A DNA stretch of 64,000 nt from Nocardioides mangrovicus (GTDB taxonomy: Bacteria > Actinomycetota > Actinomycetes > Propionibacteriales > Nocardioidaceae), in the NCBI RefSeq assembly GCF_003674065.1, contig NZ_RDBE01000001.1:581614-645613 (forward strand), read 5' to 3'. Made by a program: the position numbers and the translations under genes. The notes under the pieces were generated by a model, which saw nothing but the letters and a program-made list of their open reading frames with translations, had not been told where the DNA came from and ran no database searches. Positions 1 to 64,000 of this stretch are shown piece by piece (position 1 is the first letter of the stretch; the number at the start of each line of letters is the position of its first letter).

Positions 1-2978
1 GCGACTTCGAGGCCGCACGACCGGCGCCCCGGCCCGGGCGGCCGCGCGGCGGCCGCCGTCGACCCAGCCCGCTGCTGATGACGGCGCTGGTGCTGGTGGT
101 GCTGTTCCTCCTGCTGTCGCTGTTCACCAGCATCTGGACCCAGAAGCTGTGGTTCCAGAGCATCGGCTTCGGGTCGGTCTACGGCCGGCTCCTGGCCACC
201 CGCATCGGGCTGTTCGTGGTCTTCGGGCTGGTCATGGCCCTCGTCGTCGGCGTGAACCTGTTCCTGGCCTTCCGGTTCCGCCCGCTGTTTCGCCCCAACA
301 CCCCCGACCAGGCCAACCTGGAGCGCTACCGCGAGGTGGTGACCCCGCTGCGGCGGGCGCTGCTGGTGGCGGTCGCGGCGGTGCTGGGCATCTTCGCCGG
401 CATCTCGGCCACCGGGCAGTGGCGCACCTACCTGCTGTGGCGCCACCGGCAGTTCTTCGGCCAGGAGGACCCCTACTTCCACCGCGATATCGGCTTCTAC
501 TTCTTCTCCCTGCCCTGGTTCCACTACCTGGTCGACTTCCTCACCACGGCCCTGGTGATCGGGCTGATGGCGGCCGTGCTGGTGCACTACCTCTACGGCG
601 GCATCCGGCTCACCGGTGGCCAGCGGTTCACCGGTGCGGCGCAGGTGCAGACCTCGGTGCTGCTGGGCCTGCTGCTGCTGCTGAAGTCCGGCGACTACTA
701 CCTCGACCGGTTCGACCTGACCACCAACCAGGGCAGCCTGATCACCGGCATGACCTACGCCCGCGACCACGCGGTGCTGCCCTCGAAGAACATCTTGATG
801 TTCATCGCGCTGATCTGCGCGCTGCTGCTCTTCGCCAACGTCTTCCGTCGCACGTGGCTGCTGCCCGGCGTCGGCATCGCGCTGCTCGCGCTCTCCTCGA
901 TCCTGCTCGGGGTCATCTGGCCGACCGTGGTGCAGAAGCTGCAGGTCAACCCGTCGGTGGCGGACAAGGAGGCGCCCTACATCCAGCGCAACATCACCGC
1001 CACCCGCGCCGCCTACGACGTAGGCGACTCCAAGGTCACGCAGTACGACGCGTCCTCGACGCTGACCAACGACAAGCTCGCCGAGGACACCGCCTCGCTG
1101 CCCGGCATCCGGCTGGTCGACCCGCAGGTGGTGCGCCCGACCTTCGAGCAGCTGCAGCAGATCCGCGGCTACTACTCGGTGCCGAACGTCCTCGACGTCG
1201 ACCGCTACGACGTCAACGACCGCGAGCGCGACGTCGTCGTCGCCGCCCGCGAGCTCAACATCAACGGCCTGCCCGACGCCCAGAAGAACTGGACCAACGA
1301 GCACACCGTCTACACGCACGGCTACGGGATGATCGCGGCCTACGGCAACCAGCAGAACGCCGACGACAAGCCGGTCACCGACAACCAGGGCAACCCGGTC
1401 TTCGCCGAGTACGACCTGCCGCCCAAGGGCCAGCTGGGCAAGTACGTGCCGCAGATCTACTACGGCGAGCAGAGCCCGACGTACTCGATCGTCGGCAAGC
1501 CCGAGGGCACGAAGTCCGTCGAGCTCGACACCCCCGACGCCAACGGCTCGGGCAACTCGCGCACCAACACCTACGACGGTCCCGGCGTCTCGATCGGCTC
1601 CACCTTCCACAAGCTGCTCTACGCCATGAAATTCGGCGACACCAACATCCTGCTCTCCAGTCGGGTCAACTCGGCCTCGAAGATCCTCTACGACCGCTCC
1701 CCGCGCGAGCGGGTGCAGAAGGTCGCCCCCTGGCTGACGGTGGACTCCGACGCGCTGCCGTCGGTGGTCAACGGTCGCATCGTGTGGATCCTCGACGGCT
1801 ACACCACCAGCGACAAGTACCCGCTCTCGGAGTCGCGCTCGCTCAAGGAGATGGTCGACGACCGGCTGAACCCACGCTCGGCGTTCGCCACGCTGCCGAC
1901 CGACCACATCAACTACATGCGCAACGCGGTCAAGGCCACCGTCGACGCCTACACCGGCAAGGTCACGCTCTACGCCTGGGACGAGTCCGACCCGCTGCTC
2001 AAGGCCTGGGAGGGCGTCTTCCCCGGTGTGGTGAAGCCGAAGAGCTCCATCCCGCAAGCGCTGCTGGCGCACATGCGCTACCCCGAGGACCTCTACAAGG
2101 TGCAGCGCAACATCCTGGCCGACTACCACGTGACCAACCCGCGCACCTTCTACGGCGGCTCGGACAAGTGGGAGGTCCCGCAGGACCCCGAGGTCGACAG
2201 CCTCAAGCAGCCGCCCTACCGGCTCTCGGTCGCCGCCAGCAGCAGCGAGAAGGCGCAGCCGGTGTTCTCGCTGACCAGCGTCTACGTGCCCACGAAACGG
2301 CAGAACCTCGCCGCCTTCATGTCGGTCGGCTCCGATCCCACCGATCCATCGACGTACGGCAAGATCTCGCTGCTGCGACTACCCGACGACAAACAGATTG
2401 CCGGGCCATCGCAGATCGCGAACCAGTTCAGCTCCAACGACTCGATCGCCGCGCAGCTGCTGCCGTTCACGCAGCAGAAGGCGGTCCTGCGCTACGGCAA
2501 CCTGCTCACCTTGCCCGTCGGCGGGGGACTGCTCTACGTGCAGCCGCTCTACACGCTGCGCACCGGCGGCGGCGCCTCCTATCCACAGCTGCGCTTCGTG
2601 CTGGTCTCCTTCGGCAAGAACGTCGGCATCGGCGCCACCCTCGACGAGGCGCTCAACAGCGTCCTGGGCGGCAGCTCCGGCTCCGGGACCTCCGGTACCT
2701 CGGGTACCAGCGGTAGCTCCGGCAGTACCGGATCAGGTACCACCGGGACGCTGAACGGGCAGGCGCTAGCCCTGCTGCAGCAGGCCAACGCCAAGTTCAC
2801 CGACGCCCAGAAGGCCCTGAAGGCCGGCGACCCGGTGACCTACGCCCAGGACATCGAGGCCGCCCGCAAGCTGATCGAGCAGGCCGTGGCCGCCTCGAAG
2901 AAGACGGCGAGCAGCAGCCCGTCCGCCTCCCCGTCGGCGTCCGCGTCCGCCTCGCCCAGCGCCAAGCCGAGCAGCTGA
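1..2978 (+). CDS. UPF0182 family large membrane protein (5' end outside window)
   Basis: Large integral membrane protein of the actinobacterial UPF0182 (COG1615) family; molecular function unknown. The first ATG in the window is at 78 (966 aa from there), but the frame is open back to base 3 and encodes an Arg/Pro-rich stretch typical of the family's cytoplasmic N-terminus, so the true start is probably just outside the window. About seven hydrophobic segments lie in the first 290 residues after the ATG, followed by a large hydrophilic, presumably extracytoplasmic domain. A Gly/Ser/Thr linker (about residues 863-895) and a Ser/Ala/Pro-rich tail close the protein. It converges on the PaaX gene 18 bp downstream. 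Family assignment is firm, role is not known. Confidence 0.9.
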   Translation, partial: DFEAARPAPRPGRPRGGRRRPSPLLMTALVLVVLFLLLSLFTSIWTQKLWFQSIGFGSVYGRLLATRIGLFVVFGLVMALVVGVNLFLAFRFRPLFRPNTPDQANLERYREVVTPLRRALLVAVAAVLGIFAGISATGQWRTYLLWRHRQFFGQEDPYFHRDIGFYFFSLPWFHYLVDFLTTALVIGLMAAVLVHYLYGGIRLTGGQRFTGAAQVQTSVLLGLLLLLKSGDYYLDRFDLTTNQGSLITGMTYARDHAVLPSKNILMFIALICALLLFANVFRRTWLLPGVGIALLALSSILLGVIWPTVVQKLQVNPSVADKEAPYIQRNITATRAAYDVGDSKVTQYDASSTLTNDKLAEDTASLPGIRLVDPQVVRPTFEQLQQIRGYYSVPNVLDVDRYDVNDRERDVVVAARELNINGLPDAQKNWTNEHTVYTHGYGMIAAYGNQQNADDKPVTDNQGNPVFAEYDLPPKGQLGKYVPQIYYGEQSPTYSIVGKPEGTKSVELDTPDANGSGNSRTNTYDGPGVSIGSTFHKLLYAMKFGDTNILLSSRVNSASKILYDRSPRERVQKVAPWLTVDSDALPSVVNGRIVWILDGYTTSDKYPLSESRSLKEMVDDRLNPRSAFATLPTDHINYMRNAVKATVDAYTGKVTLYAWDESDPLLKAWEGVFPGVVKPKSSIPQALLAHMRYPEDLYKVQRNILADYHVTNPRTFYGGSDKWEVPQDPEVDSLKQPPYRLSVAASSSEKAQPVFSLTSVYVPTKRQNLAAFMSVGSDPTDPSTYGKISLLRLPDDKQIAGPSQIANQFSSNDSIAAQLLPFTQQKAVLRYGNLLTLPVGGGLLYVQPLYTLRTGGGASYPQLRFVLVSFGKNVGIGATLDEALNSVLGGSSGSGTSGTSGTSGSSGSTGSGTTGTLNGQALALLQQANAKFTDAQKALKAGDPVTYAQDIEAARKLIEQAVAASKKTASSSPSASPSASASASPSAKPSS

Positions 2979-2996
2979 GCGAGCCGGCCCCGACGC

Positions 2997-3854
2997 TCAG
3001 CTGCGGCCGGAGGCCTCGGCCTGCAGCCGCTCCCACTCCTGCTGCGCCCGGCGGTGCCAGCGGGTGTGGCGGTCGTGGAACAGCGCGGTGGCGCGCGGCC
3101 CCGGCCAGGCGTGGTCGAGCAGCTCGCGCGGGAGGTCGGGATCGAGGAACGGGAACCGGCGCCACTCCTGGACCAGCTCCACCTGGGCCGTGAACGCCTC
3201 GGCCGCCGACGTCACCCGCCGGTCCTCGAAGGCCTCGAGGAACTCCAGGTACCGCTTCTCCACGTCGCCGAGGTCCCAGGCCGTCTCGACGAGCCGACTC
3301 TCGTCGCCGATGCCGGCGCTGGGGCCGATCCACGCCAGCGACTGGTCCTCCAGGCCGAGCTCGGCGACCGTCTCGTTGACCTCGTCGATCCGGCCGGGGT
3401 CGGGGGAGACCCACAGGCCCGAGGACGGTGAGCCGAGCCCGAGCCAGGTCAGCCGGGTGCGCAGCCGGTGACGCAGCCGGCGCTGGCTCTCGGGGATGGA
3501 GACGGTCAGGACGAGCCAGCGGCCGTCCCAGGCGTGCGAGGCGCGCATGAACCCGTAGATCCGCCGGGCGCCCTCCTCGAGCAGGGTGGTGCCGTGCGGC
3601 GTCAGGACCCACGCCGTACGCCGGCCGTGGCGCTGCGAGGTCAGCAGCCCCTCGCCGCTGGAGCGGGCCAACGCCTGCCGGGCGGCGCGCTCCTCGATCT
3701 CGAGGCGGCCCAGGGCGTCGAGCACCGTGGCCGTCCACACCGGCTCGGCCCGGGGGAGCGCGAACTCGCCCAGGACCGTGAGCAGCAACGAGCGCGCGCT
3801 GGCCGATCCGACCTCGCGCCGTCGGCTCAGCGCAGGCACCTGCTCCTCGGACAC
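2997..3854 (-). CDS. PaaX-family transcriptional regulator
   Basis: A 285-aa protein with the PaaX layout: an N-terminal winged-helix segment (about residues 18-95, with ERAARQALARSS and a basic GRRTAW wing), a central PaaX domain containing WDGRWLVLTVSIPE, and a C-terminal domain ending in a conserved FLDPDLPRELL segment. PaaX proteins repress phenylacetate genes in Proteobacteria; many actinobacterial members have other or unknown targets. No phenylacetate genes are present here. It lies downstream of the old-yellow-enzyme gene on the same strand, separated by a GC-rich hairpin, so it is probably transcribed separately. Confidence 0.88.
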   Translation of the reverse strand: MSEEQVPALSRRREVGSASARSLLLTVLGEFALPRAEPVWTATVLDALGRLEIEERAARQALARSSGEGLLTSQRHGRRTAWVLTPHGTTLLEEGARRIYGFMRASHAWDGRWLVLTVSIPESQRRLRHRLRTRLTWLGLGSPSSGLWVSPDPGRIDEVNETVAELGLEDQSLAWIGPSAGIGDESRLVETAWDLGDVEKRYLEFLEAFEDRRVTSAAEAFTAQVELVQEWRRFPFLDPDLPRELLDHAWPGPRATALFHDRHTRWHRRAQQEWERLQAEASGRS

Positions 3855-3902
3855 CCGCTGCCCTCCCTGGCTCGTGTGGGGTGCCGGCCACGTGGGCCGG
3901 CC

Positions 3903-3933
3903 CCGGCGCCGCCAGTTTCGCAGACGGCGCCGG
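3903..3933 (-). terminator. GC-rich hairpin after the alkene reductase gene
   Basis: Arms CCGGCGCCG (3903-3911) and CGGCGCCGG (3925-3933) form a perfect 9-bp stem around a 13-nt loop. It lies just past the stop codon of the minus-strand reductase and upstream of paaX. There is no clear U tract, so it may act as an actinobacterial-type hairpin terminator. Confidence 0.45.
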
Positions 3934-3939
3934 CCCGGC

Positions 3940-5010
3940 TCACAGCGTCGGGTAGTCGGTGTAGCCCTCCGCGCCGCCGCCGTAGAAGGTGTCGGGGTTG
4001 GGCTCGTTGAGCTCGGCGCCGGTGCGCCACCGCTCGGCCAGGTCGGGGTTGGCCAGGAACTCCCGGCCGACCGCGACGACGTCGGCCAGGTCGGCCTCCA
4101 GCAGCTTCTCGACGTCGGCCAGCTCGGTCACCGAGGAGAATCCGGAGTTGATCACCAGCGGGCCGCCGAAGCGCTGCCGCAGGTCGGCCACCAGGTCGCT
4201 GCCGGGCTCGGCCAGGATGCTGAGGTAGGCCAGGCCCAGGTCGGCGATGCCGTCGACCAGCGTCTCGTAGGTGGCGCGGGTCTGCGCCTCGTCCTCCTCC
4301 AGCACACCCTGGATGTTGTGGGCCGGCGAGATGCGCACGCCCACCCGGTCGGCGCCGATCTCGGCCGCGACGGCGCGGACGACGTCGATGGTCAGCTTGG
4401 CGCGAGCCTGCGGCGAGCCGCCGTAGACGTCGGTGCGCTGGTTGCTCGACGGCGCCAGGAACTGGTGGAGCAGGTAGCCGTTCGCGGAGTGCACCTCCAC
4501 CCCGTCGAGCCCGGCGTCGACGGCGTTGCGCGAGGCGGTCACGAACTCCTCGACGATGCCGGGGACCTCCTCGGTGGCCAGTTCGCGCGGCAGCGTCATC
4601 TCGTAGGTGCCGCTGGCGGTGACCATCTCGCCGGGTGCCTGCAGCGCGCTGGGGGCCACGGTCTCCAGACCGTCCTTGTTATCCGGGTGGGCGATGCGCC
4701 CGACGTGCATCAGCTGGGCCACGACGTACCCGCCACCGGCGTGCACCGCGTCGGCCACCTTGGCCCAGCCGGCCAGCTGCTCGGGGCTGTGGAAGCCGGG
4801 GGTGTCGAGGTATCCCTGACCCACGGCGCTGGGCTGGGACCCCTCGGTGATGATCAGGCCCGCGCCGGCGCGCTGCCCGTAGTAGGTGGCGTTGAGGTCG
4901 CCGGGCACGGTGCCCTTCGCGCGGTTGCGCGTCAGCGGCGCCATGACGAAGCGCTGGGGCAGGTCCCAGCGACCGATGCGGACGGGCTCGAAGGCACGGG
5001 AGGAAGTCAT
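3940..5010 (-). CDS. Old-yellow-enzyme alkene reductase (NemA type)
   Basis: FMN-dependent ene-reductase of 356 aa that would reduce activated C=C bonds of enones, maleimides or nitro compounds with NAD(P)H. The TIM-barrel signatures are present: MAPLTRNRA near residue 23, a His-x-x-Asn substrate-binding pair in EVHSANGYLLHQFL, RTDVYGGS, and the C-terminal FMN phosphate-binding AVGREFLANPDL. I chose the ATG at 5010 because homologues begin a few residues before this conserved FEPVRIG segment; an in-frame upstream start at 5070 would add 20 atypical residues. No strong ribosome binding site is seen for either. It diverges from tRNA-fMet. Confidence 0.88.
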   Translation of the reverse strand: MTSSRAFEPVRIGRWDLPQRFVMAPLTRNRAKGTVPGDLNATYYGQRAGAGLIITEGSQPSAVGQGYLDTPGFHSPEQLAGWAKVADAVHAGGGYVVAQLMHVGRIAHPDNKDGLETVAPSALQAPGEMVTASGTYEMTLPRELATEEVPGIVEEFVTASRNAVDAGLDGVEVHSANGYLLHQFLAPSSNQRTDVYGGSPQARAKLTIDVVRAVAAEIGADRVGVRISPAHNIQGVLEEDEAQTRATYETLVDGIADLGLAYLSILAEPGSDLVADLRQRFGGPLVINSGFSSVTELADVEKLLEADLADVVAVGREFLANPDLAERWRTGAELNEPNPDTFYGGGAEGYTDYPTL

Positions 5011-5127
5011 GTGAAGGTTCAACCAGCCGCGACGCCGCAGATTCCGGATGTGGCGCGAGACCCAGGTCACTCCCGCCTGCTCGATTTGAAAGGCGTCCGG
5101 CCGATCCCGTAACCTTCAGTTCACCGA

Positions 5128-5201
5128 CGCGGGGTGGAGCAGCTCGGTAGCTCGCTGGGCTCATAACCCAGAGGTCGCAGGTTCAAATCCTGCCCCCGCT
5201 A
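5128..5201 (+). tRNA. tRNA-fMet(CAT), initiator
   Basis: A 74-nt cloverleaf without encoded CCA. The acceptor stem GCGGGG/CCCCGC has an unpaired C1-U72 position and A73 discriminator, and the anticodon stem CTGGG-CTCATAA-CCCAG has the three stacked G-C pairs beside the loop. Both are hallmarks of initiator tRNA. The T arm is GCAGG-TTCAAAT-CCTGC. Its 3' half is the integration site of the downstream element; the 3' end now present was probably supplied by the element on integration and keeps the gene functional. Confidence 0.96.
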
Positions 5202-5202
5202 C
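5168..5202 (+). repeat. attL: 35-bp direct repeat within tRNA-fMet 3' end
   Basis: Covers the 3' side of the anticodon stem, variable loop, T arm and acceptor 3' strand. It is identical to 20172-20206; the flanking bases differ on both sides (A5166-C5167 versus A20170-T20171 on the left, T5203 versus G20207 on the right). The intact tRNA is on this side, as expected when an element restores the tRNA end. Confidence 0.88.
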
Positions 5203-5207
5203 TCGTC

Positions 5208-5238
5208 AGGGCCGTGGATCCAGTGGATCCACGGCCCT
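5208..5238 (+). terminator. Terminator hairpin after tRNA-fMet (element-borne)
   Basis: A perfect 14-bp stem (5208-5221 with 5225-5238) around a 3-nt loop, followed by GTTTG. It lies 6 bp past the 35-bp repeat, inside the element, so the element seems to have brought a replacement terminator for the tRNA. The presumed original terminator is at 20213-20243. Confidence 0.65.
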
Positions 5239-5388
5239 GTTTGACTCGGTGATTTGATCATGTGGGCAGAAAGTGCTCCTTTCCCAGCCACCACCGTCGC
5301 GCTGGATCGTCCGAACTCTTTGACGCCGGGACGGCACCGCAGGCCGGCCTGTGAACAGGCGAGAGAGACTGACCCCTACAACCTGTGG

Positions 5389-6111
5389 ATGATCACCACC
5401 ACCGCCGAGGCGCTGGCTGCCTCGCTGCCCGACAGTTCCGGTCTCGACCTCCCCGACGGGCTCACCGTCGACGACGCACTTCGGATCGCTGAAGCGGTCG
5501 CTTCCACGCTGGCTGCCTCGACCCGGCACGTTTACGGGCACGGCTGGCGGCAGTGGGAGCGCTGGTGCTCGACCAGGCAGACCTCGGCACTGCCCGCAAG
5601 CCCGGCGATGATCTGCGCCTACCTCACCGAGCGGGCCAGTCAGGGCGCCCTGGTTCCCACCCTCGACTTGGCGATCGGCGCCATCTCATATGCCCACCGC
5701 AGTCGAGGCCCCGACGACCCCACCCTGTCTGAGGCCGTGCGCCAGGTACGACGTGGACTGCGACGCATCATCGGAACGGCACCCCGCCGACAGGCCCGGC
5801 CCCTGGATACCAATGACATCCGTCAGATCCTCGGACCCATCGACCGCGCCACCGCGAAGGGTGCCCGCGACGCCGCGATCATCCTGCTCGGCTTCGCCTC
5901 CGCGCTGCGGGTCTCCGAGCTCGTCGGCCTCACCCTGGCCGACGTCGAGCACAAGCCCGCCGGGCACGCCACCACCGCCGCCCTCGCCGGGGTCAGCCTC
6001 GACCGCATCGCGATGCAGACCCGGCACAAACGACTCTCCACCCTCCTCGAGCGCTACATCCGCCCCGCCCAAGCCCTCGACCACACCAGCAGCGGCGCCA
6101 TCGGACTGTAG
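5389..6111 (+). pseudogene. Tyrosine recombinase/integrase with internal in-frame deletion
   Basis: 240 aa from the ATG at 5389 (a TTG at 5254 would extend it, without family support). Residues 35-130 resemble the core-binding domain and 140-189 the start of the catalytic domain, with the first catalytic arginine R174 in ALRVSEL. After LADVEHKPAG (residue about 191) the sequence jumps to GHATTAALAGVSLDRIAMQ, which in related integrases directly follows the box-II HSLRA. The stretch with the beta-strand lysine and the HxxR motif, some 90-100 residues, is therefore missing. H213 and the nucleophile Y223 (RHKRLSTLLERYI) remain. Without K and HxxR it should not catalyse recombination. The reading frame is intact, so it may still be expressed. 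Confidence 0.8.
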
Positions 6112-6190
6112 GAAGGCCGACTGCAGGCCTGGCTGTGGTCGACTGGTGCATTGGCGGCGGGATGACGCGCCTGCCTCTGGGTTTCGGCGC

Positions 6191-7753
6191 CTATCGGCGG
6201 ACCACCTCGGCCGCCAACACCCAGCAGTGGCGGTGCTCGGGAGCGACCGGAGAGGCGCGCTCGAGGCACGTCACGACCCGACCAACCCCCATCGATCGAC
6301 AGCGGGGAACACGTGCCGCCGGCGTCATGCGTGTGACCACGTCATGCGCGATAGCACTGCGGTTTGGGCCCGGCCGGCCCCCAGTGTCCTTGTGCGCGTT
6401 GAGCCGGGTCGAGCTAGTGGCTCGCGGGAACTTCTTGCCGCAGCGAGGGCAGTACACCGTGTAGGGCATCGGCCTGCGTGAGCTGCCGTAGGGCCGGCTG
6501 GCTGTGTGGTTGCCCCGGAAGACGCCGGTCCGGTCGGCGTCGCCTGACTTGGCGAGCGTGACTTCGAACTTCGGCTCAAATTTCGCGTCGAGGACCTCGA
6601 GGGCGTTGATGTTGTAGTGCAGAAGCGATTTCAACCCCGGTCCGGAGCGCCTGCCGCCTGTCCGGTCGTACACATACAGGTACTCCTGCCCGACTCCATC
6701 AGACGGCCGGACCTTGAACGTCAGGGAGTACGGCTCGACGATCCTTGGGACGCCCTGGTAAGTCATCGCCATCAGCTTGCGGTCCGCACCGGCCTCGAGG
6801 ATCAAGTTGCGCAGGCGCGAGGGGTAGAAGGCGGCCTCGCCGCCTCGGTAGCCCGAGATGGGGAGGAACAGGTCCGAGATGCCCTCGCGCAGCTTGGTGA
6901 CGGCGTCGTCGAAGGACAGTCGGGCCGCCGATGGGACGAGGATCTTGCCCCAGAATCCGCGGAACAGATCAAGGGGAAGGTCTAATAGCAGCGACCGCGC
7001 TGCGGACGGGCTGCGGCTGAACAGCGTCTTCCGGAAGAAGGGTTCAAGGATCGCTGCTCGGTCGACCTCGATTTCAGTGGTGATGAACGCGCCGTAGACA
7101 AGATCGAAGAGGTTGTAGCAGCACCGGCGCTGCAGCAAGCACTTCATCTTGTCTGCCAGCGCCTCCTCGATCGCGACGCATCTCAGAGTCACGGCGCACG
7201 CGTCGGCATCTGAGTACGGGTGGATGAGCCGGCGTTCCTGGGCTGGGAGGTGCAGACGGTCGTATTCGGTCATGTCGACTCGCAACGACAAGGTGATGTG
7301 GTCCTTCTCGCCGATGAGGTCCTTGAAGTAGAGCCGGTACTTGTACACGTGCCGCGAGCGGTCGATCTGCTGCTCAGCGGAGAGGCGGTTCCGGTCGATA
7401 TCGAAGTCGATGCCGGCGCCTCCTCTCGCGTACTCACAGACGAGGTTGAGTTGGTCGAGGACAGCGTCCGGGTCAAGCTCGTGCGGAGTAGAGAAGTCGA
7501 GGTCGTCGGAAAACCGGGTCATCGGCAAGTAGCCCTTGCGCAGGGCATTGCCGCCCTTGAGGACCGCGGTCTTGTTTAGGTTCGACTGTGAGAAGAAGCC
7601 GCTAATGATCCATCCAAAGACGTAGTCGCACTGGATGTCTGCCTCGTTCAGGTCGAATGCAGTGGCTCGTGGTGCTCTCCGACCTCTGCGTCGAGGCTGG
7701 TCTGAGCCCGGACGAGGCTCGGGTCCACGCGCGGCTGAGATTGGCCGCGGCAC
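6191..7753 (-). pseudogene. AbiEii/AbiGii-type nucleotidyltransferase toxin with WYL-like region and zinc knuckle, 5' truncated
   Basis: Open frame of 520 aa. Recognisable homology starts at about residue 33 (FDLNEADIQCDYVFGWII) and includes the nucleotidyltransferase motifs LKGGNALRKGY (about 65-75) and RFSDDLDF (80-87, acidic pair D84/D86), as in type IV toxin-antitoxin toxins. Residues about 320-400 (MAMTYQGVPRIVEPYSLTF, then ALEVLDAKFEPKFEV) resemble a WYL-like domain. C435-C438-H454 in YCPRCGKKF...LNAHKD looks like a zinc knuckle. The first 32 codons are antisense to a TetR fragment and are not toxin sequence, so the native 5' end and any upstream AbiEi antitoxin are lost. The last 55 or so residues look like read-through. 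Expression is doubtful. Confidence 0.7.
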
Positions 7754-7878
7754 GTGGGCTGCTGCTCGATCTCGCTGCGACAGCCGATCGGACGGGTGTG
7801 GACGCCGCGGCCGATCTGCTGATGGACATGACGCGGAGGCAGGTGGCCCTCACGGTCATGCCCGCGGGGTCTGAGTAG
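7657..7878 (+). pseudogene. C-terminal fragment of a TetR-family regulator
   Basis: 73 codons ending at 7878 read as the end of a TetR ligand-binding domain: the segment ARGLLLDLAATADRTGVDAA matches the common closing GRGLLLDLLATGD helix of many actinobacterial TetR proteins. There is no DNA-binding domain; immediately upstream (7655-7660) the sequence changes to the antisense of the AbiEii-like gene, marking a rearrangement junction. It lies tail-to-tail with the xanthine-dehydrogenase-type operon and may have been its regulator. Confidence 0.6.
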
Positions 7879-7893
7879 GCGCGTCGACCAGGC

Positions 7894-10027
7894 TCAGCTC
7901 ACGAAGCTGTCGGCGGTGACGGGCAGTGAGCGCACGCGCACGCCGGTCGCGTGGAACGCGGCGTTGGCGATGGCGGCGGCGGTGCCGACGATGCCGATCT
8001 CGCCCAGACCGCGGGTGCCCATCGGTGACACCACGAAGTCCTCCTCATCCAGCCACTCGGCACGGACGTCCCCGATGTCGGCGTGAGCGGCCACGTGGTA
8101 GCTGGCGAGGTCCTGGGTGACGACGTGCCCGAACCGGGGGTCGCGGTAGGAGTCCTCGTGGAGGCCTGAGGACAAGCCCATGATCAGGCCGCCGTAGAAC
8201 TGAGAGCGGGCCAGCACCGGGTTGACGATCCGGCCGGCGGAGAACACGCCGAGCAGGCGCGGCACGCGCAGCTCGCCGGTCCAGCGGTGAACCCGCACCT
8301 CGGCGAAGATCGCGCCGAAGGAGTGCAAGGCGTGGTCCTCGGCCGCGGGGATGTCGGCCGCCGAGGCGGTGGTCTGCAGGCCGGGGTCCGGGGAGTCGCC
8401 GTGGTCGGCACGGAAGAGCTGAGCCGCGGCCACCACCGCGGCGCCCCATGAGGCCGTGCCCGACGAGCCGCCCGCGACGGTGGCCGGGCCGATGGAGCTG
8501 TCGGCCATCTCCAGCTGCACACACGAGGGATCCACGCCCAACGCGTCGGCCGCGATCTGCTTCATGGCCGTCCGTGAGCCGGTGCCGATGTCGACGGCTC
8601 CTACCTCGACGCGGTACTCCCCGGCCTCGCACGAGGTCACCGTGGCCTGGTTGGCGGGCATCACCTTCGCGGGGTACGTCGAGGAGGCGACGCCGGTGCC
8701 GACCCACCAGACGCCGTCGGCGCGGGAGCGGGCGTCGTCGGGACGCTCGGCCCAGTCGAAGAGCTCGGCGCCGCGCTGCAGACACTCCACCAGGCGGCGT
8801 CGGCTGAACGGCTTGCCCGTCTCGGGATCGACCGTCGGCTCGTTGCGCTCCCGCAGCACGATCGGGTCGACGCCGCAGGCGACGGCCAGCTCGTCCATGG
8901 CGACCTCGTGGGCGAACATCCCCGGCATCTCACCGGGTGCCCGCATGAAGCTGGGGACGGCGACGTCGAGTCGGGCGAGCCGGTGGACGGTACGGCGGTT
9001 CTCCGCGGCGTACATGGTGCGCGTCGAGGTCGCCGTCTGCTCAGCGAACTCCTTCCAGCGCGAGGTCTGCTCGACCACGTCGTGGTCGATCGCCACCAGG
9101 ACGCCGTCGGGTCGGGCGCCGAGCCGGAAGTGCGAGACCGTGCGGGTGCGGTACCCGGTCAGCGCGAACATCTGCTGGCGGGTGACCGCGAGGCGGACCG
9201 GACGGCGTGGCGCCGTTATCGCCGCGAGCGCGGCGGTCATGGCCGGCGCGTGGGCCATGCCTTTGCTGCCGAACCCGCCACCGACGTAGGGGGAGGTCAC
9301 CACCACGTCGGCGACGTCGAGGCCGAGCAGCGGCGCCAGGCTGCTCGCGACGGCATAGGGACCTTGGCTGGCCTCCACCAACCGCAGTCGCTCGCCGTCC
9401 CACAACGCGGTGGTGGCGTGCGGCTCGAGCGGGTTGTTGTGCTCGTAGGGAGTGCGGTAGGTCTGGTCGACGACGACCTCGGCCTGGGCCAGGGCGGCGT
9501 CGACGTCGCCGTCGTCGCTGGTGGCGTCGTAGTCGGGGTTGACCTTGTCGGGGATTTCGAGCGTGGTGTCCGGGCCGAACTCGACCTCGGCGTCCTGCTC
9601 GGCGTAGGAGACCCGCACCAGGGCTGCGCCCTCGCGGGCCGCCTCGGCGCTCTCGGCGAGCACGGCCGCCACCACCTGGCCTCGGAACCGGACCTCCGTG
9701 CTCTGCAGCACCATCAGCTCCAGGTCGGGTTCGTCGACGCCCTGGCCCAGGATCGGAGCGTTCGTGTGGTCGAGCACCGACACGACGCCGGGATGGGCGA
9801 GCGCGGCCTCGGCATCGACGTCGAGCACCCGGCCGCGCGCGATCGTCGACTGGACCAGCCAGAGGGTCAGCGCGTCCTTGCCGAGCGCGCCCTCACGATG
9901 CTCCACGGCGTACGGCGTACGGCGCGCGGCCGGCCACCTTCAGGGGGCCGTCCACGCGATGATGGCTCGTGCCCATGCTCTGTGCTGGGACCGGGCGTGT
10001 GGCGTACTCAGTGGGGTCGGCGGTCAC
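7894..10027 (-). pseudogene. Xanthine dehydrogenase-family molybdopterin subunit, frameshifted (PaoC/XdhA type)
   Basis: Large molybdenum-cofactor subunit of an aldehyde/xanthine oxidoreductase. The GTG at 10027 overlaps the FAD-subunit stop (GTGA). Its 41 codons give the usual N-terminus (MGTSHHRVDGPLKVAGRAPY) but the frame ends at 9893. The rest (EHREGALGKDALTL onward, 670 aa) continues in another frame to 7894. The break coincides with a tandem 7-bp duplication (9907-9920); removing one copy restores a ~710-aa protein. The remainder has GGGFGSKG, GSSGTASWG and the catalytic-glutamate segment GLGEIGIVG near the C-terminus. Either a recent pseudogene, a slippage-reversible allele or a sequencing error. 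Moco insertion genes are not seen nearby. Confidence 0.85.
9907..9920. repeat. Tandem 7-bp duplication causing the frameshift
   Basis: GGCGTAC occurs twice head to tail, followed by a partial third copy (GGCG). It sits where the reading frame of the molybdopterin subunit breaks. A net +7 insertion explains the shift; with one copy the protein reads through as PYAVEHREGAL. Confidence 0.8.
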
Positions 10028-11013
10028 CGTGAGCCCTCCAGGAGTCGGTGGACGGCATAGGTCGTGGTCGCCCGCACCATGGGCAGCTTGTAGGCCGACT
10101 GGTCGTCGGTGTTGGCGCCGGTGAGTTCGATATCGACGGCGGCCCGCACGGCGTCCTCTGTCGGCTGCTCGCCCCGCAGGGCGTCCTCGGCCCGGGTCGC
10201 CCGCCACGGCTTGTGGGCCACCCCACCCCAGGCGATGCGCACGTCGCGCACCGTGCCGTCCTCGTCGAGGTCCAGCCCGACCGCAGCGGAGACGAGCGCG
10301 AACGCGTAGGAGGCTCGGTCGCGTGCCTTCTGGTAGGTCGAGCGCGCGGCGAGCGGCGACGACGGCAGCTCGACTGCGGTGATCAGCTCGCCGTGGCGCA
10401 GGGTCGTGTCGTGCTCGGGATGCTCCTCGGGCAGTCGGTGCAGCTCGGTGGCCGGGATCCGCCGCTCGCCGTCGGGTCCGAGCACCACCACGACGGCGTC
10501 GAGCGCGGCCAGGGCGACGGCCAGGTCCGAGGGGTGGGTCGCCACGCATTGACCGCTCGCGCCCAGGACGGCGTTGTAGCGGCCGTAGCCGCCGATGGCC
10601 GAGCAGCCGGAGCCGGACTCGCGTTTGTTGCACGGGGTGGTGACGTCCTGGAAGTACACGCAGCGGGTGCGCTGCAGCAGGTTGCCCCCGGTGGTGGCCT
10701 GGTTACGGATCTGCCCGGATGCGCCGGCGAGGAGTGCCCGCGACACCGCTGGCCACCCGGCACGCAGCGCGGGGTGAGCAGCCAGATCGCTGTTGCGAAC
10801 GTTCGTGCCGATCCGCAGGCTGGCATCGGTCTGCTCGACGGTGTCCAGGCCCAGCCCCGTGACGTCGACCAACGTGCCGGGGCGGGTCACCCCCAGCTTG
10901 AGATGGTCGACCAGGTTCGTGCCGCCGCCCAGGAAGCTGGCAGCGGGGTCGGCAGCGACGAGCGCGACGGCCTCGGCCGGATCCGCGGGCCGGTGGTAGG
11001 CGAACGGCCTCAT
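10024..11013 (-). CDS. Xanthine dehydrogenase-family FAD-binding subunit
   Basis: 329-aa FAD subunit, starting at the ATG at 11013 (MRPFAYHRPADPAEAV) that overlaps the stop of the iron-sulfur gene as ATGA. It has the PCMH-type FAD motif FLGGGTNLVDHLKLG (about residues 28-42), the second flavin segment GGNLLQRTRCVYF, and a cysteine-containing CNKRESGSGCSAIGG region characteristic of PaoB-like subunits that bind an extra [4Fe-4S] cluster. It carries electrons from the Mo subunit via 2Fe-2S centres to FAD. The gene looks intact, but its partner downstream is frameshifted. Confidence 0.9.
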   Translation of the reverse strand: MRPFAYHRPADPAEAVALVAADPAASFLGGGTNLVDHLKLGVTRPGTLVDVTGLGLDTVEQTDASLRIGTNVRNSDLAAHPALRAGWPAVSRALLAGASGQIRNQATTGGNLLQRTRCVYFQDVTTPCNKRESGSGCSAIGGYGRYNAVLGASGQCVATHPSDLAVALAALDAVVVVLGPDGERRIPATELHRLPEEHPEHDTTLRHGELITAVELPSSPLAARSTYQKARDRASYAFALVSAAVGLDLDEDGTVRDVRIAWGGVAHKPWRATRAEDALRGEQPTEDAVRAAVDIELTGANTDDQSAYKLPMVRATTTYAVHRLLEGSR

Positions 11014-11651
11014 GCCGACGCCTGCGCGCTCTGCCGGATCGCGGCCAGGATGCCGACGTAGGCGCCGCAGCGGCACAGGTTGCCGCTCATGCGCTCCCTG
11101 ATCTCCTCGTCGGTCGCCTTCGGCGCGGCGGTGAGGTCCGGCGAGACGTGGCTGGGGTGGCCGTCGGCCAACTCGGCCAGCATGCCGACCGCCGAGCAGA
11201 TCTGCCCCGGCGTGCAGTACCCGCACTGGTACCCGTCGTGCTCGAGGAACGCGCGCTGCATCGCGTGCAGGTCGTGCTCGCCGTCGGGACCGCCGGCCAG
11301 CCCTTCGGCGGTGACGATCTCCGCTCCGTCCTGGGCGACGGCCAAGGCCAGGCAGGTCAGGTGGCGGCGGCCGTCGAGCAGAACGGTGCAGGAGCCGCAC
11401 TGGCCGTGGTCGCATCCCTTCTTCGGCGCGATCACGTCGAGGCGCTCACGCAGGAGGTCCAACAGCGTGGTGCGCGGGTCGACATTAACGTCCACCCGGC
11501 GCCCGTCGACGCTCAGCTGCACGGACATGGCGGTCACGGGGTTCTCGTCGGCAGGTGTCACGGGTGGTGGGTACCCATCCGGCGCGAGTTCCAACGCCGA
11601 GCTCGTCGGCGCAGGAGAGTGCGGAGTGGCGCTGGTGCTCGAGCCGGCCAC
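11010..11651 (-). CDS. 2Fe-2S subunit of xanthine dehydrogenase-type oxidoreductase
   Basis: 213 aa if started at 11651; the alternative ATG at 11528 (MSVQLSVDGRR) gives 172 aa and is closer to the conserved domain start. The plant-type ferredoxin motif CDHGQCGSC and a later single cysteine bind one 2Fe-2S cluster; the C-terminal alpha-helical domain has CGYCTPGQI and CRCGAY for the second. E. coli PaoA has a Tat signal, but no twin arginine is seen in this N-terminal extension, so the complex is probably cytoplasmic. First gene of a 2Fe-2S, FAD, Mo operon with 4-bp overlaps. Confidence 0.9.
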   Translation of the reverse strand: MAGSSTSATPHSPAPTSSALELAPDGYPPPVTPADENPVTAMSVQLSVDGRRVDVNVDPRTTLLDLLRERLDVIAPKKGCDHGQCGSCTVLLDGRRHLTCLALAVAQDGAEIVTAEGLAGGPDGEHDLHAMQRAFLEHDGYQCGYCTPGQICSAVGMLAELADGHPSHVSPDLTAAPKATDEEIRERMSGNLCRCGAYVGILAAIRQSAQASA

Positions 11652-12055
11652 TCTGACCCGCGGGTGGGCGGCCGCGGCAGGAGAGCCCGATCGAGTCTCA
11701 GAGGTCGATGGTCTCGCCCCGGCGGGGAACGCGGACGGCGCCGGTGTAGTCGCGGCTGCGTGCCGCCGCTCGTTCCCAGTCGACGGCGGGGGAGCGGAAC
11801 ACGCGGTAGTCGTCCTAGCGGATGCCGAGTGCGTGGCCGGGCTGGAGGCGTTCGAGGAAGTCGACTCCCTGGGTCGCGTCCATCGTTACGAAACGACGCG
11901 CGGCATGTATCCGCACCGCCTATCGGGAGAGAGACGCTCGCAGCCGAGTAGGTCTCTGCGCCACCGACGATGGGCTAAACGATGACGGGATAGATGTCCG
12001 CGGCGTGCCCGACGAGCCTCTCGCGGTGACCCGCTGTGAGGGTCGGCGCTCGGAT
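11652..12055. other. Intergenic stretch, no intact gene
   Basis: About 400 bp between the oxidoreductase operon and the antiporter gene, both minus strand. Apart from the MBL-fold remnant (11698-11883) I see nothing codable with confidence; long overlapping frames here lack family resemblance. Confidence 0.6.
11698..11883 (-). pseudogene. C-terminal remnant of an MBL-fold metallohydrolase
   Basis: Read on the minus strand from 11883, the 62 codons give MDATQGVDFLERLQPGHALG, then a TAG, then DDYRVFRSP and a final VPRRGETIDL. This matches the end of UlaG-like MBL-fold hydrolases (usual text P-H-Y-DDYTVFRSP ... RGE). The metal-binding N-terminal part is absent and there is an in-frame stop just before DDY. 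A dead fragment filling the gap upstream of the oxidoreductase operon. Confidence 0.55.
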
Positions 12056-13126
12056 CTACCCCGTGGTGCTGATGGCGATCAGACCGGCGACGCCGAGGGC
12101 GTAGAGGATCAGGACGACCAGGGAGTCTGTTCCCATGCGTGCGATCCGCTTGCGGGGGCGGAAGAGCAGTCCGGTGGCGTAGACCAGGGTCAGCAGGATC
12201 GCGACGGCGGTGAGGTAGATGTCGGTGCGGTTGGCCTGCGGCAAGACGGCCTGCCCGGAGATCAACGTGGCGGGCAAGAAGAGGACGGGTAGGAAGGCGT
12301 TGCCGCCGAAGATGTCGCTGATCGCGAGCTGGTCGTCGCCGTTGCGTACCGAGGTGAGTCCGGTGGAGACCTCGGGGAGGGAGGTGGCGGCGGCGAGGAA
12401 GGTCGCTCCGAACAGCACACCGGACAAGCCGACGTGGTCGGCGATGGCGTCGCCGCTGCGTTCGAGCACCACGCCGGCCGCGAGCGTGGCCAGTGCCGCG
12501 GCTGTGAAGATGAGTAGCGAGCGGCGGGTGCTGACGCCCTTCTTCGTTGCATTGGTCTCGGTCATCTCGCGAGAATGACCACGAGGCTGCTTCTGGTTGT
12601 CCGGAGCCTCGCCGGACTCATGCCACGGAAGGGCGTGACCCGCGCGCTGAAGCAGCACCAGCCCCACCACCCACAGCACGGCGATCAGGACCGAGCTGGG
12701 TGCCAGTCGCAGGACGACGAGCCCGGCAGGTAGCTGGGTCCCGGCCACGACAACGGCGAGCACGGCGACGACGAGAAACGCTTCGAGGACCAGCACCAGC
12801 GATGCCGCACGGTAGGTCAGCGGTCGTGCGCCTCGGACGCCGAAGACGTCGAGCACGACGAGCACCACGGTTTGGATGGCGATGCCACCGAGGACGTTGC
12901 CGACCGCGACGCCTACCTGGCCAGAGGCGGCGGCGCTGACCACGATCGCCAGCTCGGGAAGGTTCGTAGCCACGGCCAGCAGGATCAATCCACCCAGTGC
13001 CGAGCCGAGATGCAGCCTGGTGGAAAGGATGTCGGTCTGGTCGGAGAGCTGGATGCCGGCCAGCCAGACGACGGCCGCGGCGACCAGGAAGATCGCGAAC
13101 AACACGACCAGGGGAAGGTCAGACAC
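12056..13126 (-). CDS. Sodium/calcium exchanger-type antiporter (CaCA superfamily)
   Basis: 356-aa membrane protein with about ten hydrophobic segments in two halves. Each half contains an alpha repeat of the cation/Ca2+ exchanger fold: LGGLILLAVATNLPELAIV (about residues 44-62) and GATFLAAATSLPEVSTGL (about 239-256), with the ion-liganding Asn/Ser-Leu-Pro-Glu core. A hydrophilic loop between the halves (HESGEAPDNQKQPRGHSRE) would face the cytoplasm. It would exchange Ca2+ or another cation for Na+ or H+. GTG start at 13126 with GAGGAA 6 nt upstream. Confidence 0.85.
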   Translation of the reverse strand: MSDLPLVVLFAIFLVAAAVVWLAGIQLSDQTDILSTRLHLGSALGGLILLAVATNLPELAIVVSAAASGQVGVAVGNVLGGIAIQTVVLVVLDVFGVRGARPLTYRAASLVLVLEAFLVVAVLAVVVAGTQLPAGLVVLRLAPSSVLIAVLWVVGLVLLQRAGHALPWHESGEAPDNQKQPRGHSREMTETNATKKGVSTRRSLLIFTAAALATLAAGVVLERSGDAIADHVGLSGVLFGATFLAAATSLPEVSTGLTSVRNGDDQLAISDIFGGNAFLPVLFLPATLISGQAVLPQANRTDIYLTAVAILLTLVYATGLLFRPRKRIARMGTDSLVVLILYALGVAGLIAISTTG

Positions 13127-13147
13127 TCGGGTTCCTCAGAACGGCCT

Positions 13148-13181
13148 GACGACTCTGGCGTCGCCTACCGCCGGAGTCGTC
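13148..13181 (-). terminator. Hairpin between SnoaL-like gene and antiporter
   Basis: Arms GACGACTC-T-GGCG (13148-13160) and CGCC-G-GAGTCGTC (13169-13181) pair over 12 Watson-Crick pairs and one G-U around an 8-nt loop. It follows the stop of the SnoaL-like gene on the minus strand. No U tract, so termination is probable rather than shown. Confidence 0.5.
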
Positions 13182-13190
13182 GAGGGTGGG

Positions 13191-13601
13191 TCAGGCCAGG
13201 CCGAGCTGGGTCATGATGCCGAGCTCGTCACTGCTGCCCCATCGCTCGATGAGCTTGCCGTCGGCGAACTTGCTGATCTGCATGCCGCGTACCTTGATTG
13301 CCTTGCCGGTGGCGTCGTGGCCCTGGAAGGGGCCGTTGTGCGTCCCGGTCAAGGTGTAGGCGAACCCGACCTGATCGTCGTCGGCGACCAGGGTCTCGAC
13401 CTCGACGTGGAGATCTGGGAACGCGGTGCGCATCTCGGAGAAGAACGACTTGAACCCCTCGGGACCAGCGCCCTGGCCGGGTGCAGGGTCATGGTCGACG
13501 GCGTCAGATGCCACGAGCTGATCGAACGCACCCAGATCGCCGGTGTTGACGGCCTCACCGAAGGCTTCCTGCGAGGCGATATTGGTCTTCTTGTCGAACA
13601 T
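13191..13601 (-). CDS. SnoaL-like / ester cyclase-family protein
   Basis: 136-aa protein of the NTF2-like SnoaL fold. The start is the ATG at 13601 because AAGGAG lies 7 nt upstream and MFDKKTNIASQEAF is a normal family beginning. Features: DAVDHDPAPGQGAGPEGFKSFF in the N-terminal half, a polar FPDLHVEVETLVADDDQV strand and the closing FADGKLIERWGSSDELGIM, where the His/Asp pairs line the pocket. Members act as polyketide cyclases, isomerases or have unknown roles; here the substrate cannot be told. Confidence 0.8.
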   Translation of the reverse strand: MFDKKTNIASQEAFGEAVNTGDLGAFDQLVASDAVDHDPAPGQGAGPEGFKSFFSEMRTAFPDLHVEVETLVADDDQVGFAYTLTGTHNGPFQGHDATGKAIKVRGMQISKFADGKLIERWGSSDELGIMTQLGLA

Positions 13602-13865
13602 GGGAATCTCCTTGGTCTCGTCGTGCCAGACGGTCATCGGTCTGCTCGTATTGCGCGCAACCGCACATGTTTCCCGCCCGAGGTCTGTATAGGGACGTCT
13701 CGGTAAGACTGACTCCACGTCTCAAGCGTGGTGTGCCCCCGGGGTCGTCACCTTGATGCGCTGGAGCTATGGCAGTCCATTACCCAGGACATCTCGTCAT
13801 AGCCGCTGCCACGGCATCTGTTTGGCACCTATGTGGCATCACGACCAGCGAGAAGGCCGACGAGG

Positions 13866-14978
13866 TCAGGTTCCTCGCTCCTGGTCGACGTGGATCGTTT
13901 TGGTGGGCCAGGCCGTGTTTCCGTAGCCCTTGGGGTTCCACAGGCTCGCGGCTTCTTGGGGCTGTTGGGTTCCAGTGTCGTCCCATGCTCGCGCGACCAG
14001 AGTGCGGTTGCCGGGGTCGAGGTCGAGGTTGGTCCTCCAGTGCACCCAAGTCCAGGGCGATGGCTGTTCGTCGAGGAGGGCGTCGTGCCAGGTGGCGCCT
14101 TCGTCGGCGGAGACCTCGACGCGGACAACGCGACGGTGTTCGGGGGCGACGGCGTAGCCGGTGACGGCGACAGCACCTGCGGGTACCGAACCGTCGTCGG
14201 TGGGGGTGAGGATCTCGCTGTTGAGGGCCCACGGTCCGAGTGAGATGCCGTCACCCGGGCCTGCTTGGTCCGGATCGGCGCTGGGGGCCAGGATTCGATA
14301 GGCGGTGGCTTGGAAGTAGTTGTCCGACGGTGTCGTCTGCACGCTGATGCGGTCGATCCACTTGACGCTGCGCGCGCCGATGTAGGCGGGTGCGACGACG
14401 CGCACCGGGGCGCCGTGCACCCGTGGGAGATCTCGCCCGTTCATGCGCCAGGCCAGCAACACCTCAGTCTGCATGGCCTTGCTGAGGGGGATCGAGGAGC
14501 CGTAAGCCTGCGGTGGGGTCGCCAACTCAGACACGTCGGGCGCGCTGAAGTCGACGTGAAGATCCGCGGAGTCATCGGCGAGTCCGGCAGCTGCGAGGAC
14601 GTCGACGAGTCGAGCGCCGGCCCAGACGGCGGTGCCGATGGCCCCGCCCTGCCAGGGATCTTCGCCAGGGATGTCGGCGACGGCGAGAAACCCCGCACGT
14701 CGGTTGCCGGCGCATTGCAGGGTCGCGACCACCTCGTGGATCTCGAACTGGGACTTCAGATCAGCCAGGCTCAGCTCGAGTGGAGTGTCGACCAGTCCGT
14801 CGACGACCAGGCGCCATTTGTCGTGGTCGATGGTGGGGATGGGGCCGTGATTGCGGCTGTAGAACGCATTGATGGGTGTCAGTGTGGATCGACCGAGAAC
14901 CTTCGGTGTGGGTTCCGCGTTGAACGGCTCGTCTTCGTGGACGAGCATGTCGTCCCGCTTGTCCCACAGTCCGGGCAC
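13866..14978 (-). CDS. Sulfite oxidase-like molybdopterin-dependent oxidoreductase
   Basis: 370-aa protein with the sulfite-oxidase Moco domain (residues about 30-240) and the C-terminal Mo-co dimerisation domain (about 250-370). The molybdenum-ligand cysteine is in ATLQCAGNRR; GGAIGTAVWAGARL and RVVAPAYIGARSVKWI are further family segments. There is no cytochrome b5 domain and no signal peptide, so it resembles plant-type or bacterial soluble sulfite oxidase-like enzymes. The GTG start at 14978 is chosen for the AGAGAGGGA ribosome binding site 4-5 nt upstream; an internal ATG begins MLVHEDEPF. Second molybdoenzyme of the element. The physiological electron acceptor is unknown. Confidence 0.85.
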   Translation of the reverse strand: MPGLWDKRDDMLVHEDEPFNAEPTPKVLGRSTLTPINAFYSRNHGPIPTIDHDKWRLVVDGLVDTPLELSLADLKSQFEIHEVVATLQCAGNRRAGFLAVADIPGEDPWQGGAIGTAVWAGARLVDVLAAAGLADDSADLHVDFSAPDVSELATPPQAYGSSIPLSKAMQTEVLLAWRMNGRDLPRVHGAPVRVVAPAYIGARSVKWIDRISVQTTPSDNYFQATAYRILAPSADPDQAGPGDGISLGPWALNSEILTPTDDGSVPAGAVAVTGYAVAPEHRRVVRVEVSADEGATWHDALLDEQPSPWTWVHWRTNLDLDPGNRTLVARAWDDTGTQQPQEAASLWNPKGYGNTAWPTKTIHVDQERGT

Positions 14979-15073
14979 AACATCCCTCTCTGGTTGATTT
15001 GAACGCCGATGGTGTTGGCCCGCTGGCCCTGCGCTCTCTGGGAAAACCGGATAGACGCGTCGCCGTCCTGCAG

Positions 15074-15508
15074 TCACCTGCCCGCGATGATGATGCCGTA
15101 CAGCGCATGGTCGAGGGCCAGCATCGCGCGGCCGACGATCTTCTCCTGGGGGTTCCGTACGCCGAGCGCTGGTGCCACGACCGCCTCGAAGCCGAGCCAG
15201 ATGCCGATGCCGTAGGCGACTCCTGCAACCCTGGAGGACCGAATGGGCGTCGGCAACAGACCGCAGACCGCAGCGCCGGTTCCTCCGTATGCCCAGTGCA
15301 CAGCCTCGGCGAACGCTGCGCGCTGGCCAGGAGACATCTGCGACAGCAGGCCCGGCACTGTCTGCTTGACCACCGTCTCCGGCGGTGTCTCCTCCATCAG
15401 GTCCAGGTTGCTGGTCAGACCGCGAGCACCCGACATCGCCATCGCTGCGAGGACGCCGCGCGCGAAGGCCCGACCGATCGGTTGGGGTTGTCTGTCTCGT
15501 GTCGACAC
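15074..15508 (-). CDS. Small membrane protein, DUF1440-like
   Basis: 144 aa with about four hydrophobic stretches (AFARGVLAAMAMSG, WAYGGTGAAVCGLL, VAGVAYGIGIWLGFEAVV, and the C-terminal LYGIIIAGR). The arrangement and the GxxYGxxxW segment recall the YagU/DUF1440 inner-membrane family; assignment is tentative and the function unknown. It lies upstream of, and probably is cotranscribed with, the sulfite-oxidase-like gene (96 bp gap). Confidence 0.65.
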   Translation of the reverse strand: MSTRDRQPQPIGRAFARGVLAAMAMSGARGLTSNLDLMEETPPETVVKQTVPGLLSQMSPGQRAAFAEAVHWAYGGTGAAVCGLLPTPIRSSRVAGVAYGIGIWLGFEAVVAPALGVRNPQEKIVGRAMLALDHALYGIIIAGR

Positions 15509-15602
15509 GATGTGGTCCCTTCGCGAGTGGTTCGAGCGAGCTCACGCTCGTCCGGTACCCAGCCTGTTGTCACCGATCTGGGGTCTGTTGGGGTGAGCTC
15601 GT

Positions 15603-15830
15603 TCAATCGAGGGACACCGCACAGGATTGGCAGCGAAGTTCGGGGCGAACGTCCTCCCAATTGTGGCCTGCTAACTCGCGCCAGTGCAGGCGGTGGAGCG
15701 ACAGGCCGCACAGGCTATGCGTGTCGCCTCCGAGATATGCGTGGGTGAAGCGACCCTCGGCAATCAGCTGCTCACCCGCTGGACTCTGGAGTGAAATCAG
15801 GGTGTCGGCGGCGAGGTAACGCACTTCCAT
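15603..15830 (-). CDS. Small hypothetical protein with possible zinc site
   Basis: 75 aa from an ATG with AGAAGG 5 nt upstream. The C-terminal half has HSLCG followed by CQSC, an arrangement seen in small actinobacterial zinc-ribbon-like proteins of unknown function. No membrane segments. Not recognised beyond this. Confidence 0.55.
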   Translation of the reverse strand: MEVRYLAADTLISLQSPAGEQLIAEGRFTHAYLGGDTHSLCGLSLHRLHWRELAGHNWEDVRPELRCQSCAVSLD

Positions 15831-15928
15831 GACACCTTCTCAGCGACTCGACTGGCCATCTGGCGTCTCACCACGCACAGCCATGACGTGGTGAGACGAC
15901 CAGATACGGCGCGACAGCGCATCCGAGA

Positions 15929-16279
15929 GAGGCGCCCAAGCAGCTCACGGGCGCACAGATGGCCACAGCCATTGAGCGAGTACACGGTGGCGAGATCGTC
16001 CACTCAGCACCACCCGCCTACGACGGCAAGCCAGGCGACGACCGTCGATGGCCCGGTCAAGACTCCGGCCTGAGCGAACGACCTTCAGAGATTCTTGCGC
16101 TGATCTCCCACGACTTGAGCAACAAGGAGATCGCGCAGTCATTGTTCCTCGGCCAGAACACCGTCAAGACCTACATCCGAAGCCTCTACCAATAGACCGG
16201 CGTCTCCAGCCGAACCCAAGCACTGTTGTGGGCGCTAGACCACGGATTTGAGCGACGGCGCTCCCCTCGCAGCGACTGA
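15929..16279 (+). pseudogene. LuxR-family response regulator, C-terminal fragment with in-frame stop
   Basis: From about 15929 the frame reads LTGAQMATAIERVHGGEIV (typical of the end of a NarL/LuxR receiver domain), then a LuxR-type helix-turn-helix with LSERPSEILALISHDLSNKEIAQSLFLGQNTVKTYIRSLY. A TAG at 16193-16195 interrupts it; downstream in the same frame TGVSSRTQALLWALDHGFE is the normal continuation, to a TGA at 16277. The receiver domain with its phosphoacceptor aspartate is missing upstream. Broken at both ends, so treated as a pseudogene. Confidence 0.75.
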
Positions 16280-16355
16280 ACAGCCCCACGGGTGGGTTTC
16301 TGACTCCGCCTCTCGGCTACCGGATACATACGAGAACACTCAATGAGGAGGACGT

Positions 16356-17492
16356 ATGCGCGCAGTGGTCTATCGGGGCACGAAGAAAATCGCCGTCGAG
16401 GAGGTTCCCGACGCGAGCATCCAGGAGGCGACCGACGCCGTCATCCGCATCACCACCACGAACATCTGCGGGTCGGACCTGCACATGTACGAGGGTCGTG
16501 CTGGTGTGGAAGAGGGCAAGATCCTCGGCCACGAGAACATGGGGATCGTCGAGGAGGTCGGCGCCGGGGTGACCCGGGTGAAGAAGGGCGACCGGGTCTC
16601 GGTGCCGTTCAACATCGCGTGCGGCACGTGTCGTTCGTGCAACCAGGGCTGGACGTCGTTCTGCGAGCGGGTCAACCCGGTCGAGGGCATGCAGGGGTCG
16701 GCCTACGGCTACGCCAACATGGGCCCCTACGACGGCGGCCAGGCCGAATACCTGCGCGTGCCGTATGCGGACTTCAACCTGCTCGAGCTGCCTGAGGGCA
16801 CCGAGCACGAGAACGACTTCACGATGCTCTCCGACATCTTCCCCACCGGCTGGCACGGGGTCGTGCTTTCCGGCTTCCAACCCGGTGACCGGGTGGCGGT
16901 GTTCGGTGCCGGCCCGGTCGGCCTCATGGCCGCCCACAGTGCGCGGATCATGGGGGCCAGCGACGTGTTCGTAGTCGACCAGCACTCCGACCGGCTCGAC
17001 CTGGTCAAGCAGCTGGACTGCATGCCGATCGACTTCTCCGCCGGTGACCCGGTCGAGCAGATCATGGACGCCACGCAGGGTCTGGGCACCGACGTCGGTG
17101 TCGAGGCGGTGGGCTGGCAGGCCCACGACCCCAGCGGCGACGAGCACCCCGAGATGGTGCTCGACAACCTGGTCCAGGTCGTCAAGGTGCACGGCGGCAT
17201 CGGCGTCGTCGGCGTCTACGTGCCGGAGGACCCGGGCGCCGGCAGCGACCTGGCCAAGGAGGGTCGGATTGCCTGGCGCTACGGGGACTTCTTCACCAGG
17301 GGTCAACGCATGGGTACCGGGCAGGCCCCGGTGAAGCGGTACAACCGCCAGCTGCGGGACCTGATCATCCAGGGCACGGCCAAGCCGTCGTTCCTGGTCT
17401 CCCACGAGATCGGGCTGGACGAGGCACCGACCGGCTACAAGAACTTCGACGAGCGCGACAACGGCTGGACCAAGGTGCTGCTCAAGCCGTGA
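16356..17492 (+). CDS. fdhA: Glutathione-independent formaldehyde dehydrogenase (zinc ADH family)
   Basis: 378-aa medium-chain zinc dehydrogenase of the type that oxidises formaldehyde (or dismutates aldehydes) without glutathione, using NAD. Catalytic zinc ligands lie in NICGSDLH and GHENMG; the structural zinc cysteines are in CGTCRSCNQGWTSFC. The Rossmann motif VFGAGPVGLMAA is near residue 187. The family-specific long insert and KEGRIAWRYGDFFTRGQ segment are present. Strong GAGGAGG 4 nt before the ATG. It overlaps the methyltransferase gene by 4 bp (GTGA). With the aldehyde-oxidoreductase-type operon it gives the element an aldehyde-handling theme. Confidence 0.9.
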   Translation: MRAVVYRGTKKIAVEEVPDASIQEATDAVIRITTTNICGSDLHMYEGRAGVEEGKILGHENMGIVEEVGAGVTRVKKGDRVSVPFNIACGTCRSCNQGWTSFCERVNPVEGMQGSAYGYANMGPYDGGQAEYLRVPYADFNLLELPEGTEHENDFTMLSDIFPTGWHGVVLSGFQPGDRVAVFGAGPVGLMAAHSARIMGASDVFVVDQHSDRLDLVKQLDCMPIDFSAGDPVEQIMDATQGLGTDVGVEAVGWQAHDPSGDEHPEMVLDNLVQVVKVHGGIGVVGVYVPEDPGAGSDLAKEGRIAWRYGDFFTRGQRMGTGQAPVKRYNRQLRDLIIQGTAKPSFLVSHEIGLDEAPTGYKNFDERDNGWTKVLLKP

Positions 17493-18244
17493 GCGAGGCC
17501 GAGTCCGAGGAGTTCGGGACGACCGCGACCTGGGCGGCGGACTCAATCGAACGGCTCGGGCCGGTCCACGCGTTGCCGGCGGCCTGTCAGGGGAGCGGGT
17601 CGCCGGAGGCGTTGCACTGGTTGTGCCAGGAGCTCGCATTGCAACCAGGGAGGCGACTGCTCGACGTCGGCGCCGGGATCGGGGGTCCGGCGGCCTACGC
17701 CCGCGAGGAGACCGGGGTCGAGGTCGACCTCGTGGACCCGATGCCGCAGGCCTGCGCTGCCGCCGAGCGGATCTTCGGGCTGCCGGCTCTGGTCGGCGAT
17801 GCCGGCAAGCTGCCGTTGGACGACCGCGGCCACGACGCCGCGTGGTCGCTGGGAGTGCTGTGCACCCTCTCCGACCAGCCGGCCGCGTTGGCCGAGCTGG
17901 CGCGCGTCGTGCGATCCGGCGGCGGCATCGGGCTCCTGGTTTTCGTGCGGCTCGCGCAGCGGCAGCGGGTGCATATGCCGGACAACGACTTCCCTGCCTG
18001 GCGCGAGCTCCGCGACATGCTGGACGACGCCCGGCTGGACCTCGTGCACGAGCACCGGCTGAAGGACTTCGGCGCACCCGACGCCGGCTGGACCGCACGG
18101 GCGGACCGGGTGCACGACGACGTCCGCCGGCACCACCTGCGCGACCCGCGCTGGCAGCGGGCCGAGCGCCAGCGCAAGGCTGTCGAAACCTTCGTCGACG
18201 AGGGTCTCGTCGAGGGCGTCGTCCTCACCTGCCGCGTCCGGTGA
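17489..18244 (+). CDS. Class I SAM-dependent methyltransferase
   Basis: 251 aa, GTG start overlapping the dehydrogenase stop. Motif I is LLDVGAGIGGPAAYA (about residues 58-72), followed by an acidic VDLVDPMPQA and the LPLDDRGHDAAWSLGVL post-motif region. Substrate unknown. The translational coupling suggests it works in the same stress or C1/aldehyde setting as fdhA, but that is inference. Confidence 0.8.
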   Translation: MSEAESEEFGTTATWAADSIERLGPVHALPAACQGSGSPEALHWLCQELALQPGRRLLDVGAGIGGPAAYAREETGVEVDLVDPMPQACAAAERIFGLPALVGDAGKLPLDDRGHDAAWSLGVLCTLSDQPAALAELARVVRSGGGIGLLVFVRLAQRQRVHMPDNDFPAWRELRDMLDDARLDLVHEHRLKDFGAPDAGWTARADRVHDDVRRHHLRDPRWQRAERQRKAVETFVDEGLVEGVVLTCRVR

Positions 18245-18273
18245 CGCTCAGGCCGACCTCTAGCGTCACGGAC

Positions 18274-18537
18274 ATGCACGACGTCATCCACTGGGTCCTC
18301 GACTTCATCGGCGTCCATAACGGCGAGGACCGGTTCTCCACCCGCATGTATAACTTCTGGTCCGGCTTTGGCGGCAACATCAGCGTCCTGGCGCTCGGCG
18401 GCACGATCTTCGGGGTCTACCGTCACAACGCGAAGCTCCTGCTGCGCCTCAACCCGCTGCGGCACCGAGGCCACCGCAGGGACGAGACAGACCCCGACCA
18501 GACAGAGCCCGACACGACAGAGCCCGACCACAGCTGA
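18274..18537 (+). CDS. Small membrane protein of unknown function
   Basis: 87 aa starting at the ATG at 18274. An amphipathic start (MHDVIHWVLDFIGVHNGEDR) precedes a hydrophobic segment ISVLALGGTIFGVY and a basic then Asp/Thr/Glu-Pro-rich tail. Similar short proteins with a YNFWSGFG motif occur in actinobacteria and their phages; no function is known. Its presence fits a mobile-element origin. Confidence 0.6.
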   Translation: MHDVIHWVLDFIGVHNGEDRFSTRMYNFWSGFGGNISVLALGGTIFGVYRHNAKLLLRLNPLRHRGHRRDETDPDQTEPDTTEPDHS

Positions 18538-18600
18538 CCGTGCGCTGCGCTCACCCGACCGGGTGCGGTTGCATCGGCGGTGGTCGGTCACGGGGTGGAC

Positions 18601-19224
18601 ATGACCGACCTCTCCGTCCTCGTTCTCAACTGCACGCTGAAGCCGAGCCCGGCTCCGTCGAGCAGCGACAAGCTGTCGGGGCAGCTGGTCGATGCGATGA
18701 AGGACGTGGCACAGCAGGCCGGCCACACCGTCGCCGCCGAGACGGTGCGCGTGGTGGACCACGACGTGCACCCGGGCGTCGAGGCCGACATGGGGGACGG
18801 CGACCAGTGGCCGCAGATCCGCTCCAAGATCCTCGCCGCAGACGTTCTCGTCCTGGCGACGCCCACGTGGATGGGCCAGCAGTCCAGCGTGTGCCAGCGG
18901 GTGCTCGAGCGGCTCGACGCCGAGGTCGCCGAGACCGACGAGGCCGGCCGCCCGATCCTGTACGGCAAGGTCGCGGCGGTCACCGTGGTCGGCAACGAGG
19001 ACGGTGCCCACCACATCAGCGCCGTTGCCTTCCAGTGCCTCAACGACGTCGGCTTCACCATCGCCGCCCAGGCCGCGACGTACTGGAACGGCGAGGCCAT
19101 GAACTCGACCGACTACAACGACCTCGACGAGACCCCCGAGGCCGTGGCCTCGACCACCAAGGGGGTGGCGACCAACACCGTGCACCTGGCCGCCGCGCTC
19201 GCTGCGTCCAACTACCCCGCCTAG
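18601..19224 (+). CDS. NADPH-dependent FMN reductase / flavodoxin-like protein
   Basis: 207-aa flavodoxin-fold protein. It begins VLVLNCTLKPSP (phosphate-loop region), has the flavin-contacting segment ADVLVLATPTWMGQQSSVCQ (about residues 80-99) and a GKVAAVTVVGNEDGAHH loop typical of NADPH-dependent FMN reductases. ATG at 18601 chosen by homology. Likely a quinone/azo/nitro reductase or general FMN reductase. Last intact gene before the degraded right end of the element. Confidence 0.85.
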   Translation: MTDLSVLVLNCTLKPSPAPSSSDKLSGQLVDAMKDVAQQAGHTVAAETVRVVDHDVHPGVEADMGDGDQWPQIRSKILAADVLVLATPTWMGQQSSVCQRVLERLDAEVAETDEAGRPILYGKVAAVTVVGNEDGAHHISAVAFQCLNDVGFTIAAQAATYWNGEAMNSTDYNDLDETPEAVASTTKGVATNTVHLAAALAASNYPA

Positions 19225-19269
19225 AGAGGTCTCGCCGCTGAGCGTCGTTCAGCGGCCTGTCGAACGCCC

Positions 19270-19455
19270 CTAATGCAAGGCGGCCGCAGTGAATTCCACC
19301 GCTGCACGCTCGAACTCGCTCGCGTGGGAGAGCATCGCGTGCTTGCCGCCATCGACCGTCACTTCCTCGACCTCGATGTGACGATGCAGCCGCTGCGCCA
19401 CGGTGTTGGCGGCGCCGGCGTGCGATGAGGTCATGCGAACCATAAGCACTTCGCG
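19270..19455 (-). pseudogene. Alpha/beta-hydrolase C-terminal remnant
   Basis: On the minus strand the frame ending in TAG at 19270 reads HIEVEEVTVDGGKHAMLSHA then SEFERAAVEFTAAALH, which resembles the last strand-His-helix unit of alpha/beta hydrolases (catalytic His in GGKHAML). No nucleophile elbow is found upstream. Treated as debris; weak call. Confidence 0.4.
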
Positions 19456-20171
19456 CCCCGGATGGTCGACGGCGTTCGAAGACCTTGATCAACGAGCAGG
19501 CCATGCAGTTGCTCGCCTAGGAGATTATTGTCCTCACTCACAACGACGCGCTGCTTAAGGTGGAACTCGGCTGGCACCCGCGGGGCGAGGACCTGTTGTG
19601 GCGCTCGGACCTGCAGGAGACCAATCGCGGCCATAGCGGTCAGCTGAACCTGCGGTATCGCGCGGCGTGCAAGGCTCGGCGTCGAGACCAGCTCATCGGG
19701 CACTCACTGCCGACACGACGTCTTACCGGCGGCTGCGCTACGCGTTGTGGACGTTGCTAGAGAGTTGATGCCGAGCCATGCTCACGATCGGAAAATGCAT
19801 CCGATCACCTTGGACGGAGGGGTGCCGGCGCGGCTGGCTCAATCTAGTGCGAGTGAGACACGAGCCGCGTCCGCGGCCAAGGGGGAATGATCGTCACCCA
19901 GGCGAGGTCGCGTCCTTTGCGGCGGGGTGACGCATCCCGGAACCGCGGTATCTCGGCCGATCCGGGCGGTTATAGGCAGCCGAACGAACTACGAACGCTT
20001 GTTGCCCGAGGATTTGAGCGGGGGCCGAAAATGGGCCAGGTATTGCCAGCCAGAAGTGAGCACCACCGGGCTACAGTGAGCATTGTCAGAGCGCGTTATC
20101 GCAAGCGCTATCAGCAGGAATGCGCTGGATCTGGCAATGATGAGCAACAGAGGGTAGACGGCTGACCTCAT
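19456..20171. other. Right end of the element, no intact gene recognised
   Basis: About 700 bp between the last remnant and attR. Frames such as 19560-19760 and 19887-20165 (+) translate to basic, low-information sequence that I cannot assign. Base composition is lower in G+C than the flanks (for example around 20040-20120). Probably eroded mobile-element sequence. Confidence 0.55.
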
Positions 20172-20206
20172 CCAGAGGTCGCAGGTTCAAATCCTGCCCC
20201 CGCTAC
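20172..20206 (+). repeat. attR: duplicated tRNA-fMet 3' end
   Basis: Identical to 5168-5202 over 35 bp. The sequence lacks acceptor 5' strand, D arm and anticodon loop and so is not a tRNA gene. It marks the right boundary of the element. Confidence 0.88.
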
Positions 20207-20212
20207 GAACTG

Positions 20213-20243
20213 AGAGGCCCGGACCATCAGGTCCGGGCCTCTT
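20213..20243 (+). terminator. Displaced original tRNA-fMet terminator
   Basis: Perfect 13-bp stem (20213-20225 with 20230-20242) around a 4-nt loop, 6 bp after attR, the same spacing as the hairpin after the intact tRNA on the left. I infer this was the native terminator of tRNA-fMet before integration. Confidence 0.65.
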
Positions 20244-20760
20244 GACGCGTGTTGGTGTCGTTCGAGCACCGGTCTTTCCGACCAGGAAGATGAATCCGGC
20301 CAGATCCGACCCTGGCGGTTCCCTGGGACGAACGCCGGCGTGCCGGAGTCAACGTGCCATCGCGACCGTGCCCGGTCACATGACGAAGGCGGCCCCGTCC
20401 CCTCGGGGCCGTAGGTGACGCTCGTCGACATCGGCCCAGAATCAGCGGCGACTCCGCGAATCGAGAGTCGAGGATGGCGGCCGGGCCAACGTATCCGGCG
20501 ACTTCGCCGCCTTCGCCACGGCGGCGATCCGCAAGGACCTCCTGCCGGGTCGGGTGCTGTTGGCCGTCGGCTAGCTCGATCTCGCGTGCACTCGAGACGA
20601 GGAACGCGATCCGCGGCATCCAGGGATTCGACCCCAGAACAGACCTTGGCAGGAGTAGTTCTCGACGGCTCGACGGCTCGACGGCTCGACGGCTCGACGG
20701 CTCGTCGTGCAGATGGGGCGCGAGTCGCGACTGAAGACGAGGCGGGCTTCTATCGTTGCG
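20244..20760. other. Intergenic region before the acyl-CoA operon
   Basis: About 500 bp with no convincing gene. It contains a short tandem repeat (20663-20704) and leads into the palindromic operator at 20761. Long minus-strand frames here lack family resemblance. Confidence 0.55.
20663..20704. repeat. 8-bp tandem repeat, about 5 copies
   Basis: CGACGGCT is repeated five times head to tail (20663-20702) with a partial copy on each side. It lies roughly 55-100 bp upstream of the operator and may be a slippage-prone array or simply neutral. Confidence 0.8.
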
Positions 20761-20780
20761 TAGTGAATGGTGATTCACTA
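20761..20780. promoter_or_regulatory. Palindromic operator, probable TetR site
   Basis: Perfect inverted repeat TAGTGAAT-GGTG-ATTCACTA just upstream of the acyl-CoA operon. Its size and symmetry fit a TetR dimer, and a TetR gene ends this operon (32185-32772). A second, shorter palindrome GTGAC-AGCG-GTCAC follows at 20786-20799. Together they should place operon expression under repression relieved by a pathway CoA ester. Confidence 0.65.
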
Positions 20781-20833
20781 ACCTCGTGACAGCGGTCACG
20801 CAAGGGAGCGGGCCGGTCACGTCGGGAGTGCGG

Positions 20834-22480
20834 ATGAGCGAGCAGACCTTCGACGTCGCGTCCCTGTTCGACCGACGCGCCGACCGTCGGTGGGAGCGGG
20901 TCTGCGGGGCCGACCTGGTCGAGCGCAACACGTGGAGCGCACCTGACAAGGAGGCGCTCGTCGGGTGGTCCGGCGCGTACGGCGAGGACCGGTTCGAGCG
21001 GCTCACCTACCGACAGCTCGACGAGCTCGCGAACCAGGTCGGCCACGGCCTGCGAGCCGCGGGCGTCGGGCGCGGTGACCGGGTCGTCGCCGTCGGTGAG
21101 AACTCGGTCGAGGGCTTCGTGCTCCGGCTCGGCGTCGCCAAGATCGGCGCCGTCGTCGCCTACCTCAACCCGGCGCTCGCGCCCGACGTCGTCGAGCACC
21201 TGCTCGAGCGCTACGACCCGCGGTTCGCCGTTGTCGACGCCGAGCTGTGGGACCGGGTCGCGGCGCCCTTCGCTGCCCGAGGCCTGAGCCTCGACGTCAC
21301 GATCGAGATCGGTGGAGGCGTCGTCGCGGGCAGCATCGGGTTCGGCGCCTTCGTCGACGCGCAGCCGACCGACGAGCCCGAGGCGACCGTCCACGGCGAC
21401 GACATCTGGGAGATCCAGAGCACGTCGGGCACCACCGCGATGCCGAAGGGCGTGATGCTCTCGCACAGCAGCGCCACGATGGTCGCGCACGGCTTCGCGC
21501 TCACCTTGACCCGCGGCGTCCCGATCGAGAACGACGTGCGGCTGGTCGCCTTCCTGCCGATGCTCTACCACATCGGCAGCCAGATCTTCGGGCTCTCCGT
21601 CTTCGCCTGCGGAGGCACCCTGGTGCTGGGCCGCAGGCCTGATGTCGAGGCGGTCGCCGACGCGATCGAGCGGGAGCGGGCGACCGCGCTGTGGGGCGGC
21701 GCGCCCGCGATGTACGGCGCCGTGCTGGCCGCCAACCGGGCTCGTCGGCGTGACATGTCGAGCCTGCGGATCGGTGTCTTCGGCTGGGCCGCGCTGCGCA
21801 CCGATGTGCTCGAGGGGCTGCGCGAGTTCGCGCCGCACCTGAGCCCGGTCGGGATCTTCGGGCAGACCGAGGCGATCGCCTGCCATCGCTGGTGGATCGA
21901 CGCCCACGAGGAGCTCTGGCGCGAGACCTCGCCCGGGCTCAACTACGTCGGCGTGCCCAGCCCGCTGCTCGCCTCGCAGATCGTCGACGCCCTCGGCGAG
22001 CCGCTCGACGGGCAGGCCGGCGTCACCGGCGAGGCCGTCTACCGCTCGCCGGTGATGACGGCCGGCTACTACCAGGACGAGGCCGCCACGCGCGAGGCGT
22101 TCCGGGGCGGCTGGTTCCACTCCGGCGACTCCTGCGTGTACGACGAACGCGGGATGCGGATCATGGTCGACCGCTTCAAGGACATCGTGAAGTCCGGCGG
22201 TGAGAACGTCTCCAGCATCCGGGTCGAGGGCTGCCTCGGTCAGCACCCTGGCGTCGCCAAGGTGGCCGTGATCGGCGTGCCCGACGACCGCTGGGGCGAG
22301 GCGGTCACCGCGGTCGTCGTACCTGAGGGCGACGGCGTCTTTGAGGCCGACCTGATCGCCTTCGCCCGCGAGCGCCTGGCCGGTTTCGAGACCCCGAAGC
22401 AGGTGGTCTTCGTCGACGCGCTGCCGGAGACCGTCGGCGGCAAGGTCCTCAAGTACCGGCTGCGCGAGCAGTACCGCTAG
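20834..22480 (+). CDS. Acyl-CoA synthetase (class I adenylate-forming)
   Basis: 548 aa from the ATG at 20834, preceded by GGGAG at 5 nt; a GTG at 20786 would overlap the second palindrome. AMP-binding motifs: STSGTTAMPKGVMLSH (P-loop), GIFGQTEAIA (A5), GWFHSGDS (A7), DRFKDIVKSGGENVSS (A8) and the C-terminal catalytic lysine in GGKVLKYRLRE. It activates a carboxylic acid to its CoA thioester with ATP. First gene of an operon whose later genes carboxylate, hydrate and dehydrogenate acyl-CoAs; a second synthetase is at 30591. Confidence 0.9.
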   Translation: MSEQTFDVASLFDRRADRRWERVCGADLVERNTWSAPDKEALVGWSGAYGEDRFERLTYRQLDELANQVGHGLRAAGVGRGDRVVAVGENSVEGFVLRLGVAKIGAVVAYLNPALAPDVVEHLLERYDPRFAVVDAELWDRVAAPFAARGLSLDVTIEIGGGVVAGSIGFGAFVDAQPTDEPEATVHGDDIWEIQSTSGTTAMPKGVMLSHSSATMVAHGFALTLTRGVPIENDVRLVAFLPMLYHIGSQIFGLSVFACGGTLVLGRRPDVEAVADAIERERATALWGGAPAMYGAVLAANRARRRDMSSLRIGVFGWAALRTDVLEGLREFAPHLSPVGIFGQTEAIACHRWWIDAHEELWRETSPGLNYVGVPSPLLASQIVDALGEPLDGQAGVTGEAVYRSPVMTAGYYQDEAATREAFRGGWFHSGDSCVYDERGMRIMVDRFKDIVKSGGENVSSIRVEGCLGQHPGVAKVAVIGVPDDRWGEAVTAVVVPEGDGVFEADLIAFARERLAGFETPKQVVFVDALPETVGGKVLKYRLREQYR

Positions 22481-22521
22481 TCACTGGCCGTTCACTCGTC
22501 CGCCCACCACAGGAAGGCCCG

Positions 22522-24120
22522 ATGCAGGTCCTCACCAGCCGGCACGACCCGGCCAGCGACATCTCCCGCAGCAACCGCGCGGGCAACCTCGAGCGGATCG
22601 CCGACCTCGACGAGCAGCACCGGCTCGCCCGGGCCGGCGGCGGCGAGCGGTACGTCGAGCGGCACCGGAAGCGCGGCCGCCTCCTCGCCCGCGAGCGGAT
22701 CGAGCTGCTGCTCGACCGCGACGCGCCGTTCCTCGAGCTCGGCACCGTCGCCGCGTGGGGCACGGAGTACACCGTCGGCGCCAGCGTCGTCACGGGCATC
22801 GGGGTGGTCAGCGGCACCGAGTGCGTGATCGTGGCCCACGACCCGACGGTCCGCGGAGGGGCGTCCAACCCGTACACCTGGCAGAAGGTGCTGCGCGCGA
22901 TGACGATCGCCCGCGAGAACCGGCTGCCGACGATCAGCCTCGTCGAGTCCGGCGGCGGCGACCTCGAGCGCCAGGTCGAGCTCTTCGTCCCGGCCGGCCG
23001 GCTCTTCCACGAGCTGTCGGCGCTGTCCGCGGCCGGCGTACCGACCATCGCGCTGGTCTTCGGCAACTCGACCGCCGGTGGCGCCTACGTGCCCGGCATG
23101 TGCGACTACGCGGTGATGGTGCAGCAGCAGGCGAAGGTGTTCCTCGGCGGTCCGCCGCTGGTCAAGATGGCGACCGGCGAGGACGCCGACGACGAGTCCC
23201 TCGGCGGCGCCGACATGCACGCGCGTACCTCGGGCCTGGCCGACTACCTCGCCCGCGACGAGCACGAGTGCCTGTCCATCGGGCGCGGCATCGTCGAGCA
23301 CCTGAACTGGCGCAAGCGCGGTCCCGGTGCCACCGAGTCGCCCGACGATCCCCGGTACGACGCCGAGGAGCTGCTCGAGATCGCCTCGGTCGACCTCAAG
23401 GTGCCCTTCGACCCCCGCGAGGTGCTCGCCCGCACCGTCGACGGCTCGCGCTTCGAGGAGTACAAGCCGCTCTACGGCACCGCCCTGGTCACCGGTTGGG
23501 CGTCGATCCACGGCTTCCCGGTCGGCGTTCTCGCCAACGCCCGCGGTGTCCTGCTCAACGAGGAGGCCAAGAAGGGCGCGGAGTTCATCATGCTCTGCAA
23601 CCAGACCGACACCCCGCTGGTGTTCCTGCAGAACACGACCGGCTTCATGGTCGGCACGCAGTACGAGCAGAACGGGATGATCAAGGACGGCTCGAAGATG
23701 ATCAACGCCGTCACGAACAGCCGCGTCCCGCACCTGACGATCAACATGGCCGCCTCGTACGGTGCCGGCAACTACGGCATGTCGGGACGCTCCTACGACC
23801 CCCGGCTGCTCTTCACCTGGCCCGGCTCGAAGACCGCGATCATGGGTCCCGAGCAGCTCGCCGGCGTGATGTCGATCGTGGCCCGTCAGGCTGCCGCGTC
23901 GGCCGGTCGACCCTTCGACGAGGAGGCCGACGCCGTCCGCACCCGGACGCTGACCGAGAAGGTCGAGGCCGAGTCGCTCGCGCTGTACATGAGCGGCCAG
24001 GGCTACGACGACGGGATCATCGACCCCCGCGACACCCGGGCCGTGCTCGGGATGGGCCTGTCGATGTGCCACAACGACGAGATCAGCGGAACCCGCGGCT
24101 TCGCGGTCTTCCGCATGTGA
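22522..24120 (+). CDS. Acyl-CoA carboxylase beta (carboxyltransferase) subunit
   Basis: 532-aa carboxyltransferase with both crotonase-like halves. The N-terminal half has FGNSTAGGAYVPGMCDY (oxyanion region, about residues 180-196); the C-terminal half has NMAASYGAGNYGMSGRSYDP and WPGSKTAIMGPEQLAGVM. Sequence layout is that of 3-methylcrotonyl-CoA or geranyl-CoA carboxylase beta subunits (LiuB/AtuC) more than of propionyl-CoA carboxylase; the exact substrate is not fixed by what I can see. GGAAGG precedes the ATG. It partners the biotin subunit 7 bp downstream. Confidence 0.88.
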   Translation: MQVLTSRHDPASDISRSNRAGNLERIADLDEQHRLARAGGGERYVERHRKRGRLLARERIELLLDRDAPFLELGTVAAWGTEYTVGASVVTGIGVVSGTECVIVAHDPTVRGGASNPYTWQKVLRAMTIARENRLPTISLVESGGGDLERQVELFVPAGRLFHELSALSAAGVPTIALVFGNSTAGGAYVPGMCDYAVMVQQQAKVFLGGPPLVKMATGEDADDESLGGADMHARTSGLADYLARDEHECLSIGRGIVEHLNWRKRGPGATESPDDPRYDAEELLEIASVDLKVPFDPREVLARTVDGSRFEEYKPLYGTALVTGWASIHGFPVGVLANARGVLLNEEAKKGAEFIMLCNQTDTPLVFLQNTTGFMVGTQYEQNGMIKDGSKMINAVTNSRVPHLTINMAASYGAGNYGMSGRSYDPRLLFTWPGSKTAIMGPEQLAGVMSIVARQAAASAGRPFDEEADAVRTRTLTEKVEAESLALYMSGQGYDDGIIDPRDTRAVLGMGLSMCHNDEISGTRGFAVFRM

Positions 24121-24127
24121 GGCAGCG

Positions 24128-26101
24128 ATGATCACCAAGCTCCTGGTCGCGAACCGAGGCGAGATCGCCCGTCGCGTCTTCCGCACCTGCCGCGACCTCG
24201 GTGTTGCGACGGTCGCCGTCTACTCCGACGCCGACACCGAGGCGCCGTTCGTCCGCGAGGCAGACGAGGCCGTCCCGCTCGGCGGGCAGACGCCGGGCGA
24301 GTCCTACCTGCGCGCCGACCTGGTCGTCGCGGCGGCGCTGCGGGTCGGGGCCGACGCGGTCCACCCCGGCTACGGCTTCCTGTCCGAGAACGCCGACTTC
24401 GCGCGGGCCTGCGCCGACGCCGGGCTGACCTTCGTCGGACCGGGCGTCGAGGCGATCGAGCTCATGGGCTCGAAGCTCACCGCGCGCTCGATCATGGAGG
24501 ACGCCGGGGTGCCGGTGCTCCCCGGGCGCGACCTCACCGGCGTGGACGACGCGAAGGTGTGCGGCCTGGCCGAGGAGGTCGGCTGGCCGATCCTGGTCAA
24601 GGCGTCGTTCGGCGGTGGCGGGCGTGGCATGCGCGTCGTCCGCGAGGAGGCCGACCTGCTCGAGGCCATCGCGTCCGCGCGGCGCGAGGCCGGCTCGGCA
24701 TTCGGCAACGACACCGTCTTCCTCGAGCACTACGTCGACGAGCCCCGCCACGTCGAGATCCAGATCTTCGGCGACATCCACGGCACCGTCGTCCACCTCA
24801 ACGAGCGCGACTGCTCGATCCAGCGCCGCCACCAGAAGGTGGTGGAGGAGAGCCCGTCGCCGGCCGTGACCCCGGAGCTGCGCGAGACGATGGGCGCCGC
24901 AGCAGTCGAGGCCGGCCGTGCCCTCGGGTACGTCGGCGCCGGGACCGTCGAGTTCCTGCTCGCCCCCGACGGCCGGTTCTTCTTCCTCGAGGTCAACACC
25001 CGGCTGCAGGTCGAGCACCCGGTGACCGAGATGGTCACCGGTCTCGACCTGGTCCGCCTTCAGCTCGAGGTGGCCTCCGGCCTGCCGCTGCCGCCCGAGG
25101 CGCAGGCGCCGACCATCACCGGCCATGCCGTCGAGGTGCGGCTCTACGCCGAGGACCCGGCGCACGAGTTCCTGCCCGCCGCCGGGACCCTCGAGGAGTT
25201 CACCGTCCCGCTCGGGCCCGGGGTCCGGCTCGACGGCGGCGTCGAGACCGGCGACGTGGTGTCGACGAACTACGACCCGATGCTGGCCAAGGTGATCGCC
25301 CACGGCGCGACCCGCGAGGAGGCGGTCGCCCGGCTGGTCCGCGCGCTCCGCAACGCCCGGGTGCACGGGGTCACGACGAACCGCTCGCTGCTCGTCGGCA
25401 TCCTCGAGCACCCCGACTTCGCGGCGTCGAGGGTCGACACCCACTTCTTCGACCGAGTTCCGCCCGAGACGCTCCTCCAAGACGTCCCGCCCGACCGGGC
25501 CGCCGCCGCTTCCCTGGCGGCCGCCCTCTCGGCGCAGGCGGGGGAGCGGGCCGCGACGCGGGTGCTGGCCACGATCCCGTCCGGCTTCCGGACGAACCCG
25601 TCCGACCTGCAGCGCCGTGCCTACCTGCACGGAGCGACCAAGGTCGAGGTCGGCTACGCGCTCGGACGCGCCCCGGTCTTCGAGGTCGACGGCGACGAGA
25701 TCGACGTCCGCGTGCTGTCGGTGTCGCCGGTGGCGGCCGACCTCGTCGTGGCCGGTGTACGACGCCGCTACGACGTGCGGCTCGGCGCTCGCGCGACGTA
25801 CGTCGACTGGCCGGGCGGCTCGCTCGAGCTCAAGCCGGTCCCGCGCTTCCCGGACCCCGACGACCTCGCCGAGCCCGGCTCGCTGCTCGCCCCGATGCCC
25901 GGCACCGTCGTCCGCGTGACCGTCGCGGCGGGCGACACCGTGAGCGCCGGCCAGACCGTGCTGGTGATCGAGGCGATGAAGATGGAGCACGCGATCACCG
26001 CCGACACCGACGGCGTCGTCGGCGACCTGCCCGTGACCGTCGGCCAGGCGGTCGACAACGGACAGGTGCTGATCGTGATCGAGGAGACCGTCGGTGAGTG
26101 A
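24128..26101 (+). CDS. Acyl-CoA carboxylase alpha subunit (biotin carboxylase + BCCP)
   Basis: 657 aa. Biotin carboxylase domain (about 1-450): KLLVANRGEIARRVFRT start, ATP-grasp loop KASFGGGGRGMRVV, EVNTRLQVEHPVTEM active-site segment. A middle region of about 120 residues precedes a C-terminal biotinyl domain with the biotin-accepting lysine in IEAMKMEHAI (about residue 618). This domain order is that of LiuD/AtuF/AccA-type subunits. It overlaps the next gene by 8 bp, indicating coupling. Confidence 0.92.
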   Translation: MITKLLVANRGEIARRVFRTCRDLGVATVAVYSDADTEAPFVREADEAVPLGGQTPGESYLRADLVVAAALRVGADAVHPGYGFLSENADFARACADAGLTFVGPGVEAIELMGSKLTARSIMEDAGVPVLPGRDLTGVDDAKVCGLAEEVGWPILVKASFGGGGRGMRVVREEADLLEAIASARREAGSAFGNDTVFLEHYVDEPRHVEIQIFGDIHGTVVHLNERDCSIQRRHQKVVEESPSPAVTPELRETMGAAAVEAGRALGYVGAGTVEFLLAPDGRFFFLEVNTRLQVEHPVTEMVTGLDLVRLQLEVASGLPLPPEAQAPTITGHAVEVRLYAEDPAHEFLPAAGTLEEFTVPLGPGVRLDGGVETGDVVSTNYDPMLAKVIAHGATREEAVARLVRALRNARVHGVTTNRSLLVGILEHPDFAASRVDTHFFDRVPPETLLQDVPPDRAAAASLAAALSAQAGERAATRVLATIPSGFRTNPSDLQRRAYLHGATKVEVGYALGRAPVFEVDGDEIDVRVLSVSPVAADLVVAGVRRRYDVRLGARATYVDWPGGSLELKPVPRFPDPDDLAEPGSLLAPMPGTVVRVTVAAGDTVSAGQTVLVIEAMKMEHAITADTDGVVGDLPVTVGQAVDNGQVLIVIEETVGE

Positions 26102-26855
26102 GCTCCTCTACGAGGTCCGCGACGGCGCCGCGTGGATCACGATCAACCGGCCCGAGGCCCGCAACGCCCTCAACACCGCCGTCCGCGAGGGCCTCAAGGA
26201 CGCCTTCGAGCGCGCCGAGGCCGACCCCGCCGTCTCGGTCGTCGTGCTGACCGGCGCCGGGGACAAGGCGTTCTGCGCCGGCGGCGACCTCAAGGAGATG
26301 GCGTCGGCCTCGCTGACGATCCCGCCGCCCGACTACGTGCCCCAACCCAACCGCACGCTGCCGATGACGAAGCCGGTCGTGGCCGCGGTCAACGGCGGCG
26401 CCTTCGGCGGCGGGTTCCTGCTCGCCCAGTCGGCCGACCTCGTCGTCGCGGCCGAGCACGCGAAGCTCGGCATCTCCGAGATCAAGATCGGCCGAGGTGC
26501 ACCGTGGGCGGCGCCCCTGCCCTGGCTGGTCCCGCCGCGGATCGCGATGCAGATGCTGGTCACCGGCGAGCCGTTGACCGCGCAGCGCGCCTACGAGGTC
26601 GGGCTGGTCAACGAGGTCGTCCCGGCCGACGAGCTGCTCAGCCGCACCGAGGCGCTCGTCGCGGCGATCGTCGCCTGCGCCCCCCTCTCGGTCCGGGCCG
26701 GCAAGGCCACCGTGTACGCCGCGGCGCAGCACGGTCGTGACGCGGCCTTCGACGCCGCCGAGCAGATCTGGGAGCCGGTCTACCTGAGCGAGGACGCCCA
26801 GGAGGGACCGCGGGCGTTCGCCGAGAAGAGGAGGCCGGTGTGGCAGGGCCGCTGA
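26094..26855 (+). CDS. Enoyl-CoA hydratase/isomerase family protein
   Basis: 253-aa crotonase-fold protein. Oxyanion-hole segments are FCAGGDLKEM (about residues 61-70) and AVNGGAFGGGFLLAQSADL; the position of the catalytic glutamates falls in KLGISEIKIGRGAPWAAPL. GTG start overlaps the biotin subunit by 8 bp. In the LiuC/AtuE position of leucine/terpene clusters it would hydrate the carboxylated enoyl-CoA. Substrate unproved. Confidence 0.88.
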   Translation: MSELLYEVRDGAAWITINRPEARNALNTAVREGLKDAFERAEADPAVSVVVLTGAGDKAFCAGGDLKEMASASLTIPPPDYVPQPNRTLPMTKPVVAAVNGGAFGGGFLLAQSADLVVAAEHAKLGISEIKIGRGAPWAAPLPWLVPPRIAMQMLVTGEPLTAQRAYEVGLVNEVVPADELLSRTEALVAAIVACAPLSVRAGKATVYAAAQHGRDAAFDAAEQIWEPVYLSEDAQEGPRAFAEKRRPVWQGR

Positions 26856-27649
26856 TCGCCGATCTCGTCCACGACCTGTCCGAGGAGTCCTACGACCTCG
26901 TAGGGATCCTCACCGACGCCGCCGACTGCGCGTGGGCCGTCCCGACCCCCGCGGTCGGCTGGACCGTCCACGACCAGGTCGCCCATCTCGCGCACTTCGA
27001 CTGGGTGACCCGGATGGCGGTCACGGAGCCGGCGTACTTCGTCCGGCTGCGCGACGGGCTGCACGACCTGCAGACGTACGTCGACTCGATCGGCCCCGCC
27101 AACGCCTCGCGCGACGGCGTCGACATGCTCCGCTGGTGGACCACCGAGCGGGGCGCCCTCCAGAGCGCCTTCCTCGACGCCGACCCCACCGAGCGGGTGC
27201 CGTGGTTCGGCCCGGCCATGAGCCTGGCCTCGAAGGTGACCGCACGGATCATGGAGACCTGGGCGCACGGGCAGGACGTCGCCGACGCCCTCGGCGTCAC
27301 GCGGACACCCACCGACCGGCTGCGCCACGTCGCCCGGATCGGGGTGCTCGCGATGCCGAACAGCTTCCGCACCCACGGCCGGGACGCCCCGCAGACGCCC
27401 GTCCGCGTCGAGCTCCGGGCGCCGTCCGGGGACACCTGGGCGTGGGGGCCCGACGACGCTGCCGACGCGGTGGTCGGCGACGCCCTCGACTTCTGCCGGG
27501 TGGTCACCCAGCGCCGGCATGTCGCCGACACCGCACTCGCGGTGAGCGGGCGCACGGCGCAGGCCTGGATCGAGGTCGCGCAAGCATTCGCGGGCCCGCC
27601 CGGTGCGGGACGCAGCCCCGGCCAGTTCCCAGCGAGGGAGAACGCATGA
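26840..27649 (+). CDS. TIGR03084 family (DinB/maleylpyruvate isomerase-like) protein
   Basis: 269 aa, GTG start inside the hydratase 3' end (16-bp overlap). N-terminal DinB-like four-helix bundle with WTVHDQVAHLAHFDW (about residues 34-48) and METWAHGQDVADALG, the histidines of which bind a metal in this superfamily; a smaller C-terminal domain follows. TIGR03084 proteins occur next to AtuA-type genes in actinobacteria and their activity is not established. Its tight placement in this operon argues for a pathway role. Confidence 0.8.
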   Translation: MAGPLIADLVHDLSEESYDLVGILTDAADCAWAVPTPAVGWTVHDQVAHLAHFDWVTRMAVTEPAYFVRLRDGLHDLQTYVDSIGPANASRDGVDMLRWWTTERGALQSAFLDADPTERVPWFGPAMSLASKVTARIMETWAHGQDVADALGVTRTPTDRLRHVARIGVLAMPNSFRTHGRDAPQTPVRVELRAPSGDTWAWGPDDAADAVVGDALDFCRVVTQRRHVADTALAVSGRTAQAWIEVAQAFAGPPGAGRSPGQFPARENA

Positions 27650-29409
27650 GTGCGCGTCCCGTCCGGATCGCCAACGCGGCCGGCTTCTACGGCGACCGTT
27701 TCGACGCGGTGAAGGAGATGGTCGAGGGCGGACCGATCGACGTCCTGACCGGCGACTACCTTGCCGAGCTCACCATGCTGATCCTGTGGAAGGCCCGGCA
27801 GAAGAACCCTGCGCTCGGTTACGCCACGACGTTCCTCGGCCAGCTCGAGCAGGTGCTCGGCACCTGTCTCGACCGCGGGATCAAGGTGGTCACCAACGCC
27901 GGCGGGCTCAACCCCGGTGGTCTCGCCGACGAGGTTCGGACGCTGTCGCAGCGGCTGGGGCTTCAGGCGAAGGTCGCGCACGTGAGCGGTGACGACCTCC
28001 TCGACCGGATCCCCGACCTGGTCGCGCAGGGCGAGCACCTGGCCCACCTCGACACCGGTCGCAAGCTCGACGAGGCCGGGATCGAGCCGGTCTCGGCCAA
28101 CGCCTACCTCGGCGGGTTCGGGATCACCTGGGCGCTCGACGCCGGTGCCGACGTCGTCGTCTGCCCGAGGGTGACCGACGCGGCGCTCGTCGTCGGACCG
28201 GCCGCCTGGTGGCACGGCTGGGGACCGGATGACCTCGACCAGCTGGCCGGGGCGGTCGCGGCCGGGCACGTGATCGAGTGCGGGCCGCAGGCGTGCGGCG
28301 GCAACTACTCGTGGCTCGACGAGATCACCGACCGCCGCTACCCCGGCTTCCCGATCGCCGAGGTCGCGGCCGACGGCTCGAGCGTGATCACCAAGCACGA
28401 GGGGACGGGCGGGTTGGTGTCGCCGGGCACGGTCACCGCGCAGCTGCTCTACGAGATCGCCGAGCCGGCGTACGCCAACCCCGACGTCGTCGCGCACTTC
28501 GACACCGTCGAGCTCACCCAGGAGGCGCCGCACCGGGTGCGGATCTCCGGCACCCGCGGCGCCCCGCCGCCCGACCGGCTCAAGGTCGCGCTCAACCACG
28601 TCGGTGGCTACCGCAACTCGATGACGATGGTCGTCACCGGCCTCGACGTCGAGGAGAAGGTCGACTGGGCGCTCGACGAGCTGTTCACCGCGCTCGGCGG
28701 TCGCGAGCAGTTCGACGACGTGGACGTGCGGCTGACCCGGTTCGACCGCGAGGACGCCGGCACCGAGGAGCTCGCCGGCGCCCAGCTGACCGTGTCGGTG
28801 AAGGACCGCGACCGCACCAAGGTCGGGCGCCGGTTCTCCAACGCGACGATGGGCCTCTTCCTCGGCGGGTACGCCGGGTTCCACGCGACCACGCCGCCGT
28901 CGGGGGAGAAGGAGTTCGGCGTCTACTGGCCGGCCACCGTCCCCGCGTCGTACGTCGAGCACATCGTGGTCCTGCCCGACGGCAGCACCGAGACGGTGCC
29001 GCACCCGGCGCCGGCGTCCGCGCCCGTCGTCCGCGCTCGGGAGGTGGACCTGCCGCCGGTCCCGACCGGCCCGACCACCCGCGCACCGCTCGGTCGGGTG
29101 GCGGCCGCGCGCAGCGGCGACAAGGGCGGCAACGCCAACGTCGGGCTCTGGACGCGCGACCCCGCAGCGTACGCGTGGCTACGTGGGGCGCTCACCGTCG
29201 AGACGTTCCGCGAGCTGCTGCCGGAGGCCGACGGCCTCGAGGTACGTCGCTTCGAGCTGGCCAACCTCTGGGCGCTCAACTTCGTCGTCGTCGGCCTGCT
29301 CGGCGAGGGCGTCGCGTCCTCCACCCGTCCCGATCCGCAGGGCAAGGCGGTCGGCGAGTACGTCCGCAGCCGCCTGCTCGACATCCCCACGTCCCTGCTC
29401 ACCCCTTGA
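27646..29409 (+). CDS. AtuA family protein (acyclic terpene utilisation, DUF1446)
   Basis: 587 aa from the ATG at 27646, which overlaps the preceding stop (ATGA) and has GAGGGAG upstream. The N-terminal AtuA domain (about 1-450) starts VRIANAAGFYGDRFDAVKEM and contains GPQACGGNYSWL; a C-terminal AtuA-like ferredoxin-fold domain carries ARSGDKGGNANVGLW. AtuA is required for citronellol/geraniol catabolism in Pseudomonas, but its reaction is unknown. Here it sits with acyl-CoA carboxylase and hydratase genes, as in atu clusters. Confidence 0.88.
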   Translation: MSARPVRIANAAGFYGDRFDAVKEMVEGGPIDVLTGDYLAELTMLILWKARQKNPALGYATTFLGQLEQVLGTCLDRGIKVVTNAGGLNPGGLADEVRTLSQRLGLQAKVAHVSGDDLLDRIPDLVAQGEHLAHLDTGRKLDEAGIEPVSANAYLGGFGITWALDAGADVVVCPRVTDAALVVGPAAWWHGWGPDDLDQLAGAVAAGHVIECGPQACGGNYSWLDEITDRRYPGFPIAEVAADGSSVITKHEGTGGLVSPGTVTAQLLYEIAEPAYANPDVVAHFDTVELTQEAPHRVRISGTRGAPPPDRLKVALNHVGGYRNSMTMVVTGLDVEEKVDWALDELFTALGGREQFDDVDVRLTRFDREDAGTEELAGAQLTVSVKDRDRTKVGRRFSNATMGLFLGGYAGFHATTPPSGEKEFGVYWPATVPASYVEHIVVLPDGSTETVPHPAPASAPVVRAREVDLPPVPTGPTTRAPLGRVAAARSGDKGGNANVGLWTRDPAAYAWLRGALTVETFRELLPEADGLEVRRFELANLWALNFVVVGLLGEGVASSTRPDPQGKAVGEYVRSRLLDIPTSLLTP

Positions 29410-29421
29410 CCGGAGAGTCCC

Positions 29422-30576
29422 ATGGAGTTCAGCACCAACCCCGACCACGAGGCGCTGCGCAAGGCCGTCGCCGACATCTGCGACGGCTTCGGCCCGCAGT
29501 GGTACGTCGAGCACGCCGAGCGGCGCGAGCCCACGACGCAGCTGTGGGAGACGCTCGGCAAGCACGGTTACATCGGGATCAACATCCCCGAGGAGCACGG
29601 CGGGGGCGGGGCCGGGCTGACCGAGCTCGCCATCGTCGTCGAGGAGTCGGCCGCTCGCGGGACACCGCTGCTCCTCCTGCTGGTCGCCTCCGCGATCTCG
29701 GCCGAGGTGATCGCGACGTACGGCTCGGACGAGCAGAAGGCGCACTGGCTGCCCCGGCTGGCCGACGGCAGCGGCAAGGTCGTCTTCGCGATCACCGAGC
29801 CCGACGCCGGGTCCAACTCGCACCAGCTCTCGACGACCGCCAGCAAGGACGGCGACCAGTGGGTTCTCACCGGCCAGAAGTACTACATCTCCGGCGTCGA
29901 CGAGGCCGACGCGATCCTCGTCGTCGCGCGCACCGGCACCGACGAGGCGACCGGCCGCGGACGGCTCTCCCTGTTCATCGTCGACACGGACGCGCCCGGT
30001 CTGGAGAAGACGCCACTCCCTGTTTCGGTGACGCTGCCGGACAAGCAGTTCACGCTGCACTTCGACGACGTCCGGCTGCCGGCGGACCGGCTGGTCGGCA
30101 CCGAGGGCGACGGGCTGCGTCAGGTGTTCCGGGGGCTCAACCCGGAGCGGATCACGGGTGCCGCGCTGTGCGTCGGGATCGGTCGGCACGTGCTCGCGCA
30201 GGCCTCGGCGTACGCGAACACCCGTGAGGTGTGGGGCACCCCGATCGGCACCCACCAGGGCGTCTCGCACGCGCTCGCGAAGGCGAAGATCGAGGTCGAG
30301 CTCGCCGCCTTGATGACCGCGCGTGCCGCCTGGCTGCACGATCAGGGGATGCCCGCCGGCGAGGCGTCCAACATGGCCAAGTACGCCGCAGCCGAGGCCG
30401 CGCTCGCCGCCACCGACGCCGCGATCCAGACCCACGGCGGCAACGGCCTGGCCACCGAGTACGGCCTGCTGCCCTACTGGGGTCTCGCCCGGCTGCTCCG
30501 GATCGCGCCGGTCAACCGCGAGATGGTCCTCAACTTCGTCGCCCAGAACTCGCTCGGCCTGCCCCGTTCGTACTGA
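29422..30576 (+). CDS. Acyl-CoA dehydrogenase
   Basis: 384-aa flavoprotein with the three-domain ACAD fold; FAITEPDAGSNSHQL (FAD/substrate loop, about residues 122-136) and QTHGGNGLATEYGLLPYWGLAR near the C-terminus. The usual C-terminal catalytic glutamate motif (YEGT) is replaced by RIAPVNREM. A glutamate occurs instead in NTREVWGTPIG, the position equivalent to the base of isovaleryl-CoA-type dehydrogenases, which suggests a branched substrate. Electrons would go to ETF. GGAGAG lies upstream of the ATG. Confidence 0.88.
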   Translation: MEFSTNPDHEALRKAVADICDGFGPQWYVEHAERREPTTQLWETLGKHGYIGINIPEEHGGGGAGLTELAIVVEESAARGTPLLLLLVASAISAEVIATYGSDEQKAHWLPRLADGSGKVVFAITEPDAGSNSHQLSTTASKDGDQWVLTGQKYYISGVDEADAILVVARTGTDEATGRGRLSLFIVDTDAPGLEKTPLPVSVTLPDKQFTLHFDDVRLPADRLVGTEGDGLRQVFRGLNPERITGAALCVGIGRHVLAQASAYANTREVWGTPIGTHQGVSHALAKAKIEVELAALMTARAAWLHDQGMPAGEASNMAKYAAAEAALAATDAAIQTHGGNGLATEYGLLPYWGLARLLRIAPVNREMVLNFVAQNSLGLPRSY

Positions 30577-30590
30577 TCACGGAGATCGTC

Positions 30591-32192
30591 ATGGAACCAG
30601 CCGTCCTCGCCGACAACCTGATCCACCGGGTCAACGTCGGCGACAGCCTGACCCGCACCGCGCGCCGGCGGCCCGACAACGTCGCGGTCGTCGACGGCGA
30701 CCGGAGCTGGACGTACGCCGAGCTCGACGCGTGGGTGAACCGGGTCGCGCACGCCCTCGCGCGCGACGGCTACACCCGCGGCGACGCCTTCGCCCTGGCG
30801 TCGGGGAACAGCGCCGAGTTCCTCGCCGTCTACTACGCCTGTGCCAAGCTCGGCGTCGTCTGCGTGCCGATGAACCTCGGCTGGCGCGAGAAGGAGATCG
30901 GCTACGTCCTCGACCACTCCGAGGCGAAGGGGCTCGCGGTCGAGGCCCAGCTCGCGGCCGCGATGGCGCCCGCGGTCCGGGGCACGGCGGCGGTCCGCGA
31001 CGTCGTGGTCCTGCCCGGCCTCGGCGGCGAGGACGCCGACTTCGGCGACGCCACGGTCCGCACCCTCGACGCGCTGCTCGACCACGCGGACGACGGCCCG
31101 GTCGAGGTGTACGTCGAGGACCGCGACGCCCTGACCTTCCTCTACACGTCGGGCACCACGTCGTTCCCGAAGGGCGTCGTCGGCAACCACACGGCGATCT
31201 ACCTCGAGTCGATGATGATGTGCCTCGAGGCCCAGTTCGTCGACGACGACGTGTTCGTCGCGATGATGCCGATGTTCCACACGGCGCAGATCAACTGTCA
31301 CTGCACGAGCGCCGTCATCGTCGGCGCGACGATCCGCGTCGAGCGGGCGTTCGACCCGGGCCGGCTGCTCGCGACGATCGAGGAGCACCGGGTCACCCAG
31401 ATCTTCGGGCTGCCGATGATGTATCGCGCGATGCTCGACCACCCGGCGATGGAGCAGGCCGACGTGAGCTCGCTGCGCCGGGCCCTCTATGCGATGGCGC
31501 CGATGCCCGAGGCACTCGTCAAGCGCTGCGTCGAGCGCTTCGACTGCGGCTTCTACCTGCTGTTCGGGCAGACCGAGATGAGCCCGACGACCACGCTGTT
31601 CCGCCCCGAGCACCAGCTCAGCCACAACGGCGCGGCCGGCACCCCGGTGGTCAACGTCGAGGTCGCGATCATGGACGACGAGGGCCGGCTGCTGCCGCAG
31701 GGCGAGCAGGGCCACATCGTCTACCGCGGGCCGCAGACGATGACGGCGTACCTGAAGAACCCGGAGGCGACGGCCGAGGCGTTCGCGCACGGCTGGTTCC
31801 ACTCCGGCGACGTCGGGGTGTTCGACGCCGACGGGCTGCTGTGGTTCAAGGACCGCAGCAAGGACGTGATCAAGACCGGTGGCGAGAACGTCGCCTCGAT
31901 CGAGGTCGAGAAGGCGGTCTACGCCGCCAGCCCGGACGTCGCCGAGGTGGTCGTCGTCGGGCTGCCGCACGAGCACTGGACCGAGGCGATCACCGCCTTC
32001 GTCGTCCCGGTGGCGGGGGCGAGCATCGACGAGGCAGCTCTCATCGCCGAGGTCAAGGGGATCATCGACCCCTACAAGGCACCCAAGGCGGTCGTGCTGG
32101 TCGACGCCCTGCCGAAGACCTCGACCGGCAAGATCCAGAAGAACGTCGTGAGGGACGAGCACGCGCTCCACTACGGTGGGGACGATGCCTGA
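30591..32192 (+). CDS. Acyl-CoA synthetase (second of the operon)
   Basis: 533 aa from the ATG at 30591. Motifs: FLYTSGTTSFPKGVVGNH (P-loop), YLLFGQTEMSP, GWFHSGDVG, DRSKDVIKTGGENVAS, and the catalytic lysine in TSTGKIQKNVVR. The two synthetases differ throughout, so they are not a recent duplication. One may act on the starting acid and the other on a shortened intermediate. Its stop overlaps the TetR gene start by 8 bp. Confidence 0.9.
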   Translation: MEPAVLADNLIHRVNVGDSLTRTARRRPDNVAVVDGDRSWTYAELDAWVNRVAHALARDGYTRGDAFALASGNSAEFLAVYYACAKLGVVCVPMNLGWREKEIGYVLDHSEAKGLAVEAQLAAAMAPAVRGTAAVRDVVVLPGLGGEDADFGDATVRTLDALLDHADDGPVEVYVEDRDALTFLYTSGTTSFPKGVVGNHTAIYLESMMMCLEAQFVDDDVFVAMMPMFHTAQINCHCTSAVIVGATIRVERAFDPGRLLATIEEHRVTQIFGLPMMYRAMLDHPAMEQADVSSLRRALYAMAPMPEALVKRCVERFDCGFYLLFGQTEMSPTTTLFRPEHQLSHNGAAGTPVVNVEVAIMDDEGRLLPQGEQGHIVYRGPQTMTAYLKNPEATAEAFAHGWFHSGDVGVFDADGLLWFKDRSKDVIKTGGENVASIEVEKAVYAASPDVAEVVVVGLPHEHWTEAITAFVVPVAGASIDEAALIAEVKGIIDPYKAPKAVVLVDALPKTSTGKIQKNVVRDEHALHYGGDDA

Positions 32193-32772
32193 CGGTGCTC
32201 CCCGCGTCCGCGACCCCGCACGCAAGGAGAAGATCCTCGCCGCGGCGGCGTTCCTGATCGCGCGCAACGGCTACCACTCGGTGTCGATGGCCGACATCGG
32301 TCGCGAGGCGGGCATCGTCGGCTCCGGCATCTACCGGCACTTCGACGGCAAGGCCGCGATCCTGGTCGCGATCTTCGACCAGGTCATCGACGACCTGCTC
32401 ACCGACGAGCAGCGGATCGTCGAGTCGCAGCCCGACCTGGTGCGCGCGCTCGACCTGCTGATCGACGGCCAGGTCGAGTTCGTCGTGGGCACCCGCGCGA
32501 TCGCGCAGGTCTACCACAACGAGATCGCCAACCTGCCCGACGAGGACCGCAGCCGGCTGCGCCGCAAGCAGCGCCTCTACGTCGAGGACTGGGTGCACGT
32601 GGTCCGCGCGCTTCGGCCCGACCTCGACGACGTCGAGGCGCGGACGCTGGTGCACGCGGCGATCAGCGCGATCCAGTCGACGCTCTTCCACCATGCCGGG
32701 CTGGACGAGGAGCGCCTACACCGAACCCTCGCTGCGTCTGCTCGTCGAATCCTGCTCGCTCCTGTGGACTGA
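32185..32772 (+). CDS. TetR-family transcriptional regulator
   Basis: 195 aa from the ATG at 32185 (a GTG at 32176 is a weaker option). N-terminal helix-turn-helix: KILAAAAFLIARNGYHSVSMADIGREAGIVGSGIYRHFDGK (residues about 15-55); the C-terminal ligand domain resembles KstR2/FadR-type acyl-CoA sensors. It is the last gene of the operon, so it probably autoregulates by binding the palindrome at 20761-20780, 11 kb upstream. Confidence 0.88.
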   Translation: MPDGAPRVRDPARKEKILAAAAFLIARNGYHSVSMADIGREAGIVGSGIYRHFDGKAAILVAIFDQVIDDLLTDEQRIVESQPDLVRALDLLIDGQVEFVVGTRAIAQVYHNEIANLPDEDRSRLRRKQRLYVEDWVHVVRALRPDLDDVEARTLVHAAISAIQSTLFHHAGLDEERLHRTLAASARRILLAPVD

Positions 32773-33288
32773 GCCGACATCCGCAAGCACCCGGTGAGGG
32801 ACGAGCCGCGTCACCATGGGTTTGGGACCCTCGAAGGGGGCGTTCGAGTACAGCTTCCGAGGTGTGCTGCTGAAGCGGTCGGACGAGCTCATCGCGCACC
32901 GCGGTTCCCGGGCCCTCACCTCGCGGCACCGGACGACGAGTGGCCGGGCCCGGTGCGGCGACCGTCAGTCGCGGCCTGTCGAGAGTGCGCGCTCGCAGGT
33001 GCGTCTGCAATCGTCGGACAGGTCGAGTGCTCGCAGTCCTGAGCGCGACGCCAGGTAGCTGAACGGGACGGGCCGTCTGAGAGCGCCTCGATCGACCGAC
33101 CGATCCGTCGGCGAGCAGCTGCGCGCCTCCGACCTGCATGTTCAGCGCCTTGGTGACGGGCTGATCGGCCGGCAGGCCGGCGTCGTCGGCCCGCTCCGGG
33201 GCCCGCGCTGAGGCCTCGGTCACAAATGACCGGCGGGTACGTCTTGACTCGCTGTGACGACGCACACATGATGAGCGCATGCCCATTA
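32773..33288. other. Intergenic region without recognised gene
   Basis: About 500 bp between the acyl-CoA operon and the sugar-transport unit. Several overlapping frames exist on both strands but none shows family resemblance or a good ribosome binding site. A small GCCC-ATTA-GGGC hairpin lies at 33281-33292, beside the A+T-rich motif. Confidence 0.55.
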
Positions 33289-33291
33289 GGG

Positions 33292-33312
33292 CAGTGAATA
33301 TATATCCGCAGA
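33292..33312. promoter_or_regulatory. A+T-rich site upstream of unit A (candidate SorC operator)
   Basis: GTGAATATATATCCGCAG stands out in the GC-rich background, about 40 bp before the first substrate-binding-protein gene. Its ATATCC half resembles ATTCATATCC upstream of the GlpD-like gene and ATTCATATCG upstream of the E1 alpha gene. Candidate operator or promoter of the large transport/catabolic unit. Confidence 0.45.
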
Positions 33313-33346
33313 CGCCGACCGAGCGGCGCCTTCCGAGGAGAACCAG

Positions 33347-34333
33347 ATGACCCGCACCCAGGCCTTCCGGGCCGCCACCGCTCTCGCGACCGTCGCTCTC
33401 GCGGCCTCCGCGCTGTCCGCCTGCGGCGCCGGCGGCGCCGGCTCCGGGGGCAAGAAGGTCATCGGTGTGGCCGTCGCCGACCAGAAGTCGCTCTTCTACG
33501 TAGCCGAGGTGGCGGGCATCAAGGCCGAGGCGAAGAAGCGGGGCTACAAGATCAAGCTGGTCTCGGCCAACAACGACTCCAACCTGCAGATCAAGCAGGT
33601 CAACGACCTCATCACCCAGCAGGTGGGCTCGCTGATCTTCACCTCGCAGGACTCCACCGCCGCGGCCGCCGGCGTGAAGGCCGCCAATGCCGCCGACATC
33701 CCGGTGATCGCGGTCGACCAGCGCCCGGAGAACGGCCAGGGCAAGCTCGCCACCTACATCGCCACCGACAGCGTCAAGGCGGCCGACCAGCTGTGCACCT
33801 GGATGTTCTCCCAGATCGGCGGCTCCGGTGACATCGCGATCCTGCACGGGGTGCTCGGCTCCACCGCGGAGATCCAGCGGACCCAGGGGTGCAAGGACGC
33901 GCTGGCCAAGAACAAGAACATCAAGGTCGTCGCGCAGGAGACCGCCAACTGGGACGAGACCGAGGCCTACAAGGCCACCCAGAACATCCTCACCGCGCAC
34001 CCCGAGATCAAGGCCGTGTTCGCCGAGAGCGACGCGATGGGCCTGGGTGCGGCCAAGGCGGCCAAGGCAGCCAACAAGCAGATCGTCTCGGTCGGAATCG
34101 ACGGCTTCCCGACGATGTTCGACGGCATCAGCCAGGGGCTGACCCAGGCCACGATGGCCCAGCAGCCTTACAAGATGGGCAAGATCGCGGTCGACAACGC
34201 CATCTCCTTGATGACCGGCAAGGGCAGCGTGCCGAAGCTGCAGTACCAGAACACGGTGCTCATCAACAAGGACACGGTCGGCAACTACAAGGCCACGCAG
34301 TTCTACGGCCCGAACGCCAACTCGTTCAAGTGA
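33347..34333 (+). CDS. Sugar ABC transporter substrate-binding lipoprotein (RbsB type)
   Basis: 328-aa periplasmic-binding-protein fold of the ribose/xylose class. Lipoprotein signal: hydrophobic core to residue 22, then lipobox LSAC with C26. VIGVAVADQKSLFYVAEVAGIKAEA begins domain 1; the ligand-contact segment VIAVDQRPE and the NWDETEAYKATQNILTAHPEIKAVFAESDAMGLGA region are typical. AGGAG lies 7 nt before the ATG. It delivers a sugar or polyol to the permease encoded at 35913. Confidence 0.9.
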   Translation: MTRTQAFRAATALATVALAASALSACGAGGAGSGGKKVIGVAVADQKSLFYVAEVAGIKAEAKKRGYKIKLVSANNDSNLQIKQVNDLITQQVGSLIFTSQDSTAAAAGVKAANAADIPVIAVDQRPENGQGKLATYIATDSVKAADQLCTWMFSQIGGSGDIAILHGVLGSTAEIQRTQGCKDALAKNKNIKVVAQETANWDETEAYKATQNILTAHPEIKAVFAESDAMGLGAAKAAKAANKQIVSVGIDGFPTMFDGISQGLTQATMAQQPYKMGKIAVDNAISLMTGKGSVPKLQYQNTVLINKDTVGNYKATQFYGPNANSFK

Positions 34334-34347
34334 CGCCGGGCGCGACG

Positions 34348-35910
34348 ATGACTGCGCGAGGCGACCACCGCCGCGACGGTGCGGGCCTGGTCTGCCAGGA
34401 CCTGGTCAAGGCCTTCAGCGGCGTGACCGTGCTCAAGGGCGTCAGCTTCGAGGTGCGACCGGGCAGCGTGGTGGGCCTGATCGGTGAGAACGGCGCTGGG
34501 AAGTCCACGCTGAGCTCGCTGATCACCGGGGTGCTGCCGCCGACGTCGGGCACGATGCGGCTCGACGGCCAGCCCTACGCGCCGGCCTCACCGTCGGAGG
34601 CGCTGGCCAAGGGCGTCGTGCTCATCCACCAGGAGATCCGGCTCCTGCCCGAGCTCTCGGTGGCCGAGAACATCTTCCTCGGCCGGCTGCCGCAGCGCGG
34701 AGGCCGCATCGACCGGGCGCGGATGAACCGCGAGGCCACCGAGGTGCTCGGCTCCCTCGGCGTCGACCTCGACCCGCGCCGCGTGGTGGGCGGGCTGTCG
34801 ATGGCGCGCCAGCAGGAGATCGAGATCGCCAAGGCCATCAGCCGCAACCCCGAGTTCGTCATCTTCGACGAGCCGTCGGCCTCGCTCGGGGAGACCGAGA
34901 CCGAGCACGTGCTCGAGCGCATCCGCACCCTGCGCGAGCGGGGTACGGGCGTCGTCTACATCAGCCACCGCCTCGACGAGGTGCTCGACGTCGCCGACCA
35001 CGTCGTGTGCCTGCGCGACGGCCACCAGGTCGGCAGCTGGACCCGGGGCGACGTGACGCGGCAGGACCTGGTCAACGCAATGGTCGGGCGCGAGTTCACC
35101 TACGAGCACGTCGCACCGCGACCCAGCCGCGCCGAGACGGTGCTGGAGGTCGAGGACCTCGGCCGCACGGGCGTCTTCGAGCACATCGACTTCACGGTGA
35201 GCGCCGGAGAGGTGCTCGGCATCGCCGGGCTGGTCGGCGCCGGGCGCACCGAGGTGGTACGCGCGATCGCCGGCGTCGACAAGCACGAGACCGGCCGGGT
35301 CGTCATCGGCGGCCGCCCGCTCAAGGGCGGGCGCCCCAGCGAGGCCATCAAGGCCGGCATCGTCATGGTCCCCGAGGACCGCAAGAGCCAGGGCCTCCAC
35401 CTGGACCGCTCGGCCGAGGAGAACGTCGTGCTGCCGTGGGAGCGCGACCTGGCCGGCGGCGGGCTGATGACCCGCAAGCTGATCCGCCGGGTCGGCACCC
35501 AGCAGCGCGAGCGGCTCGACATCCGCGGCCGGATGGCGCTGCCCGTGAAGTCGATGTCGGGCGGCAACCAGCAGAAGGTCCTCATCGCCAAGTGGCTGGT
35601 CAAGGACCCCAAGGTGCTCATCGTCGACGAGCCCACCCGGGGCGTCGACGTCGGCGCCAAGATGGCGATCTACGAGATCATCCGCTCCCTGGCCGCCGAG
35701 GGCATGGCCGTCATCGTCGTCTCCTCCGAGCTGGAGGAGGTGCTCGGCCTGGCCCACCGGGTGCTCGTCATGGCCGGCGGCCGCCAGCAGGGCGTGCTCA
35801 CCCGCGACGAGGCCACCCCCGAACGCGTGATGGAGCTGGCCGTCCCGGGCGGCGCCACGAGCGAGTCCTTCGGCCACGACGAGTCGCTCGCAGCGACGGC
35901 AGAGAGGTAG
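34348..35910 (+). CDS. Sugar ABC transporter ATP-binding protein (RbsA type)
   Basis: 520 aa with two nucleotide-binding domains. First: Walker A GENGAGKST, signature LSMARQQE, Walker B VIFDEPSASLGETE. Second: degenerate Walker A GLVGAGRTE, signature MSGGNQQKV and Walker B LIVDEPTRGVDVGAK. The ATG at 34348 is preferred; a GTG at 34330 overlapping the preceding stop as GTGA is also possible. It energises the importer formed with its two neighbours. Confidence 0.9.
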   Translation: MTARGDHRRDGAGLVCQDLVKAFSGVTVLKGVSFEVRPGSVVGLIGENGAGKSTLSSLITGVLPPTSGTMRLDGQPYAPASPSEALAKGVVLIHQEIRLLPELSVAENIFLGRLPQRGGRIDRARMNREATEVLGSLGVDLDPRRVVGGLSMARQQEIEIAKAISRNPEFVIFDEPSASLGETETEHVLERIRTLRERGTGVVYISHRLDEVLDVADHVVCLRDGHQVGSWTRGDVTRQDLVNAMVGREFTYEHVAPRPSRAETVLEVEDLGRTGVFEHIDFTVSAGEVLGIAGLVGAGRTEVVRAIAGVDKHETGRVVIGGRPLKGGRPSEAIKAGIVMVPEDRKSQGLHLDRSAEENVVLPWERDLAGGGLMTRKLIRRVGTQQRERLDIRGRMALPVKSMSGGNQQKVLIAKWLVKDPKVLIVDEPTRGVDVGAKMAIYEIIRSLAAEGMAVIVVSSELEEVLGLAHRVLVMAGGRQQGVLTRDEATPERVMELAVPGGATSESFGHDESLAATAER

Positions 35911-35912
35911 CG

Positions 35913-37001
35913 ATGTCCACCACCAACCCGGCTCCCCAGCACGACTCGAGCACCTCAGAAGGGACGACCCCCACCGTGCCCGCACCCCGTTCCGCCGACG
36001 CCGCGCCCGAGACGCCCGAGACGACCGAGCCGGCGACCCGACAGACCCCGCGCGAGACCGCGTTGCAGTGGTTCCGGGCGCTGCCCGGCCCGCTGCTGGG
36101 CCTGATCCTGGTGGTGGTCGTGCTCAGCTTCCTCTCCCCGTACTTCCTCACCGAGCGCAACCTCATCAACATCGTCAGCCAGAACTCCGACATCGGGATC
36201 ATGGCGGTCGGGGCGGCGCTGGTGATCCTCATCGGCGGCATCGACCTCTCGGTCGGCTCGACGCTGGCGCTCTCGCTGATGACCACGGCGTGGCTGTTCA
36301 AGGTGCACGACGTCCCGTTCACGGTGTGCGTGGTGGCCGGCCTGATCGTGGGCGCGCTGGTCGGGCTGCTCAACGGCGTGCTCTCCACCTACGGCCGCAT
36401 CCAGCCGTTCGTGGCCACCCTGGCCACCATGTCGGCGGCGGCCGGCCTCGCGCTCTACGTCACCGACGGCAACCCCATCACCGACTTCCCGAACTGGTAC
36501 AACGCCGTCACCAGCAAGGAGATCCTCGGCATTCCGCTGCAGGTGTTCATCCTCATCGCGGTCTACGTCGTGGCCGCGTTCTGGCTGCGCTTCCGGCCCA
36601 CCGGCCGTGCCCTGTACGCCGTCGGCGGCAACGCCGAGGCCGCGCGCCTGTCGGGCATCAACGTCACCCGGACCAAGATCGCGGTCTACGTGATCGCCGG
36701 GCTGCTGGCCGCGCTCGCCGGCAACATCGTCGGCTCGCGGCTCGACTCGGCCCAGCCGACGGCCGGCACCGCCGACCTGCTCAACGTCATCGCCGTGGTC
36801 GTCATCGGCGGCGCCAGCCTCTCGGGGGGCTCCGGCGGGATGCTCAACACCTTCATCGGTCTACTCATCATCGGCGTGCTCAACAACGGCATGTCGCTGC
36901 TGAACGTCTCGCCCAACCTGCAGCCCGTGGTCATCGGCATCGCGATCATCGTGGCCGTCCTCACCGACCGCGGCACCCGTTCGCGCCTCGTGCACTCCTG
37001 A
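35913..37001 (+). CDS. Sugar ABC transporter permease (RbsC type)
   Basis: 362 aa. A long Pro/Thr/Glu-rich cytoplasmic N-terminus (about 45 residues) precedes eight to ten membrane segments. The characteristic GGIDLSVGSTLALS and AVGGNAEAARLSGI segments, and GGASLSGGSGGMLNT near the C-terminus, identify the BPD_transp_2 family. A homodimer would form the pore. Its stop overlaps the next start by one base. Confidence 0.9.
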   Translation: MSTTNPAPQHDSSTSEGTTPTVPAPRSADAAPETPETTEPATRQTPRETALQWFRALPGPLLGLILVVVVLSFLSPYFLTERNLINIVSQNSDIGIMAVGAALVILIGGIDLSVGSTLALSLMTTAWLFKVHDVPFTVCVVAGLIVGALVGLLNGVLSTYGRIQPFVATLATMSAAAGLALYVTDGNPITDFPNWYNAVTSKEILGIPLQVFILIAVYVVAAFWLRFRPTGRALYAVGGNAEAARLSGINVTRTKIAVYVIAGLLAALAGNIVGSRLDSAQPTAGTADLLNVIAVVVIGGASLSGGSGGMLNTFIGLLIIGVLNNGMSLLNVSPNLQPVVIGIAIIVAVLTDRGTRSRLVHS

Positions 37002-38404
37002 TGGAGGTCATGGACGAGGTCCGGGTCCTCCTGCGCGACGCCGATCCGGACGGTGAGCTGCCGCCGTGCCACCTGCGCTCACTGGTGCTCGGACGAGATG
37101 CGCTCGAGCAGGTTCCCGAGCTGCTCGACGTGCTGCTGCGCGAGACCGGGGCCGACGCCGACGGTCGGGTGGTGCTGCTGGTCGACCCGACGCTGATCGT
37201 GCGCGAGGGGGCCGACGTCAAGCTGCGCGCCGAGCAGCTGCTGGCCGAGCGCTTCGACACCGTCAAGGCCGTCCTCGACGACGGCCACGACGAGCTGCAC
37301 GTGGTGGACGAGGTCGTCGCCGCAGCAGCCGAGGCGGCCCGCGGCGCGGCGGCCGTGGTGGCGCTGGGCGGCGGCACCGTCAGCGACATCGGCAAGCTCG
37401 CGGTGGCCGCCTGCGAGCCGCCGCCGGTGCTGGTGACGCTGCAGACCGCCGCCTCCGTGGACGGCTACACCGACGACGTGTCGGTGCTGCTGCGCGACGG
37501 CGTCAAGCGCACGGTGCCCTCCCGGTGGCCCGACGCGGTGGTGGCCGACGCCCAGACGATCGCCGAGGCGCCGGTGGGCATGACCTGCGCCGGCTTTGGC
37601 GAGATGACCTCGATGCTCACCGCCCCGGCCGACTGGTACCTCGCCTCCCTGGTCGGCGCCTCCGGCTTCCACGACGGCCCGATCCGGCTGCTCGACCGCG
37701 TCGGCGACGGGCTGGCCCAGTGGTCGGTCGGCGTCGGTTCCGGCGATCCGGCCGCCGTCGAGCGGCTGACCCACGCGCTGGCGGTCCGCGGCATCGTCAC
37801 CGGCGTCGCCGGCACTACCGCCGCGCTCTCGGGCGTCGAGCACCTGGTCAGCCACATGCTCGACCTGCACCACGCCGAGCACGATCTGCGGATGGGCCTG
37901 CACGGGGCACAGGTGGGTGTCGGCGCCGTGGTGGCTGCGGCCTGCTGGGAGCTGCTCGCCGACCGGATGGCCGACGAGACACCGACACTGACCGCGGACG
38001 CGCTGGACGAGGACGCCGCCCACCAGCACGTGCTGGCCGCGTTCGGCCATCTCGACGAGCGGATCGTCGCCGAGTGCTGGAGCGACTACGCCGCCAAGCT
38101 GCGCCGACTCGACCGCGAGCGCGTCGAGGCGGTGCTGGGCGACTGGCCGCGACACGTGAAGCGGCTCGGCGAGCTGGTGCGTCCCAGCGCCGAGATCGCC
38201 GAACGGCTCGCGGCCGCGGGCGCCACCGCCTCCTTCGCCGCGCTCGACCCGGCCGTCGGGCCCGGCCTGGCGCGCTGGGCGGTGGCGAACTGCGCGCTCA
38301 TGCGCAACCGCTTCACCGTGGTCGACCTGCTGATGCTGCTGGGCTGGTGGGGCGAGGCCGAGGTGGACGAGGTCTTCGAGCGGGTCGCCCGGGTGACGTC
38401 ATGA
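37001..38404 (+). CDS. AraM/EgsA-type sn-glycerol-1-phosphate dehydrogenase-like protein
   Basis: 467-aa iron-containing-alcohol-dehydrogenase-fold protein. It has the NAD-binding GGGTVSDIGK (about residues 123-132), the TAASVDGYTDDVS substrate loop, GFGEMTSMLTAPADWYL and the metal-binding SGVEHLVSHMLDLHH (histidines near 279 and 283). AraM of Bacillus interconverts DHAP and glycerol-1-phosphate. Here, next to sugar kinases and transporters, it may oxidise a polyol phosphate. ATG chosen by the 1-bp overlap with the permease stop. Confidence 0.82.
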   Translation: MEVMDEVRVLLRDADPDGELPPCHLRSLVLGRDALEQVPELLDVLLRETGADADGRVVLLVDPTLIVREGADVKLRAEQLLAERFDTVKAVLDDGHDELHVVDEVVAAAAEAARGAAAVVALGGGTVSDIGKLAVAACEPPPVLVTLQTAASVDGYTDDVSVLLRDGVKRTVPSRWPDAVVADAQTIAEAPVGMTCAGFGEMTSMLTAPADWYLASLVGASGFHDGPIRLLDRVGDGLAQWSVGVGSGDPAAVERLTHALAVRGIVTGVAGTTAALSGVEHLVSHMLDLHHAEHDLRMGLHGAQVGVGAVVAAACWELLADRMADETPTLTADALDEDAAHQHVLAAFGHLDERIVAECWSDYAAKLRRLDRERVEAVLGDWPRHVKRLGELVRPSAEIAERLAAAGATASFAALDPAVGPGLARWAVANCALMRNRFTVVDLLMLLGWWGEAEVDEVFERVARVTS

Positions 38405-39915
38405 CGCGCGACTACGTCATCGGCGTCGACTGCTCCACCACCGCGGCCAAGGCGGTCGTGTGGAACGCCCACGGCGCCGCCGTCTCGCAGGCCCGGGCCA
38501 CCTTCGACCTCAGCCAGCCCCGACCCGGCTGGGGCGAGCAGAACGCCGAGGACTGGTGGACCGCGACGGCCACCGCCGTCCGCCGGGCGGTGCAGACGGT
38601 CGATGAGTCCCGGCTGGCCGCGATCTGCGTGACCCACCAGCGTGAGACCTTCGTGTGCCTGGACCGGGCGGGACGGCCGCTGCGCCCGGCGATGCTCTGG
38701 CTCGACACCCGCGCCACGGCCGAGGTCGACAAGCACGGGACCGACGAGGTGCACCGGATCACCGGCAAGCCGCCGAACCCCACGCCGGCCTGGTACAAGC
38801 TGCACTGGCTGGCGGCACACGAGCCGGAGACGCTCGAGCGCGTCGGCACCGTCACCGACGTCGGCGGCTTCCTCGTGCACCGGCTGACGGGGGAGTGGGC
38901 CACCTCGTGGGCCAGTGCCGACCCGCTCGGCGTGGTGGATCTGGAGAGCTTCGGCTACGACGCCGACCTGCTGCAGGCCGTCGGGCTGACGCCCGAGCAG
39001 ATGCCGGCGCTGGTGGCGCCGGGCAGCGTGGTGGGCGCCGTGCGCGACGACGTCGCCCGCGAGCTGGGCCTGCCCGACGGGCTGGCCGTGGTGGCCGGCG
39101 TGGGCGACGGTCAGTCGGCCCAGCTGGGCACCGGGGTCACCGCGCCTGGCCGGGCCTACCTCAACCTGGGCTCGGGGATCGTCTCGGGCACCTTCAGCCC
39201 CACCTACTCCTACGGGCGGGAGTACCGGACGCTGGCCGCCGCCGTGGCCGGCGGCTACACCCTGGAGACGTTCATCGGCGGCGGCACCATCAACCTGTCG
39301 TGGTTCGTGGAGAAGTTCGCCGGCGTCGACACCACCGCGCTGGGACTCGACCTCTCACCTGAGCAGGTGCTCGAGACCGCCGCGGCGCAGCTGCCGCCCG
39401 GCGCCGAGGGGCTGCTCGCGCTGCCGTACTGGACGGGCGCGCTCACGCCGTACTGGGACCACCACGCGCGCGGCGTGCTGGTCGGCCTCTCCGGCATCCA
39501 CGGCAAAGCGCACGTCTACCGCGCCCTGCTCGAGGGCATCGCCTTCGAGCAGCGGCTGCTCACCACCGGCGCGGAGGAGGCGCTCGCGCAGCCGGTGACC
39601 GACGTCGTGGCGCTGGGCGGCGGCTCCCGCAGCCCCGTGTGGTGCCAGATCATCGCCGACGTCATGCAGCGCCCCGTCCAGATCGTGCGCGAGCCCGAGA
39701 GCACCTGCCTCGGCTCGGGCATGCTCGCCGCGGCGGCGGCGGCGATCCATCCGAGTCTGCCGGAGGCCGCCACCGCGATGAGCGGCTGCGCGGCGGTGTA
39801 CGACCCCGACCCGGCCCGCGGCGAGACCTACGACGCGCTCTTCGAGGTCTACCGCGACATCTACCCGACCAACCGTGCGCTGTTCGCGCGTCTGGCGGCC
39901 GCGACCCATGCGTGA
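38401..39915 (+). CDS. FGGY-family carbohydrate kinase
   Basis: 504 aa. FGGY_N domain begins VIGVDCSTTAAKAVVWN with the phosphate-binding loop; ATP-binding FGGY_C domain has NLGSGIVSG, ALGGGSRSPVWCQIIADVM (the adenosine motif) and ESTCLGSGMLAA. Closest in layout to xylulokinase-like members of uncertain specificity. It would phosphorylate the imported sugar or polyol. Start overlaps the preceding stop as ATGA. Confidence 0.88.
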   Translation: MTRDYVIGVDCSTTAAKAVVWNAHGAAVSQARATFDLSQPRPGWGEQNAEDWWTATATAVRRAVQTVDESRLAAICVTHQRETFVCLDRAGRPLRPAMLWLDTRATAEVDKHGTDEVHRITGKPPNPTPAWYKLHWLAAHEPETLERVGTVTDVGGFLVHRLTGEWATSWASADPLGVVDLESFGYDADLLQAVGLTPEQMPALVAPGSVVGAVRDDVARELGLPDGLAVVAGVGDGQSAQLGTGVTAPGRAYLNLGSGIVSGTFSPTYSYGREYRTLAAAVAGGYTLETFIGGGTINLSWFVEKFAGVDTTALGLDLSPEQVLETAAAQLPPGAEGLLALPYWTGALTPYWDHHARGVLVGLSGIHGKAHVYRALLEGIAFEQRLLTTGAEEALAQPVTDVVALGGGSRSPVWCQIIADVMQRPVQIVREPESTCLGSGMLAAAAAAIHPSLPEAATAMSGCAAVYDPDPARGETYDALFEVYRDIYPTNRALFARLAAATHA

Positions 39916-40708
39916 CTACGACGGCTACCTCTTCGACCTCGACGGCACCATCTACCTGGGCGAGGAGCTGCTGGCCGGCGCGCTGGAGCTGCTGGACGGA
40001 CTGCACGAGCGGGGCCGGCGGACGTTGTTCCTCTCGAACAACCCCACCAAGGACCCGCAGATGTACGCCGAGAAGCTGACGCGGCTGGGCGTGCCCACCG
40101 AGCCGGCCGACGTCGTCAACACCGTCGTCACGATGACCGCCTGGCTGCTGCGGGAGGCACCGGGCGCCGGGGTGTTCGTGCTGGGGGAGGAGCCGTTGCT
40201 GCGCTCGCTGCGCGCGGCCGGCGTCCGGCTGACCGACGACCCGACCGAGATCGACGTCGTGGTCGCCAGCTACGACCGCTCCTTCGACTACCGCAAGCTG
40301 CAGGTCGCCTTCGACGCGATCTGGTTCCACCGCAGGGCGCGCCTGGTCACCACCAACCCCGATGCGTACTGCCCCCTGTCCGGCGGCCGCGGTGAGCCTG
40401 ATGCCGCCGCGGTCGTCGCCGCCATCGAGGCGAGCACCGGCGTCCGGTGCGAGGTCAACGTCGGGAAGCCGTCGCCGCTGATGCTGCAGACGGCGGTCGA
40501 CGTGCTGGGCCTGGACGCCCACGACTGCGTGATGGTCGGCGACCGGCTCCACACCGACATCGCGATGGCCGTCGACGCCGGCATCGACTCCGCGCTCGTG
40601 CTCACCGGGGAGAGCACCCGCGAGCACGTCGCGCGTCTCGGCGCCGACCGGCGCCCGACCTACGTCCTGGACCGCATCGACGACCTGCTGGTGGGAGCCC
40701 GCAGGTAG
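39908..40708 (+). CDS. HAD-IIA family hydrolase (NagD/phosphoglycolate phosphatase-like)
   Basis: 266 aa. HAD motif I is FDLDGTIYLG (nucleophile D10), motif II LFLSNNPTKD, motif III VGKPSPLML, motif IV MVGDRLHTDIAMA. The IIA cap contains the VVASYDRSFDYRKLQVAF stretch. Relatives dephosphorylate glycerol-phosphate, phosphoglycolate, UMP or p-nitrophenyl phosphate. Next to a glycerol-1-phosphate dehydrogenase-like gene, it may release a polyol from its phosphate or repair a misphosphorylated intermediate. ATG at 39908, 8 bp inside the kinase gene. Confidence 0.87.
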   Translation: MRDYDGYLFDLDGTIYLGEELLAGALELLDGLHERGRRTLFLSNNPTKDPQMYAEKLTRLGVPTEPADVVNTVVTMTAWLLREAPGAGVFVLGEEPLLRSLRAAGVRLTDDPTEIDVVVASYDRSFDYRKLQVAFDAIWFHRRARLVTTNPDAYCPLSGGRGEPDAAAVVAAIEASTGVRCEVNVGKPSPLMLQTAVDVLGLDAHDCVMVGDRLHTDIAMAVDAGIDSALVLTGESTREHVARLGADRRPTYVLDRIDDLLVGARR

Positions 40709-40753
40709 TCCGGCGCACCACCGCAGCGCATCACCTACTCGGAGGAGAAGCAC

Positions 40754-41995
40754 GTGAGCACCACCCAGCAGCACGTCGTCGAGGAGTTCACCGTCGACGT
40801 CGCCCAACCCGACCTGGACGACCTGCAGGACCGGCTGCGCCGCACCCGGTTCCCGGAGGACTTCGGCAACGACGACTGGCGCTACGGCTACAACGGCGCC
40901 TACCACCGGCAGCTGGTCGAGTACTGGATCGAGGAGTACGACTGGCGCGACGTCGAGCGGCGGATGAACGAGCTGCCGAACTACCGCACCGAGATCATGG
41001 GCGTGCCGCTGCACTTCGTGCACGCCAAGGGCAAGGGACCGAACCCGATGCCGCTGCTGCTGCACCACGGCTGGCCGTGGACGTTCTGGGACCTGCGCAA
41101 GGTGATCGGCCGGCTGACCGACCCGGCGGCGTACGGAGGCGACCCGGCCGACTCCTTCGACGTCGTGCTGATCTCCCTGCCCGGCTACGGGTTCTCCTCG
41201 CCGCTCACCGAGACCGGCTGGAACTTCTGGCACACCGCCGACCTCGAGAACGTGCTGATGAGGCAGGTGCTGGACTACGAGCGCTACGCCACCGCGGGCG
41301 GCGACTGGGGCGCGCTGATCGCCCAGCAGCACGGGCACAAGTACGCCGAGGACGTCATCGGCCTCTACACCCACTTCCCGGCGCAGCTGAGCCACTACCT
41401 GCCCGATCACCCCGACGCGCCGCCCGAGGTCGCCTACGACCCGCAGCTGGGGCTGCCCGCCGCCTCGGAGTACGCCGCGGGGGAGGAGGGCTGGTTCGAG
41501 CGCGGGAAGCACTTCGTCGAGCACGAGAGCGGCTACGGCGAGATCCAGCTGACCAAGCCGCAGACGCTGGCCGCGCTGGTCACCGACTCCCCCGCGGGCC
41601 AGCTGGCCTGGATCACCGAGAAGCGCTACTTCTGGGGCCTGGCCGAGCGCGGCGAGGGCACCGAGGCGTTCGAGAAGGTGTGGCCGAAGGAGGACCTGGT
41701 CACTACCGCGGCCGTCTACTACCTCACCGGCACCGGCGGCACGTCGTCGCGCTACTACTGGGAGTGCCGCGGGAACCCGTGGACGCCGACCCACACCCGG
41801 TTCCCGGTGGTCGACGTGCCCACCGCGGTCAGCATCTACCCCGGCGAGATCTACAAGCCGCCGCGCACCTGGACCGAGCGCTACTTCGACCTGCGCCAGT
41901 ACCGGGTGCACGACGAGGGCGGGCACTTCGCGCCGCTCGAGGTGCCCGAGACCTACGTCGACGACGTGGCCACCTTCTTCCGAGGCCTGCGGTGA
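40754..41995 (+). CDS. Epoxide hydrolase-family alpha/beta hydrolase
   Basis: 413 aa with the N-terminal epoxide-hydrolase domain (EHN; FTVDVAQPDLDDLQDRLRRTR) and an alpha/beta-hydrolase domain. HHGWPWTFWD gives the oxyanion region, GGDWGALIAQQ the nucleophile aspartate (about residue 179), and HDEGGHFAPLE the catalytic histidine. It resembles the juvenile-hormone/microsomal epoxide hydrolase class. GTG start with GGAGGAG 6 nt upstream. Odd in a sugar-uptake operon; it may open an epoxide or hydrolyse a lactone or ester of the substrate. Confidence 0.87.
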   Translation: MSTTQQHVVEEFTVDVAQPDLDDLQDRLRRTRFPEDFGNDDWRYGYNGAYHRQLVEYWIEEYDWRDVERRMNELPNYRTEIMGVPLHFVHAKGKGPNPMPLLLHHGWPWTFWDLRKVIGRLTDPAAYGGDPADSFDVVLISLPGYGFSSPLTETGWNFWHTADLENVLMRQVLDYERYATAGGDWGALIAQQHGHKYAEDVIGLYTHFPAQLSHYLPDHPDAPPEVAYDPQLGLPAASEYAAGEEGWFERGKHFVEHESGYGEIQLTKPQTLAALVTDSPAGQLAWITEKRYFWGLAERGEGTEAFEKVWPKEDLVTTAAVYYLTGTGGTSSRYYWECRGNPWTPTHTRFPVVDVPTAVSIYPGEIYKPPRTWTERYFDLRQYRVHDEGGHFAPLEVPETYVDDVATFFRGLR

Positions 41996-43122
41996 GGCCG
42001 CTGCGACGCCGGCTGCTCCTGGTGGTGGCCGCGCTCACCACGGTGTGCCTGACGGCCGCCTGCTCGGTGGTGACCAGGGTCGGCGGCGCGAACGCCAAGA
42101 CCTACCCCAAGAAGGACGTCGTGCTGGTCGCCTCGGTGATCAACACGACCAACCCCTACATGGTCTCGATGATCCAGGGCGCCAAGGCGCTCTCGAAGCG
42201 GCTCGGTGTGCCGCTGAAGATCGTCGACTCCCAGGGCAGCTCGCAGACCGAGATCTCGAAGATCCAGGCGATCCTCGCCCAGGGCAAGAAGGTGGCGCTG
42301 ATGGTGAACACCGTTGCGAGCTCCGACGCTCCGACGATCGTCAACGCGGTAAAGGCCGCGGGTGGGTACGTGACGATCTGGTGGAACAAGCCCGACAGCT
42401 TCGAGCCGGCCCGCGTGGGCAACAATTTCGCGGCCTTCCAGAAGTTCCCCGGCGTCGTGAGTGGTGAGTGCACCGGCAAGGCGCTGGCCGAGGGCATCGG
42501 CAAGAAGGGCGACATCATCGCCCTGGCCGGGGTGCTCGACAGCACCACGAGCCAGACCCGGGTGGCCGGGCTCAAGCAGGCGCTCAAGGCCTACCCGGGC
42601 GTGCACCTGCTCGACGTGCAGGCCGGCAACTGGGACCCCCAGGTGGCCTTCGGCGTCACCCAGAGCCTGATCTCCAAGTACGGCAAGAAGATCGACGGTG
42701 TCTGGGCCGCCGACGACGCGATGATCCTGGGCGCCACGGAGGCGATGAAGAAGGCCGGCCGGTTCGACCAGGTCAAGTTCGCCTCCGACGGCCTGTACCC
42801 GCCGGTCGTGAAGCTGATGAAGGACCACGCCGGCAACGACGCCGTGGTCGGCGAGACCTTCCACCGCGGCTACATGGCCTCGGCTATCGGGCTCTACACC
42901 TCCTACCTGGCCGTCACCGGCAAGATCAACCCGGCCAAGCTGCCGCGCGACAAGCGGGACAGCCTCTTCAAGCTCGCCTGCGTCACCCCCGCCAACCTCG
43001 CCGAGTACAGCAGGTACGACGACGACATCGACGGCTGGGTCGACACGATGGTCGAGAAGGGTCCGTGGAACACCGCGCCCGCCCAGCTGGTCGGCGCCGG
43101 ACCCGAGAAGCTCCCGCGATGA
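41992..43122 (+). CDS. Second sugar ABC substrate-binding lipoprotein
   Basis: 376 aa, GTG start overlapping the hydrolase stop (GTGA). Lipoprotein signal with basic RPLRRR start and lipobox LTAAC (C24). VVLVASVINTTNPYMVSMIQGA and GDIIALAGVLDSTTSQTRVAGLKQAL identify a ribose-type binding protein; it is clearly different from the one at 33347. First gene of a complete second importer, suggesting either two substrates or two forms of one substrate. Confidence 0.87.
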   Translation: MRPLRRRLLLVVAALTTVCLTAACSVVTRVGGANAKTYPKKDVVLVASVINTTNPYMVSMIQGAKALSKRLGVPLKIVDSQGSSQTEISKIQAILAQGKKVALMVNTVASSDAPTIVNAVKAAGGYVTIWWNKPDSFEPARVGNNFAAFQKFPGVVSGECTGKALAEGIGKKGDIIALAGVLDSTTSQTRVAGLKQALKAYPGVHLLDVQAGNWDPQVAFGVTQSLISKYGKKIDGVWAADDAMILGATEAMKKAGRFDQVKFASDGLYPPVVKLMKDHAGNDAVVGETFHRGYMASAIGLYTSYLAVTGKINPAKLPRDKRDSLFKLACVTPANLAEYSRYDDDIDGWVDTMVEKGPWNTAPAQLVGAGPEKLPR

Positions 43123-44117
43123 GCGCCGCGACGCACGTCGTGCCCACGGCCTCACCGCGCCGGGTCAGCCCGCGCGAGCTGGGCGAGGTGGGGGCGCTGG
43201 TCCTGCTGGTGGTGGTGTTCACCGCGCTCAACCCGAGCACCTTCGTGACCCTGACCAACATCCGCACCGTGCTCGACCAGGCGTCGGTGCCACTGATCCT
43301 CGGCGTCGGCGCGACGCTGGTGATCTTGATGGGCTCCATCGACCTCTCGGTCGAGGGCGTCATGGGCGCGGCCGGGATGACCTTCATCCTTCTCTCGGAC
43401 AACACGCGCAAGACCGTCGACCTCGGCGCGGGCGCGATCGTCGTCGCGCTCGCGGTGGGCCTGGCGCTCGGCCTGCTCAGCGGACTGCTGCACACGCGGC
43501 TGCGCGTGCCGTCGTTCATCGTCACCCTCGGCGTCTGGTTCGTCGGGCTGGGCATCGCGACACTGCTCTTCGGCGAGTCCGTCATCCCGTTCCTGCCCGA
43601 CGGCGGCATCAAGGCGTGGCCGAGCCACCACCCGCTGGGGGTGCCGAACTCGTTCCTGCTGGCGCTGGTGATCGTCGTAGCGGGACTGCTGGTGGCCCGG
43701 TTCACCACCCTGGGCCGGATGGCCTACGCCATCGGCGGCGACGAGCAGGTGGCCCGCGACAACGGGCTGGCCGTCGACCGCTACAAGGTGCTCGTCTTCG
43801 TCGTGGCCGGCGGCTGCGGCGCGGTGGCGGGCATCCTCGCCACGATGCAGCTCGGGGCCGGATCGGCCACGGTCGGCGTCGGGAACCTGTTCACCACCAT
43901 CGCGGCGGTCGTCATCGGCGGCACCTCGCTCGGCGGTGGACGCGGTGGCATCCACCGCACCGTCGTGGGCGTGCTGCTGCTGGTGGTGCTGCAGAACGGC
44001 CTCGTGCTCTCCGGCGTGAGCCCCAACGTGCAGTCGGCCGTCTCCGGCGCCGTGCTCATCGTGGCCGTCGCCGCGGCCGCCTGGCCCCTGCGTGACCGAC
44101 TGAGGATCGTGACATGA
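43119..44117 (+). CDS. Sugar ABC transporter permease (second system, first permease)
   Basis: 332 aa, BPD_transp_2 family, with about nine hydrophobic segments. MGSIDLSVEGVMGAAGMTF and AIGGDEQVARDNGLAVDRYK are the family segments; GGTSLGGGRGGIHRT is near the end. ATGA overlap with the preceding gene. Together with the permease at 45616 it probably forms a heterodimeric channel. Confidence 0.88.
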   Translation: MSAATHVVPTASPRRVSPRELGEVGALVLLVVVFTALNPSTFVTLTNIRTVLDQASVPLILGVGATLVILMGSIDLSVEGVMGAAGMTFILLSDNTRKTVDLGAGAIVVALAVGLALGLLSGLLHTRLRVPSFIVTLGVWFVGLGIATLLFGESVIPFLPDGGIKAWPSHHPLGVPNSFLLALVIVVAGLLVARFTTLGRMAYAIGGDEQVARDNGLAVDRYKVLVFVVAGGCGAVAGILATMQLGAGSATVGVGNLFTTIAAVVIGGTSLGGGRGGIHRTVVGVLLLVVLQNGLVLSGVSPNVQSAVSGAVLIVAVAAAAWPLRDRLRIVT

Positions 44118-45619
44118 CCACACCCGCAGCCCTGCGCCTCGACGGCGTCTCGAAGTCCTTCGGCTCGGTGCACGCTGTCCGCGACGTCTCCTTGACGATC
44201 GCGCGCCACGAGGTCGTCGGCCTCGTGGGCGAGAACGGCGCCGGCAAGTCCACGCTGCTGAAGATCCTGACCGGCATCCACACCCCCGACGCGGGCACCA
44301 TCGAGGTCGCCGGGTCGCCGGTGCGCTTCTCGCGACCCCAGGACGCCGTCGCCGCCGGCATCGGGGTGGTGCACCAAGAGCAGTCGCTGCTGCCCAACCT
44401 GTCCGTGGCGGAGAACCTCGCGGTCCACGACGCCGGGCCCGACAGCCCGACCCGCTTCGGGCTCTACCGGTGGGGCCGGCTGAACGCCGATGCGCGCCAG
44501 GTGCTCGACCGGGTCGGCTCACGGGTCGACCCGCGCACGCTGGTGCGCGACCTCTCCTTCGTCGACCGGCAGATGGTGGAGATCGCCCGCGCCCTGCGCG
44601 TCGGCGAGCGCGCGCACACCAGTCCGCTGCTCGTGCTCGACGAGCCCACCGCGGTGCTGGACCGCGACGAGACCGAGGTGCTGGAGCAGGAGATCGCCTC
44701 GCTCAAGGAGGTGGGCTCGGTCGTCTTCGTCTCCCACCGGCTCGACGAGGTGCGCCGCATCTGCGACCGGATCCTGGTGATGACCCACGGGGAGCTGGTG
44801 GCCGACCGCCGCTCGGAGGAGGTCAACGAGGCCGAGATCTTCGAGCTGATGATCGGGCGCCGCGCCGACGCGCGGGAGCGCTCGTGGACGGCGCCGGCCG
44901 CGGCCGAGCCCGTGCTCGAGGCCACCTCGCTGCGTCGCTCGGGCCGGTTCGCCGACGTCTCGCTGGCGCTGCACCCGGGTCGCTGCCTGGCGATCGTCGG
45001 CGCGCTCGGGTCGGGGCGCGAGCAGCTGTGCCGGGCACTGTTCGGGGCCGTGGGTCTCGACGGCGGCCGCATCGAGCTCGCTGGTCGTCCCGTGCGCTCC
45101 TGGTCGATGCGCAGCGCCGTGGAGCAGGGCGTCGGCTACGTCTCCTCCGAGCGCCGCGTCGAGGCGATGGTCGGCGGGCTCTCGGCGCGCGAGAACCTCG
45201 CGCTCGCGCCGCGGGGCACGCGTCCGGCCGGGAGCCACGACGCCCGACGACTGACCGAGCAGTGGTTCGAGCGGCTCGACGTCCGCCCGAACGACCCCGA
45301 CGTGGCCCTGGACCGCTTCTCCGGCGGCAACCAGCAGAAGGTCGTCATGGCCAAGTGGCTCACGATGACCGACCTCAAGGTGCTGATCCTCGACCACCCG
45401 CTGCGCGGCCTCGACCCCGACGCCGCAGCGGCGGTCAACGCCGAGATCCGCAGCGCCTGCGAGCGCGGCGCCGCGGTCGTGATGCTCCCCGACACCCTCG
45501 AGGAGGCGCTGGAGACCGCCGACGACGTACTCGTGATGCGCGACGGCGAGATCACCGCACGCTTCGACGTCGTGGCCGACGCGCCGACCTCCCTCGACCT
45601 CCTCGAAAGGATGGTGTGA
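44114..45619 (+). CDS. Sugar ABC transporter ATP-binding protein (second system)
   Basis: 501 aa, two nucleotide-binding domains. N-terminal: Walker A GENGAGKST, Walker B LLVLDEPTAVLDRDE. C-terminal: GALGSGREQL in place of a Walker A, signature FSGGNQQKV, and Walker B LILDHPLRGLDPDA, in which the catalytic glutamate position holds a histidine. The first transporter's ATPase has the normal DEPTRG there. So one site of the second ATPase may be non-hydrolytic. Confidence 0.88.
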   Translation: MTTPAALRLDGVSKSFGSVHAVRDVSLTIARHEVVGLVGENGAGKSTLLKILTGIHTPDAGTIEVAGSPVRFSRPQDAVAAGIGVVHQEQSLLPNLSVAENLAVHDAGPDSPTRFGLYRWGRLNADARQVLDRVGSRVDPRTLVRDLSFVDRQMVEIARALRVGERAHTSPLLVLDEPTAVLDRDETEVLEQEIASLKEVGSVVFVSHRLDEVRRICDRILVMTHGELVADRRSEEVNEAEIFELMIGRRADARERSWTAPAAAEPVLEATSLRRSGRFADVSLALHPGRCLAIVGALGSGREQLCRALFGAVGLDGGRIELAGRPVRSWSMRSAVEQGVGYVSSERRVEAMVGGLSARENLALAPRGTRPAGSHDARRLTEQWFERLDVRPNDPDVALDRFSGGNQQKVVMAKWLTMTDLKVLILDHPLRGLDPDAAAAVNAEIRSACERGAAVVMLPDTLEEALETADDVLVMRDGEITARFDVVADAPTSLDLLERMV

Positions 45620-46629
45620 CCGCCATGTCGCACGCCCTCGTCGACGCTCCCTCCACCGCGCCCGACCGGCCGACCCGCTCGCCCGCTGCGCGGGCGCTCG
45701 CCCTGTGGCAGTCGGCCGGGCCGGTGGCGGTGTTCGTCGTGCTGCTGATCCTGGTCGCGATCGTGCAGCCGCCGTTCGTCACCGGTGGCGGGCTGCGCAT
45801 CCTCGCGGTGCAGGCCACGCCAATCATGCTGGTCGCGCTGGGGCAGGCGATGGTGCTCCACGTCGGCTCCATCGACCTGTCCAACGCCGCCATCGCGATC
45901 TTGTCGGCCATCGTGCTGGCCAAGGCGCTGGGGCCGCTCGGCGCGGCGGCGCCGCTGCTGTGCTTGGTGCTACTGACCGCGGTGGGCGCCGTGAACGGCC
46001 TCCTCGTGGCCTTCGCGCAGGTGCCGTCGTTCGCGCTCACACTGGGCACGCTGGGGGTGCTGCAGGCGGTCTCGCTCGTGGTCTCCCACGCCTCCACCGT
46101 CTACGCCACCGCCCACACCGGCGTGCTCGACTTCCTCTTCGAGATCGACGTCTTCGGCTTGCCCATCGCGTTCTGGGTCGCCGTGCTGCTCGCTCTCGCG
46201 CTGTGGCTGCTGCTGCGCCGCACGGCCACCGGCCGGGCGATGACAGCCGTCGGGCTCAACGAGACCGGCGCACGGTTCGCCGGGCTGCGGACCCAGTGGC
46301 TGCGCGTGCTCGCGTTCGCGCTCTCGGGAGCGATGGCGGCGGTGGCCGGCATCATGATCGTGGCCCAGGCCCAGTCGGCATCGTCCTCGGGGCTCGGCAG
46401 CGACCTGCTGATCCCTGCGATCGCGGCCGCCATCGTCGGCGGCACCGCGCTGACCGGTGGCGTGACCAACCCGCTCAACGTGGTGGTCGGCGCCCTCACG
46501 GTCTCGCTGGTGCCCATCGGCGCCCAGACCATCGGCGTCACCTCTCAGGCCCAGAGCCTGGTCTATGGACTGGTCATCGTCGTGGCCGTCGCGCTGACCG
46601 TCCCCCGTGTCCGCTCCATCGTCAAGTGA
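45616..46629 (+). CDS. Sugar ABC transporter permease (second system, second permease)
   Basis: 337 aa from the GTG at 45616 (AAAGG 5 nt upstream, GTGA overlap); an ATG three codons later is the alternative. Multi-spanning BPD_transp_2 protein with VGSIDLSNAAIAILS and AVGLNETGARFAGLRTQ; the usual GGIDLS motif reads GSIDLS. GGTALTGGVTNPLN lies near the C-terminus. Confidence 0.88.
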   Translation: MTAMSHALVDAPSTAPDRPTRSPAARALALWQSAGPVAVFVVLLILVAIVQPPFVTGGGLRILAVQATPIMLVALGQAMVLHVGSIDLSNAAIAILSAIVLAKALGPLGAAAPLLCLVLLTAVGAVNGLLVAFAQVPSFALTLGTLGVLQAVSLVVSHASTVYATAHTGVLDFLFEIDVFGLPIAFWVAVLLALALWLLLRRTATGRAMTAVGLNETGARFAGLRTQWLRVLAFALSGAMAAVAGIMIVAQAQSASSSGLGSDLLIPAIAAAIVGGTALTGGVTNPLNVVVGALTVSLVPIGAQTIGVTSQAQSLVYGLVIVVAVALTVPRVRSIVK

Positions 46630-46643
46630 AGGGAACCGCAACG

Positions 46644-48107
46644 ATGACCGTCCTCAGCTCTCTCGAGCCCGCCGAGATCCTCGGCCACTTCGAGACCCTC
46701 GCCGGCATCCCGCGCGGCTCCGGCAACGAGCAGCAGGTGGCCGACTGGGTGGTCGCCTTCGCCCGCGAGCGCGGGCTGGAGGCCGAGCAGGACGCCAAGC
46801 ACTGCGTCCTGGTCCGCAAGCCCGGTCAGGGCGGCCTCGAGGACGCGCCGCCGCTGATCCTGCACGGCCACCTCGACATGGTCTGCGAGCGCAGTGAGGG
46901 CGTGGTCAAGGACTTCGCCACCGAGCCGATCGACTTGGTCGTCGACGGCGACTACATCAGCGCCGCCGGCACCTCGCTCGGCGCCGACAACGGCATCGGC
47001 GTCTCCTACATCCTCGCGCTGCTCGACGACCGCGAGATCGCCCACCCGCCGCTGGAGGCGGTGCTCACGGCCATGGAGGAGAAGGGCAAGGCCGGTGCGG
47101 GCCAGTTCGACTTCTCGCGGCTGACCGGCACCCGGATGATCGACTTCAACTGGATCACCGACCACGAGATCCTCGCCGGCTGCAGCGGCGACATCACCTT
47201 CGCCGTCGAGGTGCCAGCGGAGTGGGAGGACGTACCCGGCTCCCACGGGGCCGCGGTGCTGGTCAAGGTGCGCGGTCTCAAGGGCGGCCACTGCGAGTTC
47301 GACATCCACCTCGAGCGGGCCAACGCGTTGCTGCTGCTGGCGCGCACGCTCAACGCCGTCCAGGAGCGCTACGACGTGCGCCTGGCCCGCGCGCACGGGG
47401 GAGCGCAGAACAATGCCATCCCGGCCGACGCCGAGGCCGTGCTGGTGGTGCGGGACGAGGACGTCGAAGGCATCGGCGCGCTGGTCGCCGAGCTGGCCGG
47501 TGAGGTCCGCGCCGAGTACAGCGAGGCCGATCCGGCCGTCCGGCTCGAGGTGGAGCCGGCCGAGACGCCGCAGCGGGTGTTCTCCGCCGCGGCGACGCAG
47601 CGCTTCTCGCGGGTGACCTCGCTGGTGCCCAACGGCGTGCTGAGCTGGAACCTGGTGGCCCGAGGCGTGGTCGAGTCCTCCAACAACCTCGGCACGGTGC
47701 GCGCCACCGACGAGGGCGTGGAGCTCACCGCCACCATCACCTCGGCCGTCACCTCTCGCAAGCACGAGGTGCTCGACCGCGTGCGCTCGCTGGCGGCGCT
47801 GGCCGGCGGCGGCGTGCGGGTGGAGACGCAGGGCCTCGACGCCCCGGAGTTCCCCTACCGACCGGACTCGCCGCTGCTGGCGACCGCGGTCGGGGCCTAC
47901 CGCGACGTCGTCGGCGAGGAGCCCGAGGTGCACGTCTCGCAGTGCAGCCTCGAGCTGGGCTTCTTCAGCCGTCGGGTGCCCGGCCTGGACGTCATCTCGA
48001 TCGGCACCGAGCTGCACGACCTGCACTCGCCGGCCGAGCGCGTCAGCCACGTCTCCGTGGCGAAGGTGTGGCCGCTGGTCCGCGAGGTCGTGAGCCGGCT
48101 GCGCTGA
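46644..48107 (+). CDS. pepD: Aminoacyl-histidine dipeptidase (PepD, M20 family)
   Basis: 487-aa di-zinc peptidase. Metal and catalytic segments: LILHGHLDMVCE (His and Asp, about residues 73-84), GTSLGADNGIGVSYILALL (bridging Asp) and the Glu-Glu pair in TAMEEKGKAGA, which replaces the more common DEExGMxGA. The C-terminal histidine ligand is in GTELHDLHSPAERV. PepD cleaves Xaa-His or Xaa-Xaa dipeptides. It follows the second transporter by 14 bp, so the imported compound may carry an amide bond, or the gene may be a passenger. Confidence 0.85.
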   Translation: MTVLSSLEPAEILGHFETLAGIPRGSGNEQQVADWVVAFARERGLEAEQDAKHCVLVRKPGQGGLEDAPPLILHGHLDMVCERSEGVVKDFATEPIDLVVDGDYISAAGTSLGADNGIGVSYILALLDDREIAHPPLEAVLTAMEEKGKAGAGQFDFSRLTGTRMIDFNWITDHEILAGCSGDITFAVEVPAEWEDVPGSHGAAVLVKVRGLKGGHCEFDIHLERANALLLLARTLNAVQERYDVRLARAHGGAQNNAIPADAEAVLVVRDEDVEGIGALVAELAGEVRAEYSEADPAVRLEVEPAETPQRVFSAAATQRFSRVTSLVPNGVLSWNLVARGVVESSNNLGTVRATDEGVELTATITSAVTSRKHEVLDRVRSLAALAGGGVRVETQGLDAPEFPYRPDSPLLATAVGAYRDVVGEEPEVHVSQCSLELGFFSRRVPGLDVISIGTELHDLHSPAERVSHVSVAKVWPLVREVVSRLR

Positions 48108-48154
48108 TGCCCACCCACCCCTTGCACGTGATGCCCGTCACCGCATAGCATCGA

Positions 48155-48184
48155 GATTCATACACAGAATGAATATTCATATCG
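48155..48184. promoter_or_regulatory. A+T-rich palindromic site upstream of unit B (candidate SorC operator)
   Basis: ATTCAT at 48156-48161 and the perfect 12-bp palindrome ATGAATATTCAT (48169-48180) followed by ATCGG. The ATTCATATC half-site recurs upstream of the GlpD-like gene. It lies 16-45 bp before the E1 alpha start and is the only strongly A+T-rich stretch nearby. Confidence 0.55.
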
Positions 48185-48200
48185 GCTCAGCGAGGAACAC

Positions 48201-49184
48201 ATGACCTCCCCAGACCAGACGACGCTGCTGGAGATGCAGCGACGCATGCTGCGCATCCGGCGCTTCGACGAGCGCGCCTCGAAGATGGTCAAGCGCGGCC
48301 AGATCCCCGGCACGGTGCACACCAGCATCGGCCAGGAGGCGCAGGTGGTCGGCGCGGCGATGACGTTGGACGACGGCGACTACATGACCGGCAACCACCG
48401 CAGCCACGGCCACCCGATCGCCAAGGGCTCCCCGCTCGCCCCGCTGATGGCCGAGCTGGTCGGCAAGGCCGGCGGCGTCTGCGGCGGCAAGGGCGGCTCG
48501 CTGCACCTGGCCGACTTCAAGGTCGGCAGCCTGGGGGAGTCGGGCATCGTCGGTTCTTCCATCCCGATCGCCACCGGCGCCGCGCTCTCGAGCAAGGTGC
48601 TGGGCAACGGCAAGGTGTCGATGGCCTTCTTCGGCGACGGCGCCGCCAATCAGGGCTGCCTGTACGAGGCGATGAACCTGGCCGGCGTGTGGGACCTGCC
48701 GGTGGTCTTCCTCTGCGAGAACAACCAGTACGCGCTCTCCACGCCCGCCCACACGGTCACCTCCGGCGTCATCGCCGAGCGCGCGGCCGGGTTCGGCATC
48801 GCCGGCGAGCGGGTCGAGGACGGCCAGGACGTCCTGGCTGTGCACGCCGCGGCGCAGGCGGCCGTCGAGCGCGCCCGCAGCGGCGGCGGGCCGACGCTGC
48901 TGGAGGTCGTCACCTACCGCTACAACGAGCACTCCGAGGGCCTGCGTCTGGGAACGGACTACCGCAACGCCGAGGAGAAGGAGACCTGGGTGGGGCGCGA
49001 CCCGATCGCGCAGTTCCGCCGCCACCTGGCTCAGGAGGGCGTCGCGACCGAGGAGGAGCTCGACGCGCTCGAGCAGGAGGTGCTCGACGAGGTAGAGCAG
49101 GCCTTCGAGTTCTCCCAGGAGAGCCCCTACCCCGAGCCCGAGGTCGCCTTCGCCGACCTCTACACCGAGCCGATCGGAGCCTGA
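48201..49184 (+). CDS. TPP-dependent dehydrogenase E1 alpha subunit (acetoin/2-oxo acid type)
   Basis: 327 aa. MRRMLRIRRFDE-like opening, GTVHTSIGQEAQVVGAAM, the YMTGNHRSHGHPIA loop with the histidine expected near TPP, and the TPP motif GDGAANQGCLYEAMNLAGVWDLPVVFLCENN. The serine/threonine phosphorylation-loop region reads YNEHSEGLR. Closest in layout to AcoA-type acetoin dehydrogenase rather than pyruvate dehydrogenase; acetoin, acetol-like or a 2-oxo acid are possible substrates. GAGGAA precedes the ATG. Confidence 0.88.
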   Translation: MTSPDQTTLLEMQRRMLRIRRFDERASKMVKRGQIPGTVHTSIGQEAQVVGAAMTLDDGDYMTGNHRSHGHPIAKGSPLAPLMAELVGKAGGVCGGKGGSLHLADFKVGSLGESGIVGSSIPIATGAALSSKVLGNGKVSMAFFGDGAANQGCLYEAMNLAGVWDLPVVFLCENNQYALSTPAHTVTSGVIAERAAGFGIAGERVEDGQDVLAVHAAAQAAVERARSGGGPTLLEVVTYRYNEHSEGLRLGTDYRNAEEKETWVGRDPIAQFRRHLAQEGVATEEELDALEQEVLDEVEQAFEFSQESPYPEPEVAFADLYTEPIGA

Positions 49185-49187
49185 GCC

Positions 49188-50258
49188 ATGGCCACCACCA
49201 CGATGAGCTTCCTGGGTGCCATCGGCGCCGCGCAGCGCGAGGCGATGGAGGCCGACGAGCGCGTCGTCATCATCGGCGAGGACGTCGAGGCGAACGTCTA
49301 CGGCACGACCGGCGGCGGCAAGTCGCGCAAGGACAAGGGCGACTTCCTCGAGCTGTTCGGCGCCAACCGCATCCGCAACACCCCGATCTCCGAGGAGGTC
49401 ATCGTCGGCGCCGCGGCGGGTGCGGCCATGACGGGCCTGCGGCCGATCGTCGACCTGTCGTACTCCAGCTTCCTCTACATGGCCATGGACCAGTTCGTGA
49501 ACCAGGTGGCCAAGAACCGCTACATGTTCGGCGGCCAGGCCTCGCTCCCGGTGGTGTTCCGCTCGGCGATGTTCTACGGCCTCTCGACCGGCGCGCACCA
49601 CTCCGACCGGCCCTACCCGATGTTCATGAACGTGCCGGGCCTGAAGATCATGGTGCCCTCCACGCCGGCCGACGCGAAGGGCCTGCTGCGCACCGCGGTC
49701 GACATGGACGACCCGGTGCTGACCTTCGAGGCCTGCATGCTGTGGGGCCTCAAGGGCGAGGTCGAGGAGGACGAGTACCGCATCCCGTTCGGGCAGGCCG
49801 CGATCGCCCGCGAGGGCACCGACGTGACGGTCGTGGCCATCGCCACCGCTGTGCCCGAGGCGCTCAAGGCGGCCGAGACGCTGGCCGAGGACGGTGTCTC
49901 GGTCGAGGTGATCGACCCGCGGACGCTGGTGCCGCTCGACTCCCGCACGATCTTGGAGTCGGTGGCCAAGACCGGCCGGCTCGTCGTGGCCGACCCCGCG
50001 CACCGCACCTGCTCCGCGGCGGCCGAGATCGCGGCCATCGTGGTCGAGGAGGCCTTCGACTCCCTCAAGGCCCCCATCGCGCGGGTCACCACGCCGGATA
50101 CGCAGATCCCGTTCAGCCCGGCGATCGAGAAGCCGCTCTACCCCAACCGCGAGTCGATCGGCGAGGCGATCCGCCGTGTGACCGGCGAGCGCGGCGCGTC
50201 GGTGCCCGAGAGCCCGCAGGGCATCGACGACGAGCTGTCCACCCAAGCCCATCGCTAG
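49188..50258 (+). CDS. TPP-dependent dehydrogenase E1 beta subunit
   Basis: 356 aa, 3 bp after E1 alpha. Transketolase pyrimidine domain with IIGEDVEANVYGTTGG and the TPP-aminopyrimidine glutamate in NTPISEEVIVGAAAGAAMTGLRP; C-terminal transketolase domain with VEVIDPRTLVPLD. A longer-than-usual tail (about 30 residues) follows. It forms the alpha2-beta2 E1 with its neighbour. Confidence 0.9.
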   Translation: MATTTMSFLGAIGAAQREAMEADERVVIIGEDVEANVYGTTGGGKSRKDKGDFLELFGANRIRNTPISEEVIVGAAAGAAMTGLRPIVDLSYSSFLYMAMDQFVNQVAKNRYMFGGQASLPVVFRSAMFYGLSTGAHHSDRPYPMFMNVPGLKIMVPSTPADAKGLLRTAVDMDDPVLTFEACMLWGLKGEVEEDEYRIPFGQAAIAREGTDVTVVAIATAVPEALKAAETLAEDGVSVEVIDPRTLVPLDSRTILESVAKTGRLVVADPAHRTCSAAAEIAAIVVEEAFDSLKAPIARVTTPDTQIPFSPAIEKPLYPNRESIGEAIRRVTGERGASVPESPQGIDDELSTQAHR

Positions 50259-50280
50259 ACCCCAACCCGAGGAGAACCAC

Positions 50281-50523
50281 ATGCCGAGTGTCGACGTCCT
50301 GCTTCCCCAGTGGGGGATGGGCATGAGCGAGGGCACCATCACCAGCTGGCTCAAGGCCGTCGGCGACACCGTCGCCGAGGACGAGCCGCTGGCCGAGGTC
50401 GAGGCCGAGAAGGTCGAGGAGACGCTGGAGGCCCCGGCCAGCGGCACGCTCGCCGAGATCCTGGTCCAGGAGGGGGAGACCGTCGAGGTCCGCACCCTCG
50501 TGGCCCGCATCGAGACGGCCTGA
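50281..50523 (+). CDS. Free-standing lipoyl-domain protein
   Basis: 80 aa, a complete lipoyl/biotinyl beta-barrel and nothing else: LPQWGMGMSEGTITSWLKAVGD, the hairpin EAEKVEETLEAP carrying the lipoylated lysine (K43), and GTLAEILVQEGE. In usual E2 proteins this domain is joined by a linker to a subunit-binding domain and the catalytic core. Here the core is a separate gene (51379) with an aldolase gene between. GAGGAG precedes the ATG. Confidence 0.88.
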   Translation: MPSVDVLLPQWGMGMSEGTITSWLKAVGDTVAEDEPLAEVEAEKVEETLEAPASGTLAEILVQEGETVEVRTLVARIETA

Positions 50524-50527
50524 GGTC

Positions 50528-51382
50528 ATGGCCCAGGTCGACCCGAAGGGTCTCGTCGAGGCCGCCGCGGCCGGCGGCTACGCCGTCGGCGCCTTCAACA
50601 TGCACAATCCGGAGACCACCGAGGCGCTGCTGCTCGGCGCCGAGCAGGCCGCCTCGCCGGTGTTCCTCCAGGTGGGCCGCGCCCTCGTCCCGCACGTCGG
50701 GTTGCGCAAGGCCTACGAGATGACACGTCGCATCGCCGAGGAGTCCGAGGCCGAGTACGTCATCCACCTCGACCACGGTCCCTGGGACGAGGTCTTCGAG
50801 GCCATCCGCCTCGGCTTCACCTCGATCATGTACGACGGCGCGCACCTGCCCTTCGAGGAGAACATCGCCACCACGCGCCACGTCGTGGAGGTGGCGCACT
50901 CCTTCGGCATCCCGGTCGAGGCCGAGCTGGGCCGCATCCCCGACGCCGACCAGCCGGTCGACGACTGGACCGCCTACTACACCGACGTCGCCGAGGCCGA
51001 GCGGTTCGTGGCCGAGACCGGCGTGGACCTCCTGGCCGTCTCGGTGGGCATCGTGCACGGCGTGCCGCTGGCCGACCCACAGCCGCTGGACATCCAGCGG
51101 ATCAAGGAGATCAAGGCCGTCACCGGCGTCCCGCTGGTGCTGCACGGCGCCTCTGGCGTGCCCGACGCCGAGATCACCGCCGCGATCGACGCCGGCGTGC
51201 ACAAGTTCAACGCCGACACCGACCTGCGCCACGCCTTCCGAGCCGGCATCGAGGACGTGTGGAAGCAGGGCGACCGACAGCTGGAGGAGGCGATGGCCGA
51301 GGGCCGCCGCCGGATGGTCGCCGCCACGGTGGGGAAGATGCGCGTCTACGGCTGCGCCGGCACCGCAGGAGGCGCGGCGTGA
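50528..51382 (+). CDS. Class II fructose-bisphosphate/ketose-bisphosphate aldolase family protein
   Basis: 284 aa. Zinc ligands are expected in VIHLDHGP (His, about residue 80), VSVGIVHGVP and VLHGASGVP; the DHAP-binding NADTDLRHAF is near the C-terminus. Family members cleave fructose- or tagatose-bisphosphate or related ketose phosphates to DHAP plus an aldehyde. AELGRIPD replaces the usual E-x-G segment. Its position inside the dehydrogenase gene set suggests that one cleavage product, or a compound derived from it, goes to the E1/E2 complex. Confidence 0.85.
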   Translation: MAQVDPKGLVEAAAAGGYAVGAFNMHNPETTEALLLGAEQAASPVFLQVGRALVPHVGLRKAYEMTRRIAEESEAEYVIHLDHGPWDEVFEAIRLGFTSIMYDGAHLPFEENIATTRHVVEVAHSFGIPVEAELGRIPDADQPVDDWTAYYTDVAEAERFVAETGVDLLAVSVGIVHGVPLADPQPLDIQRIKEIKAVTGVPLVLHGASGVPDAEITAAIDAGVHKFNADTDLRHAFRAGIEDVWKQGDRQLEEAMAEGRRRMVAATVGKMRVYGCAGTAGGAA

Positions 51383-52038
51383 GCGAGGGCACCACGACGC
51401 CGCTCAAGGGCATCCGCCGTACCGCGGCCCGCCGCATGGTGGCGGCCTGGGAGGCGCCGGTCTTCCACCTGGTCGTCGAGGTCGACATGACCACCGCACT
51501 GGCGGTCAAGGAGCGCGAGCCCAGCGCCACCGTCACCGACGCACTGCTCCAGGCGTGCGCGGCCGCGCTCGGCAAGCACCCCGACCTCAACGCCCACTAC
51601 GGCGAGGAGTCGGTCACCTGCTTCGAGGAGGTGAACCTGGGTCTGGCCGTGGCCACCGAGGCCGGCCTGATGGTGCCGGTGATCCCCCACGCCGGCTCGC
51701 GCGACCTGGCCTCGCTGGCCGCGGCGCGCAAGGACGTCGCCGGCCGGGCGCGGGAGGGCAAGCTGACGATGGACGACGTCACCGGCGGCACCTTCACGGT
51801 CTCGAACCTGGGCATGATGGGCATCGACCGCTTCGACGCGATCCTCAACGTGCCGCAGGTCGCGATCCTGGCCGTGGGCAGCACCCGGCAGCGCCAGGTG
51901 TGGCCCGGTCCCGACGGGGGTGACCCGCAGTGGCGCCCGATCGCCGAGCTGACGCTGACCTGCGACCACCGGGCCGTCGACGGGGCCACCGGGGCCGGGT
52001 TCCTGGGCACGCTGCGCGAGCGGCTCGAGCAGGGCTGA
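51379..52038 (+). CDS. 2-oxo acid dehydrogenase E2 catalytic core without lipoyl domain
   Basis: 219 aa. The sequence begins directly at the acyltransferase core (LKGIRRTAARRMVAAWEAPVF) and ends with the active-site CDHRAVDGATGAGFL (His and Asp of HxxxDG). GTFTVSNLGMMGIDRFDAILN is the conserved trimer-core segment. There is no lipoyl domain and no peripheral subunit-binding domain. GTG start, 4-bp overlap with the aldolase. It must rely on the separate lipoyl protein at 50281. Confidence 0.88.
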   Translation: MSEGTTTPLKGIRRTAARRMVAAWEAPVFHLVVEVDMTTALAVKEREPSATVTDALLQACAAALGKHPDLNAHYGEESVTCFEEVNLGLAVATEAGLMVPVIPHAGSRDLASLAAARKDVAGRAREGKLTMDDVTGGTFTVSNLGMMGIDRFDAILNVPQVAILAVGSTRQRQVWPGPDGGDPQWRPIAELTLTCDHRAVDGATGAGFLGTLRERLEQG

Positions 52039-52039
52039 G

Positions 52040-52783
52040 GTGTTCGACCTCGCCGGCCGCACCGCCCTGGTCACCGGCGCGAGCAGCGGCATCGGCGAGG
52101 CGATCGCGCGCGGGCTGGCCGACCTCGGCGTCACGGTCGGTTGCTTCGCGCGTCCCTCCGAGCGGCTCGACACCGTGGTGGCCGACCTCGGCCCGCGTGC
52201 GCTGGCCTGCCCCGGCGACGTCCGCGACACCGCAGCGCTGGCCGCGGCCGTCACCACCGTGGAGGAGCACGGCCCGCTGACGCTGGCGGTGAACAATGCC
52301 GGCGTCGCCGACGCCCACCCGGCCGAGGAGATGCCGTTGGCGCAGTGGCAGCGCGTGCTCGACGTCAACCTCACCGGCGTCTTCGCCTCCTGCCAGGCCG
52401 AGGCGCCCGCGCTGTTCCGCGCGGGCGGTGGCGCCATCGTCAACATCGCCTCGATGTCGGGCTCGATCGCCAACCGCGGGCTGACCCAGGCGCACTACAA
52501 CAGCTCCAAGGCCGCGCTCGTCCACCTCGGCCGCAGCCTGGCCTGGGAGTGGGCCGACCGCGGCGTGCGGGTCAACACCGTGAGCCCCGGCTACACCAAC
52601 ACGCCCATGGCCCGGCGCCCCGAGCAGGTGGCCAAGATGGCCGGCTACGCCGCCGACACGCCCCTGGGCCGCAACGCCGAGCCGGAGGAGATCGTCGGAC
52701 CGGTGGTGTTCCTGCTCAGCGACGCCGCCTCGTTCGTCACCGGGATCGACCTGCTGGTCGACGGCGGCCACACCATCTGGTGA
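52040..52783 (+). CDS. Short-chain dehydrogenase/reductase
   Basis: 247 aa, GTG start one base after the E2 stop. Classical SDR motifs: TGASSGIGEA (cofactor), NNAG, and the catalytic Ser-Tyr-Lys set in IASMSGSIANRGLTQAHYNSSKAAL. Closing VTGIDLLVDGGHTIW is typical of polyol/sugar dehydrogenases. It could oxidise the imported polyol or a keto intermediate. Converges on the SorC gene with a 2-bp gap. Confidence 0.9.
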   Translation: MFDLAGRTALVTGASSGIGEAIARGLADLGVTVGCFARPSERLDTVVADLGPRALACPGDVRDTAALAAAVTTVEEHGPLTLAVNNAGVADAHPAEEMPLAQWQRVLDVNLTGVFASCQAEAPALFRAGGGAIVNIASMSGSIANRGLTQAHYNSSKAALVHLGRSLAWEWADRGVRVNTVSPGYTNTPMARRPEQVAKMAGYAADTPLGRNAEPEEIVGPVVFLLSDAASFVTGIDLLVDGGHTIW

Positions 52784-52785
52784 GG

Positions 52786-53742
52786 TCAGGAGACCAGGTA
52801 CTCCGCGGTGACGGTGTCGGTCACCAGCGTGTCGACGTAGCCGCCGGCCAGGGCCGCGCGGATCGCGGCGTGCTTGCGCTCGCCGCCGGCGACCGCCCAC
52901 CGGCGTCGGGCCGACTTCAGCTGCTCGCGGGTGACGCCGATGACCAGCTCGTCGAGCTCGCCGTCGATGGCGTTGCCGTCAGCGTCGAGGAAGTGCAGGC
53001 ACACCTCGCCGACGGCGCCGCGGTCGCGCATCTGCTTGAACTGCTCGTGGGTGAAGAAGTTGTCGCCCGCGGTCAGCGCGGGGTCGACCTCGGCGGCGCC
53101 GATACCCACCAGGGCGAGGTCGATGTGGTCGAGCATCGCCAGCGCCTGCTGGGCGTAGACGTCGCGGCTGACCATCAGCTCACGCATCTCGGCGCTGGCC
53201 ACCACGCCGGGAGTGCGCAGGAACACCGCCTGCGCGTCGGCCAGCGTGGCCAGCTGACGGGTGGAGTAGGCGGCGTCGTGCTGCAACGACGGCGGCCCGA
53301 GGTCGCCGAGCATCTCCACCACGTGGGTGGTCTTGGTGCGCAGCGGCGCGAGGTCGTCGACCAGCACCCGCAGCGTCTGGCTCCAGGAGGTGAAGCCGAT
53401 GGTGGGGGCGTCGAAGGTCACGTCGCCCAGCAGCGTGCCCATGGCGTGGGCGAGGTCGCGGGTGAGCTCGGCGGAGTCCTGGCTGACGACGTCGATGACG
53501 TGCACCTCGCGGACCGGGTAGCGCTGCTCCACGGCGTCCTCGAGGTCGCCGAAGATGTGCGGCGGCACCGCGACGACGGTGCGCACGATGCCGGACTCCT
53601 CGGCCTGGGTGAGCAGCCGGGAGACCCGCGACTGGCTGATCTGGAGCCTGCTGGCAATGTCGGTCTGCCGCATGCCGTGGGTGTGGTAGAGCCGCGCGAC
53701 CTTCGTCATCAGACGGGTCTGCTCGTCGGCCATGGCGGTCAT
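52786..53742 (-). CDS. SorC/DeoR-family sugar-binding transcriptional regulator
   Basis: 318 aa. N-terminal helix-turn-helix: KVARLYHTHGMRQTDIASRL then QISQSRVSRLL (about residues 14-45). The rest is the SorC effector domain related to phosphosugar isomerases, with IGFTSWSQTLRVLVDDL and VGIGAAEVDPALTAGDNFF. Members sense phosphorylated sugars or polyols; EryD, the erythritol-operon repressor, belongs here. It diverges from the GlpD-like gene and probably binds the inverted repeat between them. ATG at 53733 is an alternative start. Confidence 0.9.
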   Translation of the reverse strand: MTAMADEQTRLMTKVARLYHTHGMRQTDIASRLQISQSRVSRLLTQAEESGIVRTVVAVPPHIFGDLEDAVEQRYPVREVHVIDVVSQDSAELTRDLAHAMGTLLGDVTFDAPTIGFTSWSQTLRVLVDDLAPLRTKTTHVVEMLGDLGPPSLQHDAAYSTRQLATLADAQAVFLRTPGVVASAEMRELMVSRDVYAQQALAMLDHIDLALVGIGAAEVDPALTAGDNFFTHEQFKQMRDRGAVGEVCLHFLDADGNAIDGELDELVIGVTREQLKSARRRWAVAGGERKHAAIRAALAGGYVDTLVTDTVTAEYLVS

Positions 53743-53783
53743 CCTAGGTTGACAGGGGCGGTGTGACGGGCATTACGCTACAT

Positions 53784-53812
53784 CTGCATTCATATCCAGC
53801 ATAGATATGCAG
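53784..53812. promoter_or_regulatory. Inverted-repeat operator between SorC and GlpD-like genes
   Basis: CTGCAT (53784-53789) and ATGCAG (53807-53812) are perfect outer arms; the inner TCATATC-CAGC-ATAGAT is A+T-rich. The right arm touches the AGGAGG ribosome binding site of the GlpD-like gene, so a bound regulator would block transcription or initiation. Its ATTCATATC half matches the site at 48176-48184. Confidence 0.65.
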
Positions 53813-53822
53813 GAGGTCGGCC

Positions 53823-55415
53823 ATGTCCGACGCGAGCAAGCCCTACGACCTGGTGGTCGTCGGGGCCGGCATCAACGGCCTCGGTGTGGCCCGCGACGCC
53901 GCGAGCCGGGGGCTGCGCGTGGTGCTGCTGGAGCAGGACGACCTCTGCAGCGGCGTCTCGGCCTGGTCCGGTCGGCTGGTGCACGGCGGGCTGCGCTACC
54001 TCGAGCACCGCGACGTCGCGCTGGTGCGCGAGTCGCTGCGCGAGCGCGAGCGGCTGTTCCGGCTCGCGCCCCACCTCGTGCGCCCGAAGCGGCTCATCAT
54101 GCCGTTCTACTCCCACAACAAGCGTCCGGCCTGGCTGATCCGGGTGGGCATGCTGGTCTACGACGCCCTCTCCTTCGACAAGCGCACCGGCCGCCACGAG
54201 ATCCTCAGCCGCTCGGCCCTGCTGCGCCGCTTCGCCGGGATCGACACCGACGGCCTGGGCGGTGCGGCGGTGTTCACCGACGGCCAGGTCGAGTACGCCG
54301 AGCGGCTCTGCGTCGAGGTGGCGTTGGCCGCGCGCGGGGCGGGTGCCGACATCCGCACCAAGGCCCGCGTGGAGGAGCCGCTGATCGAGGGCGGCCAGGT
54401 GGTCGGCGTGCGCTACCGCGACACCAGCAGCGGGGGCGGCGACACGCTGCACGAGGTGCGCGGCCACGTGGTGCTCAACGTCGCGGGTCCCTGGATCGAC
54501 CGGGTGTTTCGCCGGGGCGCGCCCGAGCAGCCCCGCCTCAACGGCGGCACGAAGGGCAGCCACCTGGTCGTCGACCCGTTCCCCGGCGCACCTGACGACG
54601 TCGTCTACTACGAGTCCAAGGCCGACGGCCGGCTCGTGCTGGTGATCCCCTGGATGGGCCGCTACCTGATCGGCACCACCGACCTGCGCTTCGACGACGA
54701 CCCCTCGCTGGCGCGCTGCGACGCCGCAGAGATGTGCTACCTGCTCGAGGAGGTCAACACCCTCATCCCCGAGGCGCGGCTGACCCGCGACGACGTGCTC
54801 TTCACCTACTCCGGCGTGCGGCCGCTGCCCTACGCCCCCGACGTGGAGGAGTGGGAGATCCCGCGCAGCCACGTGCTCCACGACCATGCCCCCGACCTGC
54901 CCAACGTGGTCACCGTCGTGGGCGGCAAGCTCACCACCTACCGGCAGCTGGCCGAGGACGCGGTCGACGACGTCTTCCGCCGGCTCGGGCGCACCGCGCC
55001 GCGCTGCGTGACGGCGTACCTGCCGCTGCCCGGCGCCGTCGGCGACCCGCGCGAGGTGGGGGAGGCGCTGACCGCGCTCGGGCTCTCCACCACCAGCGTC
55101 GTCCGGCTGGTGCAGCTCTACGGCGGCCGGGCTCTCGACGTCGTAGCCGCCGGCGGCCACGAGGTGCTCGACGAGGACTCCGGCGCCCTGGTGGCCGAGC
55201 TGTTCTTCGCGGTGGACCACGAGCTCGCGCGTACCCTCACCGACGTGCTCGCCCGCCGGCTGCTGCTCGCGTTCGAGCCCGGCCACGGTCGCGAGGCCGC
55301 CGGGCGCGCGGCCGACCTGCTCGGCGAGCGGCTGGGCTGGAGCTCCGAGCAGCGTGCCTCGCAGCTGGCCGAGTACGAGGAGTGGCTGACCCGGCTGGCG
55401 GTCCCGGCGCCATGA
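53823..55415 (+). CDS. FAD-dependent glycerol-3-phosphate dehydrogenase-like protein (GlpD/EryB type)
   Basis: 530 aa. FAD-binding LVVVGAGINGLGVARDAASRG at residues 10-30, SAWSGRLVHGGLRYLEH (substrate-side arginine and family signature), RPLPYAPDV and the C-terminal DAO_C domain. The GlpD family oxidises glycerol-3-phosphate to DHAP at the membrane; erythritol-phosphate dehydrogenase EryB is a relative. Strong AGGAGG before the ATG. Coupled to the kinase downstream by a 4-bp overlap. Confidence 0.87.
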   Translation: MSDASKPYDLVVVGAGINGLGVARDAASRGLRVVLLEQDDLCSGVSAWSGRLVHGGLRYLEHRDVALVRESLRERERLFRLAPHLVRPKRLIMPFYSHNKRPAWLIRVGMLVYDALSFDKRTGRHEILSRSALLRRFAGIDTDGLGGAAVFTDGQVEYAERLCVEVALAARGAGADIRTKARVEEPLIEGGQVVGVRYRDTSSGGGDTLHEVRGHVVLNVAGPWIDRVFRRGAPEQPRLNGGTKGSHLVVDPFPGAPDDVVYYESKADGRLVLVIPWMGRYLIGTTDLRFDDDPSLARCDAAEMCYLLEEVNTLIPEARLTRDDVLFTYSGVRPLPYAPDVEEWEIPRSHVLHDHAPDLPNVVTVVGGKLTTYRQLAEDAVDDVFRRLGRTAPRCVTAYLPLPGAVGDPREVGEALTALGLSTTSVVRLVQLYGGRALDVVAAGGHEVLDEDSGALVAELFFAVDHELARTLTDVLARRLLLAFEPGHGREAAGRAADLLGERLGWSSEQRASQLAEYEEWLTRLAVPAP

Positions 55416-56899
55416 GCCGCCGGCTGGCCGTCGCCTTGGACCTGGGGTCGAGCAGTGCTCGCACCGTGGTGGTCGACGCGGACGGCGAGGTGGTGGCCCA
55501 GGCCGGCCGGCCGACGGATCCGCAGTACCCGCAGCGCGGCTGGGTCGAGCTCGACCCGTGGCACCTGTGGCACGGGCTGCGCGACTCCCTGGAGGAGGCG
55601 CTCGCCCACGCCGGCGCCACCACCGACGACATCGCCGGTGCCGGCGTCACCACCTCGCGCGAGACCTGCCTGGTCTGGGACCGCGCCACCGGCGAGCCGG
55701 TGCACCCGGCGATCATGTGGATGTCGAAGCAGACCGACGCCATCGTCGAGCGCTGGCGCGCCGATGGCCTCGACGAGGAGTTCCGCCGTCGCACCGGGCT
55801 CTTCAACGACTCCTTCTTCTCCGCCGCCAAGTACGCCTGGATCCTCGAGAACGTCGACGGCGCCCGGGCGCGGGCCGAGGCGGGGGAGCTGGCCGGCGGC
55901 ACGCTCGACACCTGGCTGGTGTGGAACCTGACCGGCGGCCGCAGCCACGCCACCGACCCCAGCGAGGCCTCGCGTACCGCGCTGTACTCGCTGGCCGACC
56001 TGGCCTGGGACGACGTCCTGCTCGAGGCCTGCGGGGTCCCGCGGGCGCTGCTGCCCGAGGTGCTCGACTCCGACGGCGACTTCGGCCAGGCCCGCCCCGC
56101 CGACCTGCAGCTGCCCGGCACGCGAGCCTTCGACGTCTCGGCCGTCATGGGCGACCAGATGGCGGGGATGTTCGGGCAGGGCTGCCTGGCCACCGGGGCG
56201 GTGAAGAACACCTTCGGCACCGCCGGCGTGCTCACCGCCAACACCGGTGAGCGCCCGGCGATCCTCGACGGGCTCACCGCCAGCGTCGGCTGGACCCTGG
56301 CCGGCACCACCGACTACGAGGCCGAAGGCGTCGTCTTCCACAGCGGCCAGACGCTGCAGTGGCTGCGGGAGAACCTGGGCGTGCTCGGCGAGGGCGAGCG
56401 CAGCGAGCAGGTGGCGGCGCAGGTCGAGGACAGCAACGGCGTCTACGTCGTGCCGGCCTTCGCCGGCATCTGCGCGCCGCGCTGGGTGCGCGACGCCGCC
56501 GCCGGCATCGTCGGGCTCACGCTGGAGACCCAGCGCGCCCACGTGGTCCGGGCCGGGCTGGAGGCGATGGCCTACCAGACCCGCGACAACGTCGAGGCCT
56601 TCCGGGCCAGCGGCTACGAGGTGCCCGAGCTGCGCGTCGACGGCGGGGCCACCACCAACGAGCTGCTATGCCAGTTCCAGGCAGACATCCTCGGCGTGCC
56701 CGTGCTGCGTCCCACCCAGCTCGAGCAGACCGCCATCGGCGTCGCGCACGTCGCCGGCGTCGCGGGCGGCCTGTGGCAGCTGGGCGACCTGGCCGAGCGG
56801 TGGCAGGTGGAGCGGGTCTTCGAGCCGCAGATGTCGCCCGACCGGCGCGAGAGCCTCTACGCCGGCTGGCGCGAGGCCGTCCGCAGCGTCGTCGGGTGA
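55412..56899 (+). CDS. Glycerol kinase-like FGGY kinase with altered substrate pocket
   Basis: 495 aa, aligned by eye to E. coli GlpK over its length: GTLDTWLVWNLTGGRSHATD, ASRTALYSL, NGVYVVPAFAGICAPRW, RVDGGATTNELLCQFQADILG. The glycerol-contact Arg-Glu (TSRETC) and Asp-Gln (MGDQMAG) are kept. The position of E. coli Tyr135 is Phe (FNDSFFSAAK) and Phe270 appears as Val (TAGVLTANTGE). That suggests a polyol other than glycerol, for example a four-carbon one. ATGA overlap with the GlpD-like gene. Confidence 0.85.
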   Translation: MSRRLAVALDLGSSSARTVVVDADGEVVAQAGRPTDPQYPQRGWVELDPWHLWHGLRDSLEEALAHAGATTDDIAGAGVTTSRETCLVWDRATGEPVHPAIMWMSKQTDAIVERWRADGLDEEFRRRTGLFNDSFFSAAKYAWILENVDGARARAEAGELAGGTLDTWLVWNLTGGRSHATDPSEASRTALYSLADLAWDDVLLEACGVPRALLPEVLDSDGDFGQARPADLQLPGTRAFDVSAVMGDQMAGMFGQGCLATGAVKNTFGTAGVLTANTGERPAILDGLTASVGWTLAGTTDYEAEGVVFHSGQTLQWLRENLGVLGEGERSEQVAAQVEDSNGVYVVPAFAGICAPRWVRDAAAGIVGLTLETQRAHVVRAGLEAMAYQTRDNVEAFRASGYEVPELRVDGGATTNELLCQFQADILGVPVLRPTQLEQTAIGVAHVAGVAGGLWQLGDLAERWQVERVFEPQMSPDRRESLYAGWREAVRSVVG

Positions 56900-56916
56900 G
56901 GTCGCAGACTGACCGT

Positions 56917-57624
56917 GTGACCTCGACCGAGCTGACGGTGGTGCGCCGGCCGGCGCCGGTGAGCGGTCGGAGCGACCTCGACGCGGTCAAGGCGGCCTTC
57001 GACGCACTCGACCCCGACGCCGGTGACGGTGCGACACTGCTGCTGGGCCGGTGTGCACCGACGGCGGCCTTCACCCGCCGCGACGCGCTGCTGCCGGGCT
57101 ACCACGAGGCCTGTGCCGTGGCGCTCGAGCGCGGCTTCGAGCCGGTGCTGCGCCCGGTCGGCGGGCACCTGGCCGCCTACGACGAGGGCAGCCTGGTGGT
57201 GCACCTGTGGCAGCCGCTGCGCGAGGCCCGCGAGGGCATCCGGTCGCGCTTCGAGCGCCTCGGCACCGCCCTGGGCGAGGCGCTGAGCGGACTCGGCGTC
57301 CCCGACGTCCGCCTCGGCGCGGTGCCGGGGGAGTACTGCGACGGCGAGTGGAGCCTCAACCACGCCGGGCGCCACAAGCTGGTCGGCACCGGCCAGCGCA
57401 TCAGCCGCAACGGCTACCTGTTCTCCGCGGTCGTCGTCGTCACCGGCGCCGACCGGCTGCGCTCGCTGCTGGTGCCGGCCTACGACGCGCTCGGCCTCGG
57501 GCTCGACCCCGAGACGGTGGGCGAGGTGTCGGCGAGCGTGCCGGGGATCGGGGTGGAGCAGGTGGCCGAGGCGGTGGCAGAGGCGGTGGCAGAGGCGGTG
57601 GCAGAGGCCCTCGGCGCCGGCTAG
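56917..57624 (+). CDS. Lipoate-protein ligase family protein (LplA/BPL fold)
   Basis: 235 aa from the GTG at 56917; a GTG at 56896 (overlapping the kinase stop) adds 7 residues. Domain segments of the lipoate/biotin ligase fold are visible: LRPVGGHLAAYDEGSLVVHL, GEYCDGEWSLNHAG and the catalytic lysine in GRHKLVGTGQRISRNG. The C-terminus ends in three AEAV repeats. In the same regulon as a free lipoyl protein (50281), it is the natural candidate to attach lipoate or octanoate to it. Confidence 0.83.
   Translation: MTSTELTVVRRPAPVSGRSDLDAVKAAFDALDPDAGDGATLLLGRCAPTAAFTRRDALLPGYHEACAVALERGFEPVLRPVGGHLAAYDEGSLVVHLWQPLREAREGIRSRFERLGTALGEALSGLGVPDVRLGAVPGEYCDGEWSLNHAGRHKLVGTGQRISRNGYLFSAVVVVTGADRLRSLLVPAYDALGLGLDPETVGEVSASVPGIGVEQVAEAVAEAVAEAVAEALGAG
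57568..57607. repeat. 12-bp tandem repeat at the 3' end of the ligase gene
   Basis: GAGGCGGTGGCA is repeated three times with a partial fourth copy, encoding a short Ala-Glu-Ala-Val helix. In-frame copy-number change would alter only tail length. Confidence 0.8.
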
Positions 57625-58772
57625 GTCCGCTCGGCCAGCGCTGCGGCGTTGCGGGCGGCGAGGTCGAGGGCGCACTCGCGCGGCGTACGCCCGGACCGGG
57701 CCGCGTCGTCGAGCACGGTGGTGACGAGGCGGTGCATGACCGCGTCGATCTTGGCGAAGGAGGAGTCGGCGTCGGGAGCGATGTCGCCGAAGACGACCCA
57801 CCACCACCAGGCGTTGGTCATCACGTTGGCCAGGAAGTCGGGCACGACCAGCACGCCGCGAGAGGTCAGGGCGGCCTCGGCGTCGGGGAGCGTGGGCAGG
57901 TTGGCGCCCTCGACGACGATCGGCGCCCGCACGCGGTCGGCGTCCTCGGCGGTGATGACGTACGACATCGCGGCCGGCACCAGCAGGTCGCACGGCACGT
58001 CGAGCCAGGAGTCGTCGGTGGCGACGGCGCCCTCGGGCAGCCTGCCGCGGTCGATGACGCCGAGTCCGTCGCGGCCGGCCAGCAGCGCCTCGACGTCGAG
58101 GCCGGCGTCGTCGCGCACGAGGCCGGCGCGGTCGGCGACGGCCACCACGCGCACTCCGGCGGCGGCCAGGTAGCGCGCCGCCGCGCCGCCGATGGAGCCG
58201 AAGCCCTGCACCACCGCGGTGTCGATCGGCAGCCCGTGGTGGGCGGCGGCCTCGAGCGCGGCGCGGGCGACGCCGTAGCCGCCGACGACGTCGCCCAGAG
58301 AGATGCCGCCGACGCTGCGGGCGAACGCCTCGGCCAGCCGGTCGCGGGCCGCCGGGGCGTCGTCGAGGGTGGCGAAGACGGCCTCGACCGTGGAGGCCAG
58401 GCCGAGCTCGGCGGCCACCACGTCGAGCGTCTCCTGCCGCAGCCCGAAGTCCTCGCCGGTGTTCCACTGCTCGCGGACCACCGGCAGCACGGCGGCCAGG
58501 AAGCGTCGCAGCACCTCGATCGCCTCGGGGTCGGCCGGGTCGACGTCGATGCCGCCCTTGCCGCCGCCCAGCGGCAGGTAGCGGTCGGCCGGGTCGTAGA
58601 CCAGCGCCTCCTTGCGGCTCATGCCCTGCGCGAGCCCGCGCACCTCGGCCAGCGTGCAGCCCTCGCGCAGCCGCAGGCCGCCGCTGGCCAGGCCGTGCAC
58701 CAGCCGGTCGATGACCACCCAGCCCCGGCGTCCGGTCACCGGGTCGGTCCAGGCGATCTCCAGCAGGCTCAT
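57621..58772 (-). CDS. Glu/Leu/Phe/Val dehydrogenase family protein
   Basis: 383 aa, ATG at 58772 overlapping the TPP-enzyme stop (ATGA). The dimerisation/catalytic half has LPLGGGKGGIDVDP with the catalytic lysine; the Rossmann half has VVQGFGSIGGAAARYLAAAGVRVV (residues about 188-211). The catalytic aspartate region is QWNTGEDFG. Members deaminate amino acids to 2-oxo acids. The 3' end overlaps the ligase gene tail to tail by 4 bp. Confidence 0.87.
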   Translation of the reverse strand: MSLLEIAWTDPVTGRRGWVVIDRLVHGLASGGLRLREGCTLAEVRGLAQGMSRKEALVYDPADRYLPLGGGKGGIDVDPADPEAIEVLRRFLAAVLPVVREQWNTGEDFGLRQETLDVVAAELGLASTVEAVFATLDDAPAARDRLAEAFARSVGGISLGDVVGGYGVARAALEAAAHHGLPIDTAVVQGFGSIGGAAARYLAAAGVRVVAVADRAGLVRDDAGLDVEALLAGRDGLGVIDRGRLPEGAVATDDSWLDVPCDLLVPAAMSYVITAEDADRVRAPIVVEGANLPTLPDAEAALTSRGVLVVPDFLANVMTNAWWWWVVFGDIAPDADSSFAKIDAVMHRLVTTVLDDAARSGRTPRECALDLAARNAAALAERT

Positions 58773-60382
58773 GGGCGCACCACCAGGTGGATCACCGTGG
58801 GCCGGTCGGCGGCGAACGCGGCGGTGACGGCGCCGCTGAGCCCGTCGACGTCGTCGAGCCGTACGCCGTGGCACCCCAACGACTTGCCCAGTGCGGCGAA
58901 GTCGGGGGAGGGGAGATCGACCGCGTGGACCGGGTCGCCTCGCTCGGCCATCTCGTTCCTGATCTCGCCGTAGCCGCCGTTGTCGACGACGACGACCGGC
59001 AGCGCGAGCGCCTGCTCGGCTGCCGTGGCCAGCTCGGCGACGGTGAACATGACCCCGCCGTCGCCCAGCAGCGCCAGCACCGGGCGGCCGGGGTGCGCCA
59101 GCTTCACGCCGATGGCCGCCGGCAGGGCGTAGCCGAGGGTGCCGTAGCCCGACGGGAACAGGTAGGCACCCGGTGCGTACGCCGGCAGGTGGGCCAGTGC
59201 GCCCAGGTAGCTGACCATCGCGTTGTCGGCGGCGACGACGGCGTCGCGGGCCAGCGCCGCAGCCAGCGCCGCGACCAGCTCGAGCCACGCAGCGCCCTCC
59301 TCCTGCGACTCGGCGAGCTTGCGCTCGCGCCAGGTGGCGACGTCGACCTCGCGCGTCGCCTCGCCCAACCGAGCGAGGATCGCCTGCAGGGACAGGGATG
59401 CGTCGCCCACGACGGCCACCTCGGGGGAGGCGTTGGTGAGGACGCCGACGGGGTCGACGTCGACACGCACGAGCCGGCCGGCTACCGGCAGCGGGCCGTA
59501 CCAGAGGTCGGCGGGGGCCAGCTCGGTGCCCACCGCGAGCACGACGTCGGCCTGCTCGACCAGCGCGGCCACGGCCGGCAGGTGGATGCCGGCGCCGAGC
59601 GCGAGCGGGTGATCCTCGGGCAGGACGCCCTTGCCGTTGGCGGTGGTGACCACCGGCGCGCCCAGCCGCTCGGCGACCGCGCGGACCTCCGCGGCCGCGC
59701 CGCGGGCGCCGCCCCCGACCACGATCACCGGTGCGGTGGCGGCCGAGAGCCGTGCCACCGCAGCCGCGACGGCTGCCTGCGGCGGTGTGGCCGGCGCCAC
59801 CTCGGCGACGAGCACCGGCCCGGTGTCGGCGTCCTCCTCGAGCACGTCGAGCGGCACCTCCAGGTGCACCGGCCGGGGTCGTCCGGAGGTCATGATCGCG
59901 AACGCCTGCGCCACCGCCGTCGGGATCTCGGCGACGCTGGTGGGGCGCAGGCTCGCCGCGGCGACGGCGGCCATCGCGCCCTGCTGGTCGCGGGTCTCGT
60001 GGAGCAGGCCCTGCCCGAGCGTCGGCTGCCGCAGCGGCATGCCGGGGGAGACGACGAGCACCGGCACGGAGTCCGAGTACGCCTGCCCCACGGCGGTGGC
60101 GACGTTGAGCACCGCGGGTCCGCTGGTCACCAGGGCCACCCCGACACGCCCGGTGCTGCGCGCGTACCCGTCGGCGGCGTAGCCCGCGCCCTGCTCGTGA
60201 CGAGTGCCGACGTGGCGGACGCCGTAACGCGCCAGGTGCCGGTAGATCTCCAGGTTGTGCGTGCCGGGGATGCCGAAGGCGAGGTCCACCCCGTGCGCGG
60301 CCAGGGCCGCCACGAGCGCCTCACCTCCCCTCACGCGTCGCAGTATGGCCGGTCGAGCGCCGCCCGCCGAAACGCCGAGCAT
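58769..60382 (-). CDS. TPP-dependent enzyme, acetolactate synthase/benzoylformate decarboxylase-like
   Basis: 537 aa, ATG at 60382 with GGGAGG 4 nt upstream. N-terminal pyrimidine domain with the catalytic glutamate in GTRHEQGAGYAADGYAR; central Rossmann-like domain; C-terminal TPP-binding GDGGVMFTVAELATAAEQALAL...VVDNGGYGEI, where the usual NN is DNGG. Could make acyloins from, or decarboxylate, a 2-oxo acid. Translational coupling with the amino-acid dehydrogenase suggests the latter makes its 2-oxo-acid substrate. Confidence 0.87.
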   Translation of the reverse strand: MLGVSAGGARPAILRRVRGGEALVAALAAHGVDLAFGIPGTHNLEIYRHLARYGVRHVGTRHEQGAGYAADGYARSTGRVGVALVTSGPAVLNVATAVGQAYSDSVPVLVVSPGMPLRQPTLGQGLLHETRDQQGAMAAVAAASLRPTSVAEIPTAVAQAFAIMTSGRPRPVHLEVPLDVLEEDADTGPVLVAEVAPATPPQAAVAAAVARLSAATAPVIVVGGGARGAAAEVRAVAERLGAPVVTTANGKGVLPEDHPLALGAGIHLPAVAALVEQADVVLAVGTELAPADLWYGPLPVAGRLVRVDVDPVGVLTNASPEVAVVGDASLSLQAILARLGEATREVDVATWRERKLAESQEEGAAWLELVAALAAALARDAVVAADNAMVSYLGALAHLPAYAPGAYLFPSGYGTLGYALPAAIGVKLAHPGRPVLALLGDGGVMFTVAELATAAEQALALPVVVVDNGGYGEIRNEMAERGDPVHAVDLPSPDFAALGKSLGCHGVRLDDVDGLSGAVTAAFAADRPTVIHLVVRP

Positions 60383-60446
60383 GTAGCCTCCCGACCTACT
60401 TCGATGCCCCGCTGATGCTCCAGCCGACCGTGGAGGGAACCCTCAC

Positions 60447-61316
60447 ATGCCGCTGCACCGTCTGACCGCCGCCGTCGGCGCCGCCGTCCTGATCGCGACC
60501 ATGGCCGGCTGCGGGTCGTCGGGAGGCTCGTCGGGCTCGTCCTCGGGCGGGTTCGGCGACTGCAAGGTCACCAGCAAGAAGAACTCGATCAAGATCAAGC
60601 CGGTGAAGTCCGGCACCCTCACGGTGGAGACCACGCTGCCGGCCCAGGGCTGGTGGAACGGCACCACGCCGAAGTCGATCAAGTCCGGCTACGAGTACTG
60701 CATGGGTGCCGAGCTGGCCAACATGGCCGGGCTCTCCTCGGTGACGGTCAAGAACGTCTCCTTCGACCAGCTCGTCGCCGGTCGCACCAACACCTTCGAC
60801 ATCGCGCTGGCGGAGATCTCGATCACCCCCGAGCGGCAGAAGGTCGTCGACTTCTCCAAGGCCTACTTCGACTCCAACGTCGGCGTGCTGGCCAAGAAGG
60901 ACGCCGGCGTCACCAACGACAACGTGCAGGACAAGACCTGCGGCGCGTACTCGGGCACCACCTCGGTGGACTTCATCAAGGACAAGCTCAAGTGCAAGAA
61001 CGAGAAGATCTTCCCCAACTCCCAGGCGCTCTACCAGGCCGTGCTCTCGGGCCAGATCGACGCTGCGTTCCTCGACACCGCGATCGTGCTGGCCGAGGCC
61101 AAGGCCACCAACGGCAAGCTGGCCGTCGTCGGCCAGTACAAGACCGGTGAGCAGTACGGCGCGATCTACCCCAAGAACTCGGCCAACGAGAGCGCCCTCG
61201 ACAAGGGCATCTCGACGCTGATGAGCGACGGCACGCTGGACCAGCTCTCCAAGAGCTACCTGGGCCCGGCCTTCGGTGGCGACCCGTCGTCGGTGCCGAT
61301 CTGGACCATCAAGTAG
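60447..61316 (+). CDS. Amino acid-type ABC transporter substrate-binding lipoprotein
   Basis: 289 aa. Lipoprotein signal with C22 in MAGC followed by a Gly/Ser linker. SBP_bac_3 fold: SGTLTVETTLPAQGWW, FDIALAEISITPERQKVVDFSKAYFDSNVGVLAKK, and AVLSGQIDAAFLDTAIVLAEA. It would bind a polar amino acid, opine or small organic cation. Divergent from the TPP-enzyme gene across 64 bp; GAGGGAA precedes the ATG. Confidence 0.9.
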   Translation: MPLHRLTAAVGAAVLIATMAGCGSSGGSSGSSSGGFGDCKVTSKKNSIKIKPVKSGTLTVETTLPAQGWWNGTTPKSIKSGYEYCMGAELANMAGLSSVTVKNVSFDQLVAGRTNTFDIALAEISITPERQKVVDFSKAYFDSNVGVLAKKDAGVTNDNVQDKTCGAYSGTTSVDFIKDKLKCKNEKIFPNSQALYQAVLSGQIDAAFLDTAIVLAEAKATNGKLAVVGQYKTGEQYGAIYPKNSANESALDKGISTLMSDGTLDQLSKSYLGPAFGGDPSSVPIWTIK

Positions 61317-61329
61317 CACGGGGCTCGCG

Positions 61330-62424
61330 ATGAGCGCCGTCGACCTGGTCAGCGACGAGGTCCAGCCCGGGCCGACACCGAGCCAGCCCCGCGGGGTCGC
61401 GGGGCTGGCCACGACCGGGCTGGTCGTGGCCCTGGCCGGTCTCGCGCTCGCCGTGGCCGCCGCGCTGCGGCTGCACTCCTACAGCAAGGGCGCGGCGGTG
61501 CCCACGGGCGTCGGCGTGCTCCTGGTGCTGGCCGCGCTGTACCCGCTGCTGCCCACCGCCCGGGCCTATGCCCGCTCGGGGCGGCGCTCGACGCTGCTGG
61601 GCGAGGGCCAGCTGGTCGCCTCCCGCCGTGCGGCCGCCGCCGGCCGCGACGAGGCCACCGTGGCGATGGGCTACGCCGTCGGCGCCGCGATCGTCTCGGT
61701 GCTGCTGCTGATCGCGCTGGCCCAGGACGGTGGCATCGCGCAGACGTTCTTCGCCGGGCACTCCTGGAAGCTCGCCTTCCCGGAGATGATCCAGGCCTTC
61801 TGGACCAACATCTGGGTGGCCTGTGTGGCCCAGGTGCTGGTCCTCGTCTTCGGGCTGCTGCTCGCGGTGATGCGGATGCTGCCGGGGCGCGCCGGCCGGC
61901 CGCTGCGGTTGATCGCACTGATCTACTGCGACGTCTTCCGCGCCATCCCGGCGCTGGTGACGATCCTGCTCATCGTCTTCGGCCTGCCGCTGGCCTTCCC
62001 CGCGCTGGCGAACTGGCCCAGTGCCTGGCTCGGGGCGGTGGCGCTGACGATGACCTACTCGGCCTACGTCGCCGAGGTCTACCGTGCCGGGCTGTCCTCG
62101 ATCCACCCCAGCCAGAGCGCGGCCGCCCGCTCGCTGGGCCTCAGCTACGCCCAGACGCTGCGCACGGTGCTGGTGCCACAGGCGGTGCGGCGCGTGATCC
62201 CGCCGCTGCTCAACGACTTCATCAGCCTGCAGAAGGACACAGCCCTGTTGACCATCGCCGGCATCGTCGAGGTGGTCAACGCCTCCACCCTGTGGCAGAG
62301 CAAGCTGTTCAACCTCTCGCCGGTGACGCTCGCGGCGCTGTTCTTCATCGTGGTCACGATCCCGCAGGCGCGGTTCGTCGACTTCCTCATCGACCGCGAC
62401 GCCGCGCGTCGCAGCGGGCGGTAG
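61330..62424 (+). CDS. Amino acid ABC transporter permease with N-terminal membrane extension
   Basis: 364 aa. The C-terminal 220 residues are a HisM/GlnP-type permease (FWTNIWVACVAQVLVLVFGLLLAVMRM, the EAA-like loop ARSLGLSYAQTLRTVLVPQAVR, and NDFISLQKDTALLTIAG). The first 150 residues add about three hydrophobic segments and a charged loop with no assigned domain; ordinary permeases of this class are about 220 aa. ATG 13 bp after the binding-protein stop. Confidence 0.88.
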   Translation: MSAVDLVSDEVQPGPTPSQPRGVAGLATTGLVVALAGLALAVAAALRLHSYSKGAAVPTGVGVLLVLAALYPLLPTARAYARSGRRSTLLGEGQLVASRRAAAAGRDEATVAMGYAVGAAIVSVLLLIALAQDGGIAQTFFAGHSWKLAFPEMIQAFWTNIWVACVAQVLVLVFGLLLAVMRMLPGRAGRPLRLIALIYCDVFRAIPALVTILLIVFGLPLAFPALANWPSAWLGAVALTMTYSAYVAEVYRAGLSSIHPSQSAAARSLGLSYAQTLRTVLVPQAVRRVIPPLLNDFISLQKDTALLTIAGIVEVVNASTLWQSKLFNLSPVTLAALFFIVVTIPQARFVDFLIDRDAARRSGR

Positions 62425-62428
62425 CGCC

Positions 62429-63172
62429 ATGTCCTTCCTGCAGATCGACGACGTCCACAAGGCCTACGGCCAGCACGAGGTGCTCAAGGGCGTCTCCCTG
62501 GACGTCGAGCGTCACGAGGTGGTCTGCCTGATCGGCGCCTCGGGCTCGGGCAAGTCCACGCTGCTGCGCTGCGTCAACGGCCTGGAGGAGATCAATGGCG
62601 GCGAGATCCGGATCGAGGGCGATACCGTCACCGGCGCCGGCGTCGACCTCAACGCGCTGCGGCGCGACGTCGGCATCGTCTTCCAGTCCTACAACCTGTT
62701 CCCGCACATGAGCGTGCTGGAGAACGTCACGCTCGCCCCGATCCGGGTCGGTGGCGTCTCCAAGGCCGAGGCCGAGGAGCGGGCGATGGGGCTGCTGGGC
62801 AGCGTCAACATGCAGGACAAGGCGCGGTCGTACCCCGACATGCTCTCCGGCGGCCAGCAGCAGCGCGTGGCCATCGTCCGCGCGCTGGCCACCCAGCCGC
62901 GGGTGCTGCTGCTCGACGAGATCACCGCCGCGCTCGACCCCGAGCTGGTCGGCGACGTGCTCGAGATCGTGCGCGAGCTGGCCCGCGGCGGCCTGACGAT
63001 GCTGCTGGCCACGCACGAGATGGGGTTCGCCAAGGAGGTAGCCAGCCAGGTCTGCTTCCTCGACGCCGGCTCCATCCTCGAGCGCGGCCCCGCGCAGCAG
63101 ATCTTCGAGGAGCCGCGCGAGGAGCGCACGCAGCAGTTCTTGAGCCGGGTGGTGAAGTCCGGGCGCCTCTGA
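62429..63172 (+). CDS. Amino acid ABC transporter ATP-binding protein (GlnQ/HisP type)
   Basis: 247 aa. Walker A GASGSGKST, Q-loop FQSYNLFPHMSV, signature LSGGQQQRVAIVRAL, Walker B VLLLDEITAALDPE (Ile where Pro-Thr/Ser is usual) and the switch histidine in LLATHEMGFA. Energises the importer with the two preceding genes, 4 bp after the permease stop. Confidence 0.92.
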   Translation: MSFLQIDDVHKAYGQHEVLKGVSLDVERHEVVCLIGASGSGKSTLLRCVNGLEEINGGEIRIEGDTVTGAGVDLNALRRDVGIVFQSYNLFPHMSVLENVTLAPIRVGGVSKAEAEERAMGLLGSVNMQDKARSYPDMLSGGQQQRVAIVRALATQPRVLLLDEITAALDPELVGDVLEIVRELARGGLTMLLATHEMGFAKEVASQVCFLDAGSILERGPAQQIFEEPREERTQQFLSRVVKSGRL

Positions 63173-63183
63173 GCCGTGCTCAG

Positions 63184-64000
<817 letters not shown>

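What the first reader, a model, noticed from the sequence alone, without database searches (positions are those of the whole stretch)
33292..53812. Three A+T-rich sites suggest one SorC regulon over a 24-kb catabolic cluster
Against a very GC-rich background, the upstream regions at 33292-33312, 48155-48184 and 53784-53812 share ATTCATATC/ATATATCC-like cores, and two contain clear inverted repeats. They precede the three transcription units around a SorC-family regulator. This ties two importers, two kinases, two polyol-phosphate dehydrogenases, an aldolase and a dehydrogenase complex into one apparently undescribed system.
Basis: partly seen in the sequence, partly recalled or inferred. Interest (0 to 1): 0.75.

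Follow-up and report, generated by a model that had tools for sequence, protein, structure and literature searches.

The report
A sugar-type repressor's three-promoter regulon
A 24-kb block of genes for taking up and breaking down an unidentified polyol-like compound in an actinobacterium carries the same paired repressor-binding site at all three of its promoters, and relatives that keep the genes in a different order keep the site too, so the block is very probably switched by one regulator.

Summary
A motif matrix learned only from 25 relatives' loci, window excluded, ranks the three sites 1-3 in the 64-kb window. The real unit is a 14-16-bp imperfect palindrome, TGAA-N6-TTCA, present as a tandem pair exactly 19 bp apart: 33275-33309, 48146-48180 and 53778-53812. 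Pair scores are 19.0, 31.3 and 23.4; the maximum in 100 simulated 64-kb sequences is 7.9. In the 4.1-Mb genome, GNATNNATATNC occurs at 5 distinct places, 4 of them in these promoters. In four relatives a related pattern occurs at 7 places, all in the orthologous cluster. Only one SorC-family protein was found in the window's genome at E<=1e-10. The half-sites match those of B. subtilis DeoR (PMC11229326, passages read). Best explanation: a DeoR-type SorC tetramer represses three operons and itself by binding across about -12/+22, and is released by a phosphorylated intermediate. The substrate stays unknown; the kinase and dehydrogenase of unit C are paralogues of a separate GlpK/GlpD-like pair. 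As a regulon it is a new member of a known kind; no paper on the pathway was found.

The parts
33275..33309 (+). Operator of unit A: proximal copy 33294-33309 (GTGAATATATATCCGC, strong), distal copy 33275-33290 (weak)
   Evidence: Held-out matrix 14.9 bits (non-palindromic) / 18.9 (palindromic); tandem score 19.0; GAATATATATCC unique in genome at up to 1 mismatch; the same 12-mer in the orthologous promoter of G175
48146..48180 (+). Operator of unit B: proximal copy 48165-48180, distal copy 48146-48161, 19 bp apart
   Evidence: 22.3 and 12.0 bits; tandem score 31.3
53778..53812 (+). Operator of unit C, shared with divergent SorC gene: proximal copy 53797-53812, distal copy 53778-53793
   Evidence: 15.0 and 10.2 bits; tandem score 23.4
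33244..33249 (+). Probable -35 TTGACT of unit A
   Evidence: The one promoter-like site found in 33000-52900 (0.4 expected); TTGAC in 22 of 35 homologous promoters, window's three included, vs 1.7 in shuffles
48122..48127 (+). Probable -35 TTGCAC of unit B
   Evidence: By eye, position relative to operator as in relatives; not found by the consensus scan
53749..53754 (+). Probable -35 TTGACA of unit C
   Evidence: By eye; outside the stretch scanned
33347..34333 (+). Importer 1 substrate-binding protein (ribose/allose type)
   Evidence: PF13407; NCBIfam RbsB 152.6 bits (cut-off 337)
34348..35910 (+). Importer 1 ATPase
35913..37001 (+). Importer 1 permease
37001..38404 (+). Glycerol-1-phosphate-dehydrogenase-like Fe-ADH
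   Evidence: PF13685; NF002022 109 bits (cut-off 413)
38401..39915 (+). FGGY kinase 1 (xylulokinase-like)
   Evidence: TIGR01312 291 bits (cut-off 380)
39875..40708 (+). HAD-IIA phosphatase
   Evidence: TIGR01460 128 bits (cut-off 100)
40754..41995 (+). Epoxide hydrolase (EHN family)
   Evidence: PF06441; 255 bits to PDB 5f4z; sequence
41992..43122 (+). Importer 2 substrate-binding protein
   Evidence: PF13407
43119..44117 (+). Importer 2 permease a
44114..45619 (+). Importer 2 ATPase
45616..46629 (+). Importer 2 permease b
46644..48107 (+). M20 dipeptidase (aa-his-dipept subfamily)
   Evidence: TIGR01893 445 bits (cut-off 344)
48201..49184 (+). TPP-dependent E1 alpha
   Evidence: TIGR03182 331 bits (cut-off 394)
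49188..50258 (+). TPP-dependent E1 beta
   Evidence: NF006667 291 bits (cut-off 321)
50281..50523 (+). Free-standing lipoyl domain, 80 aa
   Evidence: PF00364
50528..51382 (+). Class II ketose-bisphosphate-type aldolase
   Evidence: TIGR00167 228 bits (cut-off 216)
51379..52038 (+). E2 acyltransferase core without lipoyl domain
   Evidence: PF00198
52040..52783 (+). SDR dehydrogenase (no match of 45% identity or more in the 25 relatives' loci)
   Evidence: NF004774 346 bits (cut-off 360)
52786..53742 (-). SorC-family (DeoR-type) regulator
   Evidence: PF04198; aligns over residues 7-317 to B. subtilis DeoR 8r7y
53823..55415 (+). GlpD-like FAD polyol-phosphate dehydrogenase
   Evidence: NF008899 345 bits (cut-off 360)
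55412..56899 (+). GlpK-like FGGY kinase 2
   Evidence: NF000756 544 bits (cut-off 498)
56896..57624 (+). Lipoate-protein-ligase-like protein
   Evidence: PF21948 27.5 bits (cut-off 27.0); no NCBIfam match at 1e-20

Best explanation
The three sites are operators of the DeoR-type SorC regulator encoded at 52786-53742. Each operator is two copies of a TGAA-N6-TTCA-type palindrome 19 bp apart; the stronger copy is just downstream of the inferred transcription start and the weaker one overlaps the inferred -10 box. One SorC tetramer (two dimers) is proposed to bridge the two copies and block RNA polymerase at units A, B and C and, by the shared intergenic region, at its own gene. A phosphorylated intermediate made by one of the two FGGY kinases would loosen the tetramer and induce all 21 catabolic genes together. 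The regulon imports a polyol-like substrate, phosphorylates and oxidises it and cleaves it with the aldolase and the TPP/lipoyl complex to central metabolites. Shown by computation: the motif copies, their pairing, their near-exclusivity to the cluster, their conservation, and a single SorC-family candidate at the threshold used. Inferred: binding, repression, inducer, start sites, substrate and reaction order.
For: Held-out de novo matrix gives the three sites as the top three of the window. Tandem-19 scores 31.3, 23.4 and 19.0 against a maximum of 7.9 in 100 simulated windows. In a choice of 14 of the 25 relatives' loci the mean score 19 bp upstream of the main site is +1.6 over 44 regions, next best offset -15.5. 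Site of 9 bits or more upstream of E1a in 15 of 16, SBP1 6 of 6, SBP2 17 of 18, GlpD 17 of 20, EH 11 of 16 and SorC 21 of 26 regions (palindromic matrix: GlpD 12 of 20, EH 10 of 16, the others the same); none in G1PDH 4, HAD 9, FBA 10, PepD 8, FGGY2 9, LplA 4, ATP1 5, ATP2 9 and E2 1. Genomes: own, 4 of 5 places in the cluster; four relatives, 7 of 7 distinct places in the cluster; the 21 genomes of the genus other than G000, G004 and G071 have 4 distinct places in all. One SorC-family protein in the genome at E<=1e-10, query the G175 orthologue. SorC aligns end to end with DeoR, whose printed operator begins ATTGAACAAAATTTCAA, which I read as TTGAA-N6-TTCAA, and which binds as a tetramer on a two-part operator (PMC11229326, passages). 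Several distant SorC loci (36-49% identity) have the motif close to SorC, L045 with the 19-bp pair (no shuffle control made there).
Against: No binding, footprint or expression data. Four of the five orthologous clusters from the same family also hold a second SorC (46-50% identical to the window's) that could read the same sites; the window genome and G004 show only one. The distal copy at unit A is weak, and in relatives some promoters lack a good distal copy (for example G040 EH, L035 SBP2, L024 GlpD). Seven of the 25 training loci are Cryobacterium. Some regions lack a site: 11 of the 57 examined, some of which look internal to gene runs. Among non-leading genes, PERM2a 4 of 17, Lipo 5 of 13 and FGGY1 3 of 5 reach the threshold with the non-palindromic matrix and none with the palindromic one. 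Spacing differs from DeoR (22) and CggR (20), as I count them in the printed operators. Of the distant SorC loci several have no strong site at all (L054, L059, L066, L070, L077, L078: best 8.5 bits or less). With the stricter pattern GAATANNTATNC the window genome has one place, and the reversed control also has one.
Confidence: 0.85

Rival explanations
1. The A+T-rich sequences are only promoter -10 regions, which stand out against 71% G+C, and share letters by chance.
For: They lie close to the start codons, and a TTG-type -35-like element begins 42-53 bp upstream of the main copy in 33 of 35 promoters.
Against: The conserved unit is a 16-bp palindrome found twice at a fixed 19 bp; the -35 distance varies while the 19-bp pair does not; the motif is nearly absent from the rest of five genomes, each of which must have very many promoters.
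Confidence: 0.03
2. The sites are read by another regulator, for example the second SorC (SorC-B) of the relatives, with the window's SorC having another target.
For: SorC-B sits directly upstream of E1a in G040, G175, G055 and G005.
Against: The window genome shows no second SorC-family protein at E<=1e-10 and G004 shows one only, yet both keep the operators at SBP1, E1a and GlpD; a site lies in the SorC-A/GlpD intergenic region.
Confidence: 0.08
3. SorC is an activator rather than a repressor of the three units.
For: Not tested here; some SorC-family proteins are activators (recalled).
Against: The operator pair lies downstream of the -35-like element and across the inferred -12/+22 region, a position that suits repression.
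Confidence: 0.06
4. The cluster is an ordinary glycerol or erythritol utilisation locus.
For: Unit C is a GlpK-GlpD-like pair; an erythritol operon of Brucella is cited in the SorC paper's reference list; its SorC-family regulator EryD is recalled.
Against: GlpK and GlpD homologues at 39-42% identity lie together on another contig. In the unit C kinase and in all 21 of the 25 relatives' loci that hold it, a valine stands where the two other kinases of the genome have phenylalanine (that this residue lines the glycerol site of E. coli GlpK is recalled). Known erythritol operons have no TPP/lipoyl complex (recalled). Ery sequences were not compared.
Confidence: 0.15

Closest known systems
Bacillus subtilis DeoR and its dra-nupC-pdp operator (SorC family)
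   Same: Full-length alignment; palindrome TTGAA-N6-TTCAA; two-part operator for a tetramer near the promoter; regulator gene next to its target (PMC11229326, passages)
   Different: Spacing 19 against 22 bp (my count); operator at about -12 to +22 (inferred) rather than -60 to -21; three target units; NCBIfam DeoR equivalog not met (182.9 of 420 bits)
Bacillus subtilis CggR operator
   Same: Two palindromes in tandem, 20 bp apart by my count, downstream of the start site
   Different: Other class of DNA-binding domain and other repeat (CGGGAC); glycolytic target
Lsr autoinducer-2 system
   Same: SorC-family repressor, ribose-type importer, FGGY kinase
   Different: LsrR model 103 of 486 bits; LsrK model 186 (kinase 1) and 99 (kinase 2) of 528; no LsrF/LsrG relatives named
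GlpK-GlpD glycerol pathway
   Same: Kinase plus FAD phosphate dehydrogenase pair
   Different: Paralogues of another such pair in the genome; altered residue in the aligned substrate-site segment
Pyruvate/acetoin dehydrogenase complexes
   Same: E1 alpha, E1 beta, lipoyl domain, E2 core
   Different: E2 split into a free lipoyl domain and a core separated by an aldolase gene; no E3 in the window cluster; no NCBIfam cut-off met

Membership tests
SorC family (DeoR subclass) | C-terminal phosphosugar-binding domain PF04198 | tested here: met
   169 bits, cut-off 27
SorC family (DeoR subclass) | DeoR-type N-terminal HTH continuous with the effector domain | tested here: met
   phmmer alignment of residues 7-317 to DeoR 8r7y; segment ISQ-RVSRLL invariant but for one column in 7 sequences
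SorC family (DeoR subclass) | Two-part operator of palindromes about two helical turns apart | tested here: met
   19-bp tandem in window and relatives; comparison operators from PMC11229326
SorC family (DeoR subclass) | Tetramer on DNA | not testable with these tools
   -
SorC family (DeoR subclass) | Release by a phosphorylated sugar or intermediate | not testable with these tools
   -
B. subtilis DeoR equivalog | NCBIfam NF053881 cut-off | tested here: not met
   182.9 of 420 bits
Glycerol kinase GlpK | NCBIfam cut-offs | tested here: inconclusive
   Subfamily NF000756 met (543.9 of 498), equivalog TIGR01311 not met (523.9 of 590)
Glycerol-3-phosphate dehydrogenase GlpD | NCBIfam NF008899 cut-off | tested here: not met
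   344.7 of 360 bits
Pyruvate dehydrogenase E1 | NCBIfam TIGR03182 cut-off | tested here: not met
   330.9 of 393.9 bits
Epoxide hydrolase (EHN type) | EHN domain and catalytic Asp motif | tested here: met
   PF06441 119 bits; GGDWG, HGWP and GGHFAP segments in the sequence (catalytic roles recalled)
Lsr (AI-2) system | LsrR and LsrK models | tested here: not met
Erythritol (Ery) operon | EryA-EryB-EryC-EryD orthology | not tested
   No Ery reference sequences compared

The most novel reading that the evidence does not exclude
The regulon encodes an undescribed catabolic route in which a polyol larger than glycerol is phosphorylated and oxidised to a ketose phosphate, and the TPP/lipoyl complex cleaves an alpha-hydroxyketone thiolytically, in the manner of acetoin dehydrogenase, to an acyl-CoA and an aldehyde, with dedicated lipoylation by the ligase-like protein. 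The epoxide hydrolase would feed it from an epoxide or conjugate brought in by importer 2, as an optional entry branch.
Probability: 0.2. Interest if true: 0.75.

Novelty: new member of a known kind. Interest (0 to 1): 0.5.

Why it matters
It gives a precise regulator-to-operator assignment for an actinobacterial catabolic island that I found no paper on, and that recurs in Nocardioides, Streptomyces, Pseudarthrobacter, Arthrobacter, Sinomonas, Cryobacterium, Salinibacterium and Agromyces records. The operator pair marks the regulon's limits in such genomes, so the missing substrate can be sought through one reporter assay. The epoxide hydrolase is 79-83% identical in the 17 of 25 relatives' loci in which it was seen, strong conservation for an enzyme that other clusters lack in the stretch read (G004, G175). 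The free-standing lipoyl domain beside an aldolase gene suggests an unusual dehydrogenase complex.

Tried and rejected
Rejected: the 9-mer ATTCATATC as the binding unit (it falls in different arms at sites 2 and 3); plain -10 boxes; glycerol as the obvious substrate (another GlpK/GlpD-like pair); an Lsr-type AI-2 system. Considered and left at low probability: isoprene epoxydiol, 2-methyltetrol or deoxyxylulose catabolism; I named no isomeroreductase in the cluster, and the listings (15 of 83 shown; 10 of 39 shown) link no such genes. The epoxide hydrolase as a core step of every cluster was considered and dropped on re-check: it is not in the stretches read of G004 and G175. The palindrome at 20763-20778 was considered as a fourth site and set aside: no partner at 19 bp (tandem score 6.7), and it precedes a run with an AtuA-type gene and its own TetR gene.

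Led nowhere: genome-contig scan with the single SorC sequence (none confirmed); papers on this gene set (0 papers; nothing on this cluster in the titles and abstract starts listed). Only PMC11229326 was opened, by passages. The Conexibacter frames L045:8356-9858 and L045:18524-19480, which I chose by hand, matched no family, so the SDR-like tblastn hit there is unconfirmed. An order-wide search with the SorC profile matched 51 of 391 genomes at E<=1e-80; I did not look at the neighbourhoods of the new ones.


Full report
OBSERVATION. The SorC gene 52786-53742 is divergent from unit C. Each run begins just downstream of one site.

CHANCE. The window lies in a 4.1-Mb genome. ATTCATATC occurs twice in it, both here, but about 1.5 are expected from composition (my arithmetic), so the count alone says little. 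The degenerate pattern GNATNNATATNC has 5 distinct places in the genome, 4 of them in the three promoters. GAATATATATCC with up to one mismatch has one.

RELATIVES. SorC orthologues (56-75% identical) were found in 5 of 293 other genomes of the family at E<=1e-60, besides one 39% relative, and in one more distant genome (50%) at E<=1e-90 in a class sample of 393. A scan of named genomes with the alignment A1 gave 61 loci. By my reading of the maps 25 of them (L023-L045, L080, L082) hold further genes of the cluster, some only a few; four of the 25 (L023, L025, L029, L033) are the same contigs as family genomes above. Gene order differs between genomes. Within the stretches read, the window, G055 and G005 have both importers, G004 and G175 importer 1 only, G040 importer 2 only; the epoxide hydrolase is in G040, G055 and G005 and not in G004 or G175. 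So importer 2 and the hydrolase look like an optional module.

HELD-OUT MOTIF. Upstream regions (196 sequences from 25 loci, window excluded: 5 family genomes and 20 of the named loci) gave, by EM, tGAATAtTtATTCa. That matrix scores the window sites 22.3, 15.0 and 14.9 bits, ranks 1-3; expected per 64 kb 0, 0.05 and 0.07 in 60 Markov simulations. The palindromic matrix ranks them 1, 4 and 2; rank 3 is 20763-20778. In relatives, at 9 bits or more, the site is at the leading genes (E1a 15 of 16, SBP1 6 of 6, SBP2 17 of 18, GlpD 17 of 20, EH 11 of 16, SorC 21 of 26; with the palindromic matrix GlpD 12 and EH 10, the rest the same) and in none of the G1PDH, HAD, FBA, PepD, FGGY2, LplA, ATP1, ATP2 and E2 regions (59 in all); PERM2a 4 of 17, Lipo 5 of 13 and FGGY1 3 of 5 score with the non-palindromic matrix and 0 with the palindromic one. 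In the window the epoxide hydrolase and importer 2 follow the phosphatase gene without an own site among the top hits, as expected for a fused unit.

TANDEM OPERATOR. In 14 of the 25 loci, chosen to thin near relatives, a second copy stands 19 bp upstream of the main one: mean score +1.6 over 44 regions, next best offset -15.5. Of 57 regions 11 had no main site and were dropped; 46 remained, and SorC regions often count the same DNA as the divergent GlpD or SBP1 region. Anchored on the main copy, 38 promoters (35 from relatives, 3 from the window) show the two palindromes as the only blocks of columns above 0.35 bits. In the window the best three 19-bp pairs are the three operators (31.3, 23.4, 19.0); next come a shifted register of one of them (11.4) and 6.7 at 20744; the maximum in 100 simulations is 7.9. 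TTGAC is in 22 of 35 promoters (1.7 in shuffles) and a TTG-type element begins 42-53 bp upstream of the main copy in 33 of 35, so I infer that the pair covers about -12 to +22. TGTG-N8-CAC, a CRP-like sequence, is in 12 of 35 (0.06 in shuffles) (the 35 are 32 from relatives and the window's 3).

WHICH REGULATOR. A search of the window genome with the G175 orthologue finds one SorC-family protein at E<=1e-10. G040, G175, G055 and G005 have a second one in the cluster, 46-50% identical to the window's. In G004, G040, G175 and G005, GAATANNTATNC has 7 distinct places, all in the cluster. With this pattern the window genome has one place. Among 24 genomes of the genus, the 21 other than G000, G004 and G071 have 4 distinct places, no more than the reversed control gives in them; 20 of those 21 are shown without a close SorC, and G119 is not shown in its capped list. 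The SorC aligns over its length with B. subtilis DeoR. The paper on DeoR and CggR (PMC11229326, passages) prints the DeoR operator, in which I read TTGAA-N6-TTCAA, the consensus palindrome here, and describes tetramers on two-part operators and phosphosugar effectors. Of 36 loci of more distant relatives scanned (L045-L079 and L081; L080 in the same call is an orthologue), several carry the motif close to SorC (L045 as a 19-bp pair, L047, L048, L049, L064, L069), others only kilobases away or not at all (no shuffle control).

PATHWAY. The unit C kinase passes the GlpK subfamily cut-off, but homologues at 41-42% lie on another contig beside a GlpD homologue of 39%. The kinase has valine at 273 in the window and in all 21 of the 25 relatives' loci where it was found, where the genome's two other GlpK-like kinases have phenylalanine; at 135 it has phenylalanine in 19 of the 21 (tyrosine in G005 and L034, as in the two others). 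The Conexibacter kinase of L045 has serine and leucine there. That these positions line the glycerol site of E. coli GlpK is recalled, not tested. I infer a polyol other than glycerol. In L026 a beta-keto-acid cleavage enzyme, a lipoyl-synthase-like radical SAM protein and a PF00144 serine hydrolase lie beside the cluster, and in L034 an E3-like flavoprotein; similar frames in other relatives were judged by eye. The window's SDR has no match of 45% or more in the 25 loci. The substrate cannot be named from these data.

NOVELTY. A SorC-family repressor with a tandem operator is a known kind; this is a new member with a three-operon regulon. No paper on the gene set appeared in the open-access library (of which long listings were seen in part); most subscription journals are not covered. 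On re-check the epoxide hydrolase turned out not to be in every cluster, so the novel case now treats it as an optional branch; its odds are kept, since the claim no longer needs it.

Noticed in passing
20763-20778: GTGAATGGTGATTCAC, a near-perfect palindrome (TGAAT-N4-ATTCA), just upstream of an acyl-CoA synthetase gene that opens a run with biotin carboxylase and AtuA-type genes and a TetR gene at 32176-32772; no 19-bp partner. Probably another regulator's operator.
   Followed up: partly
50281-52038: E2 of the dehydrogenase complex is split into a free 80-aa lipoyl domain and a 219-aa core, with an aldolase gene between them; the same order is seen in G004, G040, G175 and G055, while G005 has other genes between.
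   Followed up: partly
33253-33267: CRP-like TGTG-N8-CAC between the -35 and -10 regions (placed by eye); the pattern is in 12 of 35 homologous promoters. Unit C has only the TGTG half.
   Followed up: partly
L014:13507-14439, L018:12606-13523, L020:8162-9088, and G175:C31:233465-234394: A second SorC gene, 46-50% identical to the window's, directly upstream of E1a in relatives, not found in the window genome.
   Followed up: partly
L026:11163-12110, L026:2245-3144, L026:3183-4196: A BKACE enzyme, a PF00144 serine hydrolase and a lipoyl-synthase-like protein beside the cluster in Pseudarthrobacter.
   Followed up: partly
L045:9851-11131: Conexibacter arvalis has SorC beside E1a-E1b-lipoyl, an importer and a GlpK-like kinase, with two 19-bp operator pairs: a possible minimal version.
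   Followed up: partly
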